Below, one piece after another: positions 1 to 64,000 of a stretch of DNA of 64,000 bases; within the stretch, counting starts at the first letter, position 1; every line of letters starts with the position of its first letter. The position numbers and the translations under genes are program-made. Source of the stretch: a virus; the IMG/VR virus record IMGVR_UViG_3300035698_012122, positions 1-64,000 of that record; one strand, 5' to 3'. The notes beneath the pieces were generated by a model that had not been told where the DNA came from, ran no database searches, and saw only the letters and a program-made list of their open reading frames with translations.

Positions 1-1
1 A

Positions 2-301
2 ATGGTAGAACTAATGAAAAAGAAAAATGCAGACTATGCTGGTGGTAATGATAATCCATTTGCAAACTTTGAAAGGGTATCTGCATTTGATTGTGTAAGT
101 ACAGAACAGGGTTTCTTTACACGCATGACTGATAAACTATCTAGGATTAGTTCTTTCATTAAGAATGGTAAATTACAGGTACAGGACGAATCTGTTAAAG
201 ACACTTTACTTGACCTTGCTAATTATTCCCTTCTGTTCATGGCATATTTAGAATCTAAAAAGATGGAAGAAGAAAGTAACAGAGTTGAAATAAACAGTTA
301 A
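2..301 (+). CDS. DUF1599 / Nmad1-like nucleotide-modification protein (5' end possibly outside window)
   Basis: The 99-residue frame shows the pattern I associate with DUF1599 (nucleotide modification associated domain 1): KNADY near the N-terminus, an F-N pair, then RMTDKLSRI, and late in the protein KDTLLDLANYSLL. Family members are often phage-encoded and linked with modified nucleotides; no reaction can be read from the sequence. The frame is open up to the window edge, so the true start may lie upstream. It is followed 12 bases later by a small unknown gene and then by a DNA methyltransferase, which fits a DNA-modification cluster. Family call is fairly good, function is open. Confidence 0.6.
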   Translation: MVELMKKKNADYAGGNDNPFANFERVSAFDCVSTEQGFFTRMTDKLSRISSFIKNGKLQVQDESVKDTLLDLANYSLLFMAYLESKKMEEESNRVEINS

Positions 302-313
302 AAGGAATTAACT

Positions 314-697
314 ATGTCTGAAATAACAATTAATAAAATATTAGTTTCTACTGAAAGTATAATGGTTTCTAAAGAACTAATGAATAAGTATAGAAGTGGT
401 AAAGAAATATCAGTTCATGGTTGTAAGTTAAATAAGTTTTTAGATTTAGTTGATATTAAGGAATCAGAACATTTAGACCCTGATATGCTAGTATGCTTTG
501 ATGAGAATCTAAACTCACTAGGAATTATTAAAACTGGTATAGCTGGTTATGTAATGCCAATAAAAGATAGTAGCTCAACATTTATAAATTTATATAAGCC
601 AATGCCTATAACACCACCTGAAGAAATAAATGGTTATGATTATAGAGTTAGATTAGAACAACCTAAAGTAGCTGTAATGCATAGGATAGTAATTTGA
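314..697 (+). CDS. Hypothetical protein, 127 aa
   Basis: I do not recognise this protein. It is soluble-looking, has no transmembrane segment, and ends with a mixed beta-rich stretch. It starts with ATG after an AAGGAATTA ribosome-binding site. Its TGA stop overlaps the TTG start of the downstream methyltransferase (TTGA), so the two are probably translationally coupled. Context suggests a partner in DNA modification, but this is inference only. Confidence 0.7.
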   Translation: MSEITINKILVSTESIMVSKELMNKYRSGKEISVHGCKLNKFLDLVDIKESEHLDPDMLVCFDENLNSLGIIKTGIAGYVMPIKDSSSTFINLYKPMPITPPEEINGYDYRVRLEQPKVAVMHRIVI

Positions 698-1656
698 AAA
701 TAAAAGTTGGAAGTTACTTTAGTGGTTGTGGCGGTCTTGATTTACCATTCTCTGAAGATGATTCGTTTGAGATTGCAAACTTCTGTGAGATTGAAAAACA
801 TCCTTCAGCAGTTTTAAAGTATCATCATCCTGATACGATTAATTTAGGTGATATAGAAAAAGTAAATGTTAAGAAACTAAAACCAATAGATGTCTTACTA
901 GCTGGTTGGAGTTGTAAGGGTGTTTCTACTCAAGGCAAACAAGAAGGTAAGAAACATTTAAAGACAGGCCTAGTAGATTGTTTGTATCCAATTATAAAAC
1001 AAACAAAACCAAGCTTTATAATATTAGAGAATGTAAAAAATCTACTCTCTAAACAGATGGAAGGATTATACAATGAGGTTAAGGAAACAATTGAAAAGCA
1101 AGGATACTACTGTTACACAGAAACCAAGGACAGTTCTGAATATGGTTCAAGTCAACAAAGAGTTAGAGTCATTATGTATTTTGTCCGAAAAGAATTTAAG
1201 GCATCCAGAAAAAGTTATCATGCTGATGGTAAAAAAAGGCCTATTAAAATTAAAAGTTTTACAAGATGCCTAAAGAAAGAAAATAAATATATTAGCTGGT
1301 CTAAATCACATAGAACAAATAAAGATAAAGAAACTGGTGAAGTATCCAAGCATTTAGATTTTAGAATTAGAGAAGATAAACTAATAAATACTTTAACTAC
1401 TGGAATGGGATGTGTCGGAGCATCTACTGGAACAATAGTTATGTTACCAGATGGTACTACCAGATACCTAACACCTGAAGAAGCAGAAGGTTTACAAACG
1501 TGGAAGAGAAATCACACTAAATTTGGAATAGACACTAATGGAGTAAAATATAATATACCAGAAGGTGCTAGATATAAAATGTGTGGAAATGGTGTAACAT
1601 CAAATATAATAATAGAACATAAAGAAGAAATTAAATATCTAATGGGGTCAAAATGA
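694..1656 (+). CDS. C5 cytosine DNA methyltransferase with variant motif IV
   Basis: Would transfer a methyl group from S-adenosylmethionine to cytosine C5. Motif I is FSGCGGL (residues 9-15), motif VI is LENVKN (111-116), a QQRVRV motif VIII follows, motif IX is LTPEEAEGLQTW, and motif X is CGNGVTSN near the C-terminus. A complete 320-residue enzyme is therefore present. The catalytic loop normally reads PCQ; here it is GWSCKGVS, so Cys74 is kept but the preceding proline is serine. The start is TTG, chosen because no ATG precedes motif I and an AGGAT sits upstream. It is coupled on both sides: TTGA with the upstream gene and ATGA with the downstream one. The recognition site cannot be read from sequence. 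Confidence 0.88.
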   Translation: MKIKVGSYFSGCGGLDLPFSEDDSFEIANFCEIEKHPSAVLKYHHPDTINLGDIEKVNVKKLKPIDVLLAGWSCKGVSTQGKQEGKKHLKTGLVDCLYPIIKQTKPSFIILENVKNLLSKQMEGLYNEVKETIEKQGYYCYTETKDSSEYGSSQQRVRVIMYFVRKEFKASRKSYHADGKKRPIKIKSFTRCLKKENKYISWSKSHRTNKDKETGEVSKHLDFRIREDKLINTLTTGMGCVGASTGTIVMLPDGTTRYLTPEEAEGLQTWKRNHTKFGIDTNGVKYNIPEGARYKMCGNGVTSNIIIEHKEEIKYLMGSK

Positions 1657-1931
1657 TTTTTGCAGAAGTACCAGTTGATTCAAAACTAATAACTAAGATG
1701 TTTTCTAAAACACCAATAATAACTCATTTAAATGAAATCAGAGAAGATTTTGAAGAATTTAATAAAGAGTTATTTGTAGATAAGATGGACTTAGAATCTA
1801 ATAGTATTAGTGACTTACAGTATTATAAAACAGAATTATTCAGGTCATATTGTATGGGTATCCTATCTGCAATATCTAAAACATCTAAGTTTAATCAAAG
1901 AGTAACCGATGACATAAGTAGGCAAAATTAA
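1653..1931 (+). CDS. Hypothetical protein, 92 aa
   Basis: Small, probably helical protein with an acidic middle (EIREDFEEFNKE). I recognise no family. The ATG overlaps the methyltransferase stop as ATGA, which argues for a real coupled gene at the end of this short operon. After its stop there is an 80-base spacer carrying a palindrome before the terminase genes. Confidence 0.65.
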   Translation: MIFAEVPVDSKLITKMFSKTPIITHLNEIREDFEEFNKELFVDKMDLESNSISDLQYYKTELFRSYCMGILSAISKTSKFNQRVTDDISRQN

Positions 1932-1959
1932 ACAGCTACTTGATATTATGTTGCCAAAT

Positions 1960-1980
1960 ACATTATACTTATATTAATGT
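1960..1980. promoter_or_regulatory. Palindromic box upstream of terminase (candidate operator)
   Basis: The 21-base element has perfect outer arms ACATTA and TAATGT around a 9-base AT-rich centre. Its right half, TATATTAATGT (1970-1980), is identical over 11 bases to positions 7299-7309 in the spacer next to the RHH regulator gene. It lies 32 bases before the terminase small-subunit start. A regulatory role is inferred; AT-rich spacers can produce such palindromes by chance. Confidence 0.4.
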
Positions 1981-2011
1981 ATAAACAAACAGGCAAAATA
2001 GTAAGGTACTC

Positions 2012-2593
2012 ATGGAAAAGAGAAGACGTAGAAGAAGAGATTCTGAAGAAGAAATAAAACCTAAAAGAGTTAGGGGTTCACGCACATCTGATTCCAAAGA
2101 AGTTGCTACAATCAATAATACACCAACCAGAAAAAGAAAAGAAAAAACAGCTTTAGAAATTCATGACTATGATTCAACTTTAAGATTACAAAGCTATCCA
2201 GATTTTCGTACCCTATTAGATTCTAAATCTTTAACTAATTTAATTGGTGCTTGTTACAATACTGGAAGACCTCAATTACAAAGAATGATAGATGACCCTA
2301 GAACTACAGTTGGTGAATTACAAGCAATCGTTTTATCAACAGATGCTTTTGATTCAGAGTCGAGAAGCAGAATGAAGGCCAAAGAGTATTCAGACAATAG
2401 ATTGTTTGGAAAAGTTAAAGATAGAATCGAACATTCTGGAACTGGTGATGGTGGTGCTATTGCAGTTCAAGCAACTAAGAAATTTGATATGAAAAATATG
2501 ACACTACAGGAATTAAAAGAATTAGATTCTGTAATGGATATGTTATCTACCAAAACAATATTAGAGAATGAAGAAGATGATAAAGATAAATAA
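2012..2593 (+). CDS. Probable terminase small subunit
   Basis: A 193-residue protein lying six bases upstream of the large terminase gene, the usual place of the small subunit that recognises phage DNA and stimulates the packaging ATPase. The first 35 residues are rich in Arg and Lys (KRRRRRRDSEEE, then KPKRVRGSR), suiting DNA contact. The middle is predicted helical, and the C-terminus is acidic (LENEEDDKDK). The start follows AAGG with a five-base spacer. I see no sequence motif that proves the family, so the call rests on position, size and charge pattern. Confidence 0.6.
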   Translation: MEKRRRRRRDSEEEIKPKRVRGSRTSDSKEVATINNTPTRKRKEKTALEIHDYDSTLRLQSYPDFRTLLDSKSLTNLIGACYNTGRPQLQRMIDDPRTTVGELQAIVLSTDAFDSESRSRMKAKEYSDNRLFGKVKDRIEHSGTGDGGAIAVQATKKFDMKNMTLQELKELDSVMDMLSTKTILENEEDDKDK

Positions 2594-2599
2594 GGCTAT

Positions 2600-4162
2600 A
2601 TGGACGCTAATAAGATTTCTGAAGAGTTTGGTTATCAAGATTCCAGACACTTCTCTACAGATTTAAAAAATGAAATTAAGATAAAAGAACTTGAAGAAGA
2701 CTTTATCAGATTCATTAAAGGTGCATGGCATCTAATAGAACCTAATACGGTTTTTAGTTCCAACTGGACTACTGAATGTGTTGGTCTACATTTGGAAGCA
2801 ACTTTAGATGGAACAATTAGAAACTTACTAATAAATATTCCACCACGTTTTTCAAAGTCATTAATTGTTAACGTATTTTTTCCAGCATGGGTTTGGACTA
2901 AACAACCTCATATGCAATTCATCTTTTCTTCCTATGCAGAAAATCTAGCTATTCGAGATTCAATTAAATGTAGAACTATTGTTGAATCGGATTGGTATAG
3001 ATCGAAGTGGCCAAATGTAACAATTAGAAAAGATCAAAATACAAAAAAAGAATGGGTGCTAGATCAAGGTGGTCATAGAATTATTACTACAGTTGGCGGT
3101 TCTGGTACAGGTAAGGGCGGTCATTATGTTATTACCGATGATCCCAATGATGCTAAACACGCACGTTCACCAGCTAAATTAGAAGACGTTCAATACTGGT
3201 GGGATAAAACCATGAGTACTCGTTTATCTAATCCTAAAACTGGTATCAAGATTGTAATTCAACAGCGTATTGCTGAAGGTGATTTAACTGGTCACATTTT
3301 AAAACAGGGCGGTTACGAACATTTAATTATTCCAATGAGGTATGATCCAGAACGTGCAGAACCAACCAGCATTGGATGGGAAGACCCTAGAACAGAAGTT
3401 GATGAATTAGCTTGGCCTGATAGATTCGGTGAACCAGAAGTAGAAGAACTAAAATTACGTCTAGGTTCTGATGGTTACGCTGGACAATTACAACAAAGAC
3501 CAGCACCGAAAGGTGGTAAGATAATTAAGAAATCTTGGTTTAAAAGATACCAAGAATTACCACAGATGGATAGAACGGTTCTATCAGTAGATTGTTCTTT
3601 TAAAGATGAAGAGACAAGCGATTATGTTGTTCTAGGTTTATGGGGTCTTAGAGGTTCACATAAATATCTAATACATTTAGTTAGAGCAAAACTAGACATC
3701 ATTGCTACCATTGCAGAAATCAGAGATATTCATTCTAGGTTTTCAGGAATCAATTACACACTTATTGAGGACAAGGCAAATGGAAGTAGTATCATTAAAA
3801 TGTTGCAAGATAAAATTGCTGGAATTTTACCATTCAATCCAGTTGATTCTAAAGGTGCAAGACTAAATGCAATTGCACCACAGATTGAAGCTGGTAACTT
3901 ATTTATTCCTGATAAATATTATGAAGCAAACCGAGAGAGATTCGCATGGTGTACTGATGTCCTAGATATTTGGATTGATGAAATGACATTGTTTCCAAAA
4001 GCATCACATGATGATTGTGTTGATATGACCACGCAATTATTTTTAAAAGAAAATGAAGGTGGAAACTGGTTTGATGAAATGTTAAAAGAAGCAGATGCAA
4101 AATCACCTGAAGAAGCTCAAACAAAAATCCTAGCTGATATGATGGGATGGAATCTAGCTTAA
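2600..4162 (+). CDS. terL: Terminase large subunit (packaging ATPase and nuclease)
   Basis: Motor that pumps DNA into the prohead and cuts the concatemer. The N-terminal ATPase has a Walker A-like PPRFSKS (residues 81-87), where serine replaces the usual second glycine, and a Walker B YVITDDP (176-182). The C-terminal RNase H-like nuclease shows Asp331 in LSVDCSF, an acidic pair at 390-391 (LIEDKANG) and Asp471/472 (SHDDCVDM). At 520 residues it is of normal length for the family, with no intein or intron. It follows the probable small subunit by six bases and precedes a ParB-like gene. Confidence 0.95.
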   Translation: MDANKISEEFGYQDSRHFSTDLKNEIKIKELEEDFIRFIKGAWHLIEPNTVFSSNWTTECVGLHLEATLDGTIRNLLINIPPRFSKSLIVNVFFPAWVWTKQPHMQFIFSSYAENLAIRDSIKCRTIVESDWYRSKWPNVTIRKDQNTKKEWVLDQGGHRIITTVGGSGTGKGGHYVITDDPNDAKHARSPAKLEDVQYWWDKTMSTRLSNPKTGIKIVIQQRIAEGDLTGHILKQGGYEHLIIPMRYDPERAEPTSIGWEDPRTEVDELAWPDRFGEPEVEELKLRLGSDGYAGQLQQRPAPKGGKIIKKSWFKRYQELPQMDRTVLSVDCSFKDEETSDYVVLGLWGLRGSHKYLIHLVRAKLDIIATIAEIRDIHSRFSGINYTLIEDKANGSSIIKMLQDKIAGILPFNPVDSKGARLNAIAPQIEAGNLFIPDKYYEANRERFAWCTDVLDIWIDEMTLFPKASHDDCVDMTTQLFLKENEGGNWFDEMLKEADAKSPEEAQTKILADMMGWNLA

Positions 4163-4257
4163 TTTGTAATTAATAACTATCTACGTTATTCTATAAATGT
4201 TAAATCTTTAAATTGTTAAAAATAATAAAAACTTTACGCAAAGGGTTAGGTATCTTT

Positions 4258-4950
4258 ATGGATATTAACAAGGTAAAGAAATGCCCATACAATCCACGCT
4301 CTATGACCTCAACTGCTAGGGATGGTTTGCGTGAATCAATGAATGACTTTGGTGATATTTCTGGAATAGTAATTAATGAAAAAACAAATAATGTTCTAGC
4401 TGGTAATCATAGATTCGATGAACTATCTAAAAAACATGGTAGAGGTAAATTAGTTTTAAATCATTTGGAAGGGGAATGGTATTCCATTGATTTAAAAGAC
4501 GGTGCTAAAACTGGTTTCAAAGCTAGAGTAGTTAATTGGGAATTAGATAAAGAACAACTTGCTAATGTAGTTGCTAACAATGATTTAATTACTGGTGAAT
4601 ACACTTCAGAACTACAACCACTTCTTAAAAAGATTCAAGTATCAATGCCAAAAGTTAAAATGGATAACCTTAGAATTAGTCCAATGATAATTGATGATGA
4701 TTTAGAATCTGATATAGATTTAGATGATGAGTACGAAACACCAGAGATTGTTAAAAAAGAATCTGAAAGGTCATCAAGGAAAAAAGTTACTGAAGAAGCA
4801 GATGAAACAGCACCATCTAATGTTAGAGAAATAGTTTCTAATATAAAAGTGATTGGGCCTTCTGATTTAATTGATGAAATTAAGTTTGATATTTTAGAAG
4901 CATTATCTGAAAAACCATATTACGATAAAATAAATATAGTGAAAGGGTAG
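4258..4950 (+). CDS. ParB/Srx-fold nuclease-like domain protein, copy 1
   Basis: The first 110 residues look like the ParB N-terminal (ParB/sulfiredoxin) domain: NPRSM, LRESMNDFGDISGIVI and the phosphate-binding box AGNHRFDEL. This fold binds or hydrolyses nucleotides in relatives; here the substrate is unknown. An acidic linker (DDDLESDIDLDDEYE) and a separate C-terminal segment follow. I chose the ATG at 4258 over a TTG 45 bases upstream because GGGTTAGG precedes it and its N-terminus then aligns with the paralogue at 6233. A TATAAATG (4192-4199) in the spacer resembles a T4 late promoter, weakly. Confidence 0.7.
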   Translation: MDINKVKKCPYNPRSMTSTARDGLRESMNDFGDISGIVINEKTNNVLAGNHRFDELSKKHGRGKLVLNHLEGEWYSIDLKDGAKTGFKARVVNWELDKEQLANVVANNDLITGEYTSELQPLLKKIQVSMPKVKMDNLRISPMIIDDDLESDIDLDDEYETPEIVKKESERSSRKKVTEEADETAPSNVREIVSNIKVIGPSDLIDEIKFDILEALSEKPYYDKINIVKG

Positions 4951-4952
4951 TA

Positions 4953-5735
4953 ATGGCAAAACCAATACCATTCGATTATTTAAAATTAGTGCTTGGAATC
5001 ATAAGTGCATTTTCTACTGTTGTTCTTCCAATAGCAATTGCGTGGTTAGTTAAAAACTTTAAAGCACTTAAGAAATCTAATGAGCAAAATGTTGAAATGA
5101 AAAAGCACTTAGCTGAAGAAGCCAAGAGTCAGTATAATAAAAACGTAGAATTTAATAACTCACTACAGACACAAATAAATAATGCAGTTAATAATCTAAA
5201 TTCAGAACTAGACAGAAGAACTGGATTATCTAATTACGAAACAGATAGAAATAGAAAAGGGATTGATAATTTATGTGGCAAACTAATGACTTCAGCAGAT
5301 AGGTTTGATGCCAAAGTTAAAGACGCAACTAGTAGAATGAAATCTGAAATGATTACCAAAGCAACATACTATATGGAAACTGCTAAACTAAAGGATGATT
5401 TTCTAAGAGACATTCTAATGGCAAAATCGGGGTTATCTGATATTAAGTGTACACCAGCTAATACTAATTTAACTAAAGATTTACGAAGCATAAATAAGAA
5501 GATAGAACATCTAAAGACAAGATTAGATAATGAAAGAATAGCTGATAATAAAAAGCACCATCTTACTAGAAGATTATTAAGTGCTGGTTTATCAGAACGT
5601 AAAGAATTACAAATTAAACATAATAACCTAAAAGCAGAAATTAAAAAATATCATCTTAAAACGGATAGTAAATTAGATAATTATAATAAGTTGCTAACGA
5701 GCTTGAAAGGTAAAGTAGACAAAAATAAGGTATAA
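4953..5735 (+). CDS. Membrane-anchored coiled-coil protein, unknown function
   Basis: Residues about 8-31 form one hydrophobic helix (LVLGIISAFSTVVLPIAIAW). The remaining 225 residues are charged and rich in Lys, Glu, Asn and Leu with long predicted coiled coil, including the last 100 residues (DNERIADNKKHHLTRRLL onward). The protein would be tethered in the inner membrane with its body in the cytoplasm. It sits two bases after one ParB-like gene and four before a PD-(D/E)XK-like gene. I cannot assign it to lysis or to host takeover; no holin or spanin signature is visible. Confidence 0.65.
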   Translation: MAKPIPFDYLKLVLGIISAFSTVVLPIAIAWLVKNFKALKKSNEQNVEMKKHLAEEAKSQYNKNVEFNNSLQTQINNAVNNLNSELDRRTGLSNYETDRNRKGIDNLCGKLMTSADRFDAKVKDATSRMKSEMITKATYYMETAKLKDDFLRDILMAKSGLSDIKCTPANTNLTKDLRSINKKIEHLKTRLDNERIADNKKHHLTRRLLSAGLSERKELQIKHNNLKAEIKKYHLKTDSKLDNYNKLLTSLKGKVDKNKV

Positions 5736-5739
5736 GGTA

Positions 5740-6222
5740 GTGGTAGATTCTAAATATATTAAAGCGTGTTTATCAGCATACTTCAGATTCAAAAAGCAAA
5801 CCTCATGTATTGCTACAGAAGTTGGTGCTTTTAATGCAGACTTTATAGCTGTTGGTAGAAGTGGTTTTTTAGAAATAGAAATTAAAGTTTCTAAATCAGA
5901 TTTAAATAATGATTTCAAAAAACGTAAACATCAGATATATGAATCTAAAAAAGATCATGCTTGGTGTCCACAACAATTCTATTTTGCAATTCCTGAAGAA
6001 CTAGTTGACTACGCTATTGCTAAATGTGTTGATAGACCTTATGGGATATTGGCCATAAAGGAATGTAATGATACTTCCAACAGGTCATGGATGGATAGGG
6101 TAAGAGTTGTCAAACGAGCTAAGAAGCTACATAATAACCCAATAGAAGCTAAAGTTAAAAACATAATCTATTCGAGACTAGCATCAGAAATGACAAATTT
6201 AAGAATAGCACTTTGCAAATAG
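5740..6222 (+). CDS. PD-(D/E)XK nuclease-like protein (MmcB-like)
   Basis: The N-terminal half has the spacing of a restriction-endonuclease-fold active site: an Asp in TEVGAFNADFIAV, then EIEIKVSKSD, where the EIK/EVK-type strand would supply the Glu and Lys. MmcB-like DNA repair proteins share this layout. The rest (WCPQQFYFAIPEEL) reads like the continuing fold. The start is GTG, four bases after the upstream stop, preceded by AAGG. It lies between two ParB-like genes. Nuclease activity is inferred from motif spacing, not proven. Confidence 0.5.
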   Translation: MVDSKYIKACLSAYFRFKKQTSCIATEVGAFNADFIAVGRSGFLEIEIKVSKSDLNNDFKKRKHQIYESKKDHAWCPQQFYFAIPEELVDYAIAKCVDRPYGILAIKECNDTSNRSWMDRVRVVKRAKKLHNNPIEAKVKNIIYSRLASEMTNLRIALCK

Positions 6223-6232
6223 GAATGTTAAA

Positions 6233-6943
6233 ATGTTAAATCCAAACGAAATAAAAAATGCTGATTACAATCCAAGAAATTTTAATCCTGAAAACTATGA
6301 AGCACTTGGTGATTCAATGGATGAGTTTGGAGATATTTCTGGAATAACATTTAATTCTGAAAGTGGTAATCTAATTACAGGTCATCACAGATGGAATCAA
6401 TTATGCCAAAAGTACGGAGTAGATAATTTAACTTTAAAATTAGTTAAAGGAACGGACAAGTATATTATATGTGAAGATGGTCATGACACTGGATATACTT
6501 TAAGGGATGTTAAATGGTCACTAGATAAAGAGAAACTAGCTAACATAACCTCTAACTCAGATTCGGTTTCTGGTTACTTCACAGAGAGTTTAAAAGGTCT
6601 TGTAGCTTCCATCAGTGATTCAAACCAATCAATGGTTTCTAAATTAAAATTAGGTGAAATTAAAGTACCTAAAGTGAAACTTAAATCTAAAAAAGAAGAT
6701 GTTGATTTAGATGACCCAAAACCAGCTAAATCTGAAACTATGATTTCAGGCGGTGGTGAAACGTACCTAACAATTAGATTAGAACTTACACCAGAAACAG
6801 CAAAAGAATTTCAGGAAATGGTAGATAAATTTAAAAACAAAGGTGATGGTGTTGAAGAACCTTTAAAAAGAGTTATTGGATTTATGAATAAACAAGACCC
6901 TGAAGAAGTAATAAAAACTGTTAGAGTTCGGAAGCGTATTTAA
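6233..6943 (+). CDS. ParB/Srx-fold nuclease-like domain protein, copy 2
   Basis: Paralogue of the protein at 4258. Both open with a short lead into NPR, share DSM(D)EFGDISGI-type residues and the GHHRWNQL / GNHRFDEL box, and both continue into a TGxxxRxVxWxLDKExLANxxxN region. After about residue 150 they diverge: this copy has a segment beginning ETYLTIRLELTPE and a basic C-terminus (RVRKRI). The two copies flank two unrelated genes, so this looks like an old duplication in which the tails diverged. Its 3' end overlaps the convergent RHH gene by 23 bases. Confidence 0.7.
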   Translation: MLNPNEIKNADYNPRNFNPENYEALGDSMDEFGDISGITFNSESGNLITGHHRWNQLCQKYGVDNLTLKLVKGTDKYIICEDGHDTGYTLRDVKWSLDKEKLANITSNSDSVSGYFTESLKGLVASISDSNQSMVSKLKLGEIKVPKVKLKSKKEDVDLDDPKPAKSETMISGGGETYLTIRLELTPETAKEFQEMVDKFKNKGDGVEEPLKRVIGFMNKQDPEEVIKTVRVRKRI

Positions 6944-7247
6944 ATACCTCATGTAATTTACATTTTTTCTTTTCCATACAATTATTTATCTTAGCAACAG
7001 TGGTATTTAATTCCCTAGCCAATTCCTTCCTTTTTTGTCGGCCAGAATTAGTATCTACTTTTTCATATTCTTTTTCTTTAATACCCAACAGTTCATGTAG
7101 GCCTTCTCTAATAGCAGTAGCATTTTGCGTTGTACCATACTTTTTAAATAGTTTGGACATACAACCTTTTGATAAAGTAAGAGTAAGAGACAATTTTTCT
7201 CTCTCATTCTTAACTGCAAATGGTCTACCTTTTTTAGTTTTGGCCAT
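6921..7247 (-). CDS. Small DNA-binding regulator, ribbon-helix-helix-like
   Basis: A 108-residue basic protein encoded against its neighbours. After a basic N-terminus (AKTKKGRPF), residues about 18-55 (LSLTLTLSKGCMSKLFKKY, then TAIREGLHELLG) follow the beta strand, helix, helix pattern of CopG/Arc/MetJ proteins, which bind operator DNA as dimers through the strand. A good ribosome site (AAGGAATTAG) precedes the ATG. A strong imperfect palindrome lies 37 bases upstream of its start, as expected for autoregulation. The domain is called from pattern only. Confidence 0.55.
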   Translation of the reverse strand: MAKTKKGRPFAVKNEREKLSLTLTLSKGCMSKLFKKYGTTQNATAIREGLHELLGIKEKEYEKVDTNSGRQKRKELARELNTTVAKINNCMEKKKCKLHEVFKYASEL

Positions 7248-7267
7248 AATCTAATTCCTTAAAACCT

Positions 7268-7309
7268 CATTAATATACTCTTTACATTACTATAATACTA
7301 TATTAATGT
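7268..7309. promoter_or_regulatory. Palindromic operator and probable promoter for the RHH gene
   Basis: Within the 170-base spacer, 7284-7309 reads ACATTA-C-TATA-ATAC-TATA-T-TAATGT: the outer six and inner four bases of each arm are perfectly complementary. An extra inverted box CATTAATATA (7268-7277) repeats the half-site TATATTAATG. On the minus strand a perfect TTGACA (plus 7307-7312) lies inside the right arm, so a repressor bound here would cover the -35 of the RHH gene; the -10 is weak. A copy of the half-site is found at 1970-1980. Confidence 0.5.
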
Positions 7310-7417
7310 CAATTTTGTAGATAGTTTAGACAGTAGTAATTTGTTCAAGTTATTGATTTAAAGCTTAATGTGACTAATACTTATACGATAAGTAAATATT
7401 ACAAAAAGGACTTTGAA

Positions 7418-8152
7418 ATGGATAAGTTGAGGAAAACATGGTTTTCAAGATTTTTGCTATGTATAGCACCAATAGTTAAATGGATAGATAAGATATTTAC
7501 AATGCCATATAGCCACAAAAAAGTAACAGGTTTGCATTACCTATTGTGGAGAAAAGACATAAAAGCTGGAACTGTTTTTATAACTAATACTTTGGGTGCT
7601 GGTTCTAATCTAATAAATCCAAGTGATATAAATCACGCTGGAATATATTTTGGTTTTGGATTGTTGGATTACATCAATGACATAATCAAAATGAAGACTG
7701 AAGAAAAAGATGCTGAAACTATTGATTTAGTTAAGCGTTTACAAGATATTTTAAAAAGATACAATGTAAGAAACGATGTAAATTATGTTTTGGAAGCGGT
7801 TGGTCAAGGTGTAATCCCAACAGACTTAGTTAGTTTTTTGACATCTAAAGATTTAGTTGTTGGGAAGAAGCCAACATTCTGTAGTGATGAATTATCAATG
7901 GACGCTTCCCGAATAGCAGTTTATGATTTAGGTAAGGAATACGACTACTCATTTTCCCATAAGGATGACACCAAATATTGTTTTGAAGTTTGTGGTGATG
8001 CATATGAAAATGTAGTTGAAGGTAAAAAGTTAAAAAGAGTTGTATATAAGATTTTTGGGTTTAAAGTACATGATGTTTTTCTATCAGATACTTTTCAAAC
8101 AGGTGATTGGGAAACCGTCTTTGATTCCAGAAAAAAGATAGCACACAACTAA
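7418..8152 (+). CDS. Permuted papain-like (YiiX/NlpC-P60 type) cysteine hydrolase
   Basis: The order of catalytic motifs fits the circularly permuted papain-like group: a beta strand KAGTVFIT, a histidine in NHAGIYFG, a middle Glu in VLEAVGQGV, and near the C-terminus YDYSFSHKDDTKYCFEVC with the candidate nucleophile Cys in YCFE. Bacterial relatives cleave peptide or amide bonds in cell-wall or lipid-linked substrates; the target here is unknown. I moved the start to the ATG at 7418, which has AAAAAGGA seven bases upstream, rather than a GTG 48 bases earlier with no such site. No signal peptide is seen. It might act in lysis or on the host surface, but that is speculation. Confidence 0.55.
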   Translation: MDKLRKTWFSRFLLCIAPIVKWIDKIFTMPYSHKKVTGLHYLLWRKDIKAGTVFITNTLGAGSNLINPSDINHAGIYFGFGLLDYINDIIKMKTEEKDAETIDLVKRLQDILKRYNVRNDVNYVLEAVGQGVIPTDLVSFLTSKDLVVGKKPTFCSDELSMDASRIAVYDLGKEYDYSFSHKDDTKYCFEVCGDAYENVVEGKKLKRVVYKIFGFKVHDVFLSDTFQTGDWETVFDSRKKIAHN

Positions 8153-8165
8153 GGAAGATATAATT

Positions 8166-8453
8166 GTGAAAGATCAAAATAGATTATTTATCGGTGGACT
8201 TAATTTCACTACGAGTAGAGAAGAACTATTAAATGAGTTTTCTAAATTTGGTAGAGTAACAGACCTAAAAGTTCCAATCACACAAGAAACTGGTATGACA
8301 AAAGGTTTTTGTTTTTTAACTATGTCTTCACCTGAAGAAGCTGAAATGGTTATGGAAAAATTGAACGGTACTGAATACAATGGTAGAACCATTGGTGTTA
8401 AAAAGTATGTTCAACAACCAACAAGGCAAACAGAACATACAACGGAAATGTAA
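8166..8453 (+). CDS. RRM-domain RNA-binding protein
   Basis: A single RNA recognition motif fills this 95-residue protein. RNP2 is LFIGGL (residues 7-12) and RNP1 is KGFCFLTM (46-53), with the aromatic residues that stack on RNA bases at Phe8, Phe48 and Phe50. Helix 1 (SREELLNEFSKFG) and helix 2 (SPEEAEMVMEKLNG) are in place, and a short polar tail ends the protein. The layout matches small cyanobacterial and proteobacterial Rbp proteins. The start is GTG after AAGGAAG. The stop lies five bases before the portal start. It probably binds mRNA or a small RNA; target unknown. Confidence 0.88.
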   Translation: MKDQNRLFIGGLNFTTSREELLNEFSKFGRVTDLKVPITQETGMTKGFCFLTMSSPEEAEMVMEKLNGTEYNGRTIGVKKYVQQPTRQTEHTTEM

Positions 8454-8457
8454 AACT

Positions 8458-10032
8458 ATGGGTAAAAAATTTAAAGTAAATAACAATGTTCTTATAAATA
8501 TGCCAGTGACACCTCAACAGTTTGGTGAAGCTTTGCAATTCCCATCTGGTCAAACAGGTGATTACTATTCGGTAATTGCGTATAGTTCTATTTATTCTAA
8601 AGTGTCTCAGCAAATGTCATCTATTGTAAAAGCTGTAGATGAAATGAGTAGCTTCTATTTGGTAGACGTAATCATATCTCAATTATCAGATGATGCACTT
8701 TCACCTAAAGTTTCAGATGATGAGATTTTTAGTTACTCAGCAGACAACAATGAAAAAGCACAAAAAGAACTTGAAAGAATGTCTAGGCATTTAGGACTAG
8801 ATCAACTTATAGAAAATATCACACCAGAACTTTTAAAATATGGTGAATACGTTTTAAGAACTGAAATAGATGAAGGCGGTGAAGCCCTTGATATGTCAGG
8901 AAAAGAAAAGAAACGAACTAGAAGAAAAGCAAAGTCTATGGGTGTCACTGAATTATGTGATGATGTAGAACAAGGTTCTGTAGTTTCATTAACTCAAAAC
9001 GGAACTGTAGAAGGTTATCTTCAAACCAATCCCTTTACTGGTGGAGTTGAAAGAAAACAATTTGCAGACTTTATTAAATTCACATTAGGTGGTCAACGGA
9101 TAAGAGTAGATACTAAAAGTCTAATTCCAAACGCATCACTAACAGATAAGAAATTTTATAAAATGTACAAGTCACTTCCAAGGTTCATTAGAATTGGGAA
9201 GTCAATTATTTATACATACTTAACTAAATTAAAAGAGTTAGAGCTATTAGAAAAAATGGCCCCAGCTTTAAAACTAGATGCAATATCTAGGGGTAATTTA
9301 GTTGGTATGAATTTACCAGATAGATATAATCTGGAAGATGCTAAAAAGGCATCTACTCACTTTGAAGAAACTCTTAATAAAAAAGTCTCAATTGATCCAA
9401 CATCTTCAGATATTTCAGTAGCTAATATTATAACAACTGCTGGTAAAACTAGAATCATTCCATTGTTTGGCGATAAAGGTTCTTTGCAGAACTTAGATTA
9501 CAAAGATGACAATGCAAGTGAGTTATCATCTGAAGCTGAAGACCTTAGAAAACTTATCCTAAGTTCTGTAGGTATTCCATTTGAATTGGTATATGGTTCT
9601 GATGGTGATGGTAAAGGTGAAATACTTAAGCGAAATGCTAAGTACGTTAGATTCCTTAGAAAAATTCAAAAATCTATTTCCAATGGTTTGAGAGACTTAG
9701 CGTATATACATTTATCAAACAAAAACATTGATTATAAAAAAGAAGACATTTCAGTTCACTTTAATAAAAATTTAGTCGATATAGAAAACCTAGATCAAAT
9801 TGAACGTGATGAAGCAACAGTTAGTGGTTTATCTTCAGTATTAGATTTTGTAACAGAACTGAAAGATGCAATTGGTGAAGATAGGGTAAACCTAGAACCA
9901 ATTGCTAAATACATGGATGAGAATCTATCTACCATCGGTTTAACAGGTCTGATTAAAATGGATGACATCAAACCAGATGAACCACTTGTAACTGATGATG
10001 AAGAAGGGGAAGAAAATGAAGTTGTGCAATAA
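8458..10032 (+). CDS. Portal (head-tail connector) protein, gp20-like
   Basis: Forms the dodecameric portal through which DNA is packaged and ejected. The 524-residue product has features common to T4-type portals: a beta-rich first half with the basic stretch KKRTRRKAKS, the long stem helices around LLEKMAPALKLDAISRG, and a conserved core KTRIIPLFGDKGSLQNLDY followed by SSVGIPFELVYG. The C-terminus is acidic (DDEEGEENEVVQ). I start at 8458, since an in-frame ATG 78 bases upstream lies inside the RRM gene. Position after terminase and before core/protease genes agrees with the T4 order. Confidence 0.88.
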   Translation: MGKKFKVNNNVLINMPVTPQQFGEALQFPSGQTGDYYSVIAYSSIYSKVSQQMSSIVKAVDEMSSFYLVDVIISQLSDDALSPKVSDDEIFSYSADNNEKAQKELERMSRHLGLDQLIENITPELLKYGEYVLRTEIDEGGEALDMSGKEKKRTRRKAKSMGVTELCDDVEQGSVVSLTQNGTVEGYLQTNPFTGGVERKQFADFIKFTLGGQRIRVDTKSLIPNASLTDKKFYKMYKSLPRFIRIGKSIIYTYLTKLKELELLEKMAPALKLDAISRGNLVGMNLPDRYNLEDAKKASTHFEETLNKKVSIDPTSSDISVANIITTAGKTRIIPLFGDKGSLQNLDYKDDNASELSSEAEDLRKLILSSVGIPFELVYGSDGDGKGEILKRNAKYVRFLRKIQKSISNGLRDLAYIHLSNKNIDYKKEDISVHFNKNLVDIENLDQIERDEATVSGLSSVLDFVTELKDAIGEDRVNLEPIAKYMDENLSTIGLTGLIKMDDIKPDEPLVTDDEEGEENEVVQ

Positions 10033-10576
10033 AATAAATGAAGAGTTATCAAATGAAAGTGCCAAAGGCCTTAAAGACATTAACCCTGAATTGTTAAAAG
10101 TAATTTTAAAAGACGGTGGTGATGATATAGCTAGGGATGCTAAAGAGATTAAAAAGGTTTCAACTAAAGCTGGTGATGTCTACGTTGTTATAACTGATGG
10201 CCACTCTAACTACTTTAGTTTAAAGCATGGTTGGATTGGTGAAGAAGATGAAGGCCTAGATCATAAAGACTTTATCAAGCACCAAGATGAATTTGATAAG
10301 AACCTTAAGAAAAGTAAATCAGAAAAAATTACTGAAGCTCAACACTACAATACTAAAGTGCGTGAACTAGCTGAAACTATGGGTAGCCGTAAAATTAGAA
10401 TGGGTGTTAAAGAATCTAAAAAATATGTTGATAATATGATAAATGCAGATCATGCTTCACCTAACCCACTAGCTGATAAAGACCTTAAAATTCTACAGGA
10501 ATGTTCTACCCTTTTAGGTCAAACTATTCCAAGGCTTAAAGAAGTAAAGGAAACTAGACGCAAAGGTAAGAAATGA
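10016..10576 (+). CDS. Putative capsid-targeted internal or core protein 1
   Basis: A 186-residue protein opening with MKLCNKINEELSNES, the shared leader described for nine proteins in this window. It contains KITE|A (residues 104-108), matching the (I/L)xE|(A/G/S) consensus cut by T4-type prohead proteases, and a basic tail (KETRRKGKK). The middle has TDGHSNYFSLKHGWIGEED, which I do not recognise. The ATG at 10016 is preceded by GGGGA at five bases and overlaps the portal stop by 17 bases. A role as a packaged or prohead-core protein is inferred from leader, cleavage site and location. Confidence 0.6.
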   Translation: MKLCNKINEELSNESAKGLKDINPELLKVILKDGGDDIARDAKEIKKVSTKAGDVYVVITDGHSNYFSLKHGWIGEEDEGLDHKDFIKHQDEFDKNLKKSKSEKITEAQHYNTKVRELAETMGSRKIRMGVKESKKYVDNMINADHASPNPLADKDLKILQECSTLLGQTIPRLKEVKETRRKGKK

Positions 10577-11247
10577 AATTATGTAGTCAAATTAATGAAG
10601 CTATAAGTAACGAATTTGAACTTCATACTTCTGGAACAATTATAGAGGCATTGAAAATTGTATTCGCTTCTTATGCACTTCCATTTGAAGTATCAGAAGT
10701 TGAAATCGGTAATGGTGTAATTACATTAGATATACAAATAATCATTGAAGAAGAGAAAAGCGAATTTGAATTGCATTTCTTTGTAGATGAAGATGGTATT
10801 CCAAATGTTGCTGTATTCGATGATGAAGATGGTGATGAAGACTTTTTTGCTCATTCACTAAAGGGCATAGCATCCACTACAAAGGGTGCTGATGGAATAA
10901 CTGATATAGTTAACCTCATTGAACCGTCATGGCTAACAGAAGCCGTTATGATGGATATTTTAATGCCAGATGAAGATTCTGAATTGGAAGCTGAATTAGA
11001 AGAAGCTACTACATTTGTAATCCGTGATGGAAAAAAAGTTAAGAAGAAATTAGTTATAAGTAGAAGAAGAAAAGTTCTAACTGCAAAACAAAAAGCTGGA
11101 ATTAGAAAAGCGGTTAAAACTCGTAAATCTAAAAAAGGCCAAACAGCTAGAAAAAGAAAAATATCTAATAAGCTTAGAAAAAGAATGAAGCTTAAAAAGA
11201 ATACTAATAAAAGGCTAAAAGTAGCTGGAACATCTAGTAGGAAATAA
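10573..11247 (+). CDS. Putative prohead core protein with protease-releasable basic tail
   Basis: The leader is MKLCSQINEAISNE. Residues 20-140 are acidic (for example VFDDEDGDEDFF at 81-92). Two prohead-protease-type sites follow: LTE|A (121-124) and LEE|A (142-145). The last 80 residues are extremely Lys/Arg rich (SRRRKVLTAKQKAGIRK; ARKRKISNKLRKRMKLKK). Cleavage at LEE|A would free a small basic peptide suited to DNA binding inside the capsid, while the acidic part could serve as core scaffold, as in T4 gp67/gp68-type proteins. The start overlaps the previous stop (ATGA). Function is inferred. Confidence 0.6.
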   Translation: MKLCSQINEAISNEFELHTSGTIIEALKIVFASYALPFEVSEVEIGNGVITLDIQIIIEEEKSEFELHFFVDEDGIPNVAVFDDEDGDEDFFAHSLKGIASTTKGADGITDIVNLIEPSWLTEAVMMDILMPDEDSELEAELEEATTFVIRDGKKVKKKLVISRRRKVLTAKQKAGIRKAVKTRKSKKGQTARKRKISNKLRKRMKLKKNTNKRLKVAGTSSRK

Positions 11248-11472
11248 ATGGCCACTGTACCAGCAACTAAATTAGAAGGTGAAAAGCTACTTATAGAGTT
11301 AAGTAAGTTTACAGCAAAAGCTGGTAGAATCTTACTTAACAAAGGTAGCAAACCTGTTGAAAAGGATGAGGCCAGAACTGCATTAGGTTTATTAAACCAT
11401 GCCCAAGGTTTAGTTGGAACATCAGACCGTTCTGCTAGAAGATTATTAGCAATAGCCAAAAGGGCCTTATAA
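11248..11472 (+). CDS. Small head-region protein, 74 aa
   Basis: A small, basic, helical protein (KLLIELSKFTAKAGRILL; SARRLLAIAKRAL). Its ATG follows directly on the upstream TAA, so it is probably coupled to the basic-tail core gene. I recognise no family. Its position between portal and protease is where T4 carries its small prohead core genes, which makes a core role possible. Confidence 0.6.
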   Translation: MATVPATKLEGEKLLIELSKFTAKAGRILLNKGSKPVEKDEARTALGLLNHAQGLVGTSDRSARRLLAIAKRAL

Positions 11473-11474
11473 AA

Positions 11475-11903
11475 ATGAATGATAAAGAAACTAAATATAG
11501 TCATGCAGATAAACAAACAATGATGAAATTGTTTGACCTCATGGAAAATGTAAATGAAAATGTTATTTCGGCAAATAAAGAAATAACTGGTCTTAAAGTA
11601 AATGTTGGCCAGAACAACGTAATTCTAAAGCAACATCATGATAGGTCTACAAACCTAGAGGAAATTGTGAAAAAAGTTAAGGACGCATTAACAGAACTAA
11701 TTAAGAAAGTTGCTTCTATTAATACTAATGTGACTAATATTGATAAAGATTTAAAACCAATTAAAACTCATGTAACTAAAATTGAAAAGTGGACTAACAT
11801 GGTTTTAGGTGTTCCACTGTTTTTTAAATTAGTTTTTTGGGGTTTTGTTTTTGTTACATCAGGTTTTGGATGCTATAACGTAATTGTTAAAATGTTAAAT
11901 TAA
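11475..11903 (+). CDS. Coiled-coil protein with C-terminal membrane anchor
   Basis: Residues about 15-110 form a coiled coil (LMENVNENVISANKEITGL to VTKIEKWTNMV) with regular Ile/Val spacing. Residues about 113-138 are a single hydrophobic segment (FFKLVFWGFVFVTSGFGC). This layout recalls XhlA-type proteins, which have a coiled coil followed by one membrane helix and aid lysis, but I cannot confirm the family. It could also anchor the prohead initiation complex to the membrane, as T4 heads assemble there. Located among head genes, two bases after the upstream stop. Confidence 0.6.
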   Translation: MNDKETKYSHADKQTMMKLFDLMENVNENVISANKEITGLKVNVGQNNVILKQHHDRSTNLEEIVKKVKDALTELIKKVASINTNVTNIDKDLKPIKTHVTKIEKWTNMVLGVPLFFKLVFWGFVFVTSGFGCYNVIVKMLN

Positions 11904-11916
11904 GGGGTAAGGAATT

Positions 11917-12636
11917 ATGGAATTTAAGTTTAGAGAAGATGAAGATGCACAAGCGTTCCTAGCTGAAATAGGTGTATTTGAAAATATAGTTTCTATAACA
12001 AAAGAATTTGAACCAACAGATGAACAGATTAATGAGTTTATTAAATCTCGTGCTGGATATACTGGTGGAAGTAAAGATAAAGATAAATCTAATGCACAAA
12101 AAAAGAATTGGAGAAAAAACAAGGGAAAAATTAAGCGTGGCATTAAATCTTTCCATAAATCAGTTGAGGGAAAAAAGTTCCACCGTAATATGGGTAGATT
12201 TTTGGCAACTAGAATTACCAGAGATAAACTATCAGATAGGAAAGATGAAGCCTTTTCGATACTGGAAAATTTAGAATATATCAAAGCACTAAACAGTGCT
12301 AAACAACAGCTATATATAGAGTTAGACTATTTCCATCCCTTAACAGAACAAGCACAATTAGAATCTTTAGTGATGGATTACGCAGTGCCTTTTTTCCGAT
12401 CAATTGAAGAAAAGATGGTTTTCAATGAAGATTTAACAGTTGATGAATTTGATTTTTTACTTGAAATCGTAGACGAAACTAAACTATTATTAGAACTATC
12501 CGATAGTATTAACGTACCTATTGATAAATTGACGGAAATGTGGAAACCTATAGTAGTTAAACTAAATGTAGAAGATGGGTTTTCTCTTGAGCAATTCAAT
12601 GAAGAGTTAGCTAATGAAGTAAGGACACTTAATTAA
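11917..12636 (+). CDS. Hypothetical head-module protein, 239 aa
   Basis: No family recognised. The N-terminal 45 residues are acidic and helical. A very basic block follows (residues about 52-95: GGSKDKDKSNAQKKNWRKNKGKIKRGIK), and then an acidic helical C-terminal half (VDEFDFLLEIVDETKLLLEL). The mixture of basic and acidic blocks and the position directly before the protease-scaffold gene suggest a prohead component. The ATG of the protease follows its stop directly (TAAATG). Confidence 0.6.
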   Translation: MEFKFREDEDAQAFLAEIGVFENIVSITKEFEPTDEQINEFIKSRAGYTGGSKDKDKSNAQKKNWRKNKGKIKRGIKSFHKSVEGKKFHRNMGRFLATRITRDKLSDRKDEAFSILENLEYIKALNSAKQQLYIELDYFHPLTEQAQLESLVMDYAVPFFRSIEEKMVFNEDLTVDEFDFLLEIVDETKLLLELSDSINVPIDKLTEMWKPIVVKLNVEDGFSLEQFNEELANEVRTLN

Positions 12637-13983
12637 ATGAAGAACGTACCTATAATAGGCATTTCAAATGAACGTGTAAAATTTGAAATAGTCGAATCAA
12701 ATGAAGTTGATGGTGAACATATCATTGCTAAAGTGCGTGGTGTATTTTTCGTTCCAGATGGTAAATCAAGAAATGGTAGATACTATCCAAAAGAACTTTG
12801 GGAAAATGTTGTAAGTGACCCTGAAGTAATCGACAAATTAAAAACTAAAGCAATGTATGGAACTGTTGGTCATAGTCAAAAGATTGATGATGATGCAATT
12901 CTAAAAGGTTTAGTTTCTCATATTGTAACAAACATGGAAATTAAGAATGGTAAAGGAATTGGTGAAGCACTAATTCTGAATACACCAGCAGGTAAAAATC
13001 TAAATACGATATTACAAGCTGGTGGGTCAATGTTCGTTTCCACTAGAGCTGATGGTACTTTTGAAGGTAAACATGAAGGGTTGCCAATCGTTAGCCCAAA
13101 GACCTACAATTTCAATACAGTAGATTTTGTATTAGATGCTGGTTTTATAGAAGCCAATCCAAGCTTAACAGAAGCATATAATAATATATTAGAAACAAAC
13201 CAAGATAATAATGAAAACAAGGAAGGTAATATCATGTCTGAAAAACTAATTAAAATGCTATCTGATAGCAACGTAGACCTCAAAGTAGAAGTAAAAACTC
13301 TAACAGAGAGTCATTCAACTTTAACAGAAGAAAAAACTGTTTTAGAAGAAGAAAACAAACACCTATCAGGTGAAATGGTTAAGTTTGAAGAAGCAACTAA
13401 GAAAATTAAAGAAATGGAAGATGAAAAAGAAGCCGATGCTGAAAAGAAGAAGGAAGATGATAAAGAACTTTCAGAATTTAAAGAACTTGGTGAATCTTCA
13501 TCTGATGTTAAAGGCACTTTAAATAATGCTTTAACACATATTAAAAAAGTAAATGAAGAACTTGGTGGTTTTGATAATGCTAAAACAGCATTAGAAACAG
13601 CAATTACTTTTAAGAAATCAGTTGATGAAGCTGGTGGACTAGAAACTTTGATTGAAGCAAAAGCTAAGATTAAAGAAATGGAAGATGAAAAAGAAGATGA
13701 AGATAAAGAAAAAGAGAAAAAAGAACTAGCTGAAGAGTTAGGAATTTCTGAAGAAAAAGTAGCTGAATTACTAGAAACTAATTCTGCTGATGGAATCAGA
13801 AAAATGTTTACAGCATTAGAAGAAAATTTAGATAAGTCTAAATACAAAAAAATCTTTGAAAAGAAAAAAGCTAAATCTGAAGAAGATGATGGTGAAGATG
13901 ATGAAGATGATGATGAAGATGATGCTGATATTTCAGAATCTAAAATCTTATCAAAGAGTAATGCAAATTCAGTAAGTATGTAA
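12637..13983 (+). CDS. Prohead protease fused in frame to acidic scaffold
   Basis: Residues 1-180 match gp21-type prohead serine proteases: GKSRNGRYYPKELW (42-55), the catalytic His in VGHS (His79), VSHIV (93-97) and the Ser-containing GGSMFVSTRADG (129-140, Ser135). Residues 200-448 are a Glu/Lys-rich coiled-coil scaffold ending in a poly-Asp/Glu run (EEDDGEDDEDDDEDD). The junction holds SLTE|A (176-180), a likely self-cleavage site. T4 carries protease gp21 and scaffold gp22 as separate genes, so the fusion is notable. An internal start at 13234 could make scaffold alone. The usual HP of the His motif is HS here. Confidence 0.85.
   Translation: MKNVPIIGISNERVKFEIVESNEVDGEHIIAKVRGVFFVPDGKSRNGRYYPKELWENVVSDPEVIDKLKTKAMYGTVGHSQKIDDDAILKGLVSHIVTNMEIKNGKGIGEALILNTPAGKNLNTILQAGGSMFVSTRADGTFEGKHEGLPIVSPKTYNFNTVDFVLDAGFIEANPSLTEAYNNILETNQDNNENKEGNIMSEKLIKMLSDSNVDLKVEVKTLTESHSTLTEEKTVLEEENKHLSGEMVKFEEATKKIKEMEDEKEADAEKKKEDDKELSEFKELGESSSDVKGTLNNALTHIKKVNEELGGFDNAKTALETAITFKKSVDEAGGLETLIEAKAKIKEMEDEKEDEDKEKEKKELAEELGISEEKVAELLETNSADGIRKMFTALEENLDKSKYKKIFEKKKAKSEEDDGEDDEDDDEDDADISESKILSKSNANSVSM
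13221..13226 (+). promoter_or_regulatory. Internal ribosome-binding site for nested scaffold
   Basis: GGAAGG, preceded by AA, lies seven bases before the in-frame ATG at 13234 inside the protease-scaffold gene. This is as strong as the sites in front of stand-alone genes here and sits exactly at the domain boundary, between the protease domain and the coiled-coil scaffold. Confidence 0.65.
13234..13983 (+). CDS. Nested scaffold (core) protein from internal start
   Basis: In-frame ATG at codon 200 of the protease-scaffold gene would give a 249-residue protein starting MSEKLIKMLSDSN and consisting only of the coiled-coil, acidic scaffold part. It repeats the element IKEMEDEKE twice (at about residues 251 and 346 of the full product). 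Lambda uses the same nested arrangement for protease C and scaffold Nu3, letting scaffold be made in excess over protease. The strong internal ribosome site supports it; expression is not shown by sequence alone. Confidence 0.6.
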   Translation: MSEKLIKMLSDSNVDLKVEVKTLTESHSTLTEEKTVLEEENKHLSGEMVKFEEATKKIKEMEDEKEADAEKKKEDDKELSEFKELGESSSDVKGTLNNALTHIKKVNEELGGFDNAKTALETAITFKKSVDEAGGLETLIEAKAKIKEMEDEKEDEDKEKEKKELAEELGISEEKVAELLETNSADGIRKMFTALEENLDKSKYKKIFEKKKAKSEEDDGEDDEDDDEDDADISESKILSKSNANSVSM

Positions 13984-13997
13984 TAAATAGAGTAATT

Positions 13998-14043
13998 TGT
14001 GTGGGTGCTACACTTTAGCTAATCCACACATTTTTTGTTTTTC
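13998..14043 (+). terminator. Intrinsic terminator before the major capsid gene
   Basis: TGTGTGG (13998-14004) pairs with CCACACA (14024-14030), extended by one G-T pair, and is followed at once by TTTTTTGTTTTT. The loop is about 18 bases. It would end or reduce transcription after the scaffold gene, implying a separate promoter for the capsid gene in 14044-14150. An 11-base direct repeat CTACACTTTAG occurs in the loop (14008-14018) and again at 14068-14078. Confidence 0.75.
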
Positions 14044-14150
14044 CCAATTTGAGTTTAGTTTGGTTTCTACACTTTAGAATACACATAAAGAAAATTAGGG
14101 ATATTTTTTTAGAGTAACTAATATTAATCATAATTTATGGAGAAATTATT

Positions 14151-15584
14151 ATGAAACCAAATGAAATTAACGAAGATGTACTAAACCAAGAAAACACAAG
14201 ATTAGCTGAAGGGTATTGGAAAAAATACAAGAAGCAAATGCAATCACTGGAAAATGGTCTAGTTAATAAAGCTATGACACTTTCAGAACACCACATGGCT
14301 CAACTAGGTATGCAGTTAGACCAGTGGGAAAAATATACGCAAATGATGGAATCAAATGGTTCTTTAAACTCACTTGGAGAATTGCCAACAGTTGCACTAG
14401 ATGTAATTACAGCAACTTTAAGTGAATCAATTTTACCAGTAATTAGTTCTATTCAAACAATCAAAGCTCAAAACTCTTTAATTTGGTTTAAAGATATTGT
14501 TGCACTTGATTCAAAAGGTAATGTTACTGCTGGTGATGTTATGGTTAACCCAACTGAAGGTGTTAAAACACCACAAGGTTATGCTTCAGCTCAAGTAACT
14601 GGTGAAGATTCTGGTGATACAACTACTGGTACATTCGCTTATACTCATACTGTTAACGGTGGTGAATCTATCCGTAGACAAAATGTTAAAATTTATCTTC
14701 TATCAGATCCAGCAGTTTTTGCTAAAGATTTTGATGGTAAAGGTAAAGCATACGGTGAAGGCATGAGTGCTGTAATTGATTATGCAACTGGTATTATCGA
14801 AGTAACTCTAAGTGCAGACCCAGCTACAGGTGATAAGATCATGGTAGACTATGTTCAAAACTTAGAAGAAATGAGTGATGTTCGTAGACTTGGTTCACAA
14901 CTAAGAAGTGACAACATTGTTGCTATTCCTTATGCACTTAAGGGTGTTGCTGGAATGTTCCAAATGTTTGAACTTAAACAAACTTTTGGTGATTCTGCAT
15001 TACAAGATATGACTGATGATTTAGTTAGAGGTATCAATGCAGAGATTGGTGGAGATTTAATTTCTAAGTATAAAGCTAATGCACAAGGTACTACTTTATT
15101 CCAAGAATATAATCCACTAGTTCATACTGGTGTTCCAGAAGCAGATCATAACGCGGCCTACGCTTATAGACGAGCTGATGCTGAATCAGTAATCATGTCT
15201 AACAGTGGTAGAGGTGTAATTAAAGTTGTTATCGCTGGACATTTACATTGTGCAAAACTTAGAGGCATGGATGGATTTAATCTTCTATCTGATGGTGGAA
15301 GTTTAGGTGCTCATATTTTTGGTACACATAAAGGTGTTACTTATGTAAGAGTTCCAGATGAAAGTATTCTTGATAAGAGAGCTGGACTTGGAATCTTTAC
15401 TGGTACGAAGCCACTTGAAAGTGCTGGTGTTTATGCACCGTATATGCCACTTACAATTGGTGCTTCACCACTAGGGCCAAATCCATTAACGGAACAAAAA
15501 GTTGCGGCGAGTATGGCAGGAACTAAATGTGTTGTTCCAGCTTATGTTACGAACTTCAATGTTGCAGTAACTCCAAACCCATAA
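14151..15584 (+). CDS. Major capsid protein, gp23-like
   Basis: A 477-residue protein downstream of protease and scaffold and isolated between two terminators, the classic setting for the major head protein. The N-terminal 45 residues are helical and charged (the delta region), then comes ALDVITATLSESILPVISSIQ, common in T4-type capsid proteins, and later DDLVRGINAEIGGDLISKY and GFNLLSDGGSLGAHIFGTHKG. A probable beta-domain insertion lies around residues 175-245 (ATGIIEVTLSADPATGDKI). The N-terminus MKPNEINEDVLNQ resembles the shared leader, and LAE|G (residues 18-21) fits the prohead protease consensus. The exact maturation site cannot be fixed by eye. Confidence 0.88.
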   Translation: MKPNEINEDVLNQENTRLAEGYWKKYKKQMQSLENGLVNKAMTLSEHHMAQLGMQLDQWEKYTQMMESNGSLNSLGELPTVALDVITATLSESILPVISSIQTIKAQNSLIWFKDIVALDSKGNVTAGDVMVNPTEGVKTPQGYASAQVTGEDSGDTTTGTFAYTHTVNGGESIRRQNVKIYLLSDPAVFAKDFDGKGKAYGEGMSAVIDYATGIIEVTLSADPATGDKIMVDYVQNLEEMSDVRRLGSQLRSDNIVAIPYALKGVAGMFQMFELKQTFGDSALQDMTDDLVRGINAEIGGDLISKYKANAQGTTLFQEYNPLVHTGVPEADHNAAYAYRRADAESVIMSNSGRGVIKVVIAGHLHCAKLRGMDGFNLLSDGGSLGAHIFGTHKGVTYVRVPDESILDKRAGLGIFTGTKPLESAGVYAPYMPLTIGASPLGPNPLTEQKVAASMAGTKCVVPAYVTNFNVAVTPNP

Positions 15585-15605
15585 GTCTAAATAACAATTA
15601 AACTA

Positions 15606-15639
15606 AGCAGTAGGGTGTAAAAGCCCCACTGCTTTTTTT
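15606..15639 (+). terminator. Intrinsic terminator after the major capsid gene
   Basis: AGCAGTAGGG pairs with CCCCACTGCT with one mismatch, around a short TGTAAAAG loop, and is followed by seven T. Together with the terminator at 13998 it makes the capsid gene a separate transcription unit, as expected for the most abundant virion protein. Confidence 0.85.
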
Positions 15640-15659
15640 GTTAAACAAGGAAACTAAAC

Positions 15660-16250
15660 ATGATTAAATACAAACTAAATAATGCTAGAAAAACTCAGGT
15701 TTCAACTGCAAAAATTGGTGGAAAAAGAATTGTTTTAGAATCAGGTGGAGAAAAGATAATTTCCTTTACAGATTTTAAGCGGTTTGAAAAATCTTTAAAC
15801 TCTCTAGTAACTTCAAATATTATTACTTGTGAAAAGCTTATTGGTGAAAAAGCCAAAGAAGCTAAAATAAGTGGTGATGAACCTTTATCTGATGAAGCTA
15901 AGAAAAAAATTGCTGATGATGCTGAAGCTAAAAGAATAGCTGATGAAGAAGAAGCTCAAGCTAAAAAAGATGAAGAAGAAGCTGAAGAAAAAAGAGTAGC
16001 CGATGAAGCTGAAGCTAAGAGATTAGCAGATGAAGAAGAAGCTAGTAATAAAGCCCCTGATGATGCTAATGAAACTGATGAATCTAAAGAAGGTTCTGAT
16101 GATGAAAATAAAGCACCTGATGCTGATATTGATTCTAATAACCCTGATAGTGATGCAAGTGTTCCAAGCAGTGAAGCTAAAGACACACAAGCACAACATA
16201 AAAATCAAGGTGGTAGAAACAATAACAGAAGCCGTAATAGAAACAAGTAA
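15660..16250 (+). CDS. Low-complexity Ala/Glu/Asp/Lys-rich protein
   Basis: Residues 1-60 look like a small folded domain (IGGKRIVLESGGEKIISF). Residues 65-120 are an Ala/Glu/Lys repeat (AEAKRIADEEEAQAKKDEEE) that should form a long single helix or coiled coil. The last 70 residues are disordered, Asp/Ser/Asn rich, with a basic end (GGRNNNRSRNRNK). No family recognised; phage genes of this kind next to the capsid gene can be head decoration or head-completion proteins, but that is only a guess. Confidence 0.65.
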   Translation: MIKYKLNNARKTQVSTAKIGGKRIVLESGGEKIISFTDFKRFEKSLNSLVTSNIITCEKLIGEKAKEAKISGDEPLSDEAKKKIADDAEAKRIADEEEAQAKKDEEEAEEKRVADEAEAKRLADEEEASNKAPDDANETDESKEGSDDENKAPDADIDSNNPDSDASVPSSEAKDTQAQHKNQGGRNNNRSRNRNK

Positions 16251-16269
16251 GAAATAATGGGGTATTGGT

Positions 16270-16938
16270 TTGAATATCAAGGATATATTTAACAGAATTA
16301 TTCAGAAGTCAGGCCAGTATCTTCTCTCTACATCTAATATCGAAATTAATATTGATGCATTTAGAATACTAGTTGAAGATGCTTTATCTATCTACAACAA
16401 AGCTTCACCATATGATAAGACAATGCAAATTGATCTTGGTGGTAGAAGACGTTGTTTCTTAGATGAAGATGAAGACTTTATTGAAGTAGGCAGAATACCA
16501 GATTGGATTTCTAAAGCTACACCAATTTTAAATTACAGCATGGGTGTAAATCCAAGCTTTTTATCACCAGCTTTTTCAGCTAGTGGTTATAATCAATCCG
16601 AACCTATTGAAGCCCTTCACAAATATGCAAAGCCATGGATGACAGTTAATATCTCTGGTGATTGGGAAGTGATTGGTGTTTGGAATCATAAAGTAGAAAA
16701 AATAGAAAATGAAAGTAATGAATATGAAGTAAAAACTATAACAGTTGAAGACATGGTATTTTTTGACATTCTAAAAGCAATGTTCTTACAAGGTATTGGT
16801 TTATCTCGTAGAGCTTTTACAATGGATAATTTACCACTAGCTATGGATGCAGATTCATTAGTCTCTGATGCTGAAACACAATTATCAACAGCGAAAGAAG
16901 AATTGCAGAATGTGCAAAAATTCTACTTATGGATATAA
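16270..16938 (+). CDS. Probable head-tail connector / neck protein
   Basis: A 222-residue protein without a family motif that I can name. N-terminal residues 1-60 are helical (RILVEDALSIYNKASPYDK); the middle has a beta-rich part with WMTVNISGDWEVIGVW, then a helical C-terminus (VSDAETQLSTAKEELQNVQKFY). Position after the capsid module and before sheath points to neck or head-completion (gp13/gp14 type). The start is TTG, chosen because GGGG lies eight bases upstream and no in-frame ATG is near. Confidence 0.5.
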   Translation: MNIKDIFNRIIQKSGQYLLSTSNIEINIDAFRILVEDALSIYNKASPYDKTMQIDLGGRRRCFLDEDEDFIEVGRIPDWISKATPILNYSMGVNPSFLSPAFSASGYNQSEPIEALHKYAKPWMTVNISGDWEVIGVWNHKVEKIENESNEYEVKTITVEDMVFFDILKAMFLQGIGLSRRAFTMDNLPLAMDADSLVSDAETQLSTAKEELQNVQKFYLWI

Positions 16939-16941
16939 CTA

Positions 16942-17595
16942 ATGTCTCTGAAACTAAGAGTTGTAAAAAAAGAAATGAAACAGGGTGGTGCTTCTAAAGT
17001 AAAGAACTACACACCGCCTAGATTCCTTTGGAGGGATGCTAATAACTATCCAGAACTTTCAATTGTGAATGGTACTTTTGATATGATACCAAGGAATGTT
17101 AGAAAACCTAGTCCAGATATTGATTTTGTAGGTGTAATTAAATCAGAGTTTCCAAATAGAAAAAAGCCTAAAGGCAATTCAAAGGGTGTAGGCCCGTCTT
17201 ATAAAGTAACAATTAAATTCCAAAAAATAAAAATGAGTAAAGAACCTACCAGAGAAAACACTGAAAGGTTGGAAGATAAAGGTGAAACATTTTATTACAA
17301 AATGCCTTCACTAGCTAAAAATCCAGCTAAGATTAGATGTCAATGCGTAGACTTTAGACATAAGTTTGAAACACCAATTGCACGAGCTGGTGCTTTAGCA
17401 TATGGAAGCCCTAGGGGTTATAAAAGAAAAACTGAAGAACCTACTGATGCAAATATGCTAAAGTGGGAAGCTGGTGAATTAGAAAAGAAACCAATGCCAT
17501 ATGCAAACCCAACAGATAAACTAGGGTACTGCAAACATATACACTCATTCTTAGCATATCTTATTGATGATGCTAAAATGGTGAAACAATCATGA
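16942..17595 (+). CDS. Virion-region protein with SWIM-like CxC...CxH zinc motif
   Basis: The C-terminal third has CQCVDF and then, about 60 residues later, GYCKHIHSFLAYL. The CxC...CxH spacing is that of a SWIM-type zinc-binding motif, usually linked with DNA or protein binding. The N-terminal half is basic (EFPNRKKPKGNSKGVGPSYKV) and partly beta. Context is the neck region, with a start three bases after the upstream gene and an ATGA overlap with the next. Its job in the virion is not known to me. Confidence 0.6.
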   Translation: MSLKLRVVKKEMKQGGASKVKNYTPPRFLWRDANNYPELSIVNGTFDMIPRNVRKPSPDIDFVGVIKSEFPNRKKPKGNSKGVGPSYKVTIKFQKIKMSKEPTRENTERLEDKGETFYYKMPSLAKNPAKIRCQCVDFRHKFETPIARAGALAYGSPRGYKRKTEEPTDANMLKWEAGELEKKPMPYANPTDKLGYCKHIHSFLAYLIDDAKMVKQS

Positions 17596-18002
17596 GTAGC
17601 TTTGTACAAGACGTTGAACGTATAGTTAAACAGCAAAGTGAAAGTGGTCTAATATATTTAGAAAACTATTATGGTTTAGAATTAGAACTGATGAGAGAAG
17701 ACGTACTTGGTGATAAGATGTCTGATGCATATGGTTCATCTGCTGGTGTAACAGTTTCAAAAATATCAGAATTTAAAGGTGTTCTACAAGGTGATGACTT
17801 TATACAGAAATCGGATCATTTTGCTGGAAACTTTGAAGAAGGTTTTTTATATACTAGAAGCAAAGATATAAAAGTAACCGATGTTATAAAAGTTAAAAAC
17901 ACTGAAGGTGTTACTAGAAAATATAAAGTGGTAGCTATAGAATCAATCGGGTTTACAACTAAAATATTTACAATGTATAAATTAACGAATCTTGGAGAAT
18001 AA
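17592..18002 (+). CDS. Hypothetical neck/tail-completion protein, 136 aa
   Basis: N-terminal helix (FVQDVERIVKQQ) followed by beta-rich sequence with a closing strand pair (KYKVVAIESIGFTTKIFTMYKL). That layout is common in small connector proteins, but I see no diagnostic motif. It overlaps the upstream stop (ATGA) and precedes two leader-bearing small genes. Confidence 0.55.
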   Translation: MSSFVQDVERIVKQQSESGLIYLENYYGLELELMREDVLGDKMSDAYGSSAGVTVSKISEFKGVLQGDDFIQKSDHFAGNFEEGFLYTRSKDIKVTDVIKVKNTEGVTRKYKVVAIESIGFTTKIFTMYKLTNLGE

Positions 18003-18003
18003 T

Positions 18004-18318
18004 ATGAAACTATGTGAAGAACTAGATGTTGCTATGAATGAAGAGATTGTCCAAGTTACTAAAGATTTAAAAATGGTGGACAAGTCTAAAGCAACAGGTA
18101 AAGGCAAGAAGCCTATTATATACCTAAATGGTTCGGATGGTTACTGGTACAATAAAAGTGGAATATTAAATCAGATTAGAGCTAAAGGTGAAATAAAAGA
18201 ATTTGGTTTTACCAAAGGAAATGATGACATGGCAAAAGCTGAAAAAGATTTTATGGATAAAAAAATAACAATGTCAGCTTATTATGAACTAGCATCTGAA
18301 TTAGACCACAACAATTAA
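18004..18318 (+). CDS. Putative capsid-targeted small protein 3
   Basis: I start this 104-residue protein at 18004, with GGAG six bases upstream, which gives MKLCEELDVAMNEE. The first 21 bases are identical to those of the next gene at 18329, although the proteins differ after that. The middle has YLNGSDGYWYNKSG; the C-terminal half is helical and charged. No obvious (I/L)xE|(A/G/S) site lies near the leader, so processing is less clear than in other members. Confidence 0.6.
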   Translation: MKLCEELDVAMNEEIVQVTKDLKMVDKSKATGKGKKPIIYLNGSDGYWYNKSGILNQIRAKGEIKEFGFTKGNDDMAKAEKDFMDKKITMSAYYELASELDHNN

Positions 18319-18328
18319 GGATATAAAT

Positions 18329-18742
18329 ATGAAACTATGTGAAGAACTAAACAAAGAAGTTAAAATGAGTACCAGTGAAGCAATTGATAACAACACCTAT
18401 CTAGGTGGTTATTTAAATGCACTTCTATTTGTTGGAACTGATGAAGAAGATAACCCATTAGATGATGAACATGACATTGACGATATTGATAAAGATTCTG
18501 TTAAGAAATCTGAAAAAGATATTGCTAAGTTTCTTAAAATGGCTAAAAAAGAATTAGAAGGAATTGAAGCTGATGATTCACAAATTGGTCATGACATTCT
18601 AATGACTAGACAAGGCACTGGTGTTGGTTTTCTCGATAGAGACTATGCTGATGATGCAATATTAAAAAAGTTAGATGGGTATGCTGATAAGCTTGGAAGC
18701 GTTTCACCTTTTGCTGAAAACGGAACTGTAGGAATTGATTAA
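18329..18742 (+). CDS. Putative capsid-targeted small protein 4
   Basis: Leader MKLCEELNKEVKMS, then a 120-residue domain with a very acidic part (EEDNPLDDEHDIDDIDKDS). Near the C-terminus is IGHDILMTRQGTGVGFLDRDYADD, which reminds me of an uncharacterised small-protein family common in phages with a GHDFxLTRxGHGxGFWDR pattern; here the aromatic residues are partly replaced. The function of that family is unknown to me. The ribosome site is AAGG in the spacer from the upstream gene. Confidence 0.6.
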   Translation: MKLCEELNKEVKMSTSEAIDNNTYLGGYLNALLFVGTDEEDNPLDDEHDIDDIDKDSVKKSEKDIAKFLKMAKKELEGIEADDSQIGHDILMTRQGTGVGFLDRDYADDAILKKLDGYADKLGSVSPFAENGTVGID

Positions 18743-19428
18743 TGAGTTATGAAAACTTACCAGATTCAACATTAGATGTAGTCACAAGTGCTGGTGCTGT
18801 AATGTCTGAATTTAAACAGATGGTGAAAGTAGAAATGCCAAATGTTTCAACGGTTTTCGATCCACTATTATCTTATGATTCTGCTGTAGCAAAATTCTTA
18901 AAAGAAAATAAAAATTATGAAGGTAGCCCACTTCCACTTTTTGCATATAACAGAACCATTACAAATTACGGTGATGTTGGATTACAAAAGAGAAGTAAAA
19001 GGGCCACTGGTTGTATTGCTTTAGAAAACCAAGATGGGATAGCTAAATACTCAGTCATGCAGGGGGAATTTATAATTAACTTCCTTTACATAACGCAAAG
19101 CATGGAAGAAGTGGAAAGGTTTGAAGTTGCTTACTATGGTGAAGGAATATCCAAAACAACGGAAATAATCGTATCAATGCCAAAGCTAGGTGATTTTAGC
19201 TACTTTTTAGATTACAATGAATTAGATGATATTGTTATTGAAAAAGAGGGGTCATACTACAAAAGCGTAATTGGAACTATAAAAGTGCGTGGAATGTATT
19301 TCACATTCAAGGGCCAATCTGCTTTAATTAAAGAAATAACGTCAAGGATAATATCTTCAAACAATATTCCACTGTTGGAAGAAAATGAAGTATTAGGAAA
19401 TATATTAATAGATGAAACAGATAATTAG
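18742..19428 (+). CDS. Hypothetical tail-completion/sheath-terminator candidate
   Basis: A 228-residue, mixed alpha/beta protein with no motif that I can name. The N-terminal part includes an ordered LPLFAYNRTITN, and the central part has beta strands with aromatic residues (EFIINFLYITQSMEEVERF). Its place just before the sheath gene is where T4-type phages encode tail terminator or sheath-stabiliser proteins (gp15/gp3). That assignment is positional only. Its ATG overlaps the previous stop (TAATG). Confidence 0.5.
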   Translation: MSYENLPDSTLDVVTSAGAVMSEFKQMVKVEMPNVSTVFDPLLSYDSAVAKFLKENKNYEGSPLPLFAYNRTITNYGDVGLQKRSKRATGCIALENQDGIAKYSVMQGEFIINFLYITQSMEEVERFEVAYYGEGISKTTEIIVSMPKLGDFSYFLDYNELDDIVIEKEGSYYKSVIGTIKVRGMYFTFKGQSALIKEITSRIISSNNIPLLEENEVLGNILIDETDN

Positions 19429-19447
19429 ATAATAAGGGGAAATTCCA

Positions 19448-19810
19448 ATGAGCAAAAACAACAATGGTAGAAAAAGAGACAGCCAAAATAGTATCAAAGG
19501 TGATGCATTGGAAAATGACCGAGTACCAGCACCAAAAATGAAAATTACGGCTAAAGTTTTAGATGGAAACACTATAGAAAAAAATGAAAGTGTCGATAAG
19601 TCTGCTAAACAGAAGATTCAAGAAAAGCGTGACTCTGGTGCAAGAAAAGAAAAACGTGTGAATATTGGATGGGTTATCTCAAGATTAGATGAACCAAAAG
19701 ATGTTGAGTACGATGGTAATGTAATGAGAGTTTCACCACGAGCGAAAATGAAAGTAGCAGATCATACTAAGTTGGGAGATTTACCCAATGGTTTAGTTCT
19801 GAAAAAGTAG
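19448..19810 (+). CDS. Basic hypothetical protein, 120 aa
   Basis: Lys/Arg-rich, probably disordered N-terminal 70 residues (KNNNGRKRDSQNS, KQKIQEKRDSGARKEKR), then a small ordered end (VNIGWVISRLDEP). No family recognised. The following 78-base AT-rich spacer contains no clear terminator and leads to the strong ribosome site of the sheath gene. Confidence 0.55.
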   Translation: MSKNNNGRKRDSQNSIKGDALENDRVPAPKMKITAKVLDGNTIEKNESVDKSAKQKIQEKRDSGARKEKRVNIGWVISRLDEPKDVEYDGNVMRVSPRAKMKVADHTKLGDLPNGLVLKK

Positions 19811-19888
19811 TATAGTATTATTATAAAAGATATTAACAAAAAAGTTATTTAATATATAAAAAATTAAATAGAACAACGGAGGTTTTAT

Positions 19889-21721
19889 ATGGGTATGGCC
19901 AGAGTCAATCTAAAAGAAGTAGACCTATCAACAAGGGTAGCTTCATTTGGTGGAGTATATGGTGCTATGTGTATTCCATCTTTAAAAGGGCCAATAGATT
20001 CGCCTTTTCTAAGTACGAGTGACACACAATTTCTAAACAAGTTTACAGCTAGAGGTAGAATTGAAGTTGGTGAAGACCTTTCAATGTATTCTGCTTTAGC
20101 GTTCTTAGAACGTGCTAATAAGCTTTGGATTAAACGTGTTATCAATGATGCCTTCTTTGGTGGTGCAACTATTGCAACTGCTTCTAGTGCTTCAACATTC
20201 GCTTCATTTGATGGAGTAATCACACCGCTAACAGGAAATGCAGAGTTAACAGCAGATGTTGCTGGAACAACTGGTAATGCAATTCTTATTACAGGTGATG
20301 GTGTAAAAACTTTAACTACTTTAGTTAATGATTGGAATGTTGCAAACGTAGGAAACGAAGTAACAATTGATAGTGCTAACGGTGCTGAAATTCCTGATGA
20401 TTTACAAGCAATGCAATTAGCTGGTGCAACTGATGGTGAAATTAACGAAGCTCTACCAGACAATACTGATATGGCCGATCCAACAGCATATGTTTTTGGT
20501 GCTGAAGAGTTAATGTTAATTTATGCTTCTTCTGAAGGTGCATGGGGTAACGGAATAGCAATCAAATTTATTACTGATGCTACTGATACTCGATTGCTAG
20601 AACCAGATGCATTTATCCTAGAGGTTTATTTAAAAGAAAATTTAGTTGTTCCAGTTGAGACACATATTTGTTCAAGAGTATTAGGACAAAAAGATGGTCG
20701 TGGATTAAATATGTTTCTTGAAGATTTATTAGAAGGTTCGGAATACATTAGAGGTATTTCAAATGTTCTTATAGATGACACTGTTCTTCCAGCTCAAGAT
20801 TCTTCACCATTCCTTATGGGTGCTGGTGAAGATGGATTGGCCGTAACAGATGCGAACATGGTTTTAGCTTTGGATGATTTTTCTAATCCAAATGAATTAC
20901 CAGTTACAATCTTTATGGATGGTGGTTATGCAGTTCCAGCTTATGGAATAGCAATGGACACAATTGCAAAAAACAGACAAGATTCTGTAGCAATTCTTTC
21001 AACACCATATGCTGATGAAGCAAGTTCAAATTACCTGAATGACATTGTTGAATATAGAAAAGATGAATTGAACCTAAACAGTTCATACTCTGGATTATAT
21101 ACACCACATCTTCAGATTCAAGATAAGTTCAATGATAGAACATTATGGGTAGCACCTGATGGAGCTGTTGGTGGATCAATCAGTTTTAGTTCTGAAAATT
21201 ACGAAATCTGGTATCCAGCTTCGGGATTTAAACGTGGTATTTTAAATGTTTTAGATACTCGTAGAAGATTCTCTGATGGTGAAATGGACACGTTACAAAA
21301 CAATCAAATTAATCCAATCAGATTCATTTCTGGAAAAGGGATTGTAATTTGGGGTCAAAAAACATTACTTGCTAGTGCATCTGCATTATCAGGAATGAAT
21401 GTAAGACTATTGTTAACGGTAATTGAACCAGCAATCAAAGACTTCTTAATGAACTTTTTGTTTGAACTTAATGATGATGCAAATAGAAACTTAGCAGTTA
21501 CACAAATTGGGTCTTATATGAATACTATCCAAGCTAAAAAAGGTGTATATGGTTTCCAAGTTGTTTCTGATAACTCAAATAACTCTGATGCTGATGTAGA
21601 TGCTGGTAGAATGAATGTAGATGTTTTCATTAAGCCTACTATCTCAACTGAAGAAATTCCTGTTAGGATTGTAATAACTCCAAACACTATTTCTTTTGAA
21701 ACCGCACAAGGTGCTATTTAA
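19889..21721 (+). CDS. Tail sheath protein, gp18-like
   Basis: Contractile sheath subunit, 610 residues. The N-terminus GMARVNLKEVDLS, then SLKGPIDSPFLSTSDTQFL, and a C-terminal domain with RFISGKGIVIWGQKTL and later QIGSYMNTIQAKKGVYGFQV are typical of sheath proteins; the tail-sheath family ends in this kind of linker strand. A module at about residues 118-185 (AGTTGNAILITGDG, WNVANVGNEV) recurs in two other virion proteins of the window. CGGAGG nine bases before the ATG is one of the strongest ribosome sites here, in line with high expression. Confidence 0.93.
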   Translation: MGMARVNLKEVDLSTRVASFGGVYGAMCIPSLKGPIDSPFLSTSDTQFLNKFTARGRIEVGEDLSMYSALAFLERANKLWIKRVINDAFFGGATIATASSASTFASFDGVITPLTGNAELTADVAGTTGNAILITGDGVKTLTTLVNDWNVANVGNEVTIDSANGAEIPDDLQAMQLAGATDGEINEALPDNTDMADPTAYVFGAEELMLIYASSEGAWGNGIAIKFITDATDTRLLEPDAFILEVYLKENLVVPVETHICSRVLGQKDGRGLNMFLEDLLEGSEYIRGISNVLIDDTVLPAQDSSPFLMGAGEDGLAVTDANMVLALDDFSNPNELPVTIFMDGGYAVPAYGIAMDTIAKNRQDSVAILSTPYADEASSNYLNDIVEYRKDELNLNSSYSGLYTPHLQIQDKFNDRTLWVAPDGAVGGSISFSSENYEIWYPASGFKRGILNVLDTRRRFSDGEMDTLQNNQINPIRFISGKGIVIWGQKTLLASASALSGMNVRLLLTVIEPAIKDFLMNFLFELNDDANRNLAVTQIGSYMNTIQAKKGVYGFQVVSDNSNNSDADVDAGRMNVDVFIKPTISTEEIPVRIVITPNTISFETAQGAI

Positions 21722-21741
21722 TTCTAAAAGGGGAATAAGTT

Positions 21742-22275
21742 ATGAGTAAAATAGATATTGAACAATTGAGAGCACTACCCGATTATGTCAAACTGACTGA
21801 TTGGGGTATTGCATTTCCAGTGTTGCCAGCAGTTGGTTTATTAGGTGGTTTTGTTTCTGAAGATTTAAATCTTAGATGTGAATCAGTTGACCTACCAAAA
21901 CCAGCTAACCAAAAGATTGAAGTAAGTACTAAAGGTCATAAAACTTTTCAAAACGGTTTAAGTGATTTTGGTAACTCAACTACAATTACTTTCAATGATA
22001 CTGTTGATAATCTTGTGTTTAACTTTGTTAAAGCATGGAGAGAAATCACCAGAGATTTTAGAACTGGTAAACAGTTTTCTAAATCAGAAGTTGAAGCAAT
22101 TATTGTTGTTACTCAATACGATGCAAACGATAATGCAATTAGAGCGTGGGAATTAGTAGGGTGTCTTTGGGAATCAGATGATTTTGGTTCACTAGATTCT
22201 GCTTCTAGTGATATTGCTAGACCTTCACTTACAATTAGTTTTGATTATCCAAGACCAATTTCTTTAAGAGCATAA
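21742..22275 (+). CDS. Tail tube protein, gp19-like
   Basis: A 177-residue protein directly after the sheath gene, as in T4. It has the expected beta-barrel pattern for tubes: LRCESVDLPKPANQKIEV, an outer strand pair with TTITFNDTVDNLVFNFVKAW, and the closing PSLTISFDYPRPISLRA. It would polymerise as hexamer rings inside the sheath. A hairpin follows nine bases after its stop. Confidence 0.88.
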   Translation: MSKIDIEQLRALPDYVKLTDWGIAFPVLPAVGLLGGFVSEDLNLRCESVDLPKPANQKIEVSTKGHKTFQNGLSDFGNSTTITFNDTVDNLVFNFVKAWREITRDFRTGKQFSKSEVEAIIVVTQYDANDNAIRAWELVGCLWESDDFGSLDSASSDIARPSLTISFDYPRPISLRA

Positions 22276-22284
22276 TTCTAAAAT

Positions 22285-22324
22285 TTATAATGGGCCTTAG
22301 CTAAAACCTTTGGCCCCGTTATAA
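22285..22324 (+). promoter_or_regulatory. Hairpin after the tube gene without T-tract
   Basis: TTATAATGGG (22285-22294) pairs with CCCGTTATAA (22315-22324), ten pairs including one G-T, around a 20-base loop with further CC/GG pairing. No T-run follows on the plus strand, so it is a poor intrinsic terminator. It may stabilise the 3' end of abundant sheath-tube mRNA or partly block readthrough. Confidence 0.45.
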
Positions 22325-22344
22325 AAAATCGTTAAGGTAAACCA

Positions 22345-23034
22345 ATGGCATTAATCCCATCATTCATTCCGGGCCATGAAGAAATAAATGGTGCTATAAA
22401 TAGTTTCTTTGGAAATGATTCTATAGATGTAATTAGATCAATAGATTATGATGTAAAATATTTATGGGCCATTAGAATGGTTTCTGGTACACCACCAAAA
22501 CCTTTTGATACATTCTTTCCAGCACAAGATGTAACAGTTCCTATGGCTATCTCAGAGAGTGAGACAATCGAATACGCACAGACTTCAATGCAAGTTCCAA
22601 TTAAAACTACTGGAAAAGAAATATCTATTACTTTTTATGATAATGATAAAAGATCATTGCTGTACTGGTTAGCAGATTGGATAAATATTGATATTCAAAA
22701 CGGTGGTAAATTTATGTCTGGAATTGCAGATGACCACAACATTGTAGAGGGTTACACCAGAGCTGTAGACATTTCTGGTCTAGGTACTAGTAATAGTAAA
22801 GTTAAGCCTGTACGCACCATAGAATTAACTTTATTGTCAAAATACAAAAAGACAGATAAAACAATTATGTACGATGTTTTTCCAGTAGGTGAATTACCAT
22901 GGGGTGGGGATCAAAGTTCTGAAGCTCAAACTTATACAATGAGGTTTGCAATAGTTAAAGAATATGAAACTGCTAGTGATAATTCAACTAGTTTTTTGGA
23001 TATAGCAAAGGACATTTTAGGCAAGCTATTTTAA
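22345..23034 (+). CDS. Baseplate/tube-initiator-like protein (tube fold)
   Basis: A 229-residue protein next to the tube gene, with a tube-like pattern: VKYLWAIRMVSGTPPKPF at the front, a central QVPIKTTGKEISITFYDND strand pair, then LLYWLADWINIDIQNGG. T4 gp48 and gp54 are larger tube-like proteins that cap the baseplate and start tube growth; this gene and that at 25909 are the two candidates. I cannot tell which one corresponds to which. Confidence 0.5.
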   Translation: MALIPSFIPGHEEINGAINSFFGNDSIDVIRSIDYDVKYLWAIRMVSGTPPKPFDTFFPAQDVTVPMAISESETIEYAQTSMQVPIKTTGKEISITFYDNDKRSLLYWLADWINIDIQNGGKFMSGIADDHNIVEGYTRAVDISGLGTSNSKVKPVRTIELTLLSKYKKTDKTIMYDVFPVGELPWGGDQSSEAQTYTMRFAIVKEYETASDNSTSFLDIAKDILGKLF

Positions 23035-23062
23035 TCGTTAAATAAGGAATAAGGAAACAATC

Positions 23063-23908
23063 ATGGAAAATGAATTACCGTTAACATTAATACCGATGGA
23101 AAAGTTACCCTCAAAAGGTATGGCTTATCCAGAAGGTGTAAAAATTGAATACCGTACCTATACGTTCGGTGAAACCAAAATGGAATCAGCTAGTTCTGGT
23201 TCATCAATACGAGCTGTAAAAAGGGCATTAAATTGCATAACGACTACAGGAATGGAACGTGGTAATCTAACAGTACTAGATTTATTTTATCTTGGTGTTT
23301 TGATTAAAATGTCTTCAGAAGGTGCAAGTGAATTTCATATGCCTTATATGTGTTGGAAATGTGCTCATGAAGGTGAACATAAATTTTCACAAAAAGATTT
23401 AGATTTTAAAGATATGGATGCGTCAATTGAATCACTACCAATGAAAGTAAAAATGAGTGATGATACTGTTTTAGAATTTTCTCCAATGACCGTTCAACAA
23501 TATATAGATTTATACTCTGGAAAATTCAATGCAGTATTCCCAAAGAATAAACCAGATGATGTTGCACCAGTAGCAACATTAGTTAAAAATTTAGGTGGTT
23601 ATGCTAGTTCGTATAAATATCTAACGAGTATGACAAATGCAGAAGATGGTGAGCTAGTTAACGAAATAGATAAAATGCTCATGCATCAGATAAAGCCATT
23701 AGCCCTTAAGTGTTCCAACACACTAGAAAATGAATCAGTATGTAATGCTGAATTGTTTCTTAAATTGGAAGGGAAGGAAGCTTTGCTAAAGCCGTTTCAT
23801 GGACGAGAGACACCTATTAAATCTCGAATTTACTATGGCAATGCACCTGAACATAACACCAAGAGAGTTAGGCCAAATGGAGTTTCTGCAAGTAGTGGAG
23901 CTGAATAA
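23063..23908 (+). CDS. Baseplate hub assembly protein, gp26-like
   Basis: The N-terminus LIPMEKLPSKGMAYPEGVKIEYRTYTFGE follows the pattern of T4-type baseplate (gp26) proteins (PSKG, YP, TFGE), though only short parts are quoted here. There is a CWKC pair at about residue 99, and later a second cysteine pair at CSNTLENESVC, which may bind a metal together. At 281 residues it is near the usual size. It precedes the tape measure, consistent with a role in hub assembly. Confidence 0.65.
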   Translation: MENELPLTLIPMEKLPSKGMAYPEGVKIEYRTYTFGETKMESASSGSSIRAVKRALNCITTTGMERGNLTVLDLFYLGVLIKMSSEGASEFHMPYMCWKCAHEGEHKFSQKDLDFKDMDASIESLPMKVKMSDDTVLEFSPMTVQQYIDLYSGKFNAVFPKNKPDDVAPVATLVKNLGGYASSYKYLTSMTNAEDGELVNEIDKMLMHQIKPLALKCSNTLENESVCNAELFLKLEGKEALLKPFHGRETPIKSRIYYGNAPEHNTKRVRPNGVSASSGAE

Positions 23909-23959
23909 AAGAGTAGTAGAATATTTTAAAGAAGATAAGAAATAGCACCAAGGATGGTA

Positions 23960-25906
23960 ATGGCAACAGTTACTTCAGATACAAGTATAATGGACATCTT
24001 AGGCGGTGGTGCTTCTTCTCAACATTTTGAGTTGATGGAAGAGAGTAATGACCTAGCACGAGAAGAACTAAAGAGACATGAAGCAGTAGCTAATGAAATG
24101 GCTTTGATGTCCACTAATGCTGGAAATTTTAAAGAGTCACTTCAATCCACATATATCCAAGCAACTACAAAATTACATGATGGGATAGTTAATCCACTTA
24201 AACAGATTCGTAGTGAAGCTACAGCATCATATAATACGCTTACTAGTTCTGTTCATGAAATGGGAATGGGTGTAACCGAAAAACTTTCAGATGTTAAGGA
24301 AGGTTTTAAAACTGGACTATCAAATGTTAAAGAAGGTTTTTCATCTAGCGTATTAGATTTAAAAACTGGTTTCACCGATGCGGTTACATCTACTAATGAA
24401 TTTTTAGATGGAATGTCTGTAAAGATGGAAGCATTTAGCAATCTACCAACAGAACAAAAACTATTACTAGCTGGTCAAACAATTGCAGATGGTGTTGTTT
24501 CATCCTTTAATGCATCATCAGAAATTCTAAGTGCTGGAATGGAATCATTAGGAACTGGTATTACAGCAGTTGGTGGTTTTGTTAAATCATCTGCTGGATA
24601 TTTAAAAGGCCTATTTCAAAAATCTGAAGAAGGTGAAGATGTTGGTGGAACTTCTGGTGCTGGTGCAGATAGTAAAAATTCAAAAGAAGATGATAGTACT
24701 TCTGGTGGTGGAATTGGTTCACTACTTGGAAAACTAATGCCTAAAGGTCTTTTAAAGATGTTTGGTAAAACTGGTAAGGTACTTGGAAAACTTGGTAGGT
24801 TTGCTGGAAAATTAGCTCTACCATTAGTTGCAATCATGAGTATATTTGATTTCGTAGGCGGTGTTCAAAATGCTTCAGAAATAATAGGTAAACCAGAAGA
24901 TCAATTATCAAATTTAGAAAAAGCTGGTGCTGGATTAGCTGGTGTTGTTTCAGGACTGACACTTGGTTTTGTAGACGCTAGTACTATTTATTCTGAAGGT
25001 GCTCAAATAATAGATTCTGTTAGCGGTTTTGCTTCAGACATATTTAATAGTTTACCATCAGGTGTTCAAGATGGATTAACAAAAGTATCAGATGTTTTAT
25101 TCAGTTCTGAAACTGGTATCTTCTCATCTATTGGTAGAATCTTTTCTGAAAACATTGATGCAATTGCAGATGGTGATTATGGAACATTATTATTAAATGT
25201 TTTAACTCTACCTTTACAAGCACTTTTTAGTAGTGATGGGATAATAGCAAATACATTTAATAGTGTTATGGAACTTCTACCTAATTCATTCAAAGATTCT
25301 ATTGGTGGTTTTGTAGATACTATAATGGGGTGGTTTGATAAAATTAAAACCATGGCATCAGATTTAATTCCAGATTCATTAAAGAGTTTAATAGATGGAA
25401 CGCTTACTTCTGATATTGGTAAAAAAGTATCTGGAACTTTAGGTAAAGGTGTTGATTCTGTAAAAGGTTTCTTTGGCTTTGGTGGAGATAAAGAAGAAGA
25501 AGTATCTGATACAAAAATAAAAGAACGTAAATCTATAAACGAATTTGCAGATAAAAAAGCAATTGATAAAGACACTACAAGTAGAAAAATAAAATCAGCT
25601 AGTTCTTCAGCAATAGTAGTTAGATCAAGTGAGCAATCTGGAAACCAAATAAGTGAGAAAAAAGCAAGGGCAAAAACAGTTACTAGAAATAGTAGGGTAA
25701 ATGCTAAAGCAAAAAATATTAAAGATTCCGATACTGCTACTAAGCGGTCTAAAGAACAGATGAATAAGAAACAGGATATTCAACCTGTTATTATACAATC
25801 ACCAGCACCAGCTCAAAAAAGCAGTGGTAGCGGTAAACAACTAAACACCAGTACAACTATTGGTGATACTGAATTAGCAGTTATGAACTCTAATATGATG
25901 GATTAA
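23960..25906 (+). CDS. Probable tail tape-measure protein
   Basis: A 648-residue protein, the longest between tube and hub genes, with the make-up of a tape measure: long helical parts, a hydrophobic segment (LALPLVAIMSIFDFVGG) in the middle, repeated amphipathic loops (LPSGVQDGLTKVSDVLF; LLPNSFKDSIGGFVDTIM), and a disordered basic tail. Residues about 105-138 show three 11-residue repeats (LSDVKEGFKTG, LSNVKEGFSSS, VLDLKTGFTDA). I start at 23960, six bases after AAGG, instead of the overlapping ATG at 23954. It sets tail length and may enter the host membrane. Confidence 0.7.
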   Translation: MATVTSDTSIMDILGGGASSQHFELMEESNDLAREELKRHEAVANEMALMSTNAGNFKESLQSTYIQATTKLHDGIVNPLKQIRSEATASYNTLTSSVHEMGMGVTEKLSDVKEGFKTGLSNVKEGFSSSVLDLKTGFTDAVTSTNEFLDGMSVKMEAFSNLPTEQKLLLAGQTIADGVVSSFNASSEILSAGMESLGTGITAVGGFVKSSAGYLKGLFQKSEEGEDVGGTSGAGADSKNSKEDDSTSGGGIGSLLGKLMPKGLLKMFGKTGKVLGKLGRFAGKLALPLVAIMSIFDFVGGVQNASEIIGKPEDQLSNLEKAGAGLAGVVSGLTLGFVDASTIYSEGAQIIDSVSGFASDIFNSLPSGVQDGLTKVSDVLFSSETGIFSSIGRIFSENIDAIADGDYGTLLLNVLTLPLQALFSSDGIIANTFNSVMELLPNSFKDSIGGFVDTIMGWFDKIKTMASDLIPDSLKSLIDGTLTSDIGKKVSGTLGKGVDSVKGFFGFGGDKEEEVSDTKIKERKSINEFADKKAIDKDTTSRKIKSASSSAIVVRSSEQSGNQISEKKARAKTVTRNSRVNAKAKNIKDSDTATKRSKEQMNKKQDIQPVIIQSPAPAQKSSGSGKQLNTSTTIGDTELAVMNSNMMD

Positions 25907-25908
25907 TT

Positions 25909-26664
25909 ATGGCCTTTAAAATAAATTCACAAGGTACAGCAGAATTACAAGCTAATGAACTTTATAAGTTTCTAATAGCTGGTTCTGGAATAGCAGTTGA
26001 AGGACAAATGCAAAATCAATTATCAATTGGTGGAGCAAATGGATTTACAGATGTTGCAAGTGTTTTATCCGAACTAGCAGATGTTGCTGGTGGAGTATCA
26101 AAAACTTTAGGTGCTGTTATTGGTCTAGCGAAGGCCGCGAAACAAGGTTTAAATGCAGTTAATCAAGCATCATCACGTTCTAAAATAACAGACTTTGAAT
26201 CTCGTTTAATATGGGAATCATCTGAAAAACCACAGTTCGTAATTGAATATACTTTTTATAATGAATCACAATCACAAGCTGAAAGTTCAAAGGGTGCTTT
26301 ATCTCAAGCACTAGCATTGCAAAGGGCGGTTCTACCATCAAAAGGTTTACCAGCAAAAGGAAGGCCCGGTGTTTTCTTTAAATCACCACTTGGATATAAA
26401 CCAAAAACTGGTGGTAACAAAGTAGCTCAAGGAACTTTAACACTTTCAATTGGTAGATGGTTTAGAGCTTCAGACTTAGTTGTTAAATCAACAAACTTTA
26501 CACCTTCAGTTCAAGTTATGGGTAACGGTCATCCAGTTCTAGTGAAAGGTTCAATTACTTTAGAACCATCAGAATTAATTACATACGAAACATTTAAAGG
26601 TTATTTTAGAAATGTAACTACAAATTCTGCTAACAGTGGGAATACAATTTTAGGAAGCTTATAA
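25909..26664 (+). CDS. Baseplate tail-tube cap-like protein
   Basis: A 251-residue protein. The first 110 residues are Ala/Gly rich with a helical stretch (VSKTLGAVIGLAKAAKQGL). The C-terminal part has a tube-like pattern (KVAQGTLTLSIGRWFRASDLVV, then VQVMGNGHPVLVKGSITLEP). Located between tape measure and gp53-like wedge, it may be the gp48/gp54 counterpart. The start overlaps nothing but follows the tape measure stop by two bases; the next ATG overlaps its stop (TAATGG). Confidence 0.55.
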   Translation: MAFKINSQGTAELQANELYKFLIAGSGIAVEGQMQNQLSIGGANGFTDVASVLSELADVAGGVSKTLGAVIGLAKAAKQGLNAVNQASSRSKITDFESRLIWESSEKPQFVIEYTFYNESQSQAESSKGALSQALALQRAVLPSKGLPAKGRPGVFFKSPLGYKPKTGGNKVAQGTLTLSIGRWFRASDLVVKSTNFTPSVQVMGNGHPVLVKGSITLEPSELITYETFKGYFRNVTTNSANSGNTILGSL

Positions 26665-27023
26665 TGGCAAACGATAAAGAATTTTTTATTAATACAGATA
26701 TAAAAACAGAGAAAAGATATGATCTAGCAAAGTTCTTAGAACAAGGTGCAGATAGTTTTGACCCTTTAACATCTTCTCTATTAGATAGGGTGGATAAATT
26801 AGAGCTAGGTGGTTACTACACTGTTCAAGGTGAAGATGGGATGCCATGGCTACTATCTGAAAGGCTTTATGGAGATAACCAATACTGGTGGATTATTATG
26901 CTCTATAACGGTTTTGCTGGTATAGAAGACATAACAAACGGTGAAAATATAAAGTACCCATCTATAAATGCAATCCAAGATGAATACTTCACGTTAAAAA
27001 CTCGTGAAAGGACAAGCGAATAA
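26664..27023 (+). CDS. Baseplate wedge protein, gp53-like (LysM-like)
   Basis: The 119-residue protein carries the gp53 pattern: YTVQGEDGMPWLLSERLYGD, then QYWWIIMLYNGF, GIEDITNGE and YPS near the end. This resembles a LysM fold (a slot for the first strand, WLLSERLYG, NQYWW, and a G-x-x-x-x-x-P close). In T4, gp53 clamps neighbouring wedges when the baseplate assembles. Overlaps both neighbours by one base, indicating a tight operon. Confidence 0.78.
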   Translation: MANDKEFFINTDIKTEKRYDLAKFLEQGADSFDPLTSSLLDRVDKLELGGYYTVQGEDGMPWLLSERLYGDNQYWWIIMLYNGFAGIEDITNGENIKYPSINAIQDEYFTLKTRERTSE

Positions 27024-28174
27024 TGTTGTTCGGTAAAGAAGGTCAATATGTATGTTCTATAAATATTGAAGGCATTGATGCTGAATTTATGGAACATGAT
27101 GACTTAGAAATTCTAAAGATAGTTGAAGAAGCTGGAAATGTTTTACCAACTTTTGCATTGTCATTTACAACTTACTTAGAAGATGTAATGTCAAAAATGA
27201 ATGATGGTGCAATAATTAAAGTATCAATGGGTGTTGATATTGAAAACATGGAAGACTATGAACTATCAGTATCTAAATTTAGTTCTGAAGTAGTTGGCAA
27301 TACAAATGTTAAAATTTCATGTATCGGTTTTGCATCAAAAATAAATTTCATTACAGACCAACCATTACAAATAACTGCTGAAAAATCTGGTATTGAAGTA
27401 GCTATTGAAACAGCATCTAAGAATTTCAAAGTAGATTCCAACATCACAAAATCTAAAGATAAAATGAAATGGATTCAATACTCAGTAACAGATAAGAAGT
27501 TTGTATCAGATTGCTTACTTCACAGTGAGATTACAGATTCATTTATTGCTTCAGCTATTACAGCTAGTGGTAAATATATTATTAGGGATGTTAAGAAGTA
27601 TGTTAAATCTTTGAAAGGTTCTTATGATTGGAAGTTTACAAAAGACAATGATGGAAAACCAAATAGTATTATAATTGAAGGTGGATTAAATATTAGTTCA
27701 CGTTCTGGTTTTATAAACAATTGGACTGGATATAAAAAGATAGCTAATGGAATTAATATAAAGAAAAAAGAAACTACTGATGTGTTTACTGAAGATACGG
27801 AAGTTTTACTTTCATTAGCTTCAGAATTAGATAAGGCCAAAACAATTACAGATAGATTCTCTGGTACTAGGATTTTATCAGATAATGTTCATGAAACTTA
27901 TTGGGAATGTTATGAAAAGAATCTAAAGGGATTGGCCTCTTTATCTAGGATGGGAATACCAGTTAGCTTCTCAAATGAGTTTAGAAGTGTAGAACCACTG
28001 CAAATTGCAATGTATTCACAACCATCTACAAATAATGAAGATGAAGCTAGTGAATATGTAACAGGTCTGTATATAATATCTAACGTAACAAAAACAATAC
28101 AAGCTAATATGTTCAACATTACTTGCATCTTAAATAGAGAAGCTTTAAATGTTGTAGACAATGAAGGGGTATAA
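27023..28174 (+). CDS. Baseplate hub protein, gp27/gpD-like
   Basis: A 383-residue protein with the layout of tail hub proteins: an N-terminal barrel with EILKIVEEAGNVLPTFALSF, a second barrel region (VKISCIGFASKINFITDQP), a middle KFVSDCLLHSEITDSFIAS, and a C-terminal half with GTRILSDNVHETYWEC and a late strand LYIISNVTKTI. It would form the trimer that carries the spike at 29735. The family is inferred from fold pattern and operon position; no single diagnostic motif. Confidence 0.65.
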   Translation: MLFGKEGQYVCSINIEGIDAEFMEHDDLEILKIVEEAGNVLPTFALSFTTYLEDVMSKMNDGAIIKVSMGVDIENMEDYELSVSKFSSEVVGNTNVKISCIGFASKINFITDQPLQITAEKSGIEVAIETASKNFKVDSNITKSKDKMKWIQYSVTDKKFVSDCLLHSEITDSFIASAITASGKYIIRDVKKYVKSLKGSYDWKFTKDNDGKPNSIIIEGGLNISSRSGFINNWTGYKKIANGINIKKKETTDVFTEDTEVLLSLASELDKAKTITDRFSGTRILSDNVHETYWECYEKNLKGLASLSRMGIPVSFSNEFRSVEPLQIAMYSQPSTNNEDEASEYVTGLYIISNVTKTIQANMFNITCILNREALNVVDNEGV

Positions 28175-28175
28175 A

Positions 28176-28646
28176 TTGAAATCAATTAACGAAGCAATGA
28201 AGGAATTTGAAACTAAAGATAAAGATATTAGTATTTTTGAAGCTAAAGAATTTGATTATGATAAGTTCCAAAAGACTTTAGAAAAACTACAAGGCAACGC
28301 TAAAAAAGCTGAAGAAAACTATACAGATTATTCTTCAGGTGAACAAAGTAAAATACAGGATGCACATTGGGCCAACCAAGACCTAATGCTTAAATTCAAA
28401 GACAAACTAGGCAAACAAGCTAGAAAACGTAATGATGCTGGTGAAGATCAAAAAGAAATAATGTCAGATTTAAATTCCAAATTTGCAGACTATGTTAAGA
28501 AGATTGGTTTTGCAGATTCTAAAAAAGCATATCATGATGCTGATGTTGTATGGAAGAAATTTCTAACAGCTATGGAAAATGCTAGAAAAGAATTACGTGA
28601 CCATGAAGGTACAAAGCCAATGAAAATAAGCGGTTTCGGAAACTAA
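28176..28646 (+). CDS. Putative capsid-targeted internal protein 5 (TTG start)
   Basis: I start at the TTG at 28176, which lies one base after the hub stop and has AAGGGGT six bases upstream. This gives MKSINEAMKEFETKD, and 24 bases of the coding sequence are identical with the gene at 30871, supporting the choice over an ATG 15 bases earlier. Cleavage-type sites are INE|A (residues 4-7) and IFE|A near residue 22. The rest is a charged helical domain (YDKFQKTLEKLQGNAKKAEE) of 130 residues with no known family. Confidence 0.65.
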   Translation: MKSINEAMKEFETKDKDISIFEAKEFDYDKFQKTLEKLQGNAKKAEENYTDYSSGEQSKIQDAHWANQDLMLKFKDKLGKQARKRNDAGEDQKEIMSDLNSKFADYVKKIGFADSKKAYHDADVVWKKFLTAMENARKELRDHEGTKPMKISGFGN

Positions 28647-28655
28647 AGGAGATAT

Positions 28656-29261
28656 ATGAAAACTTTAACAGAACAATTAAAATTAGAACTAGGTGAAGAA
28701 AAAAGCATCAAAAACAACGGATATAAATACAGTCCGATAAAGTTAAAGGATGCACTTAAAAAACCAAACTCTAAAGATTTAGGTGCAGAAGCATCTAAGC
28801 ATGATGAAAAAGATATTGAGGTTTATTGGATTGAAGATGAATCACTATTAGATAATGTAAAAAACAAAGGTAATCTTCTTTGGATTATAAAAAGTAAAAA
28901 AAGTGAAGGTTCTTTAAACAGTCTAGGTGCTTTACCTAAAAAAGGTGTTGAAAAGAAACCTGTAGTTGAAGCAATGAAAAAAATAACTGACAAGATGACT
29001 GATGCTATGAAAGACGATAGCAGTATAAGCACCTTAACAGTTTTATTTCTACGAGCTGTTGTTAATAATAAATTCCCTTTAAAGTTTGATATGGATAAAG
29101 GCAATGGAGAAATTACATTTGATTTTGGTGTAGTTCCGTTTTCAATCGGAAACGAAAATGTAAACTTTGAAATTGGTAAGGGTAAGGTTTCTGCAAAAGG
29201 TAATGATGATGCTTTTGCTGTAGTTAAACACCTATTAGAAATTGATAAACTAGCACAATGA
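28656..29261 (+). CDS. Putative capsid-targeted internal protein 6
   Basis: A 201-residue protein starting MKTLTEQLKLELGEE, a looser form of the shared leader. The middle has KDIEVYWIEDESLLDNV and a Lys-rich linker; the C-terminal 80 residues are a small alpha/beta domain (PLKFDMDKGNGEITFDFG). No family recognised. A strong AAGGAGA precedes the ATG. It sits between two members of the leader family, which supports membership. Confidence 0.55.
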   Translation: MKTLTEQLKLELGEEKSIKNNGYKYSPIKLKDALKKPNSKDLGAEASKHDEKDIEVYWIEDESLLDNVKNKGNLLWIIKSKKSEGSLNSLGALPKKGVEKKPVVEAMKKITDKMTDAMKDDSSISTLTVLFLRAVVNNKFPLKFDMDKGNGEITFDFGVVPFSIGNENVNFEIGKGKVSAKGNDDAFAVVKHLLEIDKLAQ

Positions 29262-29277
29262 CCATAAAGGATAAATT

Positions 29278-29727
29278 ATGAAAAACATTTCTGAAGCAAT
29301 GAAAGAATTTAAAACTAATGAAAAACCAGTAAACGAAAAACGTAAAAAGATGAAACAAAAAGAAATGATCGAAGAGTTAAATAGTTACGGTGGTAGTAAT
29401 AAGAACATCTTTGTTTTTGACCCTGATTCGGGTAAGTCATTTAGCATTTCTCACATAACAGAAAATGGCCCTAAAACTCTTCAGATGAATGTTGATTCGG
29501 CATGGTGGGATAAAAACGAATCAGTTGATGAAGCCAAAACAATAAATCCATTATCACAACTAGATAAAGGTTCTAGTACAGTTCTTTTTGATCTTCTAAA
29601 ACTTAATGGAATAGAAGACGTAACAGAACTAGGTAAAAATGCAAAAGCTAAGAAGAAACTTTTAGATGATTTAGATTTTGCTAAAGGTGTGCTTGAAAAG
29701 GTTATTAAAGAAGTACACTCACTATAG
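29278..29727 (+). CDS. Putative capsid-targeted internal protein 7
   Basis: Begins MKNISEAMKEFKTNEKP, closely like the leaders at 28176 and 30871, with ISE|A (residues 4-7) as a candidate cleavage site. A short domain follows (NIFVFDPDSGKSFSISHI), then a C-terminal half with LFDLLKLNGIEDVTELG, which resembles a helical bundle. The upstream spacer CCATAAAGGATAAATT is close to that of 30871 (CCATAAGGGGTAAAT), so leader and ribosome site seem to have been copied together. Confidence 0.6.
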   Translation: MKNISEAMKEFKTNEKPVNEKRKKMKQKEMIEELNSYGGSNKNIFVFDPDSGKSFSISHITENGPKTLQMNVDSAWWDKNESVDEAKTINPLSQLDKGSSTVLFDLLKLNGIEDVTELGKNAKAKKKLLDDLDFAKGVLEKVIKEVHSL

Positions 29728-29734
29728 GAATTAA

Positions 29735-30508
29735 ATGTTACTAAAATTTGCAGATCATTTAAAACCATCTAAATCATTGAAAAGATTTCATAAAGGAATC
29801 GTAGTAGATAATGAAGACCCTGATAAATTGGGAAGAGTTAAATGTACTGTTAGCAGAATGTTTATAGGTGATAAAGCAAATTTACCATGGGTTTTTCCAA
29901 AGAATGATTCACCAGTAAAATTTGATGTTCCTAAATTAGGTGCAGAACTAATTATCATATTCCCTTTTGAAAATATTTATGCACCATTTCATGATGGTTA
30001 TTGGCATACACTGGACAATCACAATGATTACTTTGATGATGATTATCCTAATACTTCTGGTTTTTTCAAAGAGAATCTAAAAGGTAAATTTAACGATAAA
30101 TCCAAAGCTGGTGAAGTAGAACATAGTTCTGGAACTAAAGCAGAACTAGCAGATGATGGAAGCGTAACAGTGGCCATTGCAAAAGATTTAGAGTTAACTA
30201 TTGAAGGCAAATATGCCGTTAATGCTAAAGGTGATATGACCTTTGCAACAGATGCTAAAATAAGTTTTGCTGGTGCTGGTGGATTGGATTACACAACAGA
30301 TGGTAATGCAGTTTTTAAAGGTACTGGTGGAACTGATGTAGGTGATGCATCAAGTGCTACAAACGTAAAAGGTTCTGTAGTTAATTTAGCTGGTGGTGGT
30401 TCGGCAATCGCACTTCTTGGTTCACAATGTATAGGGTCAGGAAATCATGGAGCACCTGTTGTAAGTAATATTGTAGAAGGAAGTAGTAAGGTGTTTGCAC
30501 CAAAGTAG
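29735..30508 (+). CDS. Baseplate spike protein, gp5/gpV-like, without lysozyme domain
   Basis: Residues about 18-110 form an OB-type domain: HKGIVVDNEDPDKLGRVKC, LPWVFPKND, PKLGAELIIIFP. This is the normal start of gp5 and gpV spikes. It is followed by a beta-helix-like stretch of short repeats (VTVAIAKDLELTIEGKY, YAVNAKGDMTFATDAK, GNAVFKGTGG) and ends with GAPVVSNIVEGSSKVFAPK. At 257 residues there is no room for the lysozyme domain of T4 gp5. It would sit below the hub and pierce the outer membrane. Confidence 0.82.
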   Translation: MLLKFADHLKPSKSLKRFHKGIVVDNEDPDKLGRVKCTVSRMFIGDKANLPWVFPKNDSPVKFDVPKLGAELIIIFPFENIYAPFHDGYWHTLDNHNDYFDDDYPNTSGFFKENLKGKFNDKSKAGEVEHSSGTKAELADDGSVTVAIAKDLELTIEGKYAVNAKGDMTFATDAKISFAGAGGLDYTTDGNAVFKGTGGTDVGDASSATNVKGSVVNLAGGGSAIALLGSQCIGSGNHGAPVVSNIVEGSSKVFAPK

Positions 30509-30513
30509 GATAG

Positions 30514-30855
30514 ATGAATTTATGTGAATCAATTAACTATGCAATAAACGAAGGTGTAAAAGACTTCATAAAAGAGAAGTTTAAAATCAAAGACGATGCC
30601 TTTGAAAAAACAGAACCAGATCATTGTGTTAAATCAATTGCTAAAACTAAAGATGGTTGGGTAGGATTTAGTCATAGAGCATACCATGAATTTAAAGTTG
30701 GTGATAAATTGTTCGATGCTAAATGGGATGATGATGGAAACCTAACTGAAGAAGAAGTTGAGAAACTAAAATTTGTAGAACGTGGTGCTAAAAAATGTAA
30801 AAATCAAGAAGACTGTAAACAAGCATCTGCAAATTTTGCACAATATGTATCATAA
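30514..30855 (+). CDS. Putative capsid-targeted protein 8 with WxGxSHRA domain
   Basis: The N-terminus MNLCESINYAINEGVK contains INE|G (residues 11-14) as a candidate protease site. The rest holds GWVGFSHRAYHEFKVGDKL and ends CKQASANFAQYVS. I recall small uncharacterised phage proteins with a GWSHRA...F..GD pattern and a FAxxVS end, so this is probably a known but unassigned family carrying an added leader. The gene starts six bases after the spike gene stop. Confidence 0.6.
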   Translation: MNLCESINYAINEGVKDFIKEKFKIKDDAFEKTEPDHCVKSIAKTKDGWVGFSHRAYHEFKVGDKLFDAKWDDDGNLTEEEVEKLKFVERGAKKCKNQEDCKQASANFAQYVS

Positions 30856-30870
30856 CCATAAGGGGTAAAT

Positions 30871-31287
30871 ATGAAATCAATTAACGAAGCAATGAAAGAT
30901 TTTAAACTAAATGAGAAAAAAGAAAAGGTATCAGAAGCTAAATCAACTTTCACATTAGACAGTATGCCAGATGAAAAAGAAGCTATGAAAATTCTTAAAG
31001 ATGGTGGAATTAGTTTTTCTAATAAAAAGAACAAGTTCACATTTGACGATAAAGATTACGATAAAGCAGTTAAGATGCTTAATGCTAAAGAAATTGAAGG
31101 CATTGATGAGAAAAAAGCTGATGAAGCAACAATGTTTCCATCTGAAAAGAAATTCTATAGTGGAATAGAAACAGTTTATAAAATACTTAATTCAGCTAAA
31201 GACAAAACAGCTTCTAAAGAACTTGTTTCTGAATTGGCTAAATTAGAAAATAAAATGCTTAAATTTTTAAGAGCTGAAGATATATAG
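30871..31287 (+). CDS. Putative capsid-targeted internal protein 9
   Basis: Leader MKSINEAMKDFKLNE with INE|A at residues 4-7 and a second candidate, VSE|A, near residue 22. Its first bases are identical over about 24 positions with the gene at 28176. The cargo part shows KEAMKILKDGGISFSNKKNKF and a helical C-terminus (ETVYKILNSAKDKTASKELV); it differs from the other cargo domains. AAGGGGT lies seven bases before the ATG. Confidence 0.62.
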   Translation: MKSINEAMKDFKLNEKKEKVSEAKSTFTLDSMPDEKEAMKILKDGGISFSNKKNKFTFDDKDYDKAVKMLNAKEIEGIDEKKADEATMFPSEKKFYSGIETVYKILNSAKDKTASKELVSELAKLENKMLKFLRAEDI

Positions 31288-31297
31288 GAATTTTTGA

Positions 31298-32833
31298 ATG
31301 AGCTTAGATTTTACAGATTCACAGATAAAAACAATGTCATTGGATGTTTTAGAACTTCCAAAGATTATTGATTTCCCATTAGACCCTCAAACAGGTGATG
31401 GTGGAACTGGATTAATTCAGCAACAAGAAGCTGTAATAACTGCTAAGAACGCTTTACTTGTAACAGACCAACAGAACAAAGTATTCACAGATCATTGGAC
31501 ATTGGTATCTAATGAGTACCACCTAGAGCTTGAAAAACTATCATTACTTAATAGAACAACTTACCTAGATTCTGATTTAGTTTTAGGTGCACAATCTTTT
31601 CCACCTCATTATACTATAGACCATCCTGAATTAGTTCCAATTGTTATTCCATCATTAAATGGTAATCCAGTTGTTGCTTCTTCATTTCCTGAAAACCATG
31701 AAGATAAATTAGATAGTTTAAATAGTTTAATCGACACTTATTTAAATGGTAAGTCTGGTTCTTCAGATGATGAACTAACAGAATCATGGGTAGAGAGTGT
31801 AGCAGTTGGTGTTCAAAGTGGAACTAATTTTACAAATGGTGAATTAGTCTTCATGACTCAAGGTTCTAACATAATGTTAGCTGAAGTAGTTGCACAAGGT
31901 GGTTACTGTACTGGTGAAACACCACCTTTATCAGGTGTAGATGAAGCAACTTGTTTATTAAATACTGGTACATGGACGCATACAATTACTTTAACTGCTT
32001 TATCAACACCATTAGCTTTTAGTTCGGGTGCTGATATAACAAATTCAATGACAGCTTTTTCAAATGCAGAACGTGGAAGGCAAGTTGGTCAAACAGCACA
32101 GAGATTAGCCTTAATGGAATTTTTTGAAACAGAAATAAATGCTTCATTTGTAGATATTCAATCTTTCACTCAAGACATCGTAGATAATTTAATTTTAAAT
32201 GATGACACCAATGCAACTAGAAAAGCAGATAATCAAATTTATATAGATGCTTCCATTGTAAAAATTGATGAAATAGATTTATGGGAATTAGAAACCATTA
32301 CTGCAATAGATGGTAGATATACAGATGATAAATTACCTCAACTACAAGCGTCAATAGCTTTAATATCCCCACTTAATACAGACCGAATAGCTCAAATAAT
32401 TACAATGCTTGGAAGTGTAACTGATAACGGTGGTGCTGATGTTGTTGGTGATGGTGTTTATTTTGATAACTGGAAGTTCGTAGTTATCCGTATAGCGAAG
32501 TCTGGTGGAACATTGTACGGTTGGTATGGGATGGAATTAGCAGTGGCCCATTTCGATATTAAAATAGCTAACGCTAATTCCCAACTAGAAGAGTATGAGA
32601 ATATAATAGATGTTAAAAAGCTAACTGAAGATGTTGAATTAGGGGAAAATGAAGTTACCCTTGAAAATGTAACAGATTTAAGCGAAACTGAAGATATAAA
32701 AGTTTTTGATAATGAAACCACTGTTTTCAATACGACTATTCAATCAATCAATGGCAACATTGTCACATTAGATCAAAGCCTACCATTTGAATTATTAACA
32801 GGGAATTTAGCCCGATTGGTAAAGGTAAAATAA
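31298..32833 (+). CDS. Baseplate-region structural protein, unknown, 511 aa
   Basis: I do not recognise it. It has a helical N-terminal region (AVITAKNALLVTDQQNKVF), a middle with two closely spaced cysteines in GGYCTGETPPLSGVDEATC, which look like a small disulfide or metal loop, a helical bundle, and a beta C-terminal domain (NEVTLENVTDLSETEDIKV, then IQSINGNIVTLDQSLPF) that reads like a small barrel. It lies between hub and wedge genes and its stop abuts the gp25-like start, so it is probably a baseplate or inner tail component. Confidence 0.6.
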   Translation: MSLDFTDSQIKTMSLDVLELPKIIDFPLDPQTGDGGTGLIQQQEAVITAKNALLVTDQQNKVFTDHWTLVSNEYHLELEKLSLLNRTTYLDSDLVLGAQSFPPHYTIDHPELVPIVIPSLNGNPVVASSFPENHEDKLDSLNSLIDTYLNGKSGSSDDELTESWVESVAVGVQSGTNFTNGELVFMTQGSNIMLAEVVAQGGYCTGETPPLSGVDEATCLLNTGTWTHTITLTALSTPLAFSSGADITNSMTAFSNAERGRQVGQTAQRLALMEFFETEINASFVDIQSFTQDIVDNLILNDDTNATRKADNQIYIDASIVKIDEIDLWELETITAIDGRYTDDKLPQLQASIALISPLNTDRIAQIITMLGSVTDNGGADVVGDGVYFDNWKFVVIRIAKSGGTLYGWYGMELAVAHFDIKIANANSQLEEYENIIDVKKLTEDVELGENEVTLENVTDLSETEDIKVFDNETTVFNTTIQSINGNIVTLDQSLPFELLTGNLARLVKVK

Positions 32834-33193
32834 ATGTATAAAGATATAAACGTATATAATCCGAAATTAAAACCTGAAGTAGTAGATATTAATTCCATTC
32901 AACAGAGTTTGATAAATCTAATACTTACAAGGCCCGGTGAAAGACCATTTAATGTTCAATACGGAATTAATACTGAAGATATGTTATTTGATTTAGCAGA
33001 TGACACAACAGCTTTGAGTTTATACAATGAGCTGATTGCAAAAGTAAGATTGTTTGAACCACGAGTAAAGTTAAATACATCGGAAACTGATGTAACAGCA
33101 GACCTAGACAACAATGCAATAAATATTAAATTAGTTTTTGAGATAATAGGCTTTGAAGGAACACAATACGAAGTACAACAGGCCGTGACTTAA
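32834..33193 (+). CDS. Baseplate wedge / sheath initiator, gp25 (GPW) family
   Basis: A 119-residue protein matching the gp25/GPW pattern: INSIQQSLINLILTRPGERPF near the start, then the short YGINTEDMLFD, a helix with YNELIAKVRLFEPRV, and a strand INIKLVFEI. The TRPGERPF motif is diagnostic. gp25 joins baseplate wedge and sheath. It abuts the upstream stop and is followed by the gp6-like gene, the T4 pairing. Confidence 0.88.
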   Translation: MYKDINVYNPKLKPEVVDINSIQQSLINLILTRPGERPFNVQYGINTEDMLFDLADDTTALSLYNELIAKVRLFEPRVKLNTSETDVTADLDNNAINIKLVFEIIGFEGTQYEVQQAVT

Positions 33194-33203
33194 TAGGATA
33201 AAT

Positions 33204-35153
33204 ATGAGCGAATATATAATTGACCCATCTAGTGTAAGTTTTGAAGAAGTTAAAGCTGATTTAATTACTTATTCTGATTCATTACCAGATAGTGTTGAGT
33301 GGGATGTATTTTTTGCATCTTCAGGTGGTATGCAACTTATAGAATATATTTCTGCATTACGAGCTGTTTTATCTTATGACAATATTGTAGCTAGAAGAGA
33401 AAACTTTATTCAATTCGCTAAAAACCGATCTTCTAAAATTGGGGTATCTCAATTCTTAGGCTATTCTGCTTTTAGAGGTAGAAATGCAATTATAGATGTT
33501 ACCTATACACCAATAGCATCAGGAATTTTACCAGCTTACCATATTCTAGGAACTGTTAAAGAAGTTGATTTAGTTCTTCTAACAGAAACACCTATAAATG
33601 CTGGTGTAGAAATAACTGTTCAATGTATGATTGGTGAAGTTGGTGAAGAAGATTCAATTGCTTCTTCAAGCGGTTTAGGACTTTTCAAATATAGAACACC
33701 AAATGTTTCAGATGAATTAAAAGTTTTTATAGACGGTGTAGAAGTTGCTACTACTGAAGACACTGTTGAGCTATTAGAAGGCTTTGCACAAGTACAAACA
33801 AACCCATTTGGAAGTGTAGATGTTAAGTATCTAAATTTTCCAGCATTTCCAATAGTATATAATACTGGTGGAATTATAAAAATACAGTTCATCAAATTAA
33901 AAGATGTAGATTTTGTTTTATCTGATGTCTCATTAGATGAGGCCGAAGGTGTTTTAGGTGCATTAGTTATTAATGAAATATACCAAGCAATCGAAACAAA
34001 CTTATCAATTGAAATAAATGCACCTTTAAGAAACGAAACTAAATTACACGTTAGAGGCCGAAGGGATGATGGAAAAGTTTTAAAACAATTAGATGCTTCT
34101 ATCATTGATGCAAAATCAAAAGATGTTGATGGAGTGGCCGCGATCATGGAAGTTTATTATCTTAGAACTGGTGAAGTTAGATATACACCAGCAGAAAAAG
34201 CAGATTTACTTATTGCTTTTGAACCATATAGACCAAACGGATTATTACCACCAATTATAAAAGAACCTTCACGAGCTATTAGAACTTTTAAAATTACAAT
34301 TTATAGAGTGCCACAAACTACTGGTGATATAACTGGAACTATTGATACCATCATGGCCCAATACGAATACCTTTTAGGTGTAACTATTAACATCCATGAT
34401 ATTGAAGCACAGTTAGAAGCATTTTCTTTTATCAAAGTTGCTAGAATCGAATATGTTTCAGCACCATGGGAAGCATCTACAGGTTATGAAATTGGTGCTC
34501 AAGTTCTACCTACAACAGAAAATGGTAAAGTGTATGAAGTCTTCAGACATATCTTATCAAGTGGAGCATCAGAACCAACATGGCCTTTGGTAGGTGCTAG
34601 TACAGTTATTGATGGTGATTTAATTTGGCAAACTTATATTAAATCAGATACTACTGAAATTCCAGAATGGGAAGCTGATACTGAATACACATTTGATAGA
34701 AAAGTAAAAGTAGTTGGTGGAGTTGAAAATGGTTTTGCATTTAAAGTAATTGGTTTTGTAAATTACTCTGGTGCTTTAGAACCAGTATGGCCAATATTAG
34801 ATGGTGCATTAGTTGATGATTTCGTAGGTACAATTGTTTACGATAAAGATATTATTTATAGAGCATTAGCTTTAGAAGACACACCGCCTATGTGGTTAGC
34901 AGATAATATTTATGAAGGTGGTGAAACTATAATCCCAACTGATGCAATCGTATCAGATAATGTTGGAATTATGTGGCAAGTATTTGGCTTTGTAAGAGCA
35001 TCAGATGTTTCAGAACCAACATTTCCTACAACTTTAGAATCTCTGGTAACAGATGGAAAAGTTGTATGGCAAACCAAAGACCCAAAAGAAGTTGAATCAA
35101 CATTAGATAAATCACAATACACCGTGATTACAAAACAAACGACAATAGAATAA
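33204..35153 (+). CDS. Baseplate wedge protein, gp6-like (baseplate J type)
   Basis: A 649-residue protein close in size to T4 gp6. The N-terminal part DVFFASSGGMQLIEYISALRA and NRSSKIGVSQFLGY, together with the beta stretch RNAIIDVTYTPIASG, are typical of gp6/gpJ. The C-terminal half has repeated short units with W-EADTEY or W-EASTGYEIGAQVL starts, followed by SGASEPTWP/SGALEPVWP-type ends (three or four copies between about residues 410 and 640), a carbohydrate-binding-like repeat. It forms the wedge ring that holds the baseplate together. Confidence 0.82.
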   Translation: MSEYIIDPSSVSFEEVKADLITYSDSLPDSVEWDVFFASSGGMQLIEYISALRAVLSYDNIVARRENFIQFAKNRSSKIGVSQFLGYSAFRGRNAIIDVTYTPIASGILPAYHILGTVKEVDLVLLTETPINAGVEITVQCMIGEVGEEDSIASSSGLGLFKYRTPNVSDELKVFIDGVEVATTEDTVELLEGFAQVQTNPFGSVDVKYLNFPAFPIVYNTGGIIKIQFIKLKDVDFVLSDVSLDEAEGVLGALVINEIYQAIETNLSIEINAPLRNETKLHVRGRRDDGKVLKQLDASIIDAKSKDVDGVAAIMEVYYLRTGEVRYTPAEKADLLIAFEPYRPNGLLPPIIKEPSRAIRTFKITIYRVPQTTGDITGTIDTIMAQYEYLLGVTINIHDIEAQLEAFSFIKVARIEYVSAPWEASTGYEIGAQVLPTTENGKVYEVFRHILSSGASEPTWPLVGASTVIDGDLIWQTYIKSDTTEIPEWEADTEYTFDRKVKVVGGVENGFAFKVIGFVNYSGALEPVWPILDGALVDDFVGTIVYDKDIIYRALALEDTPPMWLADNIYEGGETIIPTDAIVSDNVGIMWQVFGFVRASDVSEPTFPTTLESLVTDGKVVWQTKDPKEVESTLDKSQYTVITKQTTIE

Positions 35154-35154
35154 T

Positions 35155-35760
35155 ATGAGCGTAGAACTAGAAGAAATTGTTTCATTATATATTCCTAAAC
35201 ATCTTAGGGAAACACCACTATATGTAAAAGTTCAAGAATTAATGTTGTATGTAGTTGAGCAATCTATTGAAGAACTTAAAGATGTAAAATTTAAATATAA
35301 AGACAATACACAAATTTCATCTGATGCTGTTAAGAACACAATTTTAGAACAGGGTTTCGGATATATAGTTGACGTAATGGACACTGTAGAAAACCTAGAA
35401 TTTAATACTATGTTATCTTTTATGGACGTAGTTAATCAATTGAAAGGAACTAGAGCTGGATTAGAATTAGTCCTTAAATTAATGGGGTTTGATTCAATAG
35501 TAAATGAGTGGTGGGAAGACCCTAGCATTGAAAAAGATAAATGGAGTTACGAAATAATTGTTATTTTTAACAGTTCTAATGTTCCAGATATTTTTAATAC
35601 TGTTGAAAAAGTTAGAGAGTTTTCTGATAATTATGTACTAGGAAAAATTTCAAACATTGACATCAGATTTAGTGCAACTAATTTTGCATCTATTCCAGCA
35701 GTTATGTCAGGCTTTACCCATGTAACACACTTTGTTAGGATTACAGAACGTGCTTACTAG
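35155..35760 (+). CDS. Tail protein I / wedge component
   Basis: A 201-residue protein following gp6-like, as gpI follows gpJ in P2. It has the pattern of that family: KHLRETPLYVKVQELM at the start, the conserved LKGTRAGLELVLKLMGFD with WWED after it, and a strand SYEIIVIF. It is short relative to T4 gp7 and so probably replaces only the part which docks fibres to the wedge. Confidence 0.65.
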   Translation: MSVELEEIVSLYIPKHLRETPLYVKVQELMLYVVEQSIEELKDVKFKYKDNTQISSDAVKNTILEQGFGYIVDVMDTVENLEFNTMLSFMDVVNQLKGTRAGLELVLKLMGFDSIVNEWWEDPSIEKDKWSYEIIVIFNSSNVPDIFNTVEKVREFSDNYVLGKISNIDIRFSATNFASIPAVMSGFTHVTHFVRITERAY

Positions 35761-35813
35761 CATAACAAAATTGTACTTATTGAAATTAAGATATAAGCAA
35801 TGTACTATTTACC

Positions 35814-35821
35814 TATAAATA
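35814..35821 (+). promoter_or_regulatory. Possible T4-type late promoter TATAAATA
   Basis: TATAAATA, the exact T4 late -10 consensus, lies in the 107-base spacer before the large fibre gene. The same octamer also arises by chance inside several genes of this AT-rich genome, so the call relies on its being intergenic. No sigma70-type -35 is visible. Confidence 0.3.
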
Positions 35822-35867
35822 AAACATTAGGAATTTAGTAAAAAATATAAACACATAAGGTAATGAT

Positions 35868-38800
35868 ATGATTTTCGGTCTTTTTACAACAAAAGGTATA
35901 GAAGAATCAATTGATTCGGCAAATAATGAAGGGTTTTTTATATTCCCAACCAGTTTTGGAGTCAGTGATGTAGCTGGTGATTTATTAAAATCACGAGAGT
36001 TACCAACTGCTGGTGAATTTTATGTTGCACCAGTTTCAAGCAGAATACCAGTTGATTCAAATACCGTTAAAGTAACCTGTACAATTCCACAATCTCAAAC
36101 TGCTGGAATAAAAGATATAAAAGAAATAGTTTTATATGCTGAAAACTCAGCTAGTGAAACTTTTATGTTAGCTTTAGGCCAACCATCAGATGACCTAGTT
36201 TATAATCCAGATGGAACAGTAACTTTAGAAGTTCAAATTGCATTACTAGATGTTGATGTAGCTGGAAACTTTGTATTCAATAATACTCAAGCAACAGAAT
36301 TACTAGAACATAATACAGACCCTAATGCACATATCGAAATGATAACTGCAATGTCTAAAGCTGGTATTTTAATTCCAATGGGTGGAATACCTTTTGAACA
36401 TAGAGGGCAATCATTCCAACAAGATATTGAATTTGATGGAACAAAAGCAAATGCAGTTGTTGGTGGATTAAATTTTGAAGGAAAATATAACGGAGTAGAA
36501 GGTAACTTAATTACTCTAACTTTTGACGGTGTTTTAACAGCAGATGAAGTAATGGTTACTTGGAACAATGCTAATCCAACTAACATGGTAACTCATGACG
36601 GTGTTGGAACTGAAGTAATTGCTTCACAAGTTGTAGTTCTAACAGGTGGTTCATATCTAGTAGCGGATAAAGATAATGTTTATAGAGCATCAGATGGTTT
36701 ATACAAAACTGCTATAGCAGATGGTTCTGAAAAAACTAATGCAGTTGCAAGTGCGAGAATTGCAGAACGCATGGTAGTTTTTGGAACTGGTCTATTAGAT
36801 ATTACAACTGGTTTTGCAGTTGGAGATAAATTATATCTTAGTTCAACTGTTGCTGGTGGATTTTCAAATTTAAACAATGGTGTTTCATTAGGTATTGTTT
36901 TAGAAGCTGGATTGATACTTTATACAGGTTTCAATGCATCTGCTGATATAGAATCAAGTCAAACATTTGAAGCGGTTGTAACAGATGTTTCAGGGTTGGG
37001 ATTATTTGTAAGTACACAAGATGCAATTGATGCAATTCCATCTGGTAGTAGAATACTAGTTGATAAATTAGAACTTGTTAAAGAGACAATAGATACTAAT
37101 GGTAAAACATTAGACATTGTATTTAACGGAGTTGATAAAGGTTGGAAAAACTTTGAAGGTCAAGTAGCTTCATTTGGAATTACTTTTGATGCAATTCCTG
37201 ATGCTGGTACATTTAGAATGGAATGGTTAGCACAAGAATCTGCTGATTTACCATTTAATGCAACAGCTAGTGAAATAGAAGATGAGTTTAATTTATTCTC
37301 TGGTCATACAGGTGTTGTTGTAACAGGTGATTTTGCAACTGGTTTTGTATTTACTTTTGCAGATGAATTTCCACAACCTATTCCAACATTTATATATGCT
37401 GGACATAATGAAAAACAAAGATTCGAGTTTGGTAACATTCCAGATGATGGAACAGTTACTTTTGAACATGATACTAATCAAACACTAAATTTTCCATGGG
37501 ATGATTTAGCTGTTGATTTAAAATCTGCTTTAGAAGCATTACCATCAATTACAGATGTAATTATAACTGGTAACTTTGCAGACCAATTTTTTGAAGTAGA
37601 ATTTGATGGTGGTGTATTAGTAGATGGTTTACAACCAAGAAATGATATTTCAGTTGTAATGGCCGATTTAGATCAAACAGCAACTACTACAACTATAAAT
37701 GGAATTGACCCATCAGTAACAGTTCCAATTGACCCTATAACAGTTATTCAAGGTAAATATCCAGCATCAAACCTTAGAACAGGTGGTGGAGCAAATACAG
37801 ATATTCTTATCACGGTAACTGAATTATCTTCTGGTGAACCTATAGGGCCTGAAACAGCTATCATATTAGATGCTTCAAATGTTAAAATGACAGGTTACGG
37901 ATTAGTTCAAAACTTTAAAAATGGTATTGATGTAAATCAACAAGATCAAGCCGTTATAGAAATGAGATTTTCAAATGTAACCAATCCTATCTTATCTGGT
38001 AATTTAAAATCAGGTGTTGATGTTGATTTCTCAAACACATTAGGTTTTGCAAAAGATTTATTTGCACAATTAAAATTATCTCAAGACCCTACCAATCCAA
38101 AACGAGTTGTAATTTCTGGTGCTGATGAAATATTAGCTTCTGGAATTACTCTCTCTCATGAATTGAATGGATTACTATTCGCTTTTGAAGGTGCAACAGT
38201 AGATTATTCAACTGGTGAAGTATTTGCTAAAGATGGTGTAACTCCATTAGGCCTAGATTTCACACCAGTAATTCCTTCAGCAGAACAATTTGTTTGGTCA
38301 TCAATTGCTTTAATACCTCAAGACCAAACAACAGATGGAAGATTATCTGGACAACTATTAGTTCTATTCGGTGAAGGTGAAGGTGCAACAGCAGAACTTG
38401 CTAACAAAGCACCATTCGGTGGTTCTAAACCAATTGGACAAGTTTACCTAGAAGGTGATTTAGGTGAAGAAGAAATAACTTTATTTATTGCTACTCGTGA
38501 CCAGTTTGGAAGTTTAGATACTTTACATACTATTATTTACGATGATGTTGGTTCTGTAGCAGTATGGTTTGACATTGATAATAACGGTTCAACAGAACCA
38601 GCACATGGTGCGAGTAGATCAATAAAAGTAACTGGTGCAATTGAAAACGATGACCCTAATGCTATAGCAGTTGCTTATCATGCAGTTGTAAATGCAGATT
38701 CTAAATTTACAGCTACAATTTCTAGTAACAGAGTAACAGTTACTTCAATTGGAATTGGTGAAAGAATAGATGCAACTGAAGGAACTACAGAATTTGATGT

Positions 38801-40292
38801 TTCAATAGTCCAACAAGGTAGATCAACTGATGCAACTGGTTTAGTAGATATTGCAAATGCAAACATCAAACAGATTCAAGCTGGAAGCGGTGGTGGTTCT
38901 GGTGGTGGTGGGCCAAGTCTATTACAAGATTTAAAATTTCAATTAAAAGACAGTGCATATAACTATTTATTTTGGAGTGTATTTGGAACTGACATAGCAA
39001 CTAAAGTTGAAACATTTGATGGTTCATATAGTTATGCAGATACGGCCTTTAAATTAGAAGCTGGACAATTCTTTGAAACAGTAACAGCATTAAAAGCTGG
39101 TTTTCTATCGCTTGAAACTATTTTATCTCAAGCTGATTTAACTGTTAAATATAAAGATAAAACTGTAGCAGACCCAAATGCAATATATGAATTGTTAATT
39201 GGTGGATCAACTTACCAAACAATTGATATGGAACAAATTGGAGCATCAGATACATTTGTAGGTACTTCAAAGTTCGATAGAAGCCTAATAACTACTTCAA
39301 CTCTAAGTGAGTACCCTGTTTCAAATGCTGATGCAATTTTAGCTTTAAACGCTACTAGTGCTCAAAATATAACTCAAGAATTTCTAGCTAATGCAGATTA
39401 TGAAGCATATACAAAATTAACTGTATTCTTAAATAAATTAGGTAGTCCAACTGGATTTATAAAAATTAAAGCAGTAGCAGATGTTGCTGGTGAAGCATCA
39501 GATTTAGCTGATGACTTATTATGGGAATCTGGGTTTTTAGATATAGCACTTCTAGCTTCAGGTGATTCAATACAGGAATTTGGATTAGCTAATAATGTTT
39601 TAACTCCAACTGTAAAATTTCATATAGTTTTTGAAACAGATGCAACTTATAAAGATAATGGTTATGATGCTGGAATAGATTCTATAAACCTTAGAGTAGA
39701 TGCTTCAGCACCAAGTATTCCAGTATCTAAAGTATATGATGGAGCAACTTATTCTAATTCAGCAGTTTCTTCATGTTACATATTAGAAGGATATTTAAAC
39801 GAACTAAAACTAAAGATAACTTCTAGTGTAGATACACTAATAGACGGTTTTGGATTGTTCTTTGGATTAGAAGATAATCTTTCAATTAGTTCTGGTTATC
39901 CATCACAACAATTTTATGTAGATGGGAATACTGGTAAAACAATTTTTCCAGTGACAAAATTTACTTTAAATGCTGAAATACTAAAAGTAGATAATTCTTT
40001 AACAGGACAATCATGGTCTTTTCCGGCTTTTAGTGTAGATGCTGAAACAAACTCAGTAATCTTTGAAGATGGATTTTTTGAAGTGGAAGATGAAGTGTTT
40101 GCAGTTAAAATTTACCACCATAGTTCGGGTGCAGTTGATAACTCTGATACAAACGCATTGGATTTAGCTGAAGCTCATATAGGCAGGTTTAAGGCATCAG
40201 GTAGAGGTATTCCAATGCAATTGGATAACAGCACTGTAGTTAGTGAAATGTTTTTAGATGAAAACGGATTAATAGCATTTAGAACCGTATAG
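35868..40292 (+). CDS. Large tail fibre protein, 1474 aa
   Basis: The N-terminus FGLFTTKGIEESIDSANNEG and DIKEIVLYAENSASETFML match the baseplate-attachment domain of phage tail fibres. A module at residues 202-265 (GVEGNLITLTFDG, WNNANPTNMV) is shared with the sheath and with the gene at 53327. Residues about 437-600 carry two copies of a beta module with PDAGTF / PDDGTVTF and VVVTGDF / VIITGNF. A flexible GSGGGSGGGGPS linker sits near residue 1007, and the last 450 residues are beta-rich with probable carbohydrate-binding folds. It starts a 14 kb run of receptor-binding genes. Confidence 0.85.
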   Translation: MIFGLFTTKGIEESIDSANNEGFFIFPTSFGVSDVAGDLLKSRELPTAGEFYVAPVSSRIPVDSNTVKVTCTIPQSQTAGIKDIKEIVLYAENSASETFMLALGQPSDDLVYNPDGTVTLEVQIALLDVDVAGNFVFNNTQATELLEHNTDPNAHIEMITAMSKAGILIPMGGIPFEHRGQSFQQDIEFDGTKANAVVGGLNFEGKYNGVEGNLITLTFDGVLTADEVMVTWNNANPTNMVTHDGVGTEVIASQVVVLTGGSYLVADKDNVYRASDGLYKTAIADGSEKTNAVASARIAERMVVFGTGLLDITTGFAVGDKLYLSSTVAGGFSNLNNGVSLGIVLEAGLILYTGFNASADIESSQTFEAVVTDVSGLGLFVSTQDAIDAIPSGSRILVDKLELVKETIDTNGKTLDIVFNGVDKGWKNFEGQVASFGITFDAIPDAGTFRMEWLAQESADLPFNATASEIEDEFNLFSGHTGVVVTGDFATGFVFTFADEFPQPIPTFIYAGHNEKQRFEFGNIPDDGTVTFEHDTNQTLNFPWDDLAVDLKSALEALPSITDVIITGNFADQFFEVEFDGGVLVDGLQPRNDISVVMADLDQTATTTTINGIDPSVTVPIDPITVIQGKYPASNLRTGGGANTDILITVTELSSGEPIGPETAIILDASNVKMTGYGLVQNFKNGIDVNQQDQAVIEMRFSNVTNPILSGNLKSGVDVDFSNTLGFAKDLFAQLKLSQDPTNPKRVVISGADEILASGITLSHELNGLLFAFEGATVDYSTGEVFAKDGVTPLGLDFTPVIPSAEQFVWSSIALIPQDQTTDGRLSGQLLVLFGEGEGATAELANKAPFGGSKPIGQVYLEGDLGEEEITLFIATRDQFGSLDTLHTIIYDDVGSVAVWFDIDNNGSTEPAHGASRSIKVTGAIENDDPNAIAVAYHAVVNADSKFTATISSNRVTVTSIGIGERIDATEGTTEFDVSIVQQGRSTDATGLVDIANANIKQIQAGSGGGSGGGGPSLLQDLKFQLKDSAYNYLFWSVFGTDIATKVETFDGSYSYADTAFKLEAGQFFETVTALKAGFLSLETILSQADLTVKYKDKTVADPNAIYELLIGGSTYQTIDMEQIGASDTFVGTSKFDRSLITTSTLSEYPVSNADAILALNATSAQNITQEFLANADYEAYTKLTVFLNKLGSPTGFIKIKAVADVAGEASDLADDLLWESGFLDIALLASGDSIQEFGLANNVLTPTVKFHIVFETDATYKDNGYDAGIDSINLRVDASAPSIPVSKVYDGATYSNSAVSSCYILEGYLNELKLKITSSVDTLIDGFGLFFGLEDNLSISSGYPSQQFYVDGNTGKTIFPVTKFTLNAEILKVDNSLTGQSWSFPAFSVDAETNSVIFEDGFFEVEDEVFAVKIYHHSSGAVDNSDTNALDLAEAHIGRFKASGRGIPMQLDNSTVVSEMFLDENGLIAFRTV

Positions 40293-40301
40293 GAAATCAA
40301 T

Positions 40302-42407
40302 ATGTTTAAAAAATTAAATAATGGAAGTAATGAACAGTTTGTAGGTGAAGCAAATGTGATTGCACCTATTACAACTATTTCTAATAGAGCAAAAATAGAA
40401 GCAAACTGTAAAGTTGTTGGCCCTACTGAAAGGATAGCTGTTAACTCACTTATTCAATTACATAATGAGTCAGGGCCTAATGGTGAAAAAGTTTTTACTA
40501 ATGGTAAAGAAGATTCAAGAATACGTTTTATAGGCAGTTGGATAACTCAGTTTGATGGAAATGCACAATTCGTATATACCACAACAATAGGTGTTTCAAT
40601 AGAAGTAACTTTTTATGGTACAGGTCTTAACACCTTATCTTTTATGAATGAAACAGATCGGGGTTTTTTAGTTGAATTAGACGGTGTTAGTCAACCAAAT
40701 ACTGTAATTACTGGTTCTGTTGTTTTGGCCAACAGAAACACTAAGACAAATGTTATAACAAATATAATAGATGACTTACCGCTTGATTGGTACACTGTGA
40801 AACTAACATCCCATGTTGACCAACCACTAATTTATGGTTTTGAAATATTAAATGAATCAAGTGAATTAGCTGTTTTATCTGGTTCGGTATATAAAAACGG
40901 CTATGAATACATATTAGAAAACGGAATTACACTACCATTTAAACCAGTTGGATATACAGGTGCAAATGGTGCTAGGGTTCTAGCACATATTAATACAGCA
41001 AACGGTTTAGCAGAACAATCTTTTAATGAAGTAGGTGTTCCAGCATATTTATCAAGTGCAGATCATGGAAACGAAGCAATAACCAGAAAAATAAATTGGA
41101 TAGAATTTGGAAGAAATCTTGGAAATGATTTTAGTACAGCGATCACAGGTGATGACCGTGCCTTCACTTTAGATGATGGCACAACTACATTATTAGGACT
41201 TGATGTTGAAGACAATACAACTTCAGAAGGGATTAAGACTGGCCCTTCAGACTATTTACTTATTACTTTTGAAGGTACTGGATTAGATTTAGAAGTGGAT
41301 TGGAGAGCATCAGGGATTAGTTGGCAACATTCTTTTGAGGTGGACGGTACAGCTATTGGTAACTTGTCAGGGGTATCACCTTCAACAAACTTCAACTCTT
41401 TAGTAAGATACAAAATATGTTCGGGCCTACCTTACGGTTCACATACAGTAAAAATAATTAGAGATACAGACCATTTTAGTATTCATAATTTTGTAATATA
41501 CCAACCTAAAAAACCTTCTATCCCAAAAGAAAGTTTTATACTAGCTGATTATAATATTAATTCTGATTACGTTTTTAACACTGATATAAGTATTGAAGCG
41601 TACTCAAGTGGTGTAATTGCAAAAACTGCTTTAAGAGAGATAACCTATACAGGAACTTGGGTTATTTCAAGCATAGGTACGAGAGTAAACGGTTTTCAAA
41701 ATACTGCAACGAGTGGTGTAGGTGCATCCTTTTCATATACCTTTGTAGGCACAGGTTTTGAACTTTTCACTCAGACAAATACTGTTTATTCTGGTGATGT
41801 GACTTTGGAAATAAATGATAATAGTGATTTATCAGGACTTACAACAAATGTTAGTGGTGGTTTTTCTGTAGTTAATGCGTTAACTGGACAAGTTAGTTTT
41901 GGTGATTCCAATCATGCTGGTGCAAAGTTTTCAATAAGCGATCTACCACATGACAAGTACACAATAAAATTCACTAACAACGCTGTTGCTAATATTCCAG
42001 TAGAAGGTATTAATATTATAACTCCAATTAGTTCATTCAACACTTCAAACGGCAATAACTCGTTAATTGATATGCGTGAACAGGTCAATGAATTAAGTGA
42101 AAAGTTTAGGGTTTCAGTAGACCTCATTGATAAGAAGGTACTAGATAGTAGAAATATAGTGCAGTGTTTAGATGTAGGTACAGGCCGTTTAGCAGTATAT
42201 TTTGAAAAAGTTTTTAAAGGTTTCTATACTGCTTTATCTATTTCAAACGCTGGTGAAAATAGGGTTTTTGCTACACCTAATAAAACGTCTACACCACCTG
42301 AAAAACATGGGTTCACAATGGAATCAGCAACAAGTGGTGGAGCTGATTCAGACCAAAGATACCAATCTTCAGTTGGGTTCGGTGATTTAGAAGATTATAA
42401 GGAATAG
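40302..42407 (+). CDS. Tail fibre protein with three tandem carbohydrate-binding-like domains
   Basis: Three copies of a beta-sandwich domain can be aligned: FIGSWITQFD / IEVTFYGTGLNTL / DLPLDWYTVKLTS; INWIEFGRN / LLITFEGTGLDLEV / GLPYGSHTVKIIRD; and YTGTWVISS / FSYTFVGTGFELF / DLPHDKYTIKFTN. The shared FxGTG and L-P-xxx-Y/H-T-V/I-K elements recall galactose-binding-like modules. A helical tail (DMREQVNELSEKFRVSVDLI) and a beta end follow. It probably contacts surface sugars of the host. Confidence 0.7.
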   Translation: MFKKLNNGSNEQFVGEANVIAPITTISNRAKIEANCKVVGPTERIAVNSLIQLHNESGPNGEKVFTNGKEDSRIRFIGSWITQFDGNAQFVYTTTIGVSIEVTFYGTGLNTLSFMNETDRGFLVELDGVSQPNTVITGSVVLANRNTKTNVITNIIDDLPLDWYTVKLTSHVDQPLIYGFEILNESSELAVLSGSVYKNGYEYILENGITLPFKPVGYTGANGARVLAHINTANGLAEQSFNEVGVPAYLSSADHGNEAITRKINWIEFGRNLGNDFSTAITGDDRAFTLDDGTTTLLGLDVEDNTTSEGIKTGPSDYLLITFEGTGLDLEVDWRASGISWQHSFEVDGTAIGNLSGVSPSTNFNSLVRYKICSGLPYGSHTVKIIRDTDHFSIHNFVIYQPKKPSIPKESFILADYNINSDYVFNTDISIEAYSSGVIAKTALREITYTGTWVISSIGTRVNGFQNTATSGVGASFSYTFVGTGFELFTQTNTVYSGDVTLEINDNSDLSGLTTNVSGGFSVVNALTGQVSFGDSNHAGAKFSISDLPHDKYTIKFTNNAVANIPVEGINIITPISSFNTSNGNNSLIDMREQVNELSEKFRVSVDLIDKKVLDSRNIVQCLDVGTGRLAVYFEKVFKGFYTALSISNAGENRVFATPNKTSTPPEKHGFTMESATSGGADSDQRYQSSVGFGDLEDYKE

Positions 42408-42409
42408 AT

Positions 42410-43075
42410 ATGAGAGTATTTGGTAAAGAAAAAATTCAAAAAATATCAAAGTCATCTAGCACTTTAGTTAGTTGGGCCAGTGGTTCTAAAGTTCATCTAG
42501 GTGCTGAAGCATTTGATGTTTCAACTATTTTAACATTAGATACTAGTTTATCTGGTGCTGGTGGTATGGAGAGTGGTTTGGCCGTTAGAGGTTTTTACTA
42601 CGTCTACGTTGTGTTGGATGTTGGAAATGTTAAATTAGTTGGTTCTACTTCTAGTATTAAACCAAGCTACGATGTATATAAAAAGGTAGGTGCTTTTTAC
42701 TTAGGGGCCTCACTACAGATAATGAATGTTTACTACCTAAACGAAATCGTAAAAATCACATCTACAGTTTTTGTAGACGGTTCTGCAAACATATTTGAAG
42801 ATGAAGACGGTGCTTTTGAAAGCGTAACACAGGTTGGAACAGGTCTACATGATATAGCACTACCTGTTGACAAGTACGCTGTAATACCTTTTATAAATGT
42901 TATCCACCAAGACACAAACGACTCTGGTGCATACACTGCCAGAACCATAGGTGTACCAACAACAACATTGGTAAGAATGGCCAATTGGGGTTCTAACGCA
43001 AAAATAGATACAGAGTTTTATCGCTATGTTTTAACTAGATCAGATGTTGATGCTAGACAACCAGATTGGAATTAA
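42410..43075 (+). CDS. Tail fibre/receptor-binding component, 221 aa
   Basis: Contains GLAVRGFYYVYVVLDVGNVKL and SSIKPSYDVYKKVGAFYL, a pattern common in distal parts of phage tail proteins, where a short beta structure shows a value plus start of motion-type strand repeat. The C-terminal part has hydrophobic strands (DKYAVIPFINVIHQD). It starts two bases after the tandem-domain fibre gene and likely belongs to the same tip complex. Exact role unknown. Confidence 0.6.
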   Translation: MRVFGKEKIQKISKSSSTLVSWASGSKVHLGAEAFDVSTILTLDTSLSGAGGMESGLAVRGFYYVYVVLDVGNVKLVGSTSSIKPSYDVYKKVGAFYLGASLQIMNVYYLNEIVKITSTVFVDGSANIFEDEDGAFESVTQVGTGLHDIALPVDKYAVIPFINVIHQDTNDSGAYTARTIGVPTTTLVRMANWGSNAKIDTEFYRYVLTRSDVDARQPDWN

Positions 43076-43090
43076 ATTTAAGGACATAAC

Positions 43091-44416
43091 ATGAGTCAAA
43101 ACGGAAACAATGATGACATTATAGAGAAGAAGGACTTAGAAAATCAAAAACTTGGTAAGACAAGATATATTGATTTAGAGTTTTCACATAAGTCAGTAGG
43201 TGGTGAAACATTTATTAACTTTTCTGCTTTGGTTACTCCACCAGAGTATTCAGCATTGGATGGATTTACAAACCCATCACCAGCTTCACTAATTGAAGCA
43301 ACAATTAGATATAACAAACCTAATGTTGAAATATCTTCAACAGGTGAACGTGGTAAATTATTTCATAGAGAAGATTATATAATCACATCTAACGGTGGAA
43401 TTAAATTATTATATGAAACAGTTGAAAACGAAATTATATCAGGTGTTATAAGATCAATAGTTAGAAACCAACCAGCAATTTTAGATGTTTCTAAAGTTGT
43501 TAAAACTGGTGATTTAGCTGAAGGCCAAACTACTTTTGTAATTGGTCAATCATTTGGGTTATTTGATAACCCATCAGAACAGATTGGTGCAGTTGTTGTT
43601 CTAAGATTTAAAGGTGAAGAAACACCTGAAATGATGTTTAGAAATGAAGGCAACTTACCAAATGGGATAGGTAACTATTACGAAGTAGATGGTGGAAACA
43701 ATCTATGTAATACAATTGAGTTTAATGAAGCTGGTCAAGTAGACGGTGAACACATTGTAGTTTATTCCTATGCTCTACAGGTTGGGAAACCACAGGCCTC
43801 TTATCAAGCTGAATTAGAGACAATGGGTGGACAATTAGATGTTGTAACAGAGTTTCTAACTGCAATACATGGTCTAGGTTCTAATATTTTTCAAACAGTT
43901 GCTAATCAAATTGATCTAGCTTCTTTTGGACAAAAGGTAGCAGAATTATATGGAATCATAGTTGGTGCTGTAGCTTTTCCAGCTAGTTTTCTAGCAAAAT
44001 TAAAATTAGTTTTTGGGGTAACAAAATTTCAAACAAAGTATTTAGTGACTACACCAGTAGCAACAGGTATTATGACCGAAATAACATATAACAATTTGGT
44101 GATTGGAAGATCATATGCAGTATCTACCAAGTTTAGACAAGTAGACACTACAACATCTACCAATGAGAAATATACAGTAGTAACTATACGAAATGGTGCA
44201 ACTATATTGGGTATTGATTACGCTAGAGCAATTAATCTTTCTAGGGTTCAAGTACCACTGAATACCAGAATAGTCTTCACTGCTACAGCTATAGATGTAA
44301 CTTTTGATCTAGCTGGAAAAACAAATAGTAGTCTTTCAGGAAACGGAACTTCAACAAACTCGTATGTTCAATTAGAAGAACTACCAAACCATGTTGAAAC
44401 AAATGATTTCGATTAA
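43091..44416 (+). CDS. Tail fibre protein with C-terminal head module A
   Basis: A 441-residue protein. The first 240 residues are beta rich (YIDLEFSHKSVGGETFINF; AVVVLRFKGEE). A helical shaft (MGGQLDVVTEFLTAIH) leads to a C-terminal domain of about 115 residues: TKFQTKYLVTTPVATG, then YNNLVIGRSYAV, and SGNGTSTNSYVQLEELPNH. That last domain is repeated in the two following genes, so the three come from duplication of one receptor-binding head. The 16 bases ATTGGAAGATCATATG are identical at 44102 and 44838. Confidence 0.7.
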   Translation: MSQNGNNDDIIEKKDLENQKLGKTRYIDLEFSHKSVGGETFINFSALVTPPEYSALDGFTNPSPASLIEATIRYNKPNVEISSTGERGKLFHREDYIITSNGGIKLLYETVENEIISGVIRSIVRNQPAILDVSKVVKTGDLAEGQTTFVIGQSFGLFDNPSEQIGAVVVLRFKGEETPEMMFRNEGNLPNGIGNYYEVDGGNNLCNTIEFNEAGQVDGEHIVVYSYALQVGKPQASYQAELETMGGQLDVVTEFLTAIHGLGSNIFQTVANQIDLASFGQKVAELYGIIVGAVAFPASFLAKLKLVFGVTKFQTKYLVTTPVATGIMTEITYNNLVIGRSYAVSTKFRQVDTTTSTNEKYTVVTIRNGATILGIDYARAINLSRVQVPLNTRIVFTATAIDVTFDLAGKTNSSLSGNGTSTNSYVQLEELPNHVETNDFD

Positions 44417-44425
44417 GGATAAATT

Positions 44426-44653
44426 ATGAATTATGGAAGTATATTTTCACCTAAATGGTTAACAAGATTAGTTGTTCTAATCTTTCCAGATATAGCATCT
44501 TTATTAAAACAAAATGTTGCCTATGTAACTGATACAAAACCAAACGGCACTGCTGGTAATCTTTTATCTGGAAATGGTTCAATAAGTGAAACATGGGTAG
44601 CATTAGAAGAGTTAACACGACAAGAAGTAACTACTAAGTTTAATTCAATTTAA
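44426..44653 (+). CDS. Shrunken copy of the receptor-binding head module
   Basis: The 75-residue product keeps the start (FSPKWLTRLV, compare FTKKWFDKLV in the next gene) and the end (LLSGNGSISETWVALEEL, compare SLSGNGTSTNSYVQLEEL in the previous gene) of the module, but lacks the central NLVIGRSY beta domain. It still has an ATG and ribosome site, so it may be expressed; it may equally be a decaying duplicate left by internal deletion. Confidence 0.55.
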   Translation: MNYGSIFSPKWLTRLVVLIFPDIASLLKQNVAYVTDTKPNGTAGNLLSGNGSISETWVALEELTRQEVTTKFNSI

Positions 44654-44663
44654 GGGATAATAT

Positions 44664-45149
44664 ATGTTTAGTACATTTACAAAAAAATGGTTTGATAAAT
44701 TGGTTAGTAGCTCTTACTTTTTAAGTACTCTGCAATCTTTTTTTGGAATAACTTGTTATCAAACGAAGATATTAACAGCAGATCAAGTTAACAAAAGTAA
44801 TTTTGAAATGACCGATCTAACATTTAATAATTTAATTATTGGAAGATCATATGAAATACTAGGCCATTTTATGTTAAGAGTTGATGATGGTGGAGCAACA
44901 TTTGTAAAATGTAAGAACAATGGAAATGTATTAGCACAGGTTCAATACAATTCTGCTTCTGGTGGGACGGCCGCGATTACAGACTATGCTATGGCAACAG
45001 GTACTTTTGTAGCACAAGCAACAACTGTAGTATTTGAAGCAACGTGTGCAACAGCTAGTAGAACAGTAGTTGGTAGTCTAGGAACTAGGGAACATTCTTT
45101 TGTGCAAATAAGAGAAGTATTCAATCATAAAGTAACTGCTAAGTTTTAA
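44664..45149 (+). CDS. Receptor-binding head module B, free-standing
   Basis: A 161-residue protein consisting almost wholly of the head module: FFGITCYQTKIL, then FNNLIIGRSYEILGHFML, and a closing EHSFVQIREVFNHKV. It would be a separate small fibre-tip or adaptor. Similar in order to the C-terminus of the protein at 43091, with enough change in the exposed loops to bind another ligand. The gene is preceded by AGGGATAATAT. Confidence 0.6.
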   Translation: MFSTFTKKWFDKLVSSSYFLSTLQSFFGITCYQTKILTADQVNKSNFEMTDLTFNNLIIGRSYEILGHFMLRVDDGGATFVKCKNNGNVLAQVQYNSASGGTAAITDYAMATGTFVAQATTVVFEATCATASRTVVGSLGTREHSFVQIREVFNHKVTAKF

Positions 45150-45164
45150 TTAAGGAAATAAATT

Positions 45165-46271
45165 ATGTATAATTCACCAAGAATAGATGACCTAGAAAAG
45201 AAACAATTAAAAAATTATATTATCAATGGTAATTTTGATTTTTGGCAACGTAATACTTCTTTTACTGGTGCTTTTGTTAATTTTGATTTCACATCTGACA
45301 GGTGGAGATACCAAGAAAATTCAGCAGTTGGTGGGGTAACTATAGCACAGTCTTCAACAGTTCCACCAAATGGTAAATCAAAATATTCTACACTTATTGT
45401 AGCTACTACAGGACTTGGAGATAAAAGTGGTTGGCTATCAAACGAATTAGGTTATCTAGCAACGTACATAGAAGCTAGTTTTTCTGTAGGACTTAAGGGT
45501 AAAGATTTTAAAGTTGGTTTCTGGATTCAGTCAGCTAAAGCTGGAAACATTAGAATAAATATGCACTCTCATAGTGATGGAAATCCAGTTAGCGATTACG
45601 CATTTGAGACTAGTGTTATTATAAACCAAGCAAACACATGGGAATTTAAAACATTTGATGTTCCAGCAACACCTTCTAATTTAGCTTCTGATAATGGAAG
45701 GGGAATTACTTTATCTTTTCTAACGGCCAGCGGTTCTAGTTTGCATAGTTCTAATGCAGATGATGAGTGGGTATTAGATGATGCTACAAGGGGTAAAGCA
45801 GTTGATACAAACCTTCTTGAAAATACAAACGACTACATAAGACTATCTCAAGTTCAATTAGTTGAAAGTGAAGTGGAATTAGAAGATGATTCATTTCAAT
45901 TAGCTGGTGGAAATTGGTTTGGTGAATATGATTTGTGCAAAAGATATTTCCAAAAAAGTTGGGCATTAGCTTTACCAGTAGGGTCTGCTACAAATGAAGG
46001 ATGTGTTGGAATAACAGATTGCGACAGTACTTCAGTTCTAGCATCAACAAACATTAGTTTTGTACCAGTTATGCGTACTAGTCCAGCAATGGCATCTTAT
46101 TCCCATAGTGGTTTAATTGGAAGGGCCACTAGACAAGCAAACAGCACACTTAGATCGGGTAGTGGTAACTTCATTGAGGCCAGTCCAAGAGGTTGTGGAA
46201 GGTATCAATTCGGAGCTTCTGTTGCTACAGACCCTTCACGAGCACATTTTGCAGCAGATGCGGAACTATAA
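45165..46271 (+). CDS. Receptor-binding tail protein, copy 1 of NGNF/DRW family
   Basis: After a short coil (RIDDLEKKQLK) comes YIINGNFDFWQRNTSF and SDRWRY, a motif well known from distal phage tail fibre proteins with a jelly-roll carbohydrate-binding domain. Further pieces include FKVGFWIQSAKAGNIRINM and VQLVESEVELEDDSF, then YDLCKRYFQKSW, and an end domain closing AHFAADAEL. It is the first of two neighbouring paralogues; both genes share the upstream AAGGAAATAAATTATG. Confidence 0.75.
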   Translation: MYNSPRIDDLEKKQLKNYIINGNFDFWQRNTSFTGAFVNFDFTSDRWRYQENSAVGGVTIAQSSTVPPNGKSKYSTLIVATTGLGDKSGWLSNELGYLATYIEASFSVGLKGKDFKVGFWIQSAKAGNIRINMHSHSDGNPVSDYAFETSVIINQANTWEFKTFDVPATPSNLASDNGRGITLSFLTASGSSLHSSNADDEWVLDDATRGKAVDTNLLENTNDYIRLSQVQLVESEVELEDDSFQLAGGNWFGEYDLCKRYFQKSWALALPVGSATNEGCVGITDCDSTSVLASTNISFVPVMRTSPAMASYSHSGLIGRATRQANSTLRSGSGNFIEASPRGCGRYQFGASVATDPSRAHFAADAEL

Positions 46272-46283
46272 AGGAAATAAATT

Positions 46284-47276
46284 ATGGCTTTTAAAACGAA
46301 AGTAGTAAAACGAAATTTAGATGTTAAAAACATAATCATAAATGGTGGAATGGAATTTGCCCAAAGAAGAGTTCCATCAACTGCTATGACGACAGCTAAT
46401 GATTACTATTCTTTAGACAGATATAAATTAAAAATGGCTGGTGGTGCAACTGCTGGAACATCTAACAGGGCATTGTGGACACCAAATGATCGTGGCCTAC
46501 ACGCTTTACAAACAAATTTTACACCAACTATTTCAAGTCACAGAATAGATATTGCACAATATATAGAATCTAAAAATGTTAGACATTTAGAAGGTGAAAA
46601 AGCAAGTTTTGGATTTTGGGTTTACAGTGGAAGTGCTACAGAAGTTATTTATCAGGTTAGGACACCAACAGTTGAAGATAATTTTTCTTCTGTAGATGCA
46701 AATATGTTTGACGGTACTTTAGTTGTTCCATCTTTAAATACTTGGCATTTTTTAGAAATTCCAAATATGTTAATGACTTCAGATATTGTTAGAGGTTTAG
46801 AAATATTTATTGGTTTTCAAAACATGAGTGTTTTAAATGTAGATGTTCAACATTTTACAACACAATGGATGTTTCATGAAGGTGAAGAAACAGTTCCATT
46901 TAATAGGTTTGGAGATAATTACGAAGAAGAATTAGTAGCTTGTCAAAGGTATCTTGAAAAAAGTTATGATATTGATACTGATATTGGAAATGCAACTAGT
47001 GTAGGTGCTAGAACAAAAAGATGCTTATCTCAAACAAGTAGTGGTCATGTTTTTGATAACATAGACTTTAAAGTTACTAAAAGAACTATACCTTTACATA
47101 ATGTTTACGCAACACAATCTAGTTTACTAGATAGAATGAGAAACGTAACAAATAATAACAATTTAGAAATTTTGTACAAAAATGCTAATGAAAATGGTTT
47201 CTATGTGCAAAACAATAATACCTTAACCAGTGGTTCTTTTTACGAATGGCATTGGGCGGTAGAAGCAGAATTATAA
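46284..47276 (+). CDS. Receptor-binding tail protein, copy 2 of NGNF/DRW family
   Basis: Paralogue of the previous gene: NIIINGGMEFAQRRVPS, LDRYKL, ASFGFWVYSGSATEVIYQV, FNRFGDNYEEELVACQRYLEKSYD and a matching end WHWAVEAEL (AHFAADAEL in copy 1). The framework is kept, while binding-loop positions differ. Tandem paralogues of this kind give phages alternative receptor specificities. Copy 2 is slightly shorter at 330 residues. Confidence 0.75.
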   Translation: MAFKTKVVKRNLDVKNIIINGGMEFAQRRVPSTAMTTANDYYSLDRYKLKMAGGATAGTSNRALWTPNDRGLHALQTNFTPTISSHRIDIAQYIESKNVRHLEGEKASFGFWVYSGSATEVIYQVRTPTVEDNFSSVDANMFDGTLVVPSLNTWHFLEIPNMLMTSDIVRGLEIFIGFQNMSVLNVDVQHFTTQWMFHEGEETVPFNRFGDNYEEELVACQRYLEKSYDIDTDIGNATSVGARTKRCLSQTSSGHVFDNIDFKVTKRTIPLHNVYATQSSLLDRMRNVTNNNNLEILYKNANENGFYVQNNNTLTSGSFYEWHWAVEAEL

Positions 47277-47297
47277 ATCAATTAATTAGGGGAATAT

Positions 47298-48284
47298 ATG
47301 AAAGTTTTAATAGTAAGAGAAGCATTTAACGGTAAAGAAGTTGGTCATATTGAATCAATTGTTGAAAACAATGACCCTGTACTAGAACAAAAAAATCAAC
47401 ATAGGTTTTTTGCTAATATGGATATTATTAATTTACCAGATGAATTAATTGATAAACCAATTTCAGTAATTACTTTAGAAGCTGTAGACGCTTTTTGGAG
47501 CAAAGAAGGGGAATCAGATTTAACTGAAGAACCTAGAATTGCAGATCATTGGATTAAAGATGGTGTAACTATTTGGGATGCACCAATGATAGAAGAGTTT
47601 TGGTCTAAAGATGGTGAATCAGATTTAGCTATCCAACCACTAATTAATAAGTGGACTAAAGGTGGTGGAATAGCAGTATTTACCCAACCAATGACTGTTG
47701 AAAAATGGACTAAAGATGCTGAAGTAGATTTACTTGTAGACCCTGAAGACGTTTCATGGACACATTTTCCATCTGTTAATGATGAGTCATATGATTTTAT
47801 AGAAGATGCTAACGATGAATCATGGGCCTTTACTGAAGCTGGTGTTGACCAATCATACAGTCATGTACCATCAGTGTTTGATAACTCGTGGTCATATAGT
47901 CCAGCTATTAAAGAAGGTGATTTTGCAGTAGAATTAGATGTTGCAAAAGATAAACTGGAAAGAATAGCAGTATTAAAAACTGCTTTAGATACTGATTTAT
48001 ATATCAAAATGGCCGAAGCATATGGAACATCAGACCCAATTAGTGCAATAAGTAATTATTTAAATTGGCTATCAATGAAAAGTAGTCCATCAATATTTGC
48101 ATCTGCTGGTATAAAAGCAAGATTTAATATTGCTTCAGTAGTTGCTGGTGATGCATTGAACACCGATGAAGAAATTTTAGAATATGCCAATGGTTTACTA
48201 ACTGCTTCAGATACTTTTGCAGTTTACAGAGAAGTAGCAATTCAGGAATATATTGTTAATAAATTAGCGATTGAAGCCGAATAG
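47298..48284 (+). CDS. Tail-region protein with two nested aromatic repeat arrays
   Basis: No family recognised. Residues 67-150 contain three repeats of exactly 35 residues, starting at Trp67, Trp102 and Trp137 (WSKEGESDL, WSKDGESDL, WTKDAEVDL). They run into five repeats of exactly 11 residues, starting D151, D162, D173, D184 and D195, in which W and Y alternate (DVSWT, DESYD, DESWA, DQSYS, DNSWS). The C-terminal 120 residues are helical (YIKMAEAYGTSDPISAIS). It could be a fibre-associated chaperone or shaft. It is located after the paired receptor-binding genes. Confidence 0.65.
   Translation: MKVLIVREAFNGKEVGHIESIVENNDPVLEQKNQHRFFANMDIINLPDELIDKPISVITLEAVDAFWSKEGESDLTEEPRIADHWIKDGVTIWDAPMIEEFWSKDGESDLAIQPLINKWTKGGGIAVFTQPMTVEKWTKDAEVDLLVDPEDVSWTHFPSVNDESYDFIEDANDESWAFTEAGVDQSYSHVPSVFDNSWSYSPAIKEGDFAVELDVAKDKLERIAVLKTALDTDLYIKMAEAYGTSDPISAISNYLNWLSMKSSPSIFASAGIKARFNIASVVAGDALNTDEEILEYANGLLTASDTFAVYREVAIQEYIVNKLAIEAE
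47748..47912 (+). repeat. Five tandem 33-base coding repeats (11 residues each)
   Basis: Codes for D-x-S-(W/Y) units with period 11 and alternating Trp/Tyr at residues 154, 165, 176, 187 and 198. DNA identity between units is low, so this is an old, selected protein repeat and not a recent slippage product. Confidence 0.7.
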
Positions 48285-48316
48285 TAAACATAAGACGGAA
48301 ACATGATGGACAATAA

Positions 48317-48589
48317 ATGGCAAATACTAGTAGAATTATATCTAATAACGATGGTTTCTTTAAAGAAGAGGTCACGTTAGATAATACACAATTTACGAAT
48401 AAAGAAATAATTTTAACTAATACACCAGCTAGTCCAGAACAATTAACTGTACTACCAGTGTCGGGTGTTCCACAAAAGTACACCACTGACTTTATTGTAG
48501 TAGCAAATACATTAAGTTGGGATGGTAGAGGACTTGAAACAATTTTAGAAATAGGTGATACTTTAGTTATCATATATTCAATAAACTAG
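48317..48589 (+). CDS. Small tail-fibre-type domain protein, 90 aa
   Basis: The C-terminal part GVPQKYTTDFIVVANTLSWDG and ETILEIGDTLVIIYSI follows a beta pattern found at the end of many phage tail proteins. The same arrangement closes the next protein (GIKQKKVVDFTISY, LASIIASGDVLDINYRSL). It is probably a small structural accessory of the fibre or baseplate. Confidence 0.6.
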   Translation: MANTSRIISNNDGFFKEEVTLDNTQFTNKEIILTNTPASPEQLTVLPVSGVPQKYTTDFIVVANTLSWDGRGLETILEIGDTLVIIYSIN

Positions 48590-48605
48590 GAAGGGAGATA
48601 ATACA

Positions 48606-49718
48606 ATGAGTAGGTTATTAGGAAAATTTGTACAAGACAGTACAATCACAGATTTACAGATTAGATTAAGAAATAATTTAGCATTACGAGCTAGAAATGC
48701 TGGTAATACAGCAGATATTTCTGTTCTTAAAATTTCGGCAACGGATATTTTAACCATTCTTGGTGAAATGTCTATGGACTCAAATAAGATTACAGACCTA
48801 TTAGCTGGTACAGGCCCAAATGATGCTGTAAATCTATCTCAAGTTCAAGCATTGGTTTCTGGTTTAACAGACCCAAAAGATTCTGCTAGAGCTGGTTCAA
48901 CAGGTGCTCTACCAGCATTTACATATGACAACGGAACAGATGGTACTGGTGCAACTATGATAGCTGATGCCAATGGTGCATTACCTACTCAAGATGGTGT
49001 TGCATTAGGTATTGGTGATTCATATTTATATAAAGACGCAACTAATCCAGTTCATAATGGTATTTACGATATTGTTGCTTTAGGTGATGTTGGAAACCCA
49101 TGGTCAATGATTAGGTCTACTAACGCTTCCATCGGTGGTGGTGATGTTGTTGGACAACCAGTTGGTGAACAAGTTACTCAAGGTATGTATGTTCCAGTTG
49201 CACAAGGTTCTTTAAACGGTGGACTTGGATTTTTACTTTCAACTGTTGATCCAATTTCTTTAGGAACTTCTTCTTTAAATTTTGTTCAAATGGGCGAGAT
49301 TGTAAGTGCTGGTCAAGGACTTGTTAAAACTGGAAATGTTTTATCAGTTGATGATGGTGATGGTCTTGGATTTTCTGGAAACGAATTAGTTGTTATCGTT
49401 GATAATGACCTAGTTGACGGTTCTACCGATCTTAAATCTGGTGCTGTAGTAAGCAGAAAAGATTTTGAAGACGAATTTACTTTAAATGGAACTGATATTA
49501 CAAACGGATATGTTGATTTAGCAAAAGTTGCTTCACGAGATTCTATCCAATTATTTCCTAGATTCGGAATCAAGCAAAAGAAGGTTGTTGATTTCACCAT
49601 TTCTTATACTGGTGGAGCATCTTCAAAAACAAGAGTAACTTTTGCTGGTGATTTAGCATCTATAATTGCTTCTGGTGATGTACTAGACATTAATTATAGA
49701 AGTCTTGACTACGCTTAA
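48606..49718 (+). CDS. Tail fibre protein, 370 aa
   Basis: Early on it has KITDLLAGTGPNDAVNLSQV, a frequent shaft motif in phage fibres, then SARAGSTGALPAFTYDNGTDG, LGIGDSYLYKD and ATNPVHNGIYDIV, which together form a widespread fibre domain. The middle holds SAGQGLVKTGNVLSVDDGDG. The C-terminal 60 residues repeat the domain of the gene at 48317. The role is thus structural fibre with a probable receptor or docking end. Confidence 0.75.
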   Translation: MSRLLGKFVQDSTITDLQIRLRNNLALRARNAGNTADISVLKISATDILTILGEMSMDSNKITDLLAGTGPNDAVNLSQVQALVSGLTDPKDSARAGSTGALPAFTYDNGTDGTGATMIADANGALPTQDGVALGIGDSYLYKDATNPVHNGIYDIVALGDVGNPWSMIRSTNASIGGGDVVGQPVGEQVTQGMYVPVAQGSLNGGLGFLLSTVDPISLGTSSLNFVQMGEIVSAGQGLVKTGNVLSVDDGDGLGFSGNELVVIVDNDLVDGSTDLKSGAVVSRKDFEDEFTLNGTDITNGYVDLAKVASRDSIQLFPRFGIKQKKVVDFTISYTGGASSKTRVTFAGDLASIIASGDVLDINYRSLDYA

Positions 49719-49741
49719 AACTGGATATAGGCGAATGATTT

Positions 49742-51934
49742 ATGTCAAAAATAAAAACAAAGTTCATAGAGAATTTCAAACTAGCTTCATTAATTGACGT
49801 TGATGAAGCTAGTATTGCCACTGCTTTAAATAATTACGCATTACTTTTCAATTCATCAAATTCATTATGGGAAGCAAAAAACCTTCCCATTCTTTATTCC
49901 CATCCTAATCATACAGGTGAAATAACTAGTGTTGGTGATGGTGCACAAGTATTAGATAAGTCTGCAATCGAAAACAAACCAACAACTGAAATAGATGATG
50001 GTGATTTCATATTGTTTTCTGATACCAGTGATGCTGGTAATTTAAAGAAATTTAATTTCACATTTTTAGCTACAGAAGTTTATGAAACAATATGGGCCGA
50101 AGAAAGTGGTGGTCTAGGAAACGGTCAACGTGAATGGTCTTTTGGTAACGGTGCAACTGGTAATATAAATATTCCAATATTCTACGATTGTAAGATTAGG
50201 GAAATTGGAATAGATGCTGAAGTAGTTGGTACAAGTATAATTCTACAGGTAATGGTAAACAATGTAGCAGTTGCACAAGGTTCAATTATTGGTGAAGGAA
50301 TTGCTGTATTAGATGTTGAAGTAACAGTTAATAAAGGTGATTTTCTAGGATTTAGAACTTTATCAAGGGTTGGAACATATACTGATGCCAGAGTAGCAGT
50401 TGCACTAATTCAAGAAATAAAAGCTATTAGAGGTGCTAAAGGTGAAACTGGTGCTGGTTCAAATATACTTGTTAGACAAGATAATATTTTAATTGGTGTT
50501 GTAACAGATGCTTTAAATTTTGAAGGTAACATTGTAAATGTTTCTGATGAAGGTGCTAGTCAAACAAAAGTAGAAATAAACGAAACGATAACAACTTTAA
50601 CTGAAACTTCTTCAGGTGTTTTTGAATATGTGAGTGAAGACGGTACAGCAGAAATAATTGATATATCTGATTTTGAAACATCTTCAGAATTAAATGCTAG
50701 AGACACTGCTAATAGATCAAGGGCCAATCATACAGGTACACAATTAGCTTCCACCATTTCTGATTTTGAAACAGCTCATGATAGTTTACCAAGTGATAAT
50801 CCACATTCAGTTACTAAAGCACAAGTTGGACTTGGAAATGCAGATAATGTTTCAGATGCTAATAAACCAGTTAGTATTGCAACAGCACAAGCAATTTCAG
50901 ACGCTATAAGTAATTTGATTGATGGTGCACCAGTAACTTTAGATACTTTAAATGAATTAGCACAGGCAATTAATGATGATGAAAATTTTGCTACTACGAT
51001 TACAACACAATTATCAAACCATGTAGGTGATTTTTTTAATCCACATCAGGTAACTAAAGCACAGGTTGGATTAGGTAATGCAGATAACGTAGCAGACATT
51101 GATAAAATAATTTCAACTTTAACTCAAAATGCTTTAGACGGTAAACAAAATATAAACACACTTTTAACTGCTATTTCTGCTTTAGCATCCAATGGGATAA
51201 TAGTTAGAACTGGTGCTGGTGCTTCAGTTGTTAGAACAATAACTGGAACTGCTGGAAATATTGATGTAGTAAATGGTGATGGTGTATCAGGTAATCCAAC
51301 TTTAAACCTTCCTAATGTTAATACTGCTGGAAGTGTCGGTTCTGCTTCTCAAAGCCTTTCTATAACAACTGATACCAAAGGTAGAGTTACCAGTAGAACA
51401 GCTCAAGCAATCAGTATAGTGTCTTCTCAGGTAACTAATTTTGCATCTACTGTTAGAGCAACTGTTTTAACTGGAATATCTTTTGTATCTGGTGCAACGG
51501 TTTTAGCAACTGATACAATTTTGGTAGCAATTGGAAAATTACAGCAACAGATAACGCTTTTAGTTTTTGGTGATGAATTTCAATTTGCTGAAGAACTAAC
51601 TACAACCACAACTACTAGTGGTAGCTACATACAAAAAATGAGACTTACAACTACGAATTTACCAACTGGACAATATGTAATTATGTGGAGTGCTGATGGT
51701 GGAGCAACTGATAAGGATTCTGGTATCTACCAACTAGAAGAAAACGATACAACAGTTATAACTGAAAACGAAGCAAGAATGAATATGCCTTCAGGTGTTG
51801 TTTGGTACAATTCTTTTTCAGGCCATGCAATTAGAAATTTAAGTGGTGTTAACACTTATGATATTGATTATAAAGAAACAGGTGGAACAGCATCAATTAG
51901 AAATGCAAGATTAACTTTATGGCGAGTTTCTTAA
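49742..51934 (+). CDS. Tail fibre protein with TKAQVGLGNADNV repeats
   Basis: A 730-residue fibre. Two copies of HSVTKAQVGLGNADNV / HQVTKAQVGLGNADNV (residues about 355 and 438) are a hallmark of phage fibre shafts. A short collagen-like GAKGETGAG sits near residue 236. The N-terminal part has a YSHPNHTGEIT motif, and a second HTGTQLAS lies before the first repeat. The last 120 residues are a beta domain (SYIQKMRLTTTNLPTGQY). The protein is presumably trimeric. Confidence 0.85.
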   Translation: MSKIKTKFIENFKLASLIDVDEASIATALNNYALLFNSSNSLWEAKNLPILYSHPNHTGEITSVGDGAQVLDKSAIENKPTTEIDDGDFILFSDTSDAGNLKKFNFTFLATEVYETIWAEESGGLGNGQREWSFGNGATGNINIPIFYDCKIREIGIDAEVVGTSIILQVMVNNVAVAQGSIIGEGIAVLDVEVTVNKGDFLGFRTLSRVGTYTDARVAVALIQEIKAIRGAKGETGAGSNILVRQDNILIGVVTDALNFEGNIVNVSDEGASQTKVEINETITTLTETSSGVFEYVSEDGTAEIIDISDFETSSELNARDTANRSRANHTGTQLASTISDFETAHDSLPSDNPHSVTKAQVGLGNADNVSDANKPVSIATAQAISDAISNLIDGAPVTLDTLNELAQAINDDENFATTITTQLSNHVGDFFNPHQVTKAQVGLGNADNVADIDKIISTLTQNALDGKQNINTLLTAISALASNGIIVRTGAGASVVRTITGTAGNIDVVNGDGVSGNPTLNLPNVNTAGSVGSASQSLSITTDTKGRVTSRTAQAISIVSSQVTNFASTVRATVLTGISFVSGATVLATDTILVAIGKLQQQITLLVFGDEFQFAEELTTTTTTSGSYIQKMRLTTTNLPTGQYVIMWSADGGATDKDSGIYQLEENDTTVITENEARMNMPSGVVWYNSFSGHAIRNLSGVNTYDIDYKETGGTASIRNARLTLWRVS

Positions 51935-51943
51935 GGATAAAAT

Positions 51944-52774
51944 ATGAAATTAAAAGCTTATGAAATTTTATTAGAACTATCAAACGGCTATTCAGATGCC
52001 ACACTTCATAAAGAAATTGAAGCATCAAATACCGTATCTGGTTTTGAATACCTTTTATCAAAGGGTGGTTTTTTAGAAGTACATGGAACAGAAATAGTTG
52101 ACGCTCTAGGATTAAACGCACTGGTAGAAGCACATAGACCAGATAGTTTTAATAACTATAAAATTTATTCTATAGTTGATGAAGCGTTTGGTTCTTTACC
52201 AATTGATAAAATAGATTTCACAATGCACTTAAAAAAAGGTGCATTACTTAAAAAGAGCGTTACAAAAACTCCAAATGGTAGACCAGAAAAAGCAACTTAC
52301 CGTTATGAAGAAGTACCATTTGCAGAAATAGATTGGGTATTTTCAGATACTTCAGGTGGATTATTCTACAAAAAAGAAATTTTCCTATGTTACTTTAGAG
52401 CTGATGGAACTAAAGGTGAAAGATTTATAATTAAAAGAAAAGAAATTGATTTTACAATTCCAAATGAACTGGAAGAAACAATTCAGGAAAGAATAGATGC
52501 TAGATTGTCAATCGTAGGTGAAATTAAAGCAGTTTGTTCTGGTGCTTTAACAGTTGGACTAGACCAAACACTAGCTGAAGTAGTTGCTACAATTAGTCCG
52601 TTTTGGTCTGCATACAAGGCCAGTAGAGAAGCTTTTACAGAATTAGGTACAAAGACTTGGCGTGATGAAATAACGGCCTTAGATACTGCTATAGACTACG
52701 CATGGTTGGATGTACCAATTGATGCTAATGGAACAACTTGTAAACAGTATATGATTTTTAGAATGAGCTATTAA
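51944..52774 (+). CDS. Fibre-module protein of unknown function, 276 aa
   Basis: No family recognised. The N-terminal 90 residues are helical (LEVHGTEIVDALGLNALVEA); the central part is a beta domain (KATYRYEEVPFAEIDWVFS, FLCYFRADGTKGERFII); the last 100 residues are helical with several Trp (PFWSAYKASREAFTELGTKTW). It lies between two fibre-type genes, so it may be a fibre assembly factor or accessory. The ribosome site is AAGGATAAAAT. Confidence 0.55.
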   Translation: MKLKAYEILLELSNGYSDATLHKEIEASNTVSGFEYLLSKGGFLEVHGTEIVDALGLNALVEAHRPDSFNNYKIYSIVDEAFGSLPIDKIDFTMHLKKGALLKKSVTKTPNGRPEKATYRYEEVPFAEIDWVFSDTSGGLFYKKEIFLCYFRADGTKGERFIIKRKEIDFTIPNELEETIQERIDARLSIVGEIKAVCSGALTVGLDQTLAEVVATISPFWSAYKASREAFTELGTKTWRDEITALDTAIDYAWLDVPIDANGTTCKQYMIFRMSY

Positions 52775-52784
52775 GGGATAAAAT

Positions 52785-53324
52785 ATGAGCAGTGCAATTG
52801 GAGTTGGAAATTCAGTACCATTAGTTTTAGACGTAGGTGATTTTAATGACACACTATATGTTCAAGCAATGGTATTCCAACCTAATCAATCGGTTATTTC
52901 AACATTCAATCTACTTCCAAAAGGTGATGGTAGATATGCCCATGTAGGTTATCTAATGCCAGATTTTGATTATATAATGGTGAAGTTTATAACCTATGAA
53001 GATAGCGGTTATTCTATTAGAGCTGGTTATCATGATGTAACAGAGTCATTTACTAAAAACGATGGAAGCAGTAGTGGCGGTGGAGATAATTCAGAACTTA
53101 TAGCTACCATTAACAAAGCAATGAATGAGCTTAGAACCGTGGATATAACCGTGGATGTGATAGAAGAAGAGAGTATTCAAGCGGTGTTTGATTATAGAGA
53201 CACACCTGATACAATTGAGATACTGGTAGAAGAAGAAACAGAAATAGTTATTTCAGTTGAACAAGAAAATGAAGTGTCTGGAACAATAGTAGAAAACGAA
53301 ATAATAGAAAATATAGGGGAATAA
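52785..53324 (+). CDS. Fibre-module protein with acidic beta tail, 179 aa
   Basis: The first 90 residues look like a small beta barrel (YVQAMVFQPNQSVISTF; MVKFITYEDSGYSIRAG). A SSSGGGDN linker (around residue 98) separates an acidic C-terminal part rich in Glu, Val and Ile (IEILVEEETEIVISVEQENEV), likely beta hairpins. No family recognised; probable virion accessory based on neighbours. Confidence 0.5.
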   Translation: MSSAIGVGNSVPLVLDVGDFNDTLYVQAMVFQPNQSVISTFNLLPKGDGRYAHVGYLMPDFDYIMVKFITYEDSGYSIRAGYHDVTESFTKNDGSSSGGGDNSELIATINKAMNELRTVDITVDVIEEESIQAVFDYRDTPDTIEILVEEETEIVISVEQENEVSGTIVENEIIENIGE

Positions 53325-53326
53325 AT

Positions 53327-53920
53327 ATGACTACATTAGATGCGAGAATTTTAATTATAAGTGGTGCAGATGCATCAGTACTTGTTCGGTTACGAAATCC
53401 TAAAACAGGCGATCCAATTGATCTAACAGATTTTACTAAAATAGAATTTAGATTTAAAAATAGTGATAGAACGGATTTATTTTTAGACAATACGGAAATT
53501 CCAGCTATCAAAGCACAGATAACTTATACTGAAGTAATATTTTTAGCTGATGTTGCTGGTGCAAACGGTAACGATATTTTTCTTCAATTCGATGGAATTT
53601 CAGATATTGACACAATAGTTAGTGCATGGAATGTTGCGAATGTTGGAAATGAAGTATCGCATAACGGAACTGGAACTGATGTACTATTAGCGTCAACTGT
53701 TCGATTAACTGCTGGTTATGATGCCTATAGCCCGATTGAAGTAGTTGGTTTACCTAATCTAGGTAAGGTTAGAATATCTATTTTAGAGAAGGAAACAGCA
53801 GAATTAAGAAGGGGTACTAACCAATCTTTCAGTATGTTAGTAGATTATGGAACATGGCCCGGTGGTACTAGAATTAAAGGGATATTTGATAATTTGAATG
53901 TTGTAGATTCTGATTTGTAA
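53327..53920 (+). CDS. Baseplate/fibre-type protein carrying the shared WNVANVGNEV module
   Basis: The N-terminus GADASVLVRLRNPKTGDPIDLTDFTKIEF and the late NLGKVRISILEKETAELRRG form a split beta domain of the kind seen in upper baseplate proteins (BppU-type N-terminal). Between them (residues about 75-130) lies GANGNDIFLQFDG and WNVANVGNEV, a module also present in the sheath at about 20240-20440 and the fibre at 36470-36660. It appears inserted into the surrounding domain. This is the last gene of the rightward virion block. Confidence 0.6.
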   Translation: MTTLDARILIISGADASVLVRLRNPKTGDPIDLTDFTKIEFRFKNSDRTDLFLDNTEIPAIKAQITYTEVIFLADVAGANGNDIFLQFDGISDIDTIVSAWNVANVGNEVSHNGTGTDVLLASTVRLTAGYDAYSPIEVVGLPNLGKVRISILEKETAELRRGTNQSFSMLVDYGTWPGGTRIKGIFDNLNVVDSDL

Positions 53921-54022
53921 AATAAAACTTTTCCTGATAACATTTAGTAGTAAAAACTTTTAATCAGCTAATTAGATAAACTTATAACTTATCCAATCCA
54001 CGGATGGAGAAGGTAAAATCTT

Positions 54023-54085
54023 AAAAGGCCTAGATTAAATGGGTATGACAAGGACGTTTAATTCAATTAATTAATAGGCCTTTTT
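54023..54085. terminator. Bidirectional hairpin terminator between convergent blocks
   Basis: AAAAGGCCTA (54023-54032) pairs perfectly with TAGGCCTTTT (54075-54084), followed by more T; on the minus strand the arm also ends in a T-run. The 42-base loop contains an inner ATTAAA (54034-54039) / TTTAAT (54057-54062) pairing. The whole 180-base spacer 53921-54100 has no gene that I can support, and this structured part ends both the fibre operon and the leftward genes. Confidence 0.75.
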
Positions 54086-54100
54086 CTTAACCCATAAACT

Positions 54101-54460
54101 CTACTTACCCATTTTCTCTAGTGCTTCTTCCAATTCATTTTCAAATGCAATTGAAATTTCACAGTTCTTATCAACATTAAAATTTACTTTTGGCCTACTA
54201 TCATTTTTACAGAACTTTGAAGCAACTAATCTTCCAGATGCACTATCCCACGGAAACCCAACATTGTTTGAAGCAGTTGGTTCTAATCCTAAATCTTCAC
54301 AACATTCATTATAGAGAATTTCTTTTTTATCGTATTCATCATCATGAACACATTTACCAAATTGTGGATTGTAGTAAAAAAGCTTCTGTTCTAAAATCCA
54401 CCAGCTTAGTTTAACTACTAATTTTTTCTTTTTATCATTGGATAGTTTTGGTTGTTTCAT
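54101..54460 (-). CDS. Hypothetical protein, 119 aa
   Basis: A basic N-terminus (KQPKLSNDKKKK) followed by WWILEQKLFYYNPQFGKCV, a pair CCEDLG, and an acidic C-terminus. Four Cys are present (GKCVHD, ECCED, KFCKND), which might bind metal, though no known pattern is apparent. I use the ATG at 54460, one codon inside a TTG. It overlaps the end of the upstream gene by 26 bases, so the two form one leftward transcript. Confidence 0.6.
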   Translation of the reverse strand: MKQPKLSNDKKKKLVVKLSWWILEQKLFYYNPQFGKCVHDDEYDKKEILYNECCEDLGLEPTASNNVGFPWDSASGRLVASKFCKNDSRPKVNFNVDKNCEISIAFENELEEALEKMGK

Positions 54461-54872
54461 CAACGGCCTGTAAATTGTTTTGCTCTAATAAACTAATTGA
54501 CCAAAACTTTTTCTTTTCTTTCAATGCCCATATAGAAGTATCAACATTCAATCTATATTTTTTATTTGCGTAGTCTTCTAGTTCTTTGAACATTATTTCT
54601 AATTCACCTTCTAACAATTCATATTTTTCTTCCCATGAATACTGTTCTTCTTTTTTAATTTCTTGGTGAACTGTTAGAATCTTTTTTGTTAGTTGGTATT
54701 GAGAGTTCCAAATATTGTGAGTTAGATGGTTAATCATTCCAATTAGTGTTTCACTCTTCTTCATTTTTTTAGCTTTGGAGTTGTGCATTTGTGGAACTGT
54801 AATGCTAAAAATATCAGCTACACTAGAACGTGCAGAATCAGCAATGTTACGGCCTAAATCATATACAATCAT
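54435..54872 (-). CDS. Hypothetical helical protein, 145 aa
   Basis: Helical and charged throughout (LTKKILTVHQEIKKEEQYS, then ELLEGELEIMFKELEDYANKK). No family recognised. AAGGAAATTT precedes its ATG, and its promoter should lie in the shared divergent spacer. Being expressed outward from that control region next to an extended -10 promoter, it may be an early gene. Confidence 0.6.
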   Translation of the reverse strand: MIVYDLGRNIADSARSSVADIFSITVPQMHNSKAKKMKKSETLIGMINHLTHNIWNSQYQLTKKILTVHQEIKKEEQYSWEEKYELLEGELEIMFKELEDYANKKYRLNVDTSIWALKEKKKFWSISLLEQNNLQAVDETTKTIQ

Positions 54873-54898
54873 AAATTTCCTTATACCTAATACCTAAT

Positions 54899-55000
54899 AT
54901 GTAAAATCTTTGTACCTTCTGGTGTCTGAATTGTCTAATTTATAGTCACTTTTACATAGTTTTACATTAGTATGCTTTATTTGTAAAAGTATGCTATAAT
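54899..55000. promoter_or_regulatory. Divergent control region with extended -10 promoter and repeated boxes
   Basis: The rightward promoter has TGCTATAAT (54992-55000), an extended -10. AGTATGCT is repeated exactly 19 bases apart (54969-54976 and 54988-54995), covering the -35 and -10 zones. Boxes of TTTTACAT type occur at 54950-54957 and 54960-54967 and inverted at 54899-54906 (ATGTAAAA) and 54981-54988 (TTGTAAAA). TTTACATTAGTAT (54961-54973) matches 12 of 13 bases of the RHH operator at 7281-7293. The -35 itself is poor, as in activator- or extended -10-driven promoters. Confidence 0.6.
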
Positions 55001-55021
55001 CTAATTAACCAAAGGGAATAC

Positions 55022-55351
55022 ATGAAAAACACACCAGAATTTGCATCAGTATCAGAACTAGAAAACATCAATGTAATTAAGATTGGTGATACAGTTAGAA
55101 GCTTTGATATGGAGTTTAAGCCTTTTTCATGGATTATTGGAAAGGTAGTTAGAACAGAGGTAATTGAAGGTTGTGAAAGATATGTTATTGAAGTTCAAAA
55201 GTACGAAACTTGTAGAGATGAAAATGGTTTTCATGACCATGTAGTAGAATCTGAAGAAGTAAGTGATGGTAGAAAATTATATCCACCAGTTAATGGAAGT
55301 AATTTGATGTTTGGTGAAAACAGTTATACTAACTTTGTAGAAGTAGCATAA
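55022..55351 (+). CDS. Hypothetical early protein, 109 aa
   Basis: Small beta-rich protein (KIGDTVRSFDMEF, SWIIGKVVRTEVIEGCERYVI) that resembles an SH3- or Tudor-like barrel, followed by an acidic section and GSNLMFGENSYTNFVEV. No family recognised. It has the strongest sigma70-type promoter in the window and an AAAGGGAA ribosome site, suggesting early expression, possibly in host takeover. Confidence 0.6.
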   Translation: MKNTPEFASVSELENINVIKIGDTVRSFDMEFKPFSWIIGKVVRTEVIEGCERYVIEVQKYETCRDENGFHDHVVESEEVSDGRKLYPPVNGSNLMFGENSYTNFVEVA

Positions 55352-55360
55352 GGAATTATT

Positions 55361-56035
55361 ATGTTGAAAATTGGAAAAGTTTATCAATACGACAATAAAT
55401 ATTGGTACGTTGAATCTAAACGTAAATATCGTAGAGTTTTATATAGACTTAGAAGGGTTTTAGGTGATGGTTCACTAGCTGAAATATTTGAAACACATTT
55501 TACTAGAGGTGAATTTTTCGTAGTTCCTGAAGCTAGAGCATATGTAAAAATAGATATTCCTAAATCAATTAAAGCACAGATGAGATATAATAATCTAGTT
55601 AGAGAGACTAGAAAAATTCTAATAGAAATGGTTACACCAGAAAAAAGACAAGAACATAAAAACTATCCAAGGCAACTAGCTACCCATGCAATCTATTCTT
55701 TAGGTCATTATGATGTAAAAAGAAAAGTAGTAATTGATCTTAGAATTTTTGCTAAAGATATTGGTTTAAAATCAGGTGTTAAATTATATAATGCTATTGC
55801 AGAATACTATAAAGAAACTAGACCAGATTCTAAATATACTTCAGAGACTACAGGTATTCCAAGCCTAACAGATGCTTATTTAATTAGTTCATACCAACAG
55901 GTAAACAATACTTGGAAGTACATCTATGGGTATTCTAAGAAGCTTGACGGTTATTTAGAACGTGACTTAAAAGGATATATTAAGGAACTTAAAAGAAGAG
56001 ATATTAACCTAGCTTTATCGGAAGGTAAGTATTAA
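55361..56035 (+). CDS. Hypothetical protein, 224 aa
   Basis: A basic protein with an N-terminal beta portion (VYQYDNKYWYVESKRKYRRV) and a helical body (YLERDLKGYIKELKRRDINL). No family is recognised. It follows the first gene of the 55 kb operon by nine bases and shares its promoter. Its 3' end overlaps by 32 bases with the convergent gene that ends at 56004, with no terminator visible between them. Confidence 0.6.
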   Translation: MLKIGKVYQYDNKYWYVESKRKYRRVLYRLRRVLGDGSLAEIFETHFTRGEFFVVPEARAYVKIDIPKSIKAQMRYNNLVRETRKILIEMVTPEKRQEHKNYPRQLATHAIYSLGHYDVKRKVVIDLRIFAKDIGLKSGVKLYNAIAEYYKETRPDSKYTSETTGIPSLTDAYLISSYQQVNNTWKYIYGYSKKLDGYLERDLKGYIKELKRRDINLALSEGKY

Positions 56036-56318
56036 TAACTGAATTATTGAAGTGTTCATATATCCAGATGTTAACATTATATTCGGGTATTTCTACAGAT
56101 AGAACTTTATCTTCAGATTTTAGAAAATGTTTTAAATTATCCATTAATTCTTCTGAAGTAACTATCATATTTGTTTTAGTGTAGTATATTTTTGATTTAG
56201 CAGTTACTTGGAACAATTCTCTAAACTTAGTATCATGTTCACCAGTTAAAGCTTTAACACCATGTAATTGAGTTTGCATAGCATCTGATAAGTGGGCTAG
56301 AGCTTCTTTTATATCCAT
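56004..56318 (-). CDS. Hypothetical protein, 104 aa
   Basis: The N-terminal half is helical (DIKEALAHLSDAMQTQLHG), the C-terminal half beta with aromatic residues (KVLSVEIPEYNVNIWIYEHF). No family recognised. Its ATG overlaps the ligase-like gene's stop by ten bases, so it is the last gene of the leftward replication operon. Confidence 0.6.
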   Translation of the reverse strand: MDIKEALAHLSDAMQTQLHGVKALTGEHDTKFRELFQVTAKSKIYYTKTNMIVTSEELMDNLKHFLKSEDKVLSVEIPEYNVNIWIYEHFNNSVINTYLPIKLG

Positions 56319-57154
56319 TCTTTTTCACCATAATGCTTAAAGATATTTAGAAGTTTTAGAATGAAATCCATATTATCCATTAGATAATTTTGTTGCTTGT
56401 GAGTTAGAGTTTTAAATACTTCATCCCTACCAGCTAGATACATTCTAGGGTCAATCTTTTCGAGTATTCTACTGGTTTCTATATTAACTGGAAGATTAGC
56501 AACTAACCAAAATAATTTCTTAGGTAACTTTGGTTCTGATAGCTTATTTTCAATTGCTACATCAATTTCAAATAACGCTTCACCTAAATGATTACCATGT
56601 GCTTTGATCCAGTGGTTTAATCTGGTTCTAGTATTCCTACCTTTGATGGGTAGGTATATTTTATCGAAGTCAGTTATGTTTCTCATATCAGTTGTTGAAT
56701 CACCAACTGTTACATATTCATCCAAAAATAATCTTAGAATATGTAGGTCTGTACCAGTGAACATAAAAGCTAATAATCTAAATAGATGACTTTGGGATTG
56801 ACCAAAACAAAAGATGTTAGTGCACTCAATGTAAGACACCACATCTTCTATCTTATGGTTTGATAGCTTCTCACTACAGCTAGGACATTTGTTTGGTAAC
56901 TGTTTAGCTTGTGAGCTGTTCAAAACCTTATGTATTGGTTTCCCAACATCTTCAACATTGATTTCTAATTTAGAACCAACATGAAGACCTTCTTTTTCTA
57001 TTGTAAGTGCATTGTCTAAAAGTATAGCGTGTTTCAGAATATTTTCTTCATCAACTAATTCATCTTTTTTCTGCAAAACTAATATAGCTACTAATTTACC
57101 AGATGGTGCAACTTTATATATAATGTCTTTAATTTTTGATGTTACTAATTCCAT
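56309..57154 (-). CDS. NAD-dependent DNA ligase C-terminal half (OB-zinc-HhH), probable LigB-type subunit
   Basis: The 281-residue product aligns by eye with the part of NAD-dependent ligases after the adenylation domain. It has an OB fold (APSGKLVAILVL, ILKHAILLDNALTIEKEGL, VGSKLEINVEDVGKPIHKV), a zinc finger starting LPNKCPSC with second cysteines in ECTNIFC, then a helix-hairpin-helix-like part. There is no KxDG nucleotidyl lysine, so it cannot seal nicks alone; phage T5 encodes a two-subunit NAD ligase of this kind. I use the ATG at 57154; upstream codons lie inside the previous gene. Confidence 0.7.
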   Translation of the reverse strand: MELVTSKIKDIIYKVAPSGKLVAILVLQKKDELVDEENILKHAILLDNALTIEKEGLHVGSKLEINVEDVGKPIHKVLNSSQAKQLPNKCPSCSEKLSNHKIEDVVSYIECTNIFCFGQSQSHLFRLLAFMFTGTDLHILRLFLDEYVTVGDSTTDMRNITDFDKIYLPIKGRNTRTRLNHWIKAHGNHLGEALFEIDVAIENKLSEPKLPKKLFWLVANLPVNIETSRILEKIDPRMYLAGRDEVFKTLTHKQQNYLMDNMDFILKLLNIFKHYGEKEWI

Positions 57155-57503
57155 ATTTAGATAAATCCTTAATGTAGCCGTTTTCATCAAACATTGAATC
57201 GACTTTTTTAATTTCTGTAGCGTACAAGCCTTTACTTCCATTGAAAAGTTTAAATGTAACTACGTCTTCAGCATACAGTTTTTTGTACTGTTCATCAGAA
57301 ACTATATTTTTATGATGTGCAAAGGCCTCTTTAGATTTTAAATACAATTTATCATTGTGGTCAAATTCTACATAAGTAAAACCATTGCCATGCTCTATAA
57401 TTTTCATCTTAGGTTCTACAAACCCAAAACCACGCTTATCAGAAGGTTCTGCTACTAAACCAACAGCGTCACATATATAATTATCATTTCCAGTGTCGTG
57501 CAT
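57129..57503 (-). CDS. Cold-shock-like OB-fold protein
   Basis: The order RGFGFVEP, then a long insert, EAFAHHKNIV, DVVTFKLFNGSKGLYATEIKKV follows the cold-shock domain (KGFGFI, FVHxS, V-F, G-A-V). The aromatic RNP-type Phe residues in GFGF are present. It would bind single-stranded nucleic acid. At 124 residues it is longer than typical Csp, with an N-terminal part DTGNDNYICDAVGLV and a short tail. The start is an ATG with AAAGG before it; its end overlaps the ligase gene. Confidence 0.55.
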   Translation of the reverse strand: MHDTGNDNYICDAVGLVAEPSDKRGFGFVEPKMKIIEHGNGFTYVEFDHNDKLYLKSKEAFAHHKNIVSDEQYKKLYAEDVVTFKLFNGSKGLYATEIKKVDSMFDENGYIKDLSKYGISNIKN

Positions 57504-58084
57504 TATAAACCTTTCCTAATACCATATAAAGCAAGTAAACAACCGTCAATCATTCCATCATGTGGTGTTCTACATTTAGAATTTTTTAACCATTTTTCTT
57601 TTGGAAACAATCTATTTACTGTTACCAAGGCTATTCGCTTAGTATCTTTTTTAATTACTTTTTTCTTAATCCATTTACCATCATCGTCTTTTCTATCTGT
57701 TCTAACGTGGGTAACTTTATCATATTGTTTTGTATCACCACAAATTACTTTTTGCCAATTTTTAGGAAGTGAAGCAGTATATGGGAAACCCATTAGTTCC
57801 ACCATTCCATAGATTTTTCCACCTTGACGTTCTAATGATGCAACACCTTTTTTAGATATGCCATGAAAACCAGCAAACCTTTCAAGTATAATATGCACAT
57901 CACCTAACTGTTGAAAGTGCCTAATAATAGAATAAATCTTTTTAACGTCTGGTGTATCATCAGCAGTTATTAAACCTTCATCCATTGCAATTCGGTAACA
58001 TATTTTGGAATTGCTATCTAGTACAACAATCCCACCAGTTAAACCAATATCAATACCGATATAGAATTTTATTTGTTTACTCAT
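57503..58084 (-). CDS. RuvC-like Holliday junction resolvase
   Basis: RNase H-fold nuclease: the first strand YIGIDIGLTGGIVVLD carries the catalytic Asp, the second acidic residue lies in HIILERFAG, and the last pair is HDGMIDGCLLAL near the C-terminus. MVELMGFPYTASLPKNWQKV is also typical for phage RuvC-like proteins. It would cut branched DNA before packaging. The TAA of this gene overlaps the ATG of the cold-shock-like gene. Confidence 0.82.
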   Translation of the reverse strand: MSKQIKFYIGIDIGLTGGIVVLDSNSKICYRIAMDEGLITADDTPDVKKIYSIIRHFQQLGDVHIILERFAGFHGISKKGVASLERQGGKIYGMVELMGFPYTASLPKNWQKVICGDTKQYDKVTHVRTDRKDDDGKWIKKKVIKKDTKRIALVTVNRLFPKEKWLKNSKCRTPHDGMIDGCLLALYGIRKGL

Positions 58085-58105
58085 TATATTCCTAAAACCA
58101 AAGCC

Positions 58106-60187
58106 CTAATTATCAAAACTTAATTTTGAAGTGTCGTTACTATATCTAACTACTTTTATTATGTCATCAATTGAATCTCTAATTTCTTTATTGTGTGAAA
58201 TTAGTATAATTTGTCTGTAGCCAAATGTTTTTACAAGCGTAGTTGTTATTATGGTAATCAATTTATTTAAATGAAACTCATCGAATGGTGCATCTACTTC
58301 ATCTAGGAACAACATATTTAATTTCATTTTACCTTGTTCACGTTTGATTAAATTAATAGCAATTCTAACAGCAAATGCAATTAAAGTTTTACCACCGCCA
58401 CTATCCATTTTAAATTTACGTTCTTTACCATTCTCAAGTATCTTAATTGTCATTTCTGTTTTACGTTTGTTTTGCCTTTCCATACCACAGTCTGGACAAT
58501 CGCCTCTATGGTTTTTTACAAAGTGATGACCACAGATACAAACAGGTTCTTTACCACCAATTTCTTTATCAGGTGAAAAGTTCATAGATAAATCCAATCC
58601 AGATAACTTTAGAATCATATTAACTTTATCTTGAATAGTTCCAAGTGAGTTATCAACTTCATCTGCTGGTATTCCATACTTTGAAAACATTATTGCAATA
58701 TCAGATAAATCAGCAATTACAATTCTAAGTTTAGATGCTTCTAATTCTTTTGCATCAATCTTTTCAATTGTTTCATCGTAGACAGAAATTCTATGAGTTA
58801 GAACTTTAATGTCAGCTTCTAATTCTTTTATTTTATCAGATAGTGCATCAGCTTGATTATTTCCAGTATCAATATGTTTTTGATTTTCAGCTAGAAATTC
58901 TTTTTCAGTATCAGCTAACTTATCTAATTCAGAAATACGTTTGTTAATTTCAGTTACATCAATATCACCTAATTTAGATAGTGCTGTATTGGCCTCATTT
59001 AGTTTGGTATTTATGCTAGTTGCTTCATCAGATAGTTGAACTAATCGTTTTGCATCCCTTAAATCTTGCTTAACTTCATTATACTCTTTATGTAGTTGTG
59101 TATGTTCGGCCTGATACGTTGTAATTGACCCTGTAGAGCTAATTGCATCACATTTTGAACCGAGTATAGGACATATGCCTTTTGACTCACTTATACCTTC
59201 CATAAGGCCTTTCAAACGAGACATACTAGAATCTAACGAACCTAGTTCTTCAGACAAGCTAATAATGTCTTCTCTTTTGAAGTTGCACGTTTGGAAATCT
59301 TTATTTATTTCATTTTCTATTCTTTGTAATTTATCACTGTAATTTTGAACATTAGTTTTGATTCTAGTAATTTCACGTTCATTTCTATTAGCTTCTTGAA
59401 TCTGATTTAGAACTAATTTCTTATCTGCTGTAATAGTTCTAAGCTTTTCTTCAGCACCTTTATGTTGTGCAATTACTTCATCCATACTAGATTCTATATT
59501 CTGTAATTTAGTATCAGATGCATCAGCTTCTTTATTCTTTTGATCTACTTGAATTTGTAAAGCTTCACAAGATTCTAAAGATGACTCAAAAGCACGTTTT
59601 GCTGATTCAACATCTTTCAATCTATTTCTAAATGTTGTTACATCTTTTTTAACTCTCTCAGATTTTTCTAACCAATGACTGTTATTCATCCACATCATCA
59701 TATCTTCAGATTGTTCTGCTGGTTTCTTTTTCATGAAACCTTCAATATCAGATTGCTTAAAAAATGCTGTTATTTCAAAGTCATCAGCATGAACACCAAA
59801 AGTATCTACGATAGCCTGTTTAGCGTCTTTAGATTTTTCAATCCAATCTACTTCTAACATTCCTTTATTTTTGGAATCTCTACCACGTTTTACTCTTTTA
59901 TAATCTTCACCATCATGCTCATTAACAAATAGTCCATCAATCCACATAACTTCTTCACCATCATGGATTAATTCAACTTCAGTATCAGCACGAGATTTAC
60001 CAGTTAATAGATAAGTGAATATTTCTAAGAACATACTTTTACCAGAACGGTTTGATTTACCTTTAATACCTTCATATTCCCCAACAACACACATGAGGGT
60101 TCTTAGATCAATGTCTTTTAATTTATGAGTACCTTTAAAAGGCCCAAAATTATGAACGGTTAATTCTGCTAAAATATATGACTTCAT
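58106..60187 (-). CDS. SbcC/Rad50-type recombination ATPase, gp46-like
   Basis: Partner of the Mre11-like nuclease in end resection. The N-terminus has VHNFGPFKG and a Walker A with GKSNRSGKS (about residues 43-51). Two long coiled-coil arms follow. Between them, near residue 336, is CPILGSKC. In the C-terminal lobe a compact CxC...CxxC knuckle (CICGHH, GDCPDCG, about residues 546-566) lies just before the signature DSGGGKTLIAFAV. Walker B is LNMLFLDEV and the switch His is in LISHNKE. 693 residues is normal for phage forms. It overlaps the MazG-like stop. Confidence 0.92.
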   Translation of the reverse strand: MKSYILAELTVHNFGPFKGTHKLKDIDLRTLMCVVGEYEGIKGKSNRSGKSMFLEIFTYLLTGKSRADTEVELIHDGEEVMWIDGLFVNEHDGEDYKRVKRGRDSKNKGMLEVDWIEKSKDAKQAIVDTFGVHADDFEITAFFKQSDIEGFMKKKPAEQSEDMMMWMNNSHWLEKSERVKKDVTTFRNRLKDVESAKRAFESSLESCEALQIQVDQKNKEADASDTKLQNIESSMDEVIAQHKGAEEKLRTITADKKLVLNQIQEANRNEREITRIKTNVQNYSDKLQRIENEINKDFQTCNFKREDIISLSEELGSLDSSMSRLKGLMEGISESKGICPILGSKCDAISSTGSITTYQAEHTQLHKEYNEVKQDLRDAKRLVQLSDEATSINTKLNEANTALSKLGDIDVTEINKRISELDKLADTEKEFLAENQKHIDTGNNQADALSDKIKELEADIKVLTHRISVYDETIEKIDAKELEASKLRIVIADLSDIAIMFSKYGIPADEVDNSLGTIQDKVNMILKLSGLDLSMNFSPDKEIGGKEPVCICGHHFVKNHRGDCPDCGMERQNKRKTEMTIKILENGKERKFKMDSGGGKTLIAFAVRIAINLIKREQGKMKLNMLFLDEVDAPFDEFHLNKLITIITTTLVKTFGYRQIILISHNKEIRDSIDDIIKVVRYSNDTSKLSFDN

Positions 60188-60768
60188 TACATACCTTTTT
60201 CTAATTCAGTTCTTTCAGTATTTAAATCTCTGTTAAGTGCTTTTGCATCATCGTACTTATCAGGAAATCTAGCTTTTAATTTATCTTGATTATTAGACAG
60301 TGCAAGTTCTAAATCTAGGTTGTGAGATTTTGCCATTGAAATCATATGAGCGTAAATATTCATAACGTGTTGATCCACTAAAAAACCATCAATTTCTTTA
60401 CCATAAAAAGCTACCTTTTTCATCATGTCTAAAAAGTTAGATGAATCAATAACTAGTTGCTCAATACTAAATTCGACAGGTGCTAAAGAATCTAGTTTAC
60501 CAATATCTAATCCAAAATCCCTAATCGGAATGGCCAGATACCAGATAACATCAGCACCTTCTTCAGCTAGATTAACCTTATCTATTTCAAAACCGTTTCC
60601 ATTAACAACACTTAAAGCCAATGCCTTTTGAAAACATTCTGCTATTTCACCAACTTCAGTAGATACACCAATTGCACTATGAAGAAGATTAATTTTAAGA
60701 CCACTACCAATATGCAAGTTAACTGCTAGTGTTCTTTCACTTGATTTTACAAATTCTGCTAATTTCAT
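60187..60768 (-). CDS. MazG-like nucleotide pyrophosphohydrolase
   Basis: The all-alpha NTP-PPase pattern is visible: HSAIGVSTEVGEIAECF gives the ExxE motif, and LAEEGADVIWYLAIPI the ExxD motif that together bind magnesium. The end KLKARFPDKYDDAKALNR with TERTELE is usual in phage versions. It would hydrolyse nucleoside triphosphates, cleansing the pool or altering alarmone levels. 193 residues with an insert between the motifs. It lies between gp46- and gp47-like genes. Confidence 0.82.
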   Translation of the reverse strand: MKLAEFVKSSERTLAVNLHIGSGLKINLLHSAIGVSTEVGEIAECFQKALALSVVNGNGFEIDKVNLAEEGADVIWYLAIPIRDFGLDIGKLDSLAPVEFSIEQLVIDSSNFLDMMKKVAFYGKEIDGFLVDQHVMNIYAHMISMAKSHNLDLELALSNNQDKLKARFPDKYDDAKALNRDLNTERTELEKGM

Positions 60769-60776
60769 ATTACCAC

Positions 60777-61988
60777 CTATAAGTATTTTAATGAGCGTTG
60801 ATATACTCTGATTAATCTTGTTTTGTCTTTTCTAATATTTCTTTTTAAATAAACTTGAACAGCATCTTTAACAGGTAATCCAAGTTTTTGCTTTGTTGAT
60901 CTAATTTTTCTAACCATTACGGTTCTAGGAATGATTGGTTTAATATGAAATGGTTTGTATTCTTTTTTAATACGTTCCATAACACCTTTCCAATCTGTTA
61001 AAGAGTTTTCAACATTGGTAGTCACATCTAATTTAACAACTGTATTTTCATCAACAGTTTCTAAAAAATCCAGTACATCATCACGTTCCATAAAAGACGT
61101 ATTATCTTCAAGCATTGAAACTTCTAATTGCTTGAACTGTAAACAATTTGTAGGGATGTAATTAAATACATGAGGCCCACCAGATATTTCAGTATTGATT
61201 TTTAAATCTAGGAAGTACTTTTCAGATTCACGTTCACCAAAACCACAATAGAATTGGCTACCAACTATATTGATGTTTCCAATTTTATCTTTTGAATGAA
61301 TATGAGCTTGAATAATTTCTGGTTCAATAAACCCAACTGGTGCATCTAACATTACTTTAGGTAAATAAACTGTAGATTTTCTAAGTAGGTTTTCTTCAGA
61401 ACCACCATGAGCACCAGATACATTTAAATGTGAAAAGACTATATGTTGTGAACCTTGTCCAACAACTTTCATAATCTGTTCTGCTTTTTTATTGATGTAT
61501 GCTTGAGTAGGAATATTTCTTCTTAGTTTACCTTCACTAACATTTCTCTGAATTAGTGCTTTAGAAATATGTGGTAGGAATGTAAAGAACAATGGGCCAG
61601 TATCAAACGTACCCATATTAATTGCTCTAATATCATCTACCAAAGTAATATTAGGGTATGCAGAACCTAACTCATGTACAAAATTCAAACATGAAACACG
61701 TTCGGGGTCTGATACTTCATCATGATTCCCAACCATTATAAATGATTTAAATCCTGTTTCTCTTAATCTATTAAGTATAAAGATAAAGAGAGTTATTAGT
61801 TTTTCATTTGGATTGTTTGAATTAAATATATCACCACCAAAAACATAGATTACTTCTTCACCAGTTTCTTTATTAACTTTAATTCCGTGGTCAATCATGT
61901 CTTCAATAATATCTAATATTTCATCATTCCGATCTATATCATCAGTTTTCAATCCTAAATGGAAATCACTTCCCCAAATAACTCTCAT
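60777..61988 (-). CDS. SbcD/Mre11-type nuclease, gp47-like
   Basis: Metal-dependent phosphoesterase with the expected motifs: DFHLG (residues 8-12), GGDIF (51-55), GNHD (87-90), SHLN (186-189) and AHIH (228-231), the last in place of the usual GHxH. The C-terminal 120 residues have a capping domain and basic segment (RKIRSTKQKLGLPVK). It would work with the Rad50-like protein; the MazG-like gene lies between them. AAGGAATAGT is the ribosome site. Confidence 0.93.
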   Translation of the reverse strand: MRVIWGSDFHLGLKTDDIDRNDEILDIIEDMIDHGIKVNKETGEEVIYVFGGDIFNSNNPNEKLITLFIFILNRLRETGFKSFIMVGNHDEVSDPERVSCLNFVHELGSAYPNITLVDDIRAINMGTFDTGPLFFTFLPHISKALIQRNVSEGKLRRNIPTQAYINKKAEQIMKVVGQGSQHIVFSHLNVSGAHGGSEENLLRKSTVYLPKVMLDAPVGFIEPEIIQAHIHSKDKIGNINIVGSQFYCGFGERESEKYFLDLKINTEISGGPHVFNYIPTNCLQFKQLEVSMLEDNTSFMERDDVLDFLETVDENTVVKLDVTTNVENSLTDWKGVMERIKKEYKPFHIKPIIPRTVMVRKIRSTKQKLGLPVKDAVQVYLKRNIRKDKTRLIRVYQRSLKYL

Positions 61989-61996
61989 ACTATTCC

Positions 61997-63364
61997 TTAT
62001 GCTTGTACTGCATCATCATTGGTAACTACTGGACTATTCCTTTCATTTAATTCTTTATCGCTAAAGTCTTCAACTTCATAGGTTTCACCATCATCATAGC
62101 TACCCGTCCAAATTGGTTCAATTGCTTTAGGATAATCCAGAATTAGTTTAGCTAGTTCTTTGTTAGTTGATCCAAGTGCTTTATGAAAAGTAATTCTAAC
62201 TTCATCTTCACCAACTAACTTAGGTAAACAGTGTAGATACTCTGTTGTTTTACCCATTTCTTCACCAGTAAATGCATCAAACTTAGATGTTTTTCTAACT
62301 ACCATTTCGTTATCCATAAGCATTTTAGCTAGGCCAGAATACTTAGAAATTCCATGAGAGTATAAAATATCTACTACAGCTTTTTGAAATGGTTTAACAG
62401 AACGGTTTTTAATTGATTCCCATTCAGTACGCATACCAATCTTAACTTTTTTGCAGTTCTTCTTATCAGATTTAGGGCCAGTCCAAACATCTTTTGTAAT
62501 GTTACCCTTCAGCATACCTTTGAACCTTTGAGTGGCCCAATACTGCATTTTAGATTCACATAGAGATACTTTATTGTTCATGTACTTGTTAGCTACTTCA
62601 ACAATAGTAAACTGATTAATCATTATGTGAGTTGCCATATTATCTTTTAAGAATGGTACAAATGTTTCCATTTGCTCAGTCCATGCTCTATTTTTTAACT
62701 TAGATTCAAAACCTAATTGCTTCCCATCACCTCTAGCGTCTAGTGCATAGATTGTATTAATAGTTGGGAATGAATCACATACAGATAAAATAGGAATTTG
62801 TTTTTTCTTTTTTCTAATTGCAGTTATTACATTTATTTGGAATGAATAATATTCTTGGATGTTCTGAATACGACAAGTGATAAATGTACCAGCATCAATG
62901 TCTAACCCAACCATAGAAGCGTAGTTTTCATCAAACGCACCTTCACCATCATTAAGAATTACAACACCGCCCATGGCCTGACAATTTGCCATTAACTCAT
63001 AAGCTAGAAATGATTTACCACCTTGTGATTCCGCACCGAGTTCACAAAATGTACCACCAATAATTCCACCAGAGATAGTTTGAAGTGCAATGTTATTAAA
63101 TGGTATTCTATATTCGTATTTCTTCTTCTCTCTATTTGCTTTGTTAATAATATCAAATTTATATTCTTTAACACCTTTAACATCAGCTATATCATCAAAA
63201 GTAAATCCAGATTTAACCTTAGTAGCTTTTTTCTCAATTTTTCTAGTTACTTTTTTAACTGCTTTTTTAATTTCTTTAGGTGTTGATTCAACATCTAACA
63301 CTTCAGCTTTTGATCTAGTTCTAGGTTTTCTAGCTGGTTTAGTAGTCTTCTTTTTTGCGTTCAT
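61997..63364 (-). CDS. uvsX: UvsX/RecA-type recombinase
   Basis: Forms filaments on single-stranded DNA and catalyses strand exchange. The Walker A is GAESQGGKS (about residues 108-116) where RecA has GPESSGKT. Walker B-like IPILSVCDSF follows the VVILNDGEGAFDE segment. Further along come MATHIMINQF and FKGMLKGNITK. The N-terminal 50 residues are very basic (KKKTTKPARKPRTRSK, then KKVTRKIEKKATK), longer than in T4 UvsX and probably disordered. 455 residues. It is next to the gp47-like gene, part of a recombination-dependent replication operon. Confidence 0.9.
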   Translation of the reverse strand: MNAKKKTTKPARKPRTRSKAEVLDVESTPKEIKKAVKKVTRKIEKKATKVKSGFTFDDIADVKGVKEYKFDIINKANREKKKYEYRIPFNNIALQTISGGIIGGTFCELGAESQGGKSFLAYELMANCQAMGGVVILNDGEGAFDENYASMVGLDIDAGTFITCRIQNIQEYYSFQINVITAIRKKKKQIPILSVCDSFPTINTIYALDARGDGKQLGFESKLKNRAWTEQMETFVPFLKDNMATHIMINQFTIVEVANKYMNNKVSLCESKMQYWATQRFKGMLKGNITKDVWTGPKSDKKNCKKVKIGMRTEWESIKNRSVKPFQKAVVDILYSHGISKYSGLAKMLMDNEMVVRKTSKFDAFTGEEMGKTTEYLHCLPKLVGEDEVRITFHKALGSTNKELAKLILDYPKAIEPIWTGSYDDGETYEVEDFSDKELNERNSPVVTNDDAVQA

Positions 63365-63375
63365 TGTTATATCCT

Positions 63376-64000
63376 TTAGTCGAATGAATTAAAACTTCCA
63401 CTATAATCTTCATTGTAAGTGGCCTTAAAACTGAATAGAAAAGGACTAGGTTGTACTTTGAATCTACCCAACTTGTGGCCAATAACAGAAACATACAATT
63501 CTTTTTCTGGTCTTGTAATGGCAACGTACATCAATCTCTTTTCTTCTTCTCTATCTTCATTTCTATGAAACGGTGCAAGCCTAGTACAATTTCCAAGTGT
63601 GATTACTACAGGAAATTCTTTACCTTTGGATGCGTGAAATGTCATCATCTGTACATAATCACCGTCTTTTTCACCTTTTCTAACTGCTTCTTGTTCTTTA
63701 ACTCTATCCACATAATTAAAAAATTCATCTAATGTTTCAAACGAATTAACTAGATTTATGATTGCATCAAAATCCATTGTTACATCACCATCAGGTTTAT
63801 TATTATTAGATGCATCACCGTTTATAAAACTCTCATAACCAATTCCGTTTAAAACAAACTTGATTAGATCGGTAACATTAGTTTTAGTTTGGTACTTATT
63901 TATTCCAGCTACTATTTGGCCTCTTAATTCACCAAAGCACTGTTTATTTCTATAATCCATACCATCAACATTATTTAGATCATTCAACGCTTCCCAAAAT
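63376..64000 (-). CDS. UvrD/Rep-type helicase, C-terminal part (cut by window end)
   Basis: The visible 207 residues are the end of a superfamily 1 helicase: MMTFHASKGKEFPVVITLG (motif V type) and EEEKRLMYVAITRPEKELYVS (motif VI, with the VAxTR arginine). The frame is open to the window edge, so the ATP-binding N-terminal part lies outside. The role would be strand unwinding in replication or repair, as for T4 Dda or UvrD. It is the first visible gene of the leftward operon. Confidence 0.85.
   Translation of the reverse strand, partial: FWEALNDLNNVDGMDYRNKQCFGELRGQIVAGINKYQTKTNVTDLIKFVLNGIGYESFINGDASNNNKPDGDVTMDFDAIINLVNSFETLDEFFNYVDRVKEQEAVRKGEKDGDYVQMMTFHASKGKEFPVVITLGNCTRLAPFHRNEDREEEKRLMYVAITRPEKELYVSVIGHKLGRFKVQPSPFLFSFKATYNEDYSGSFNSFD

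What the first reader, a model, noticed from the sequence alone, without database searches (positions are those of the whole stretch)
10016..31287. Nine dissimilar small proteins share a swapped N-terminal leader: a candidate capsid-targeting system
The genes at 10016, 10573, 18004, 18329, 28176, 28656, 29278, 30514 and 30871 encode proteins that are unlike one another except at the start. Leaders are MKLCNKINEE, MKLCSQINEA, MKLCEELDVA, MKLCEELNKE, MKSINEAMKEF, MKTLTEQLKL, MKNISEAMKEF, MNLCESINYAINEG and MKSINEAMKDF. Seen directly: two pairs have nearly identical leader DNA (21 bases at 18004/18329, about 24 at 28176/30871), while cargo DNA differs. Known: in T4, internal proteins carry a short N-terminal capsid-targeting sequence cut by gp21 at (I/L)xE|(A/G/S). 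INE|A, ISE|A and INE|G in these leaders fit that rule. Inference: they are packaged, and perhaps ejected, proteins made by joining one leader to many cargoes.
Basis: partly seen in the sequence, partly recalled or inferred. Interest (0 to 1): 0.85.

Follow-up and report, generated by a model that had tools for sequence, protein, structure and literature searches.

The report
Shared packaging tag on phage proteins
This uncultivated tailed phage puts the same short N-terminal tag on about nine otherwise unrelated small proteins, most likely so that they are loaded into the virus head and delivered with the DNA; one is a relative of an inhibitor of the bacterial Thoeris defence, and its homologue in a cultured phage is annotated as a component of the phage particle.

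Summary
Nine dissimilar genes in the head-tail cluster share short N-terminal leaders: 13 high-scoring N-terminal pairs among 77 genes against 0.3-0.5 expected, with cargoes not detectably related. Leader codons vary synonymously as chance predicts, so the peptide is conserved, not the DNA. A gp21-type (S77) protease-scaffold gene lies directly upstream of the capsid gene. Many relatives carry their own leader 'dialect' on 3 to about 18 dissimilar proteins. Orthologous cargoes mostly carry the leader of their own genome. Leader genes mostly sit in slots that are empty in close relatives. A leaderless homologue of cargo 18329 starts exactly where the 12-residue leader ends. Cargo 30514 belongs to Pfam Tad6 (type I Thoeris inhibitor). 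Its YerA41 homologue carries YerA41's own leader-type segment and is annotated as a structural protein, as are five other YerA41 leader proteins, in a phage with 63 proteins found in particles by mass spectrometry. Best reading: a capsid-targeting system like that of T4 internal proteins, in another myovirus clade, with exchangeable, partly counter-defence cargoes. Cleavage and ejection were not shown; the proposed cut after MKSINE is doubtful. New variant of a known kind.

The parts
10016..10576 (+). leader protein MKLCNKINEE...; lies between portal and protease; homologues L091:5639, L094:2308, L095:2998 and probably L196:1823 carry other leaders
10573..11247 (+). leader protein MKLCSQINEA...; C-terminal basic domain matches phrog_1053 and the C-terminus of L002:4002; prohead-core position
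18004..18318 (+). leader protein MKLCEELDVAMNEE...; slot between 17592 and 18742; no homologue found
18329..18742 (+). leader protein MKLCEELNKEVK + phrog_1915 cargo; leaderless homologue in Vequintavirinae starts at residue 13
28176..28646 (+). leader protein, TTG start, MKSINEAMKEF...; slot empty in relatives
28656..29261 (+). looser leader MKTLTEQLKLELGEE; cargo weakly similar to L092:8013
29278..29727 (+). leader protein MKNISEAMKEF...; slot empty in relatives
30514..30855 (+). leader protein MNLCESINYAINEG + Tad6-family cargo (PF25188, residues 25-113, E 8e-14)
30871..31287 (+). leader protein MKSINEAMKDF...; slot empty in relatives
12637..13983 (+). fused prohead protease (S77, gp21 type; motifs GTVGH and VSTRADG) and acidic scaffold
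14151..15584 (+). major capsid protein (Gp23-like, weak); N-terminus holds INE|D and LAE|G
8458..10032 (+). T4-like portal protein
   Evidence: PF07230 E 3e-7

Best explanation
The leaders are capsid-targeting sequences that work like those of T4 internal proteins. An amphipathic N-terminal peptide of about 10-20 residues (general form M-x2-A/hydrophobic-x2-L-L-x2-hydrophobic-E) brings unrelated small proteins into the prohead core. There the gp21-type protease encoded at 12637 probably trims them after a Glu, and they leave the virion with the DNA to act at once in the new cell. Each phage lineage has its own leader dialect. New cargoes are acquired as genes inserted between conserved structural genes and fused to the local leader. 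At least one cargo (30514) probably counters a host defence (Thoeris). Shown by sequence: shared leader, unrelated cargoes, leader exchange, protease, accessory slots. Supported in a relative: particle association in YerA41. Inferred: cleavage, ejection, function.
For: Pair statistics with T4 control; peptide-level conservation; S77 protease in own genome and, by profile, in the related loci and in T4 gp21 itself, E 2.6e-10; leader families in many relatives and recognition by a generic profile in held-out L196, where exactly three genes, all between portal and core genes, score above the 99% null, one of them Tad6; 23 orthologous cargo pairs with leader similarity 10.7 to the orthologue against 19.7 to other leaders of the same genome; leaderless CR9 homologue whose Met aligns to residue 13; leader genes lack homologues in three close relatives more often than neighbours, 5/9 against 1/27, Fisher p 0.0018, and slots are empty; YerA41 proteins 059, 066, 205c, 206c, 208c and 209c annotated structural in a phage with 63 LC-MS/MS particle proteins (PMC7354516); internal leader copies at domain junctions in L145:14620 and L002:4002.
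Against: No cleavage data; possible sites are not uniform, and hydrophobic-(x)-E|(A/G/S) occurs in 49% of leaders against 18% of other N-termini. The YerA41 enrichment is modest (5 of 7 pattern-defined genes, hypergeometric p 0.004-0.03), the pattern was drawn after seeing the labelled list, and 'structural' labels are taken as the MS result. YerA41_059's leader lies 14 residues inside the annotated ORF. YerA41 is a distant relative (capsid protein 22.6% identity). Several relatives show no leader family. Tad6 function of this member is by family only, and its N-terminal subdomain is missing.
Confidence: 0.82

Rival explanations
1. The leader marks prohead-core or scaffold-associated proteins that help assembly and stay in, or are degraded in, the head; it does not mean delivery into the host.
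For: 10016 and 10573 lie in the position of T4 gp67/gp68 between portal and protease and are conserved in close relatives; the MKSINEAMKEF leaders resemble T4 gp67 more than the IPs (best scores 20-21).
Against: Most leader genes are accessory and absent from close relatives; cargo families include Tad6, RimK ATP-grasp, AAA ATPase, ferritin-like and pyrophosphatase domains, unlike scaffold parts.
Confidence: 0.3
2. The shared N-terminus is a translation or regulatory element at the DNA/RNA level (start-codon context), not a peptide signal.
For: Two pairs share 21-25 bases of leader DNA.
Against: Codons of identical leader residues differ as often as free synonymous choice predicts (28 against 29.3 expected); relatives keep the pattern with quite different sequences.
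Confidence: 0.03
3. The nine genes are divergent paralogues that keep only their N-terminus.
For: They share the start and a compact cluster.
Against: No cargo similarity; different cargo families; leaderless homologue of one cargo; cargo homologues in other phages with other leaders.
Confidence: 0.04

Closest known systems
T4 internal proteins IPI/IPII/IPIII with capsid-targeting sequence and gp21 protease
   Same: Short shared N-terminal leader on otherwise diverse small proteins; gp21-family protease and Gp23/Gp20-like head genes; the T-even literature describes IPs as diverse anti-defence proteins sharing only the CTS (PMC3012670)
   Different: Leader sequence differs from T4's; more leader genes; genes interspersed among structural genes; different cargo families including Tad6; cleavage not shown
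Phage P1 DarB capsid-targeting signal and Dar proteins
   Same: N-terminal residues direct an antirestriction protein into the head; the first 30 suffice for a reporter (PMC9024508)
   Different: No N-terminal consensus among Dar proteins was found there, whereas here the leader is shared
SPN3US / phiKZ-like prohead-protease propeptides
   Same: Head and ejection proteins lose N-terminal propeptides after a Glu (AxE) (PMC10052503)
   Different: Most propeptides are long and not a shared short leader
Yersinia phage YerA41 particle proteins
   Same: Small proteins annotated as structural share leader MSRISxLNKKFE and include a Tad6 homologue
   Different: Different leader sequence; the shared leader was not mentioned in the passages of the paper I searched

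Membership tests
T4-type capsid-targeting (internal protein) system | Common short N-terminal leader on otherwise unrelated proteins | tested here: met
T4-type capsid-targeting (internal protein) system | gp21-family (S77) prohead protease in the same genome | tested here: met
   PF03420 E 1.3e-11; profile also finds T4 gp21
T4-type capsid-targeting (internal protein) system | Leader sequence homologous to the T4 CTS (MKTYQEFIAEA) | tested here: not met
   only low ungapped scores (7-16), or 20-21 to gp67 for one sub-set. So 'works like', not a sequence member
T4-type capsid-targeting (internal protein) system | Cleavage after (I/L)xE | tested here: inconclusive
   [LIVMFC]xE in residues 4-20 of 86% of catalogued leaders against 38% of other N-termini; compatible sites only, no cleavage data
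T4-type capsid-targeting (internal protein) system | Presence in the virion | tested here: inconclusive
   only through YerA41 annotation and proteomics; not for this phage
T4-type capsid-targeting (internal protein) system | Leader sufficient to package a foreign protein; ejection into host | not testable with these tools
   needs bench work
Tad6 (PF25188) | Score above the Pfam gathering threshold and conserved GxSHRA core | tested here: met
   52.3 bits against cut-off 27; G51, S53, H54, R55, A56 invariant in 16 sequences
Tad6 (PF25188) | Full-length domain (145 positions) | tested here: not met
   profile positions 55-145 only; L091:6816 covers 9-145 behind its leader
Tad6 (PF25188) | Inhibits Thoeris | not testable with these tools
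   family annotation only; no Tad6 paper in the library

The most novel reading that the evidence does not exclude
A whole clade of mostly uncultivated myoviruses uses lineage-specific leader peptides as an exchangeable packaging code, and recruits counter-defence proteins, including Tad6-type Thoeris inhibitors, into the virion so that inhibition starts at DNA entry. Virion-delivered effectors could then be predicted from sequence alone.
Probability: 0.6. Interest if true: 0.85.

Novelty: new variant of a known kind. Interest (0 to 1): 0.75.

Why it matters
Capsid-targeting leaders are well studied in T4 and sketched in P1. A leader code that is legible from sequence, varies by lineage and swaps between cargoes would let one list probable injected proteins in uncultivated phages and test them. 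It would also place Thoeris inhibition, and perhaps other counter-defences, at the moment of DNA entry.

Tried and rejected
Single-sequence search with the window's capsid protein in viral contigs found nothing; an alignment query worked. The first set of relatives (protease query) was mostly distant marine phages without leader families. L095's KYDW cluster was rejected as paralogues with similarity beyond the start. YerA41 60790 (Cas4-like) and 11825 were judged chance matches. Searches of named phages with the seven other cargoes found nothing. No PDB relative of 30514 by sequence or by Foldseek on a moderate model (pLDDT 75.5, no match below E 0.001); the 18329 model was too poor to use (pLDDT 42). 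The generic leader profile scores neither the Streptococcus phage MRLVRLTED leaders nor the leader-like starts in L169-L171 above the 99% null, so it is not universal.

Full report
WHAT WAS CHECKED. The window is positions 1-64000 of a 76,685-base virus record. All nine genes exist as described, with minor corrections on starts. N-terminal sharing was tested over 77 genes of the record: 13 pairs reach the score threshold, against 0.3-0.5 expected and at most 3 in 500 trials of each of two nulls; the same test applied to pieces of T4 returns the known ipI/ipII/ipIII set plus one other pair. The cargoes behind the leaders are not detectably related. Where two leaders agree in amino acid, codons differ as often as chance choice predicts (28 against 29.3). 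The conserved thing is therefore a peptide, although two pairs also share 21 and 25 bases of DNA, which suggests more recent copying of the leader (inference).

SURROUNDINGS. The genes lie in a T4-like head and tail cluster: terminase 2600, portal 8458, fused S77 protease-scaffold 12637, Gp23-like capsid protein 14151 (weak, below the Pfam cut-off), sheath 19889, tube 21742, baseplate gene 29735. A profile of these proteases finds T4 gp21 (E 2.6e-10) and a relative in nearly all of the capsid-related loci that hold the region.

RELATIVES. A search with a capsid-protein alignment gave 53 loci. Many have their own leader on three or more dissimilar genes: L002 about 18 genes MSKAK..., L100 ten genes MNKAQKLL..., L115 nine, L125/L108 M(K/R/A)L(I/V)(D/N)EL..., L091 MKLVNEIN..., plus Vibrio phage 1.031.O (MKTAQDILTICES), Streptococcus phage vB_SagM-GXN1 (MRLVRLTED) and YerA41 (MSRISxLNKKFE). 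Members of each family were selected by similarity within a genome, so the overall within-genome against between-genome contrast (19.2 against 5.3) is partly built in. Less dependent on that selection is the comparison for 23 orthologous cargo pairs: leader similarity to the orthologue 10.7, to other leaders of the same genome 19.7; some pairs between sister genomes (L108/L125) keep the same leader. A held-out locus, L196 from a Thiotrichaceae MAG, has exactly three N-termini above the 99% null of a profile trained without it; all three lie between portal and core genes, and one is a Tad6 homologue.

HOW CARGOES ARE GAINED. In L091, L092 and L095 the flanking structural genes are collinear but the slots of 28176-29727 and 30871 hold no leader gene, and a Tad6 homologue is present only in L091, in another slot. 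Homologues in those relatives exist for 4 of 9 leader genes and 26 of 27 neighbours. The cargo of 18329 has homologues in Vequintavirinae; in CR9 the gene lies among small hypothetical genes, and its initiator Met aligns to residue 13 of the window protein, directly behind the 12-residue leader. Homologues of 10016 carry three other leaders. In two large proteins a second leader copy sits inside, at a domain junction: residue 190 of the Vibrio pyrophosphatase-like protein and residue 691 of the L002 AAA-intein-phrog_1053 protein; this fits processing at the leader but does not show it.

CARGO FUNCTIONS. Most are unknown. Assigned ones: Tad6 (window, L091, YerA41, L196), RimK-like ATP-grasp fused to a zinc-protease-like domain (YerA41_066), AAA ATPase (L002, L100), ferritin-like EncFtn family (L135:1578), inorganic-pyrophosphatase domain (L145:14620). 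One member of the catalogue matches PHROG 'DarB-like antirestriction'; I presume it is L145:14620 but did not map it. Short Tad6 homologues in other contigs (L169-L171) also begin with leader-like peptides, judged by eye.

PARTICLE EVIDENCE. YerA41 proteomics found 63 particle-associated proteins by LC-MS/MS, and the authors suggest that several are injected (PMC7354516). GenBank labels as 'structural protein' YerA41_059 (Tad6 homologue with segment SRIGELNAKFEG), 066, 205c, 206c, 208c and 209c; 210c has the leader but not the label. I take these labels to reflect the MS result; the supplementary table could not be read. Enrichment with the pattern-defined set is 5 of 7, p 0.004 to 0.03 depending on the denominator, and the pattern was drawn after seeing the labelled list.

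INTERPRETATION. By anatomy this works like the T4 internal-protein system, whose members are described as diverse anti-defence proteins with only the CTS conserved (PMC3012670; PMC9391042). It is not a sequence member of the T4 CTS. The generic leader is an amphipathic helix-like peptide (hydrophobic moment 0.50 against 0.31) with hydrophobic residues at positions 4, 7, 8 and 11 and Glu enriched at 6 and 12. I doubt the cut MKSINE|A: in that sub-set near-identity runs on through EAMK(E/D)F, so a later Glu is more likely.

LIMITS. No experiment was possible; cleavage, ejection and any anti-Thoeris effect of this member are inference. Gene calls in relatives come from a simple caller of mine. 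Relatives are not independent, and several loci are near-duplicates.

Noticed in passing
L002:4002-6848: 948-residue protein with a leader, an AAA ATPase interrupted by an intein-like Hint/homing-endonuclease region, an internal second leader at residue 691, and a C-terminal phrog_1053 domain that in the window is the separate gene 10573.
   Followed up: partly
L145:14620-15690 (Vibrio phage 1.031.O): Pyrophosphatase-domain protein with an N-terminal leader and a leader copy inside (MRSAHNILSICES); the homologue in phage 150E35-1 is 75% identical but its N-terminal leader differs.
   Followed up: partly
L135:1578-1868: Leader MNKAQKILKEFAES in front of an EncFtn/rubrerythrin-like domain, a family known as encapsulin cargo.
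   Followed up: no
L091:5639-7334 and L196:1823-3112: Tad6 homologue encoded directly after the 10016-like and 10573-like genes, between portal and prohead protease, in both genomes.
   Followed up: partly
L083:9332-9649 and L144:15396-15710: Rhizobium phage TM39 and Acinetobacter phage Ab1-TPeters each have a single leader-like gene of about 105 residues shortly after the capsid gene.
   Followed up: no
window 694-1656: Apparent DNA cytosine methyltransferase (begins KVGSYFSGCGGLDLPF, TTG start), by eye.
   Followed up: no
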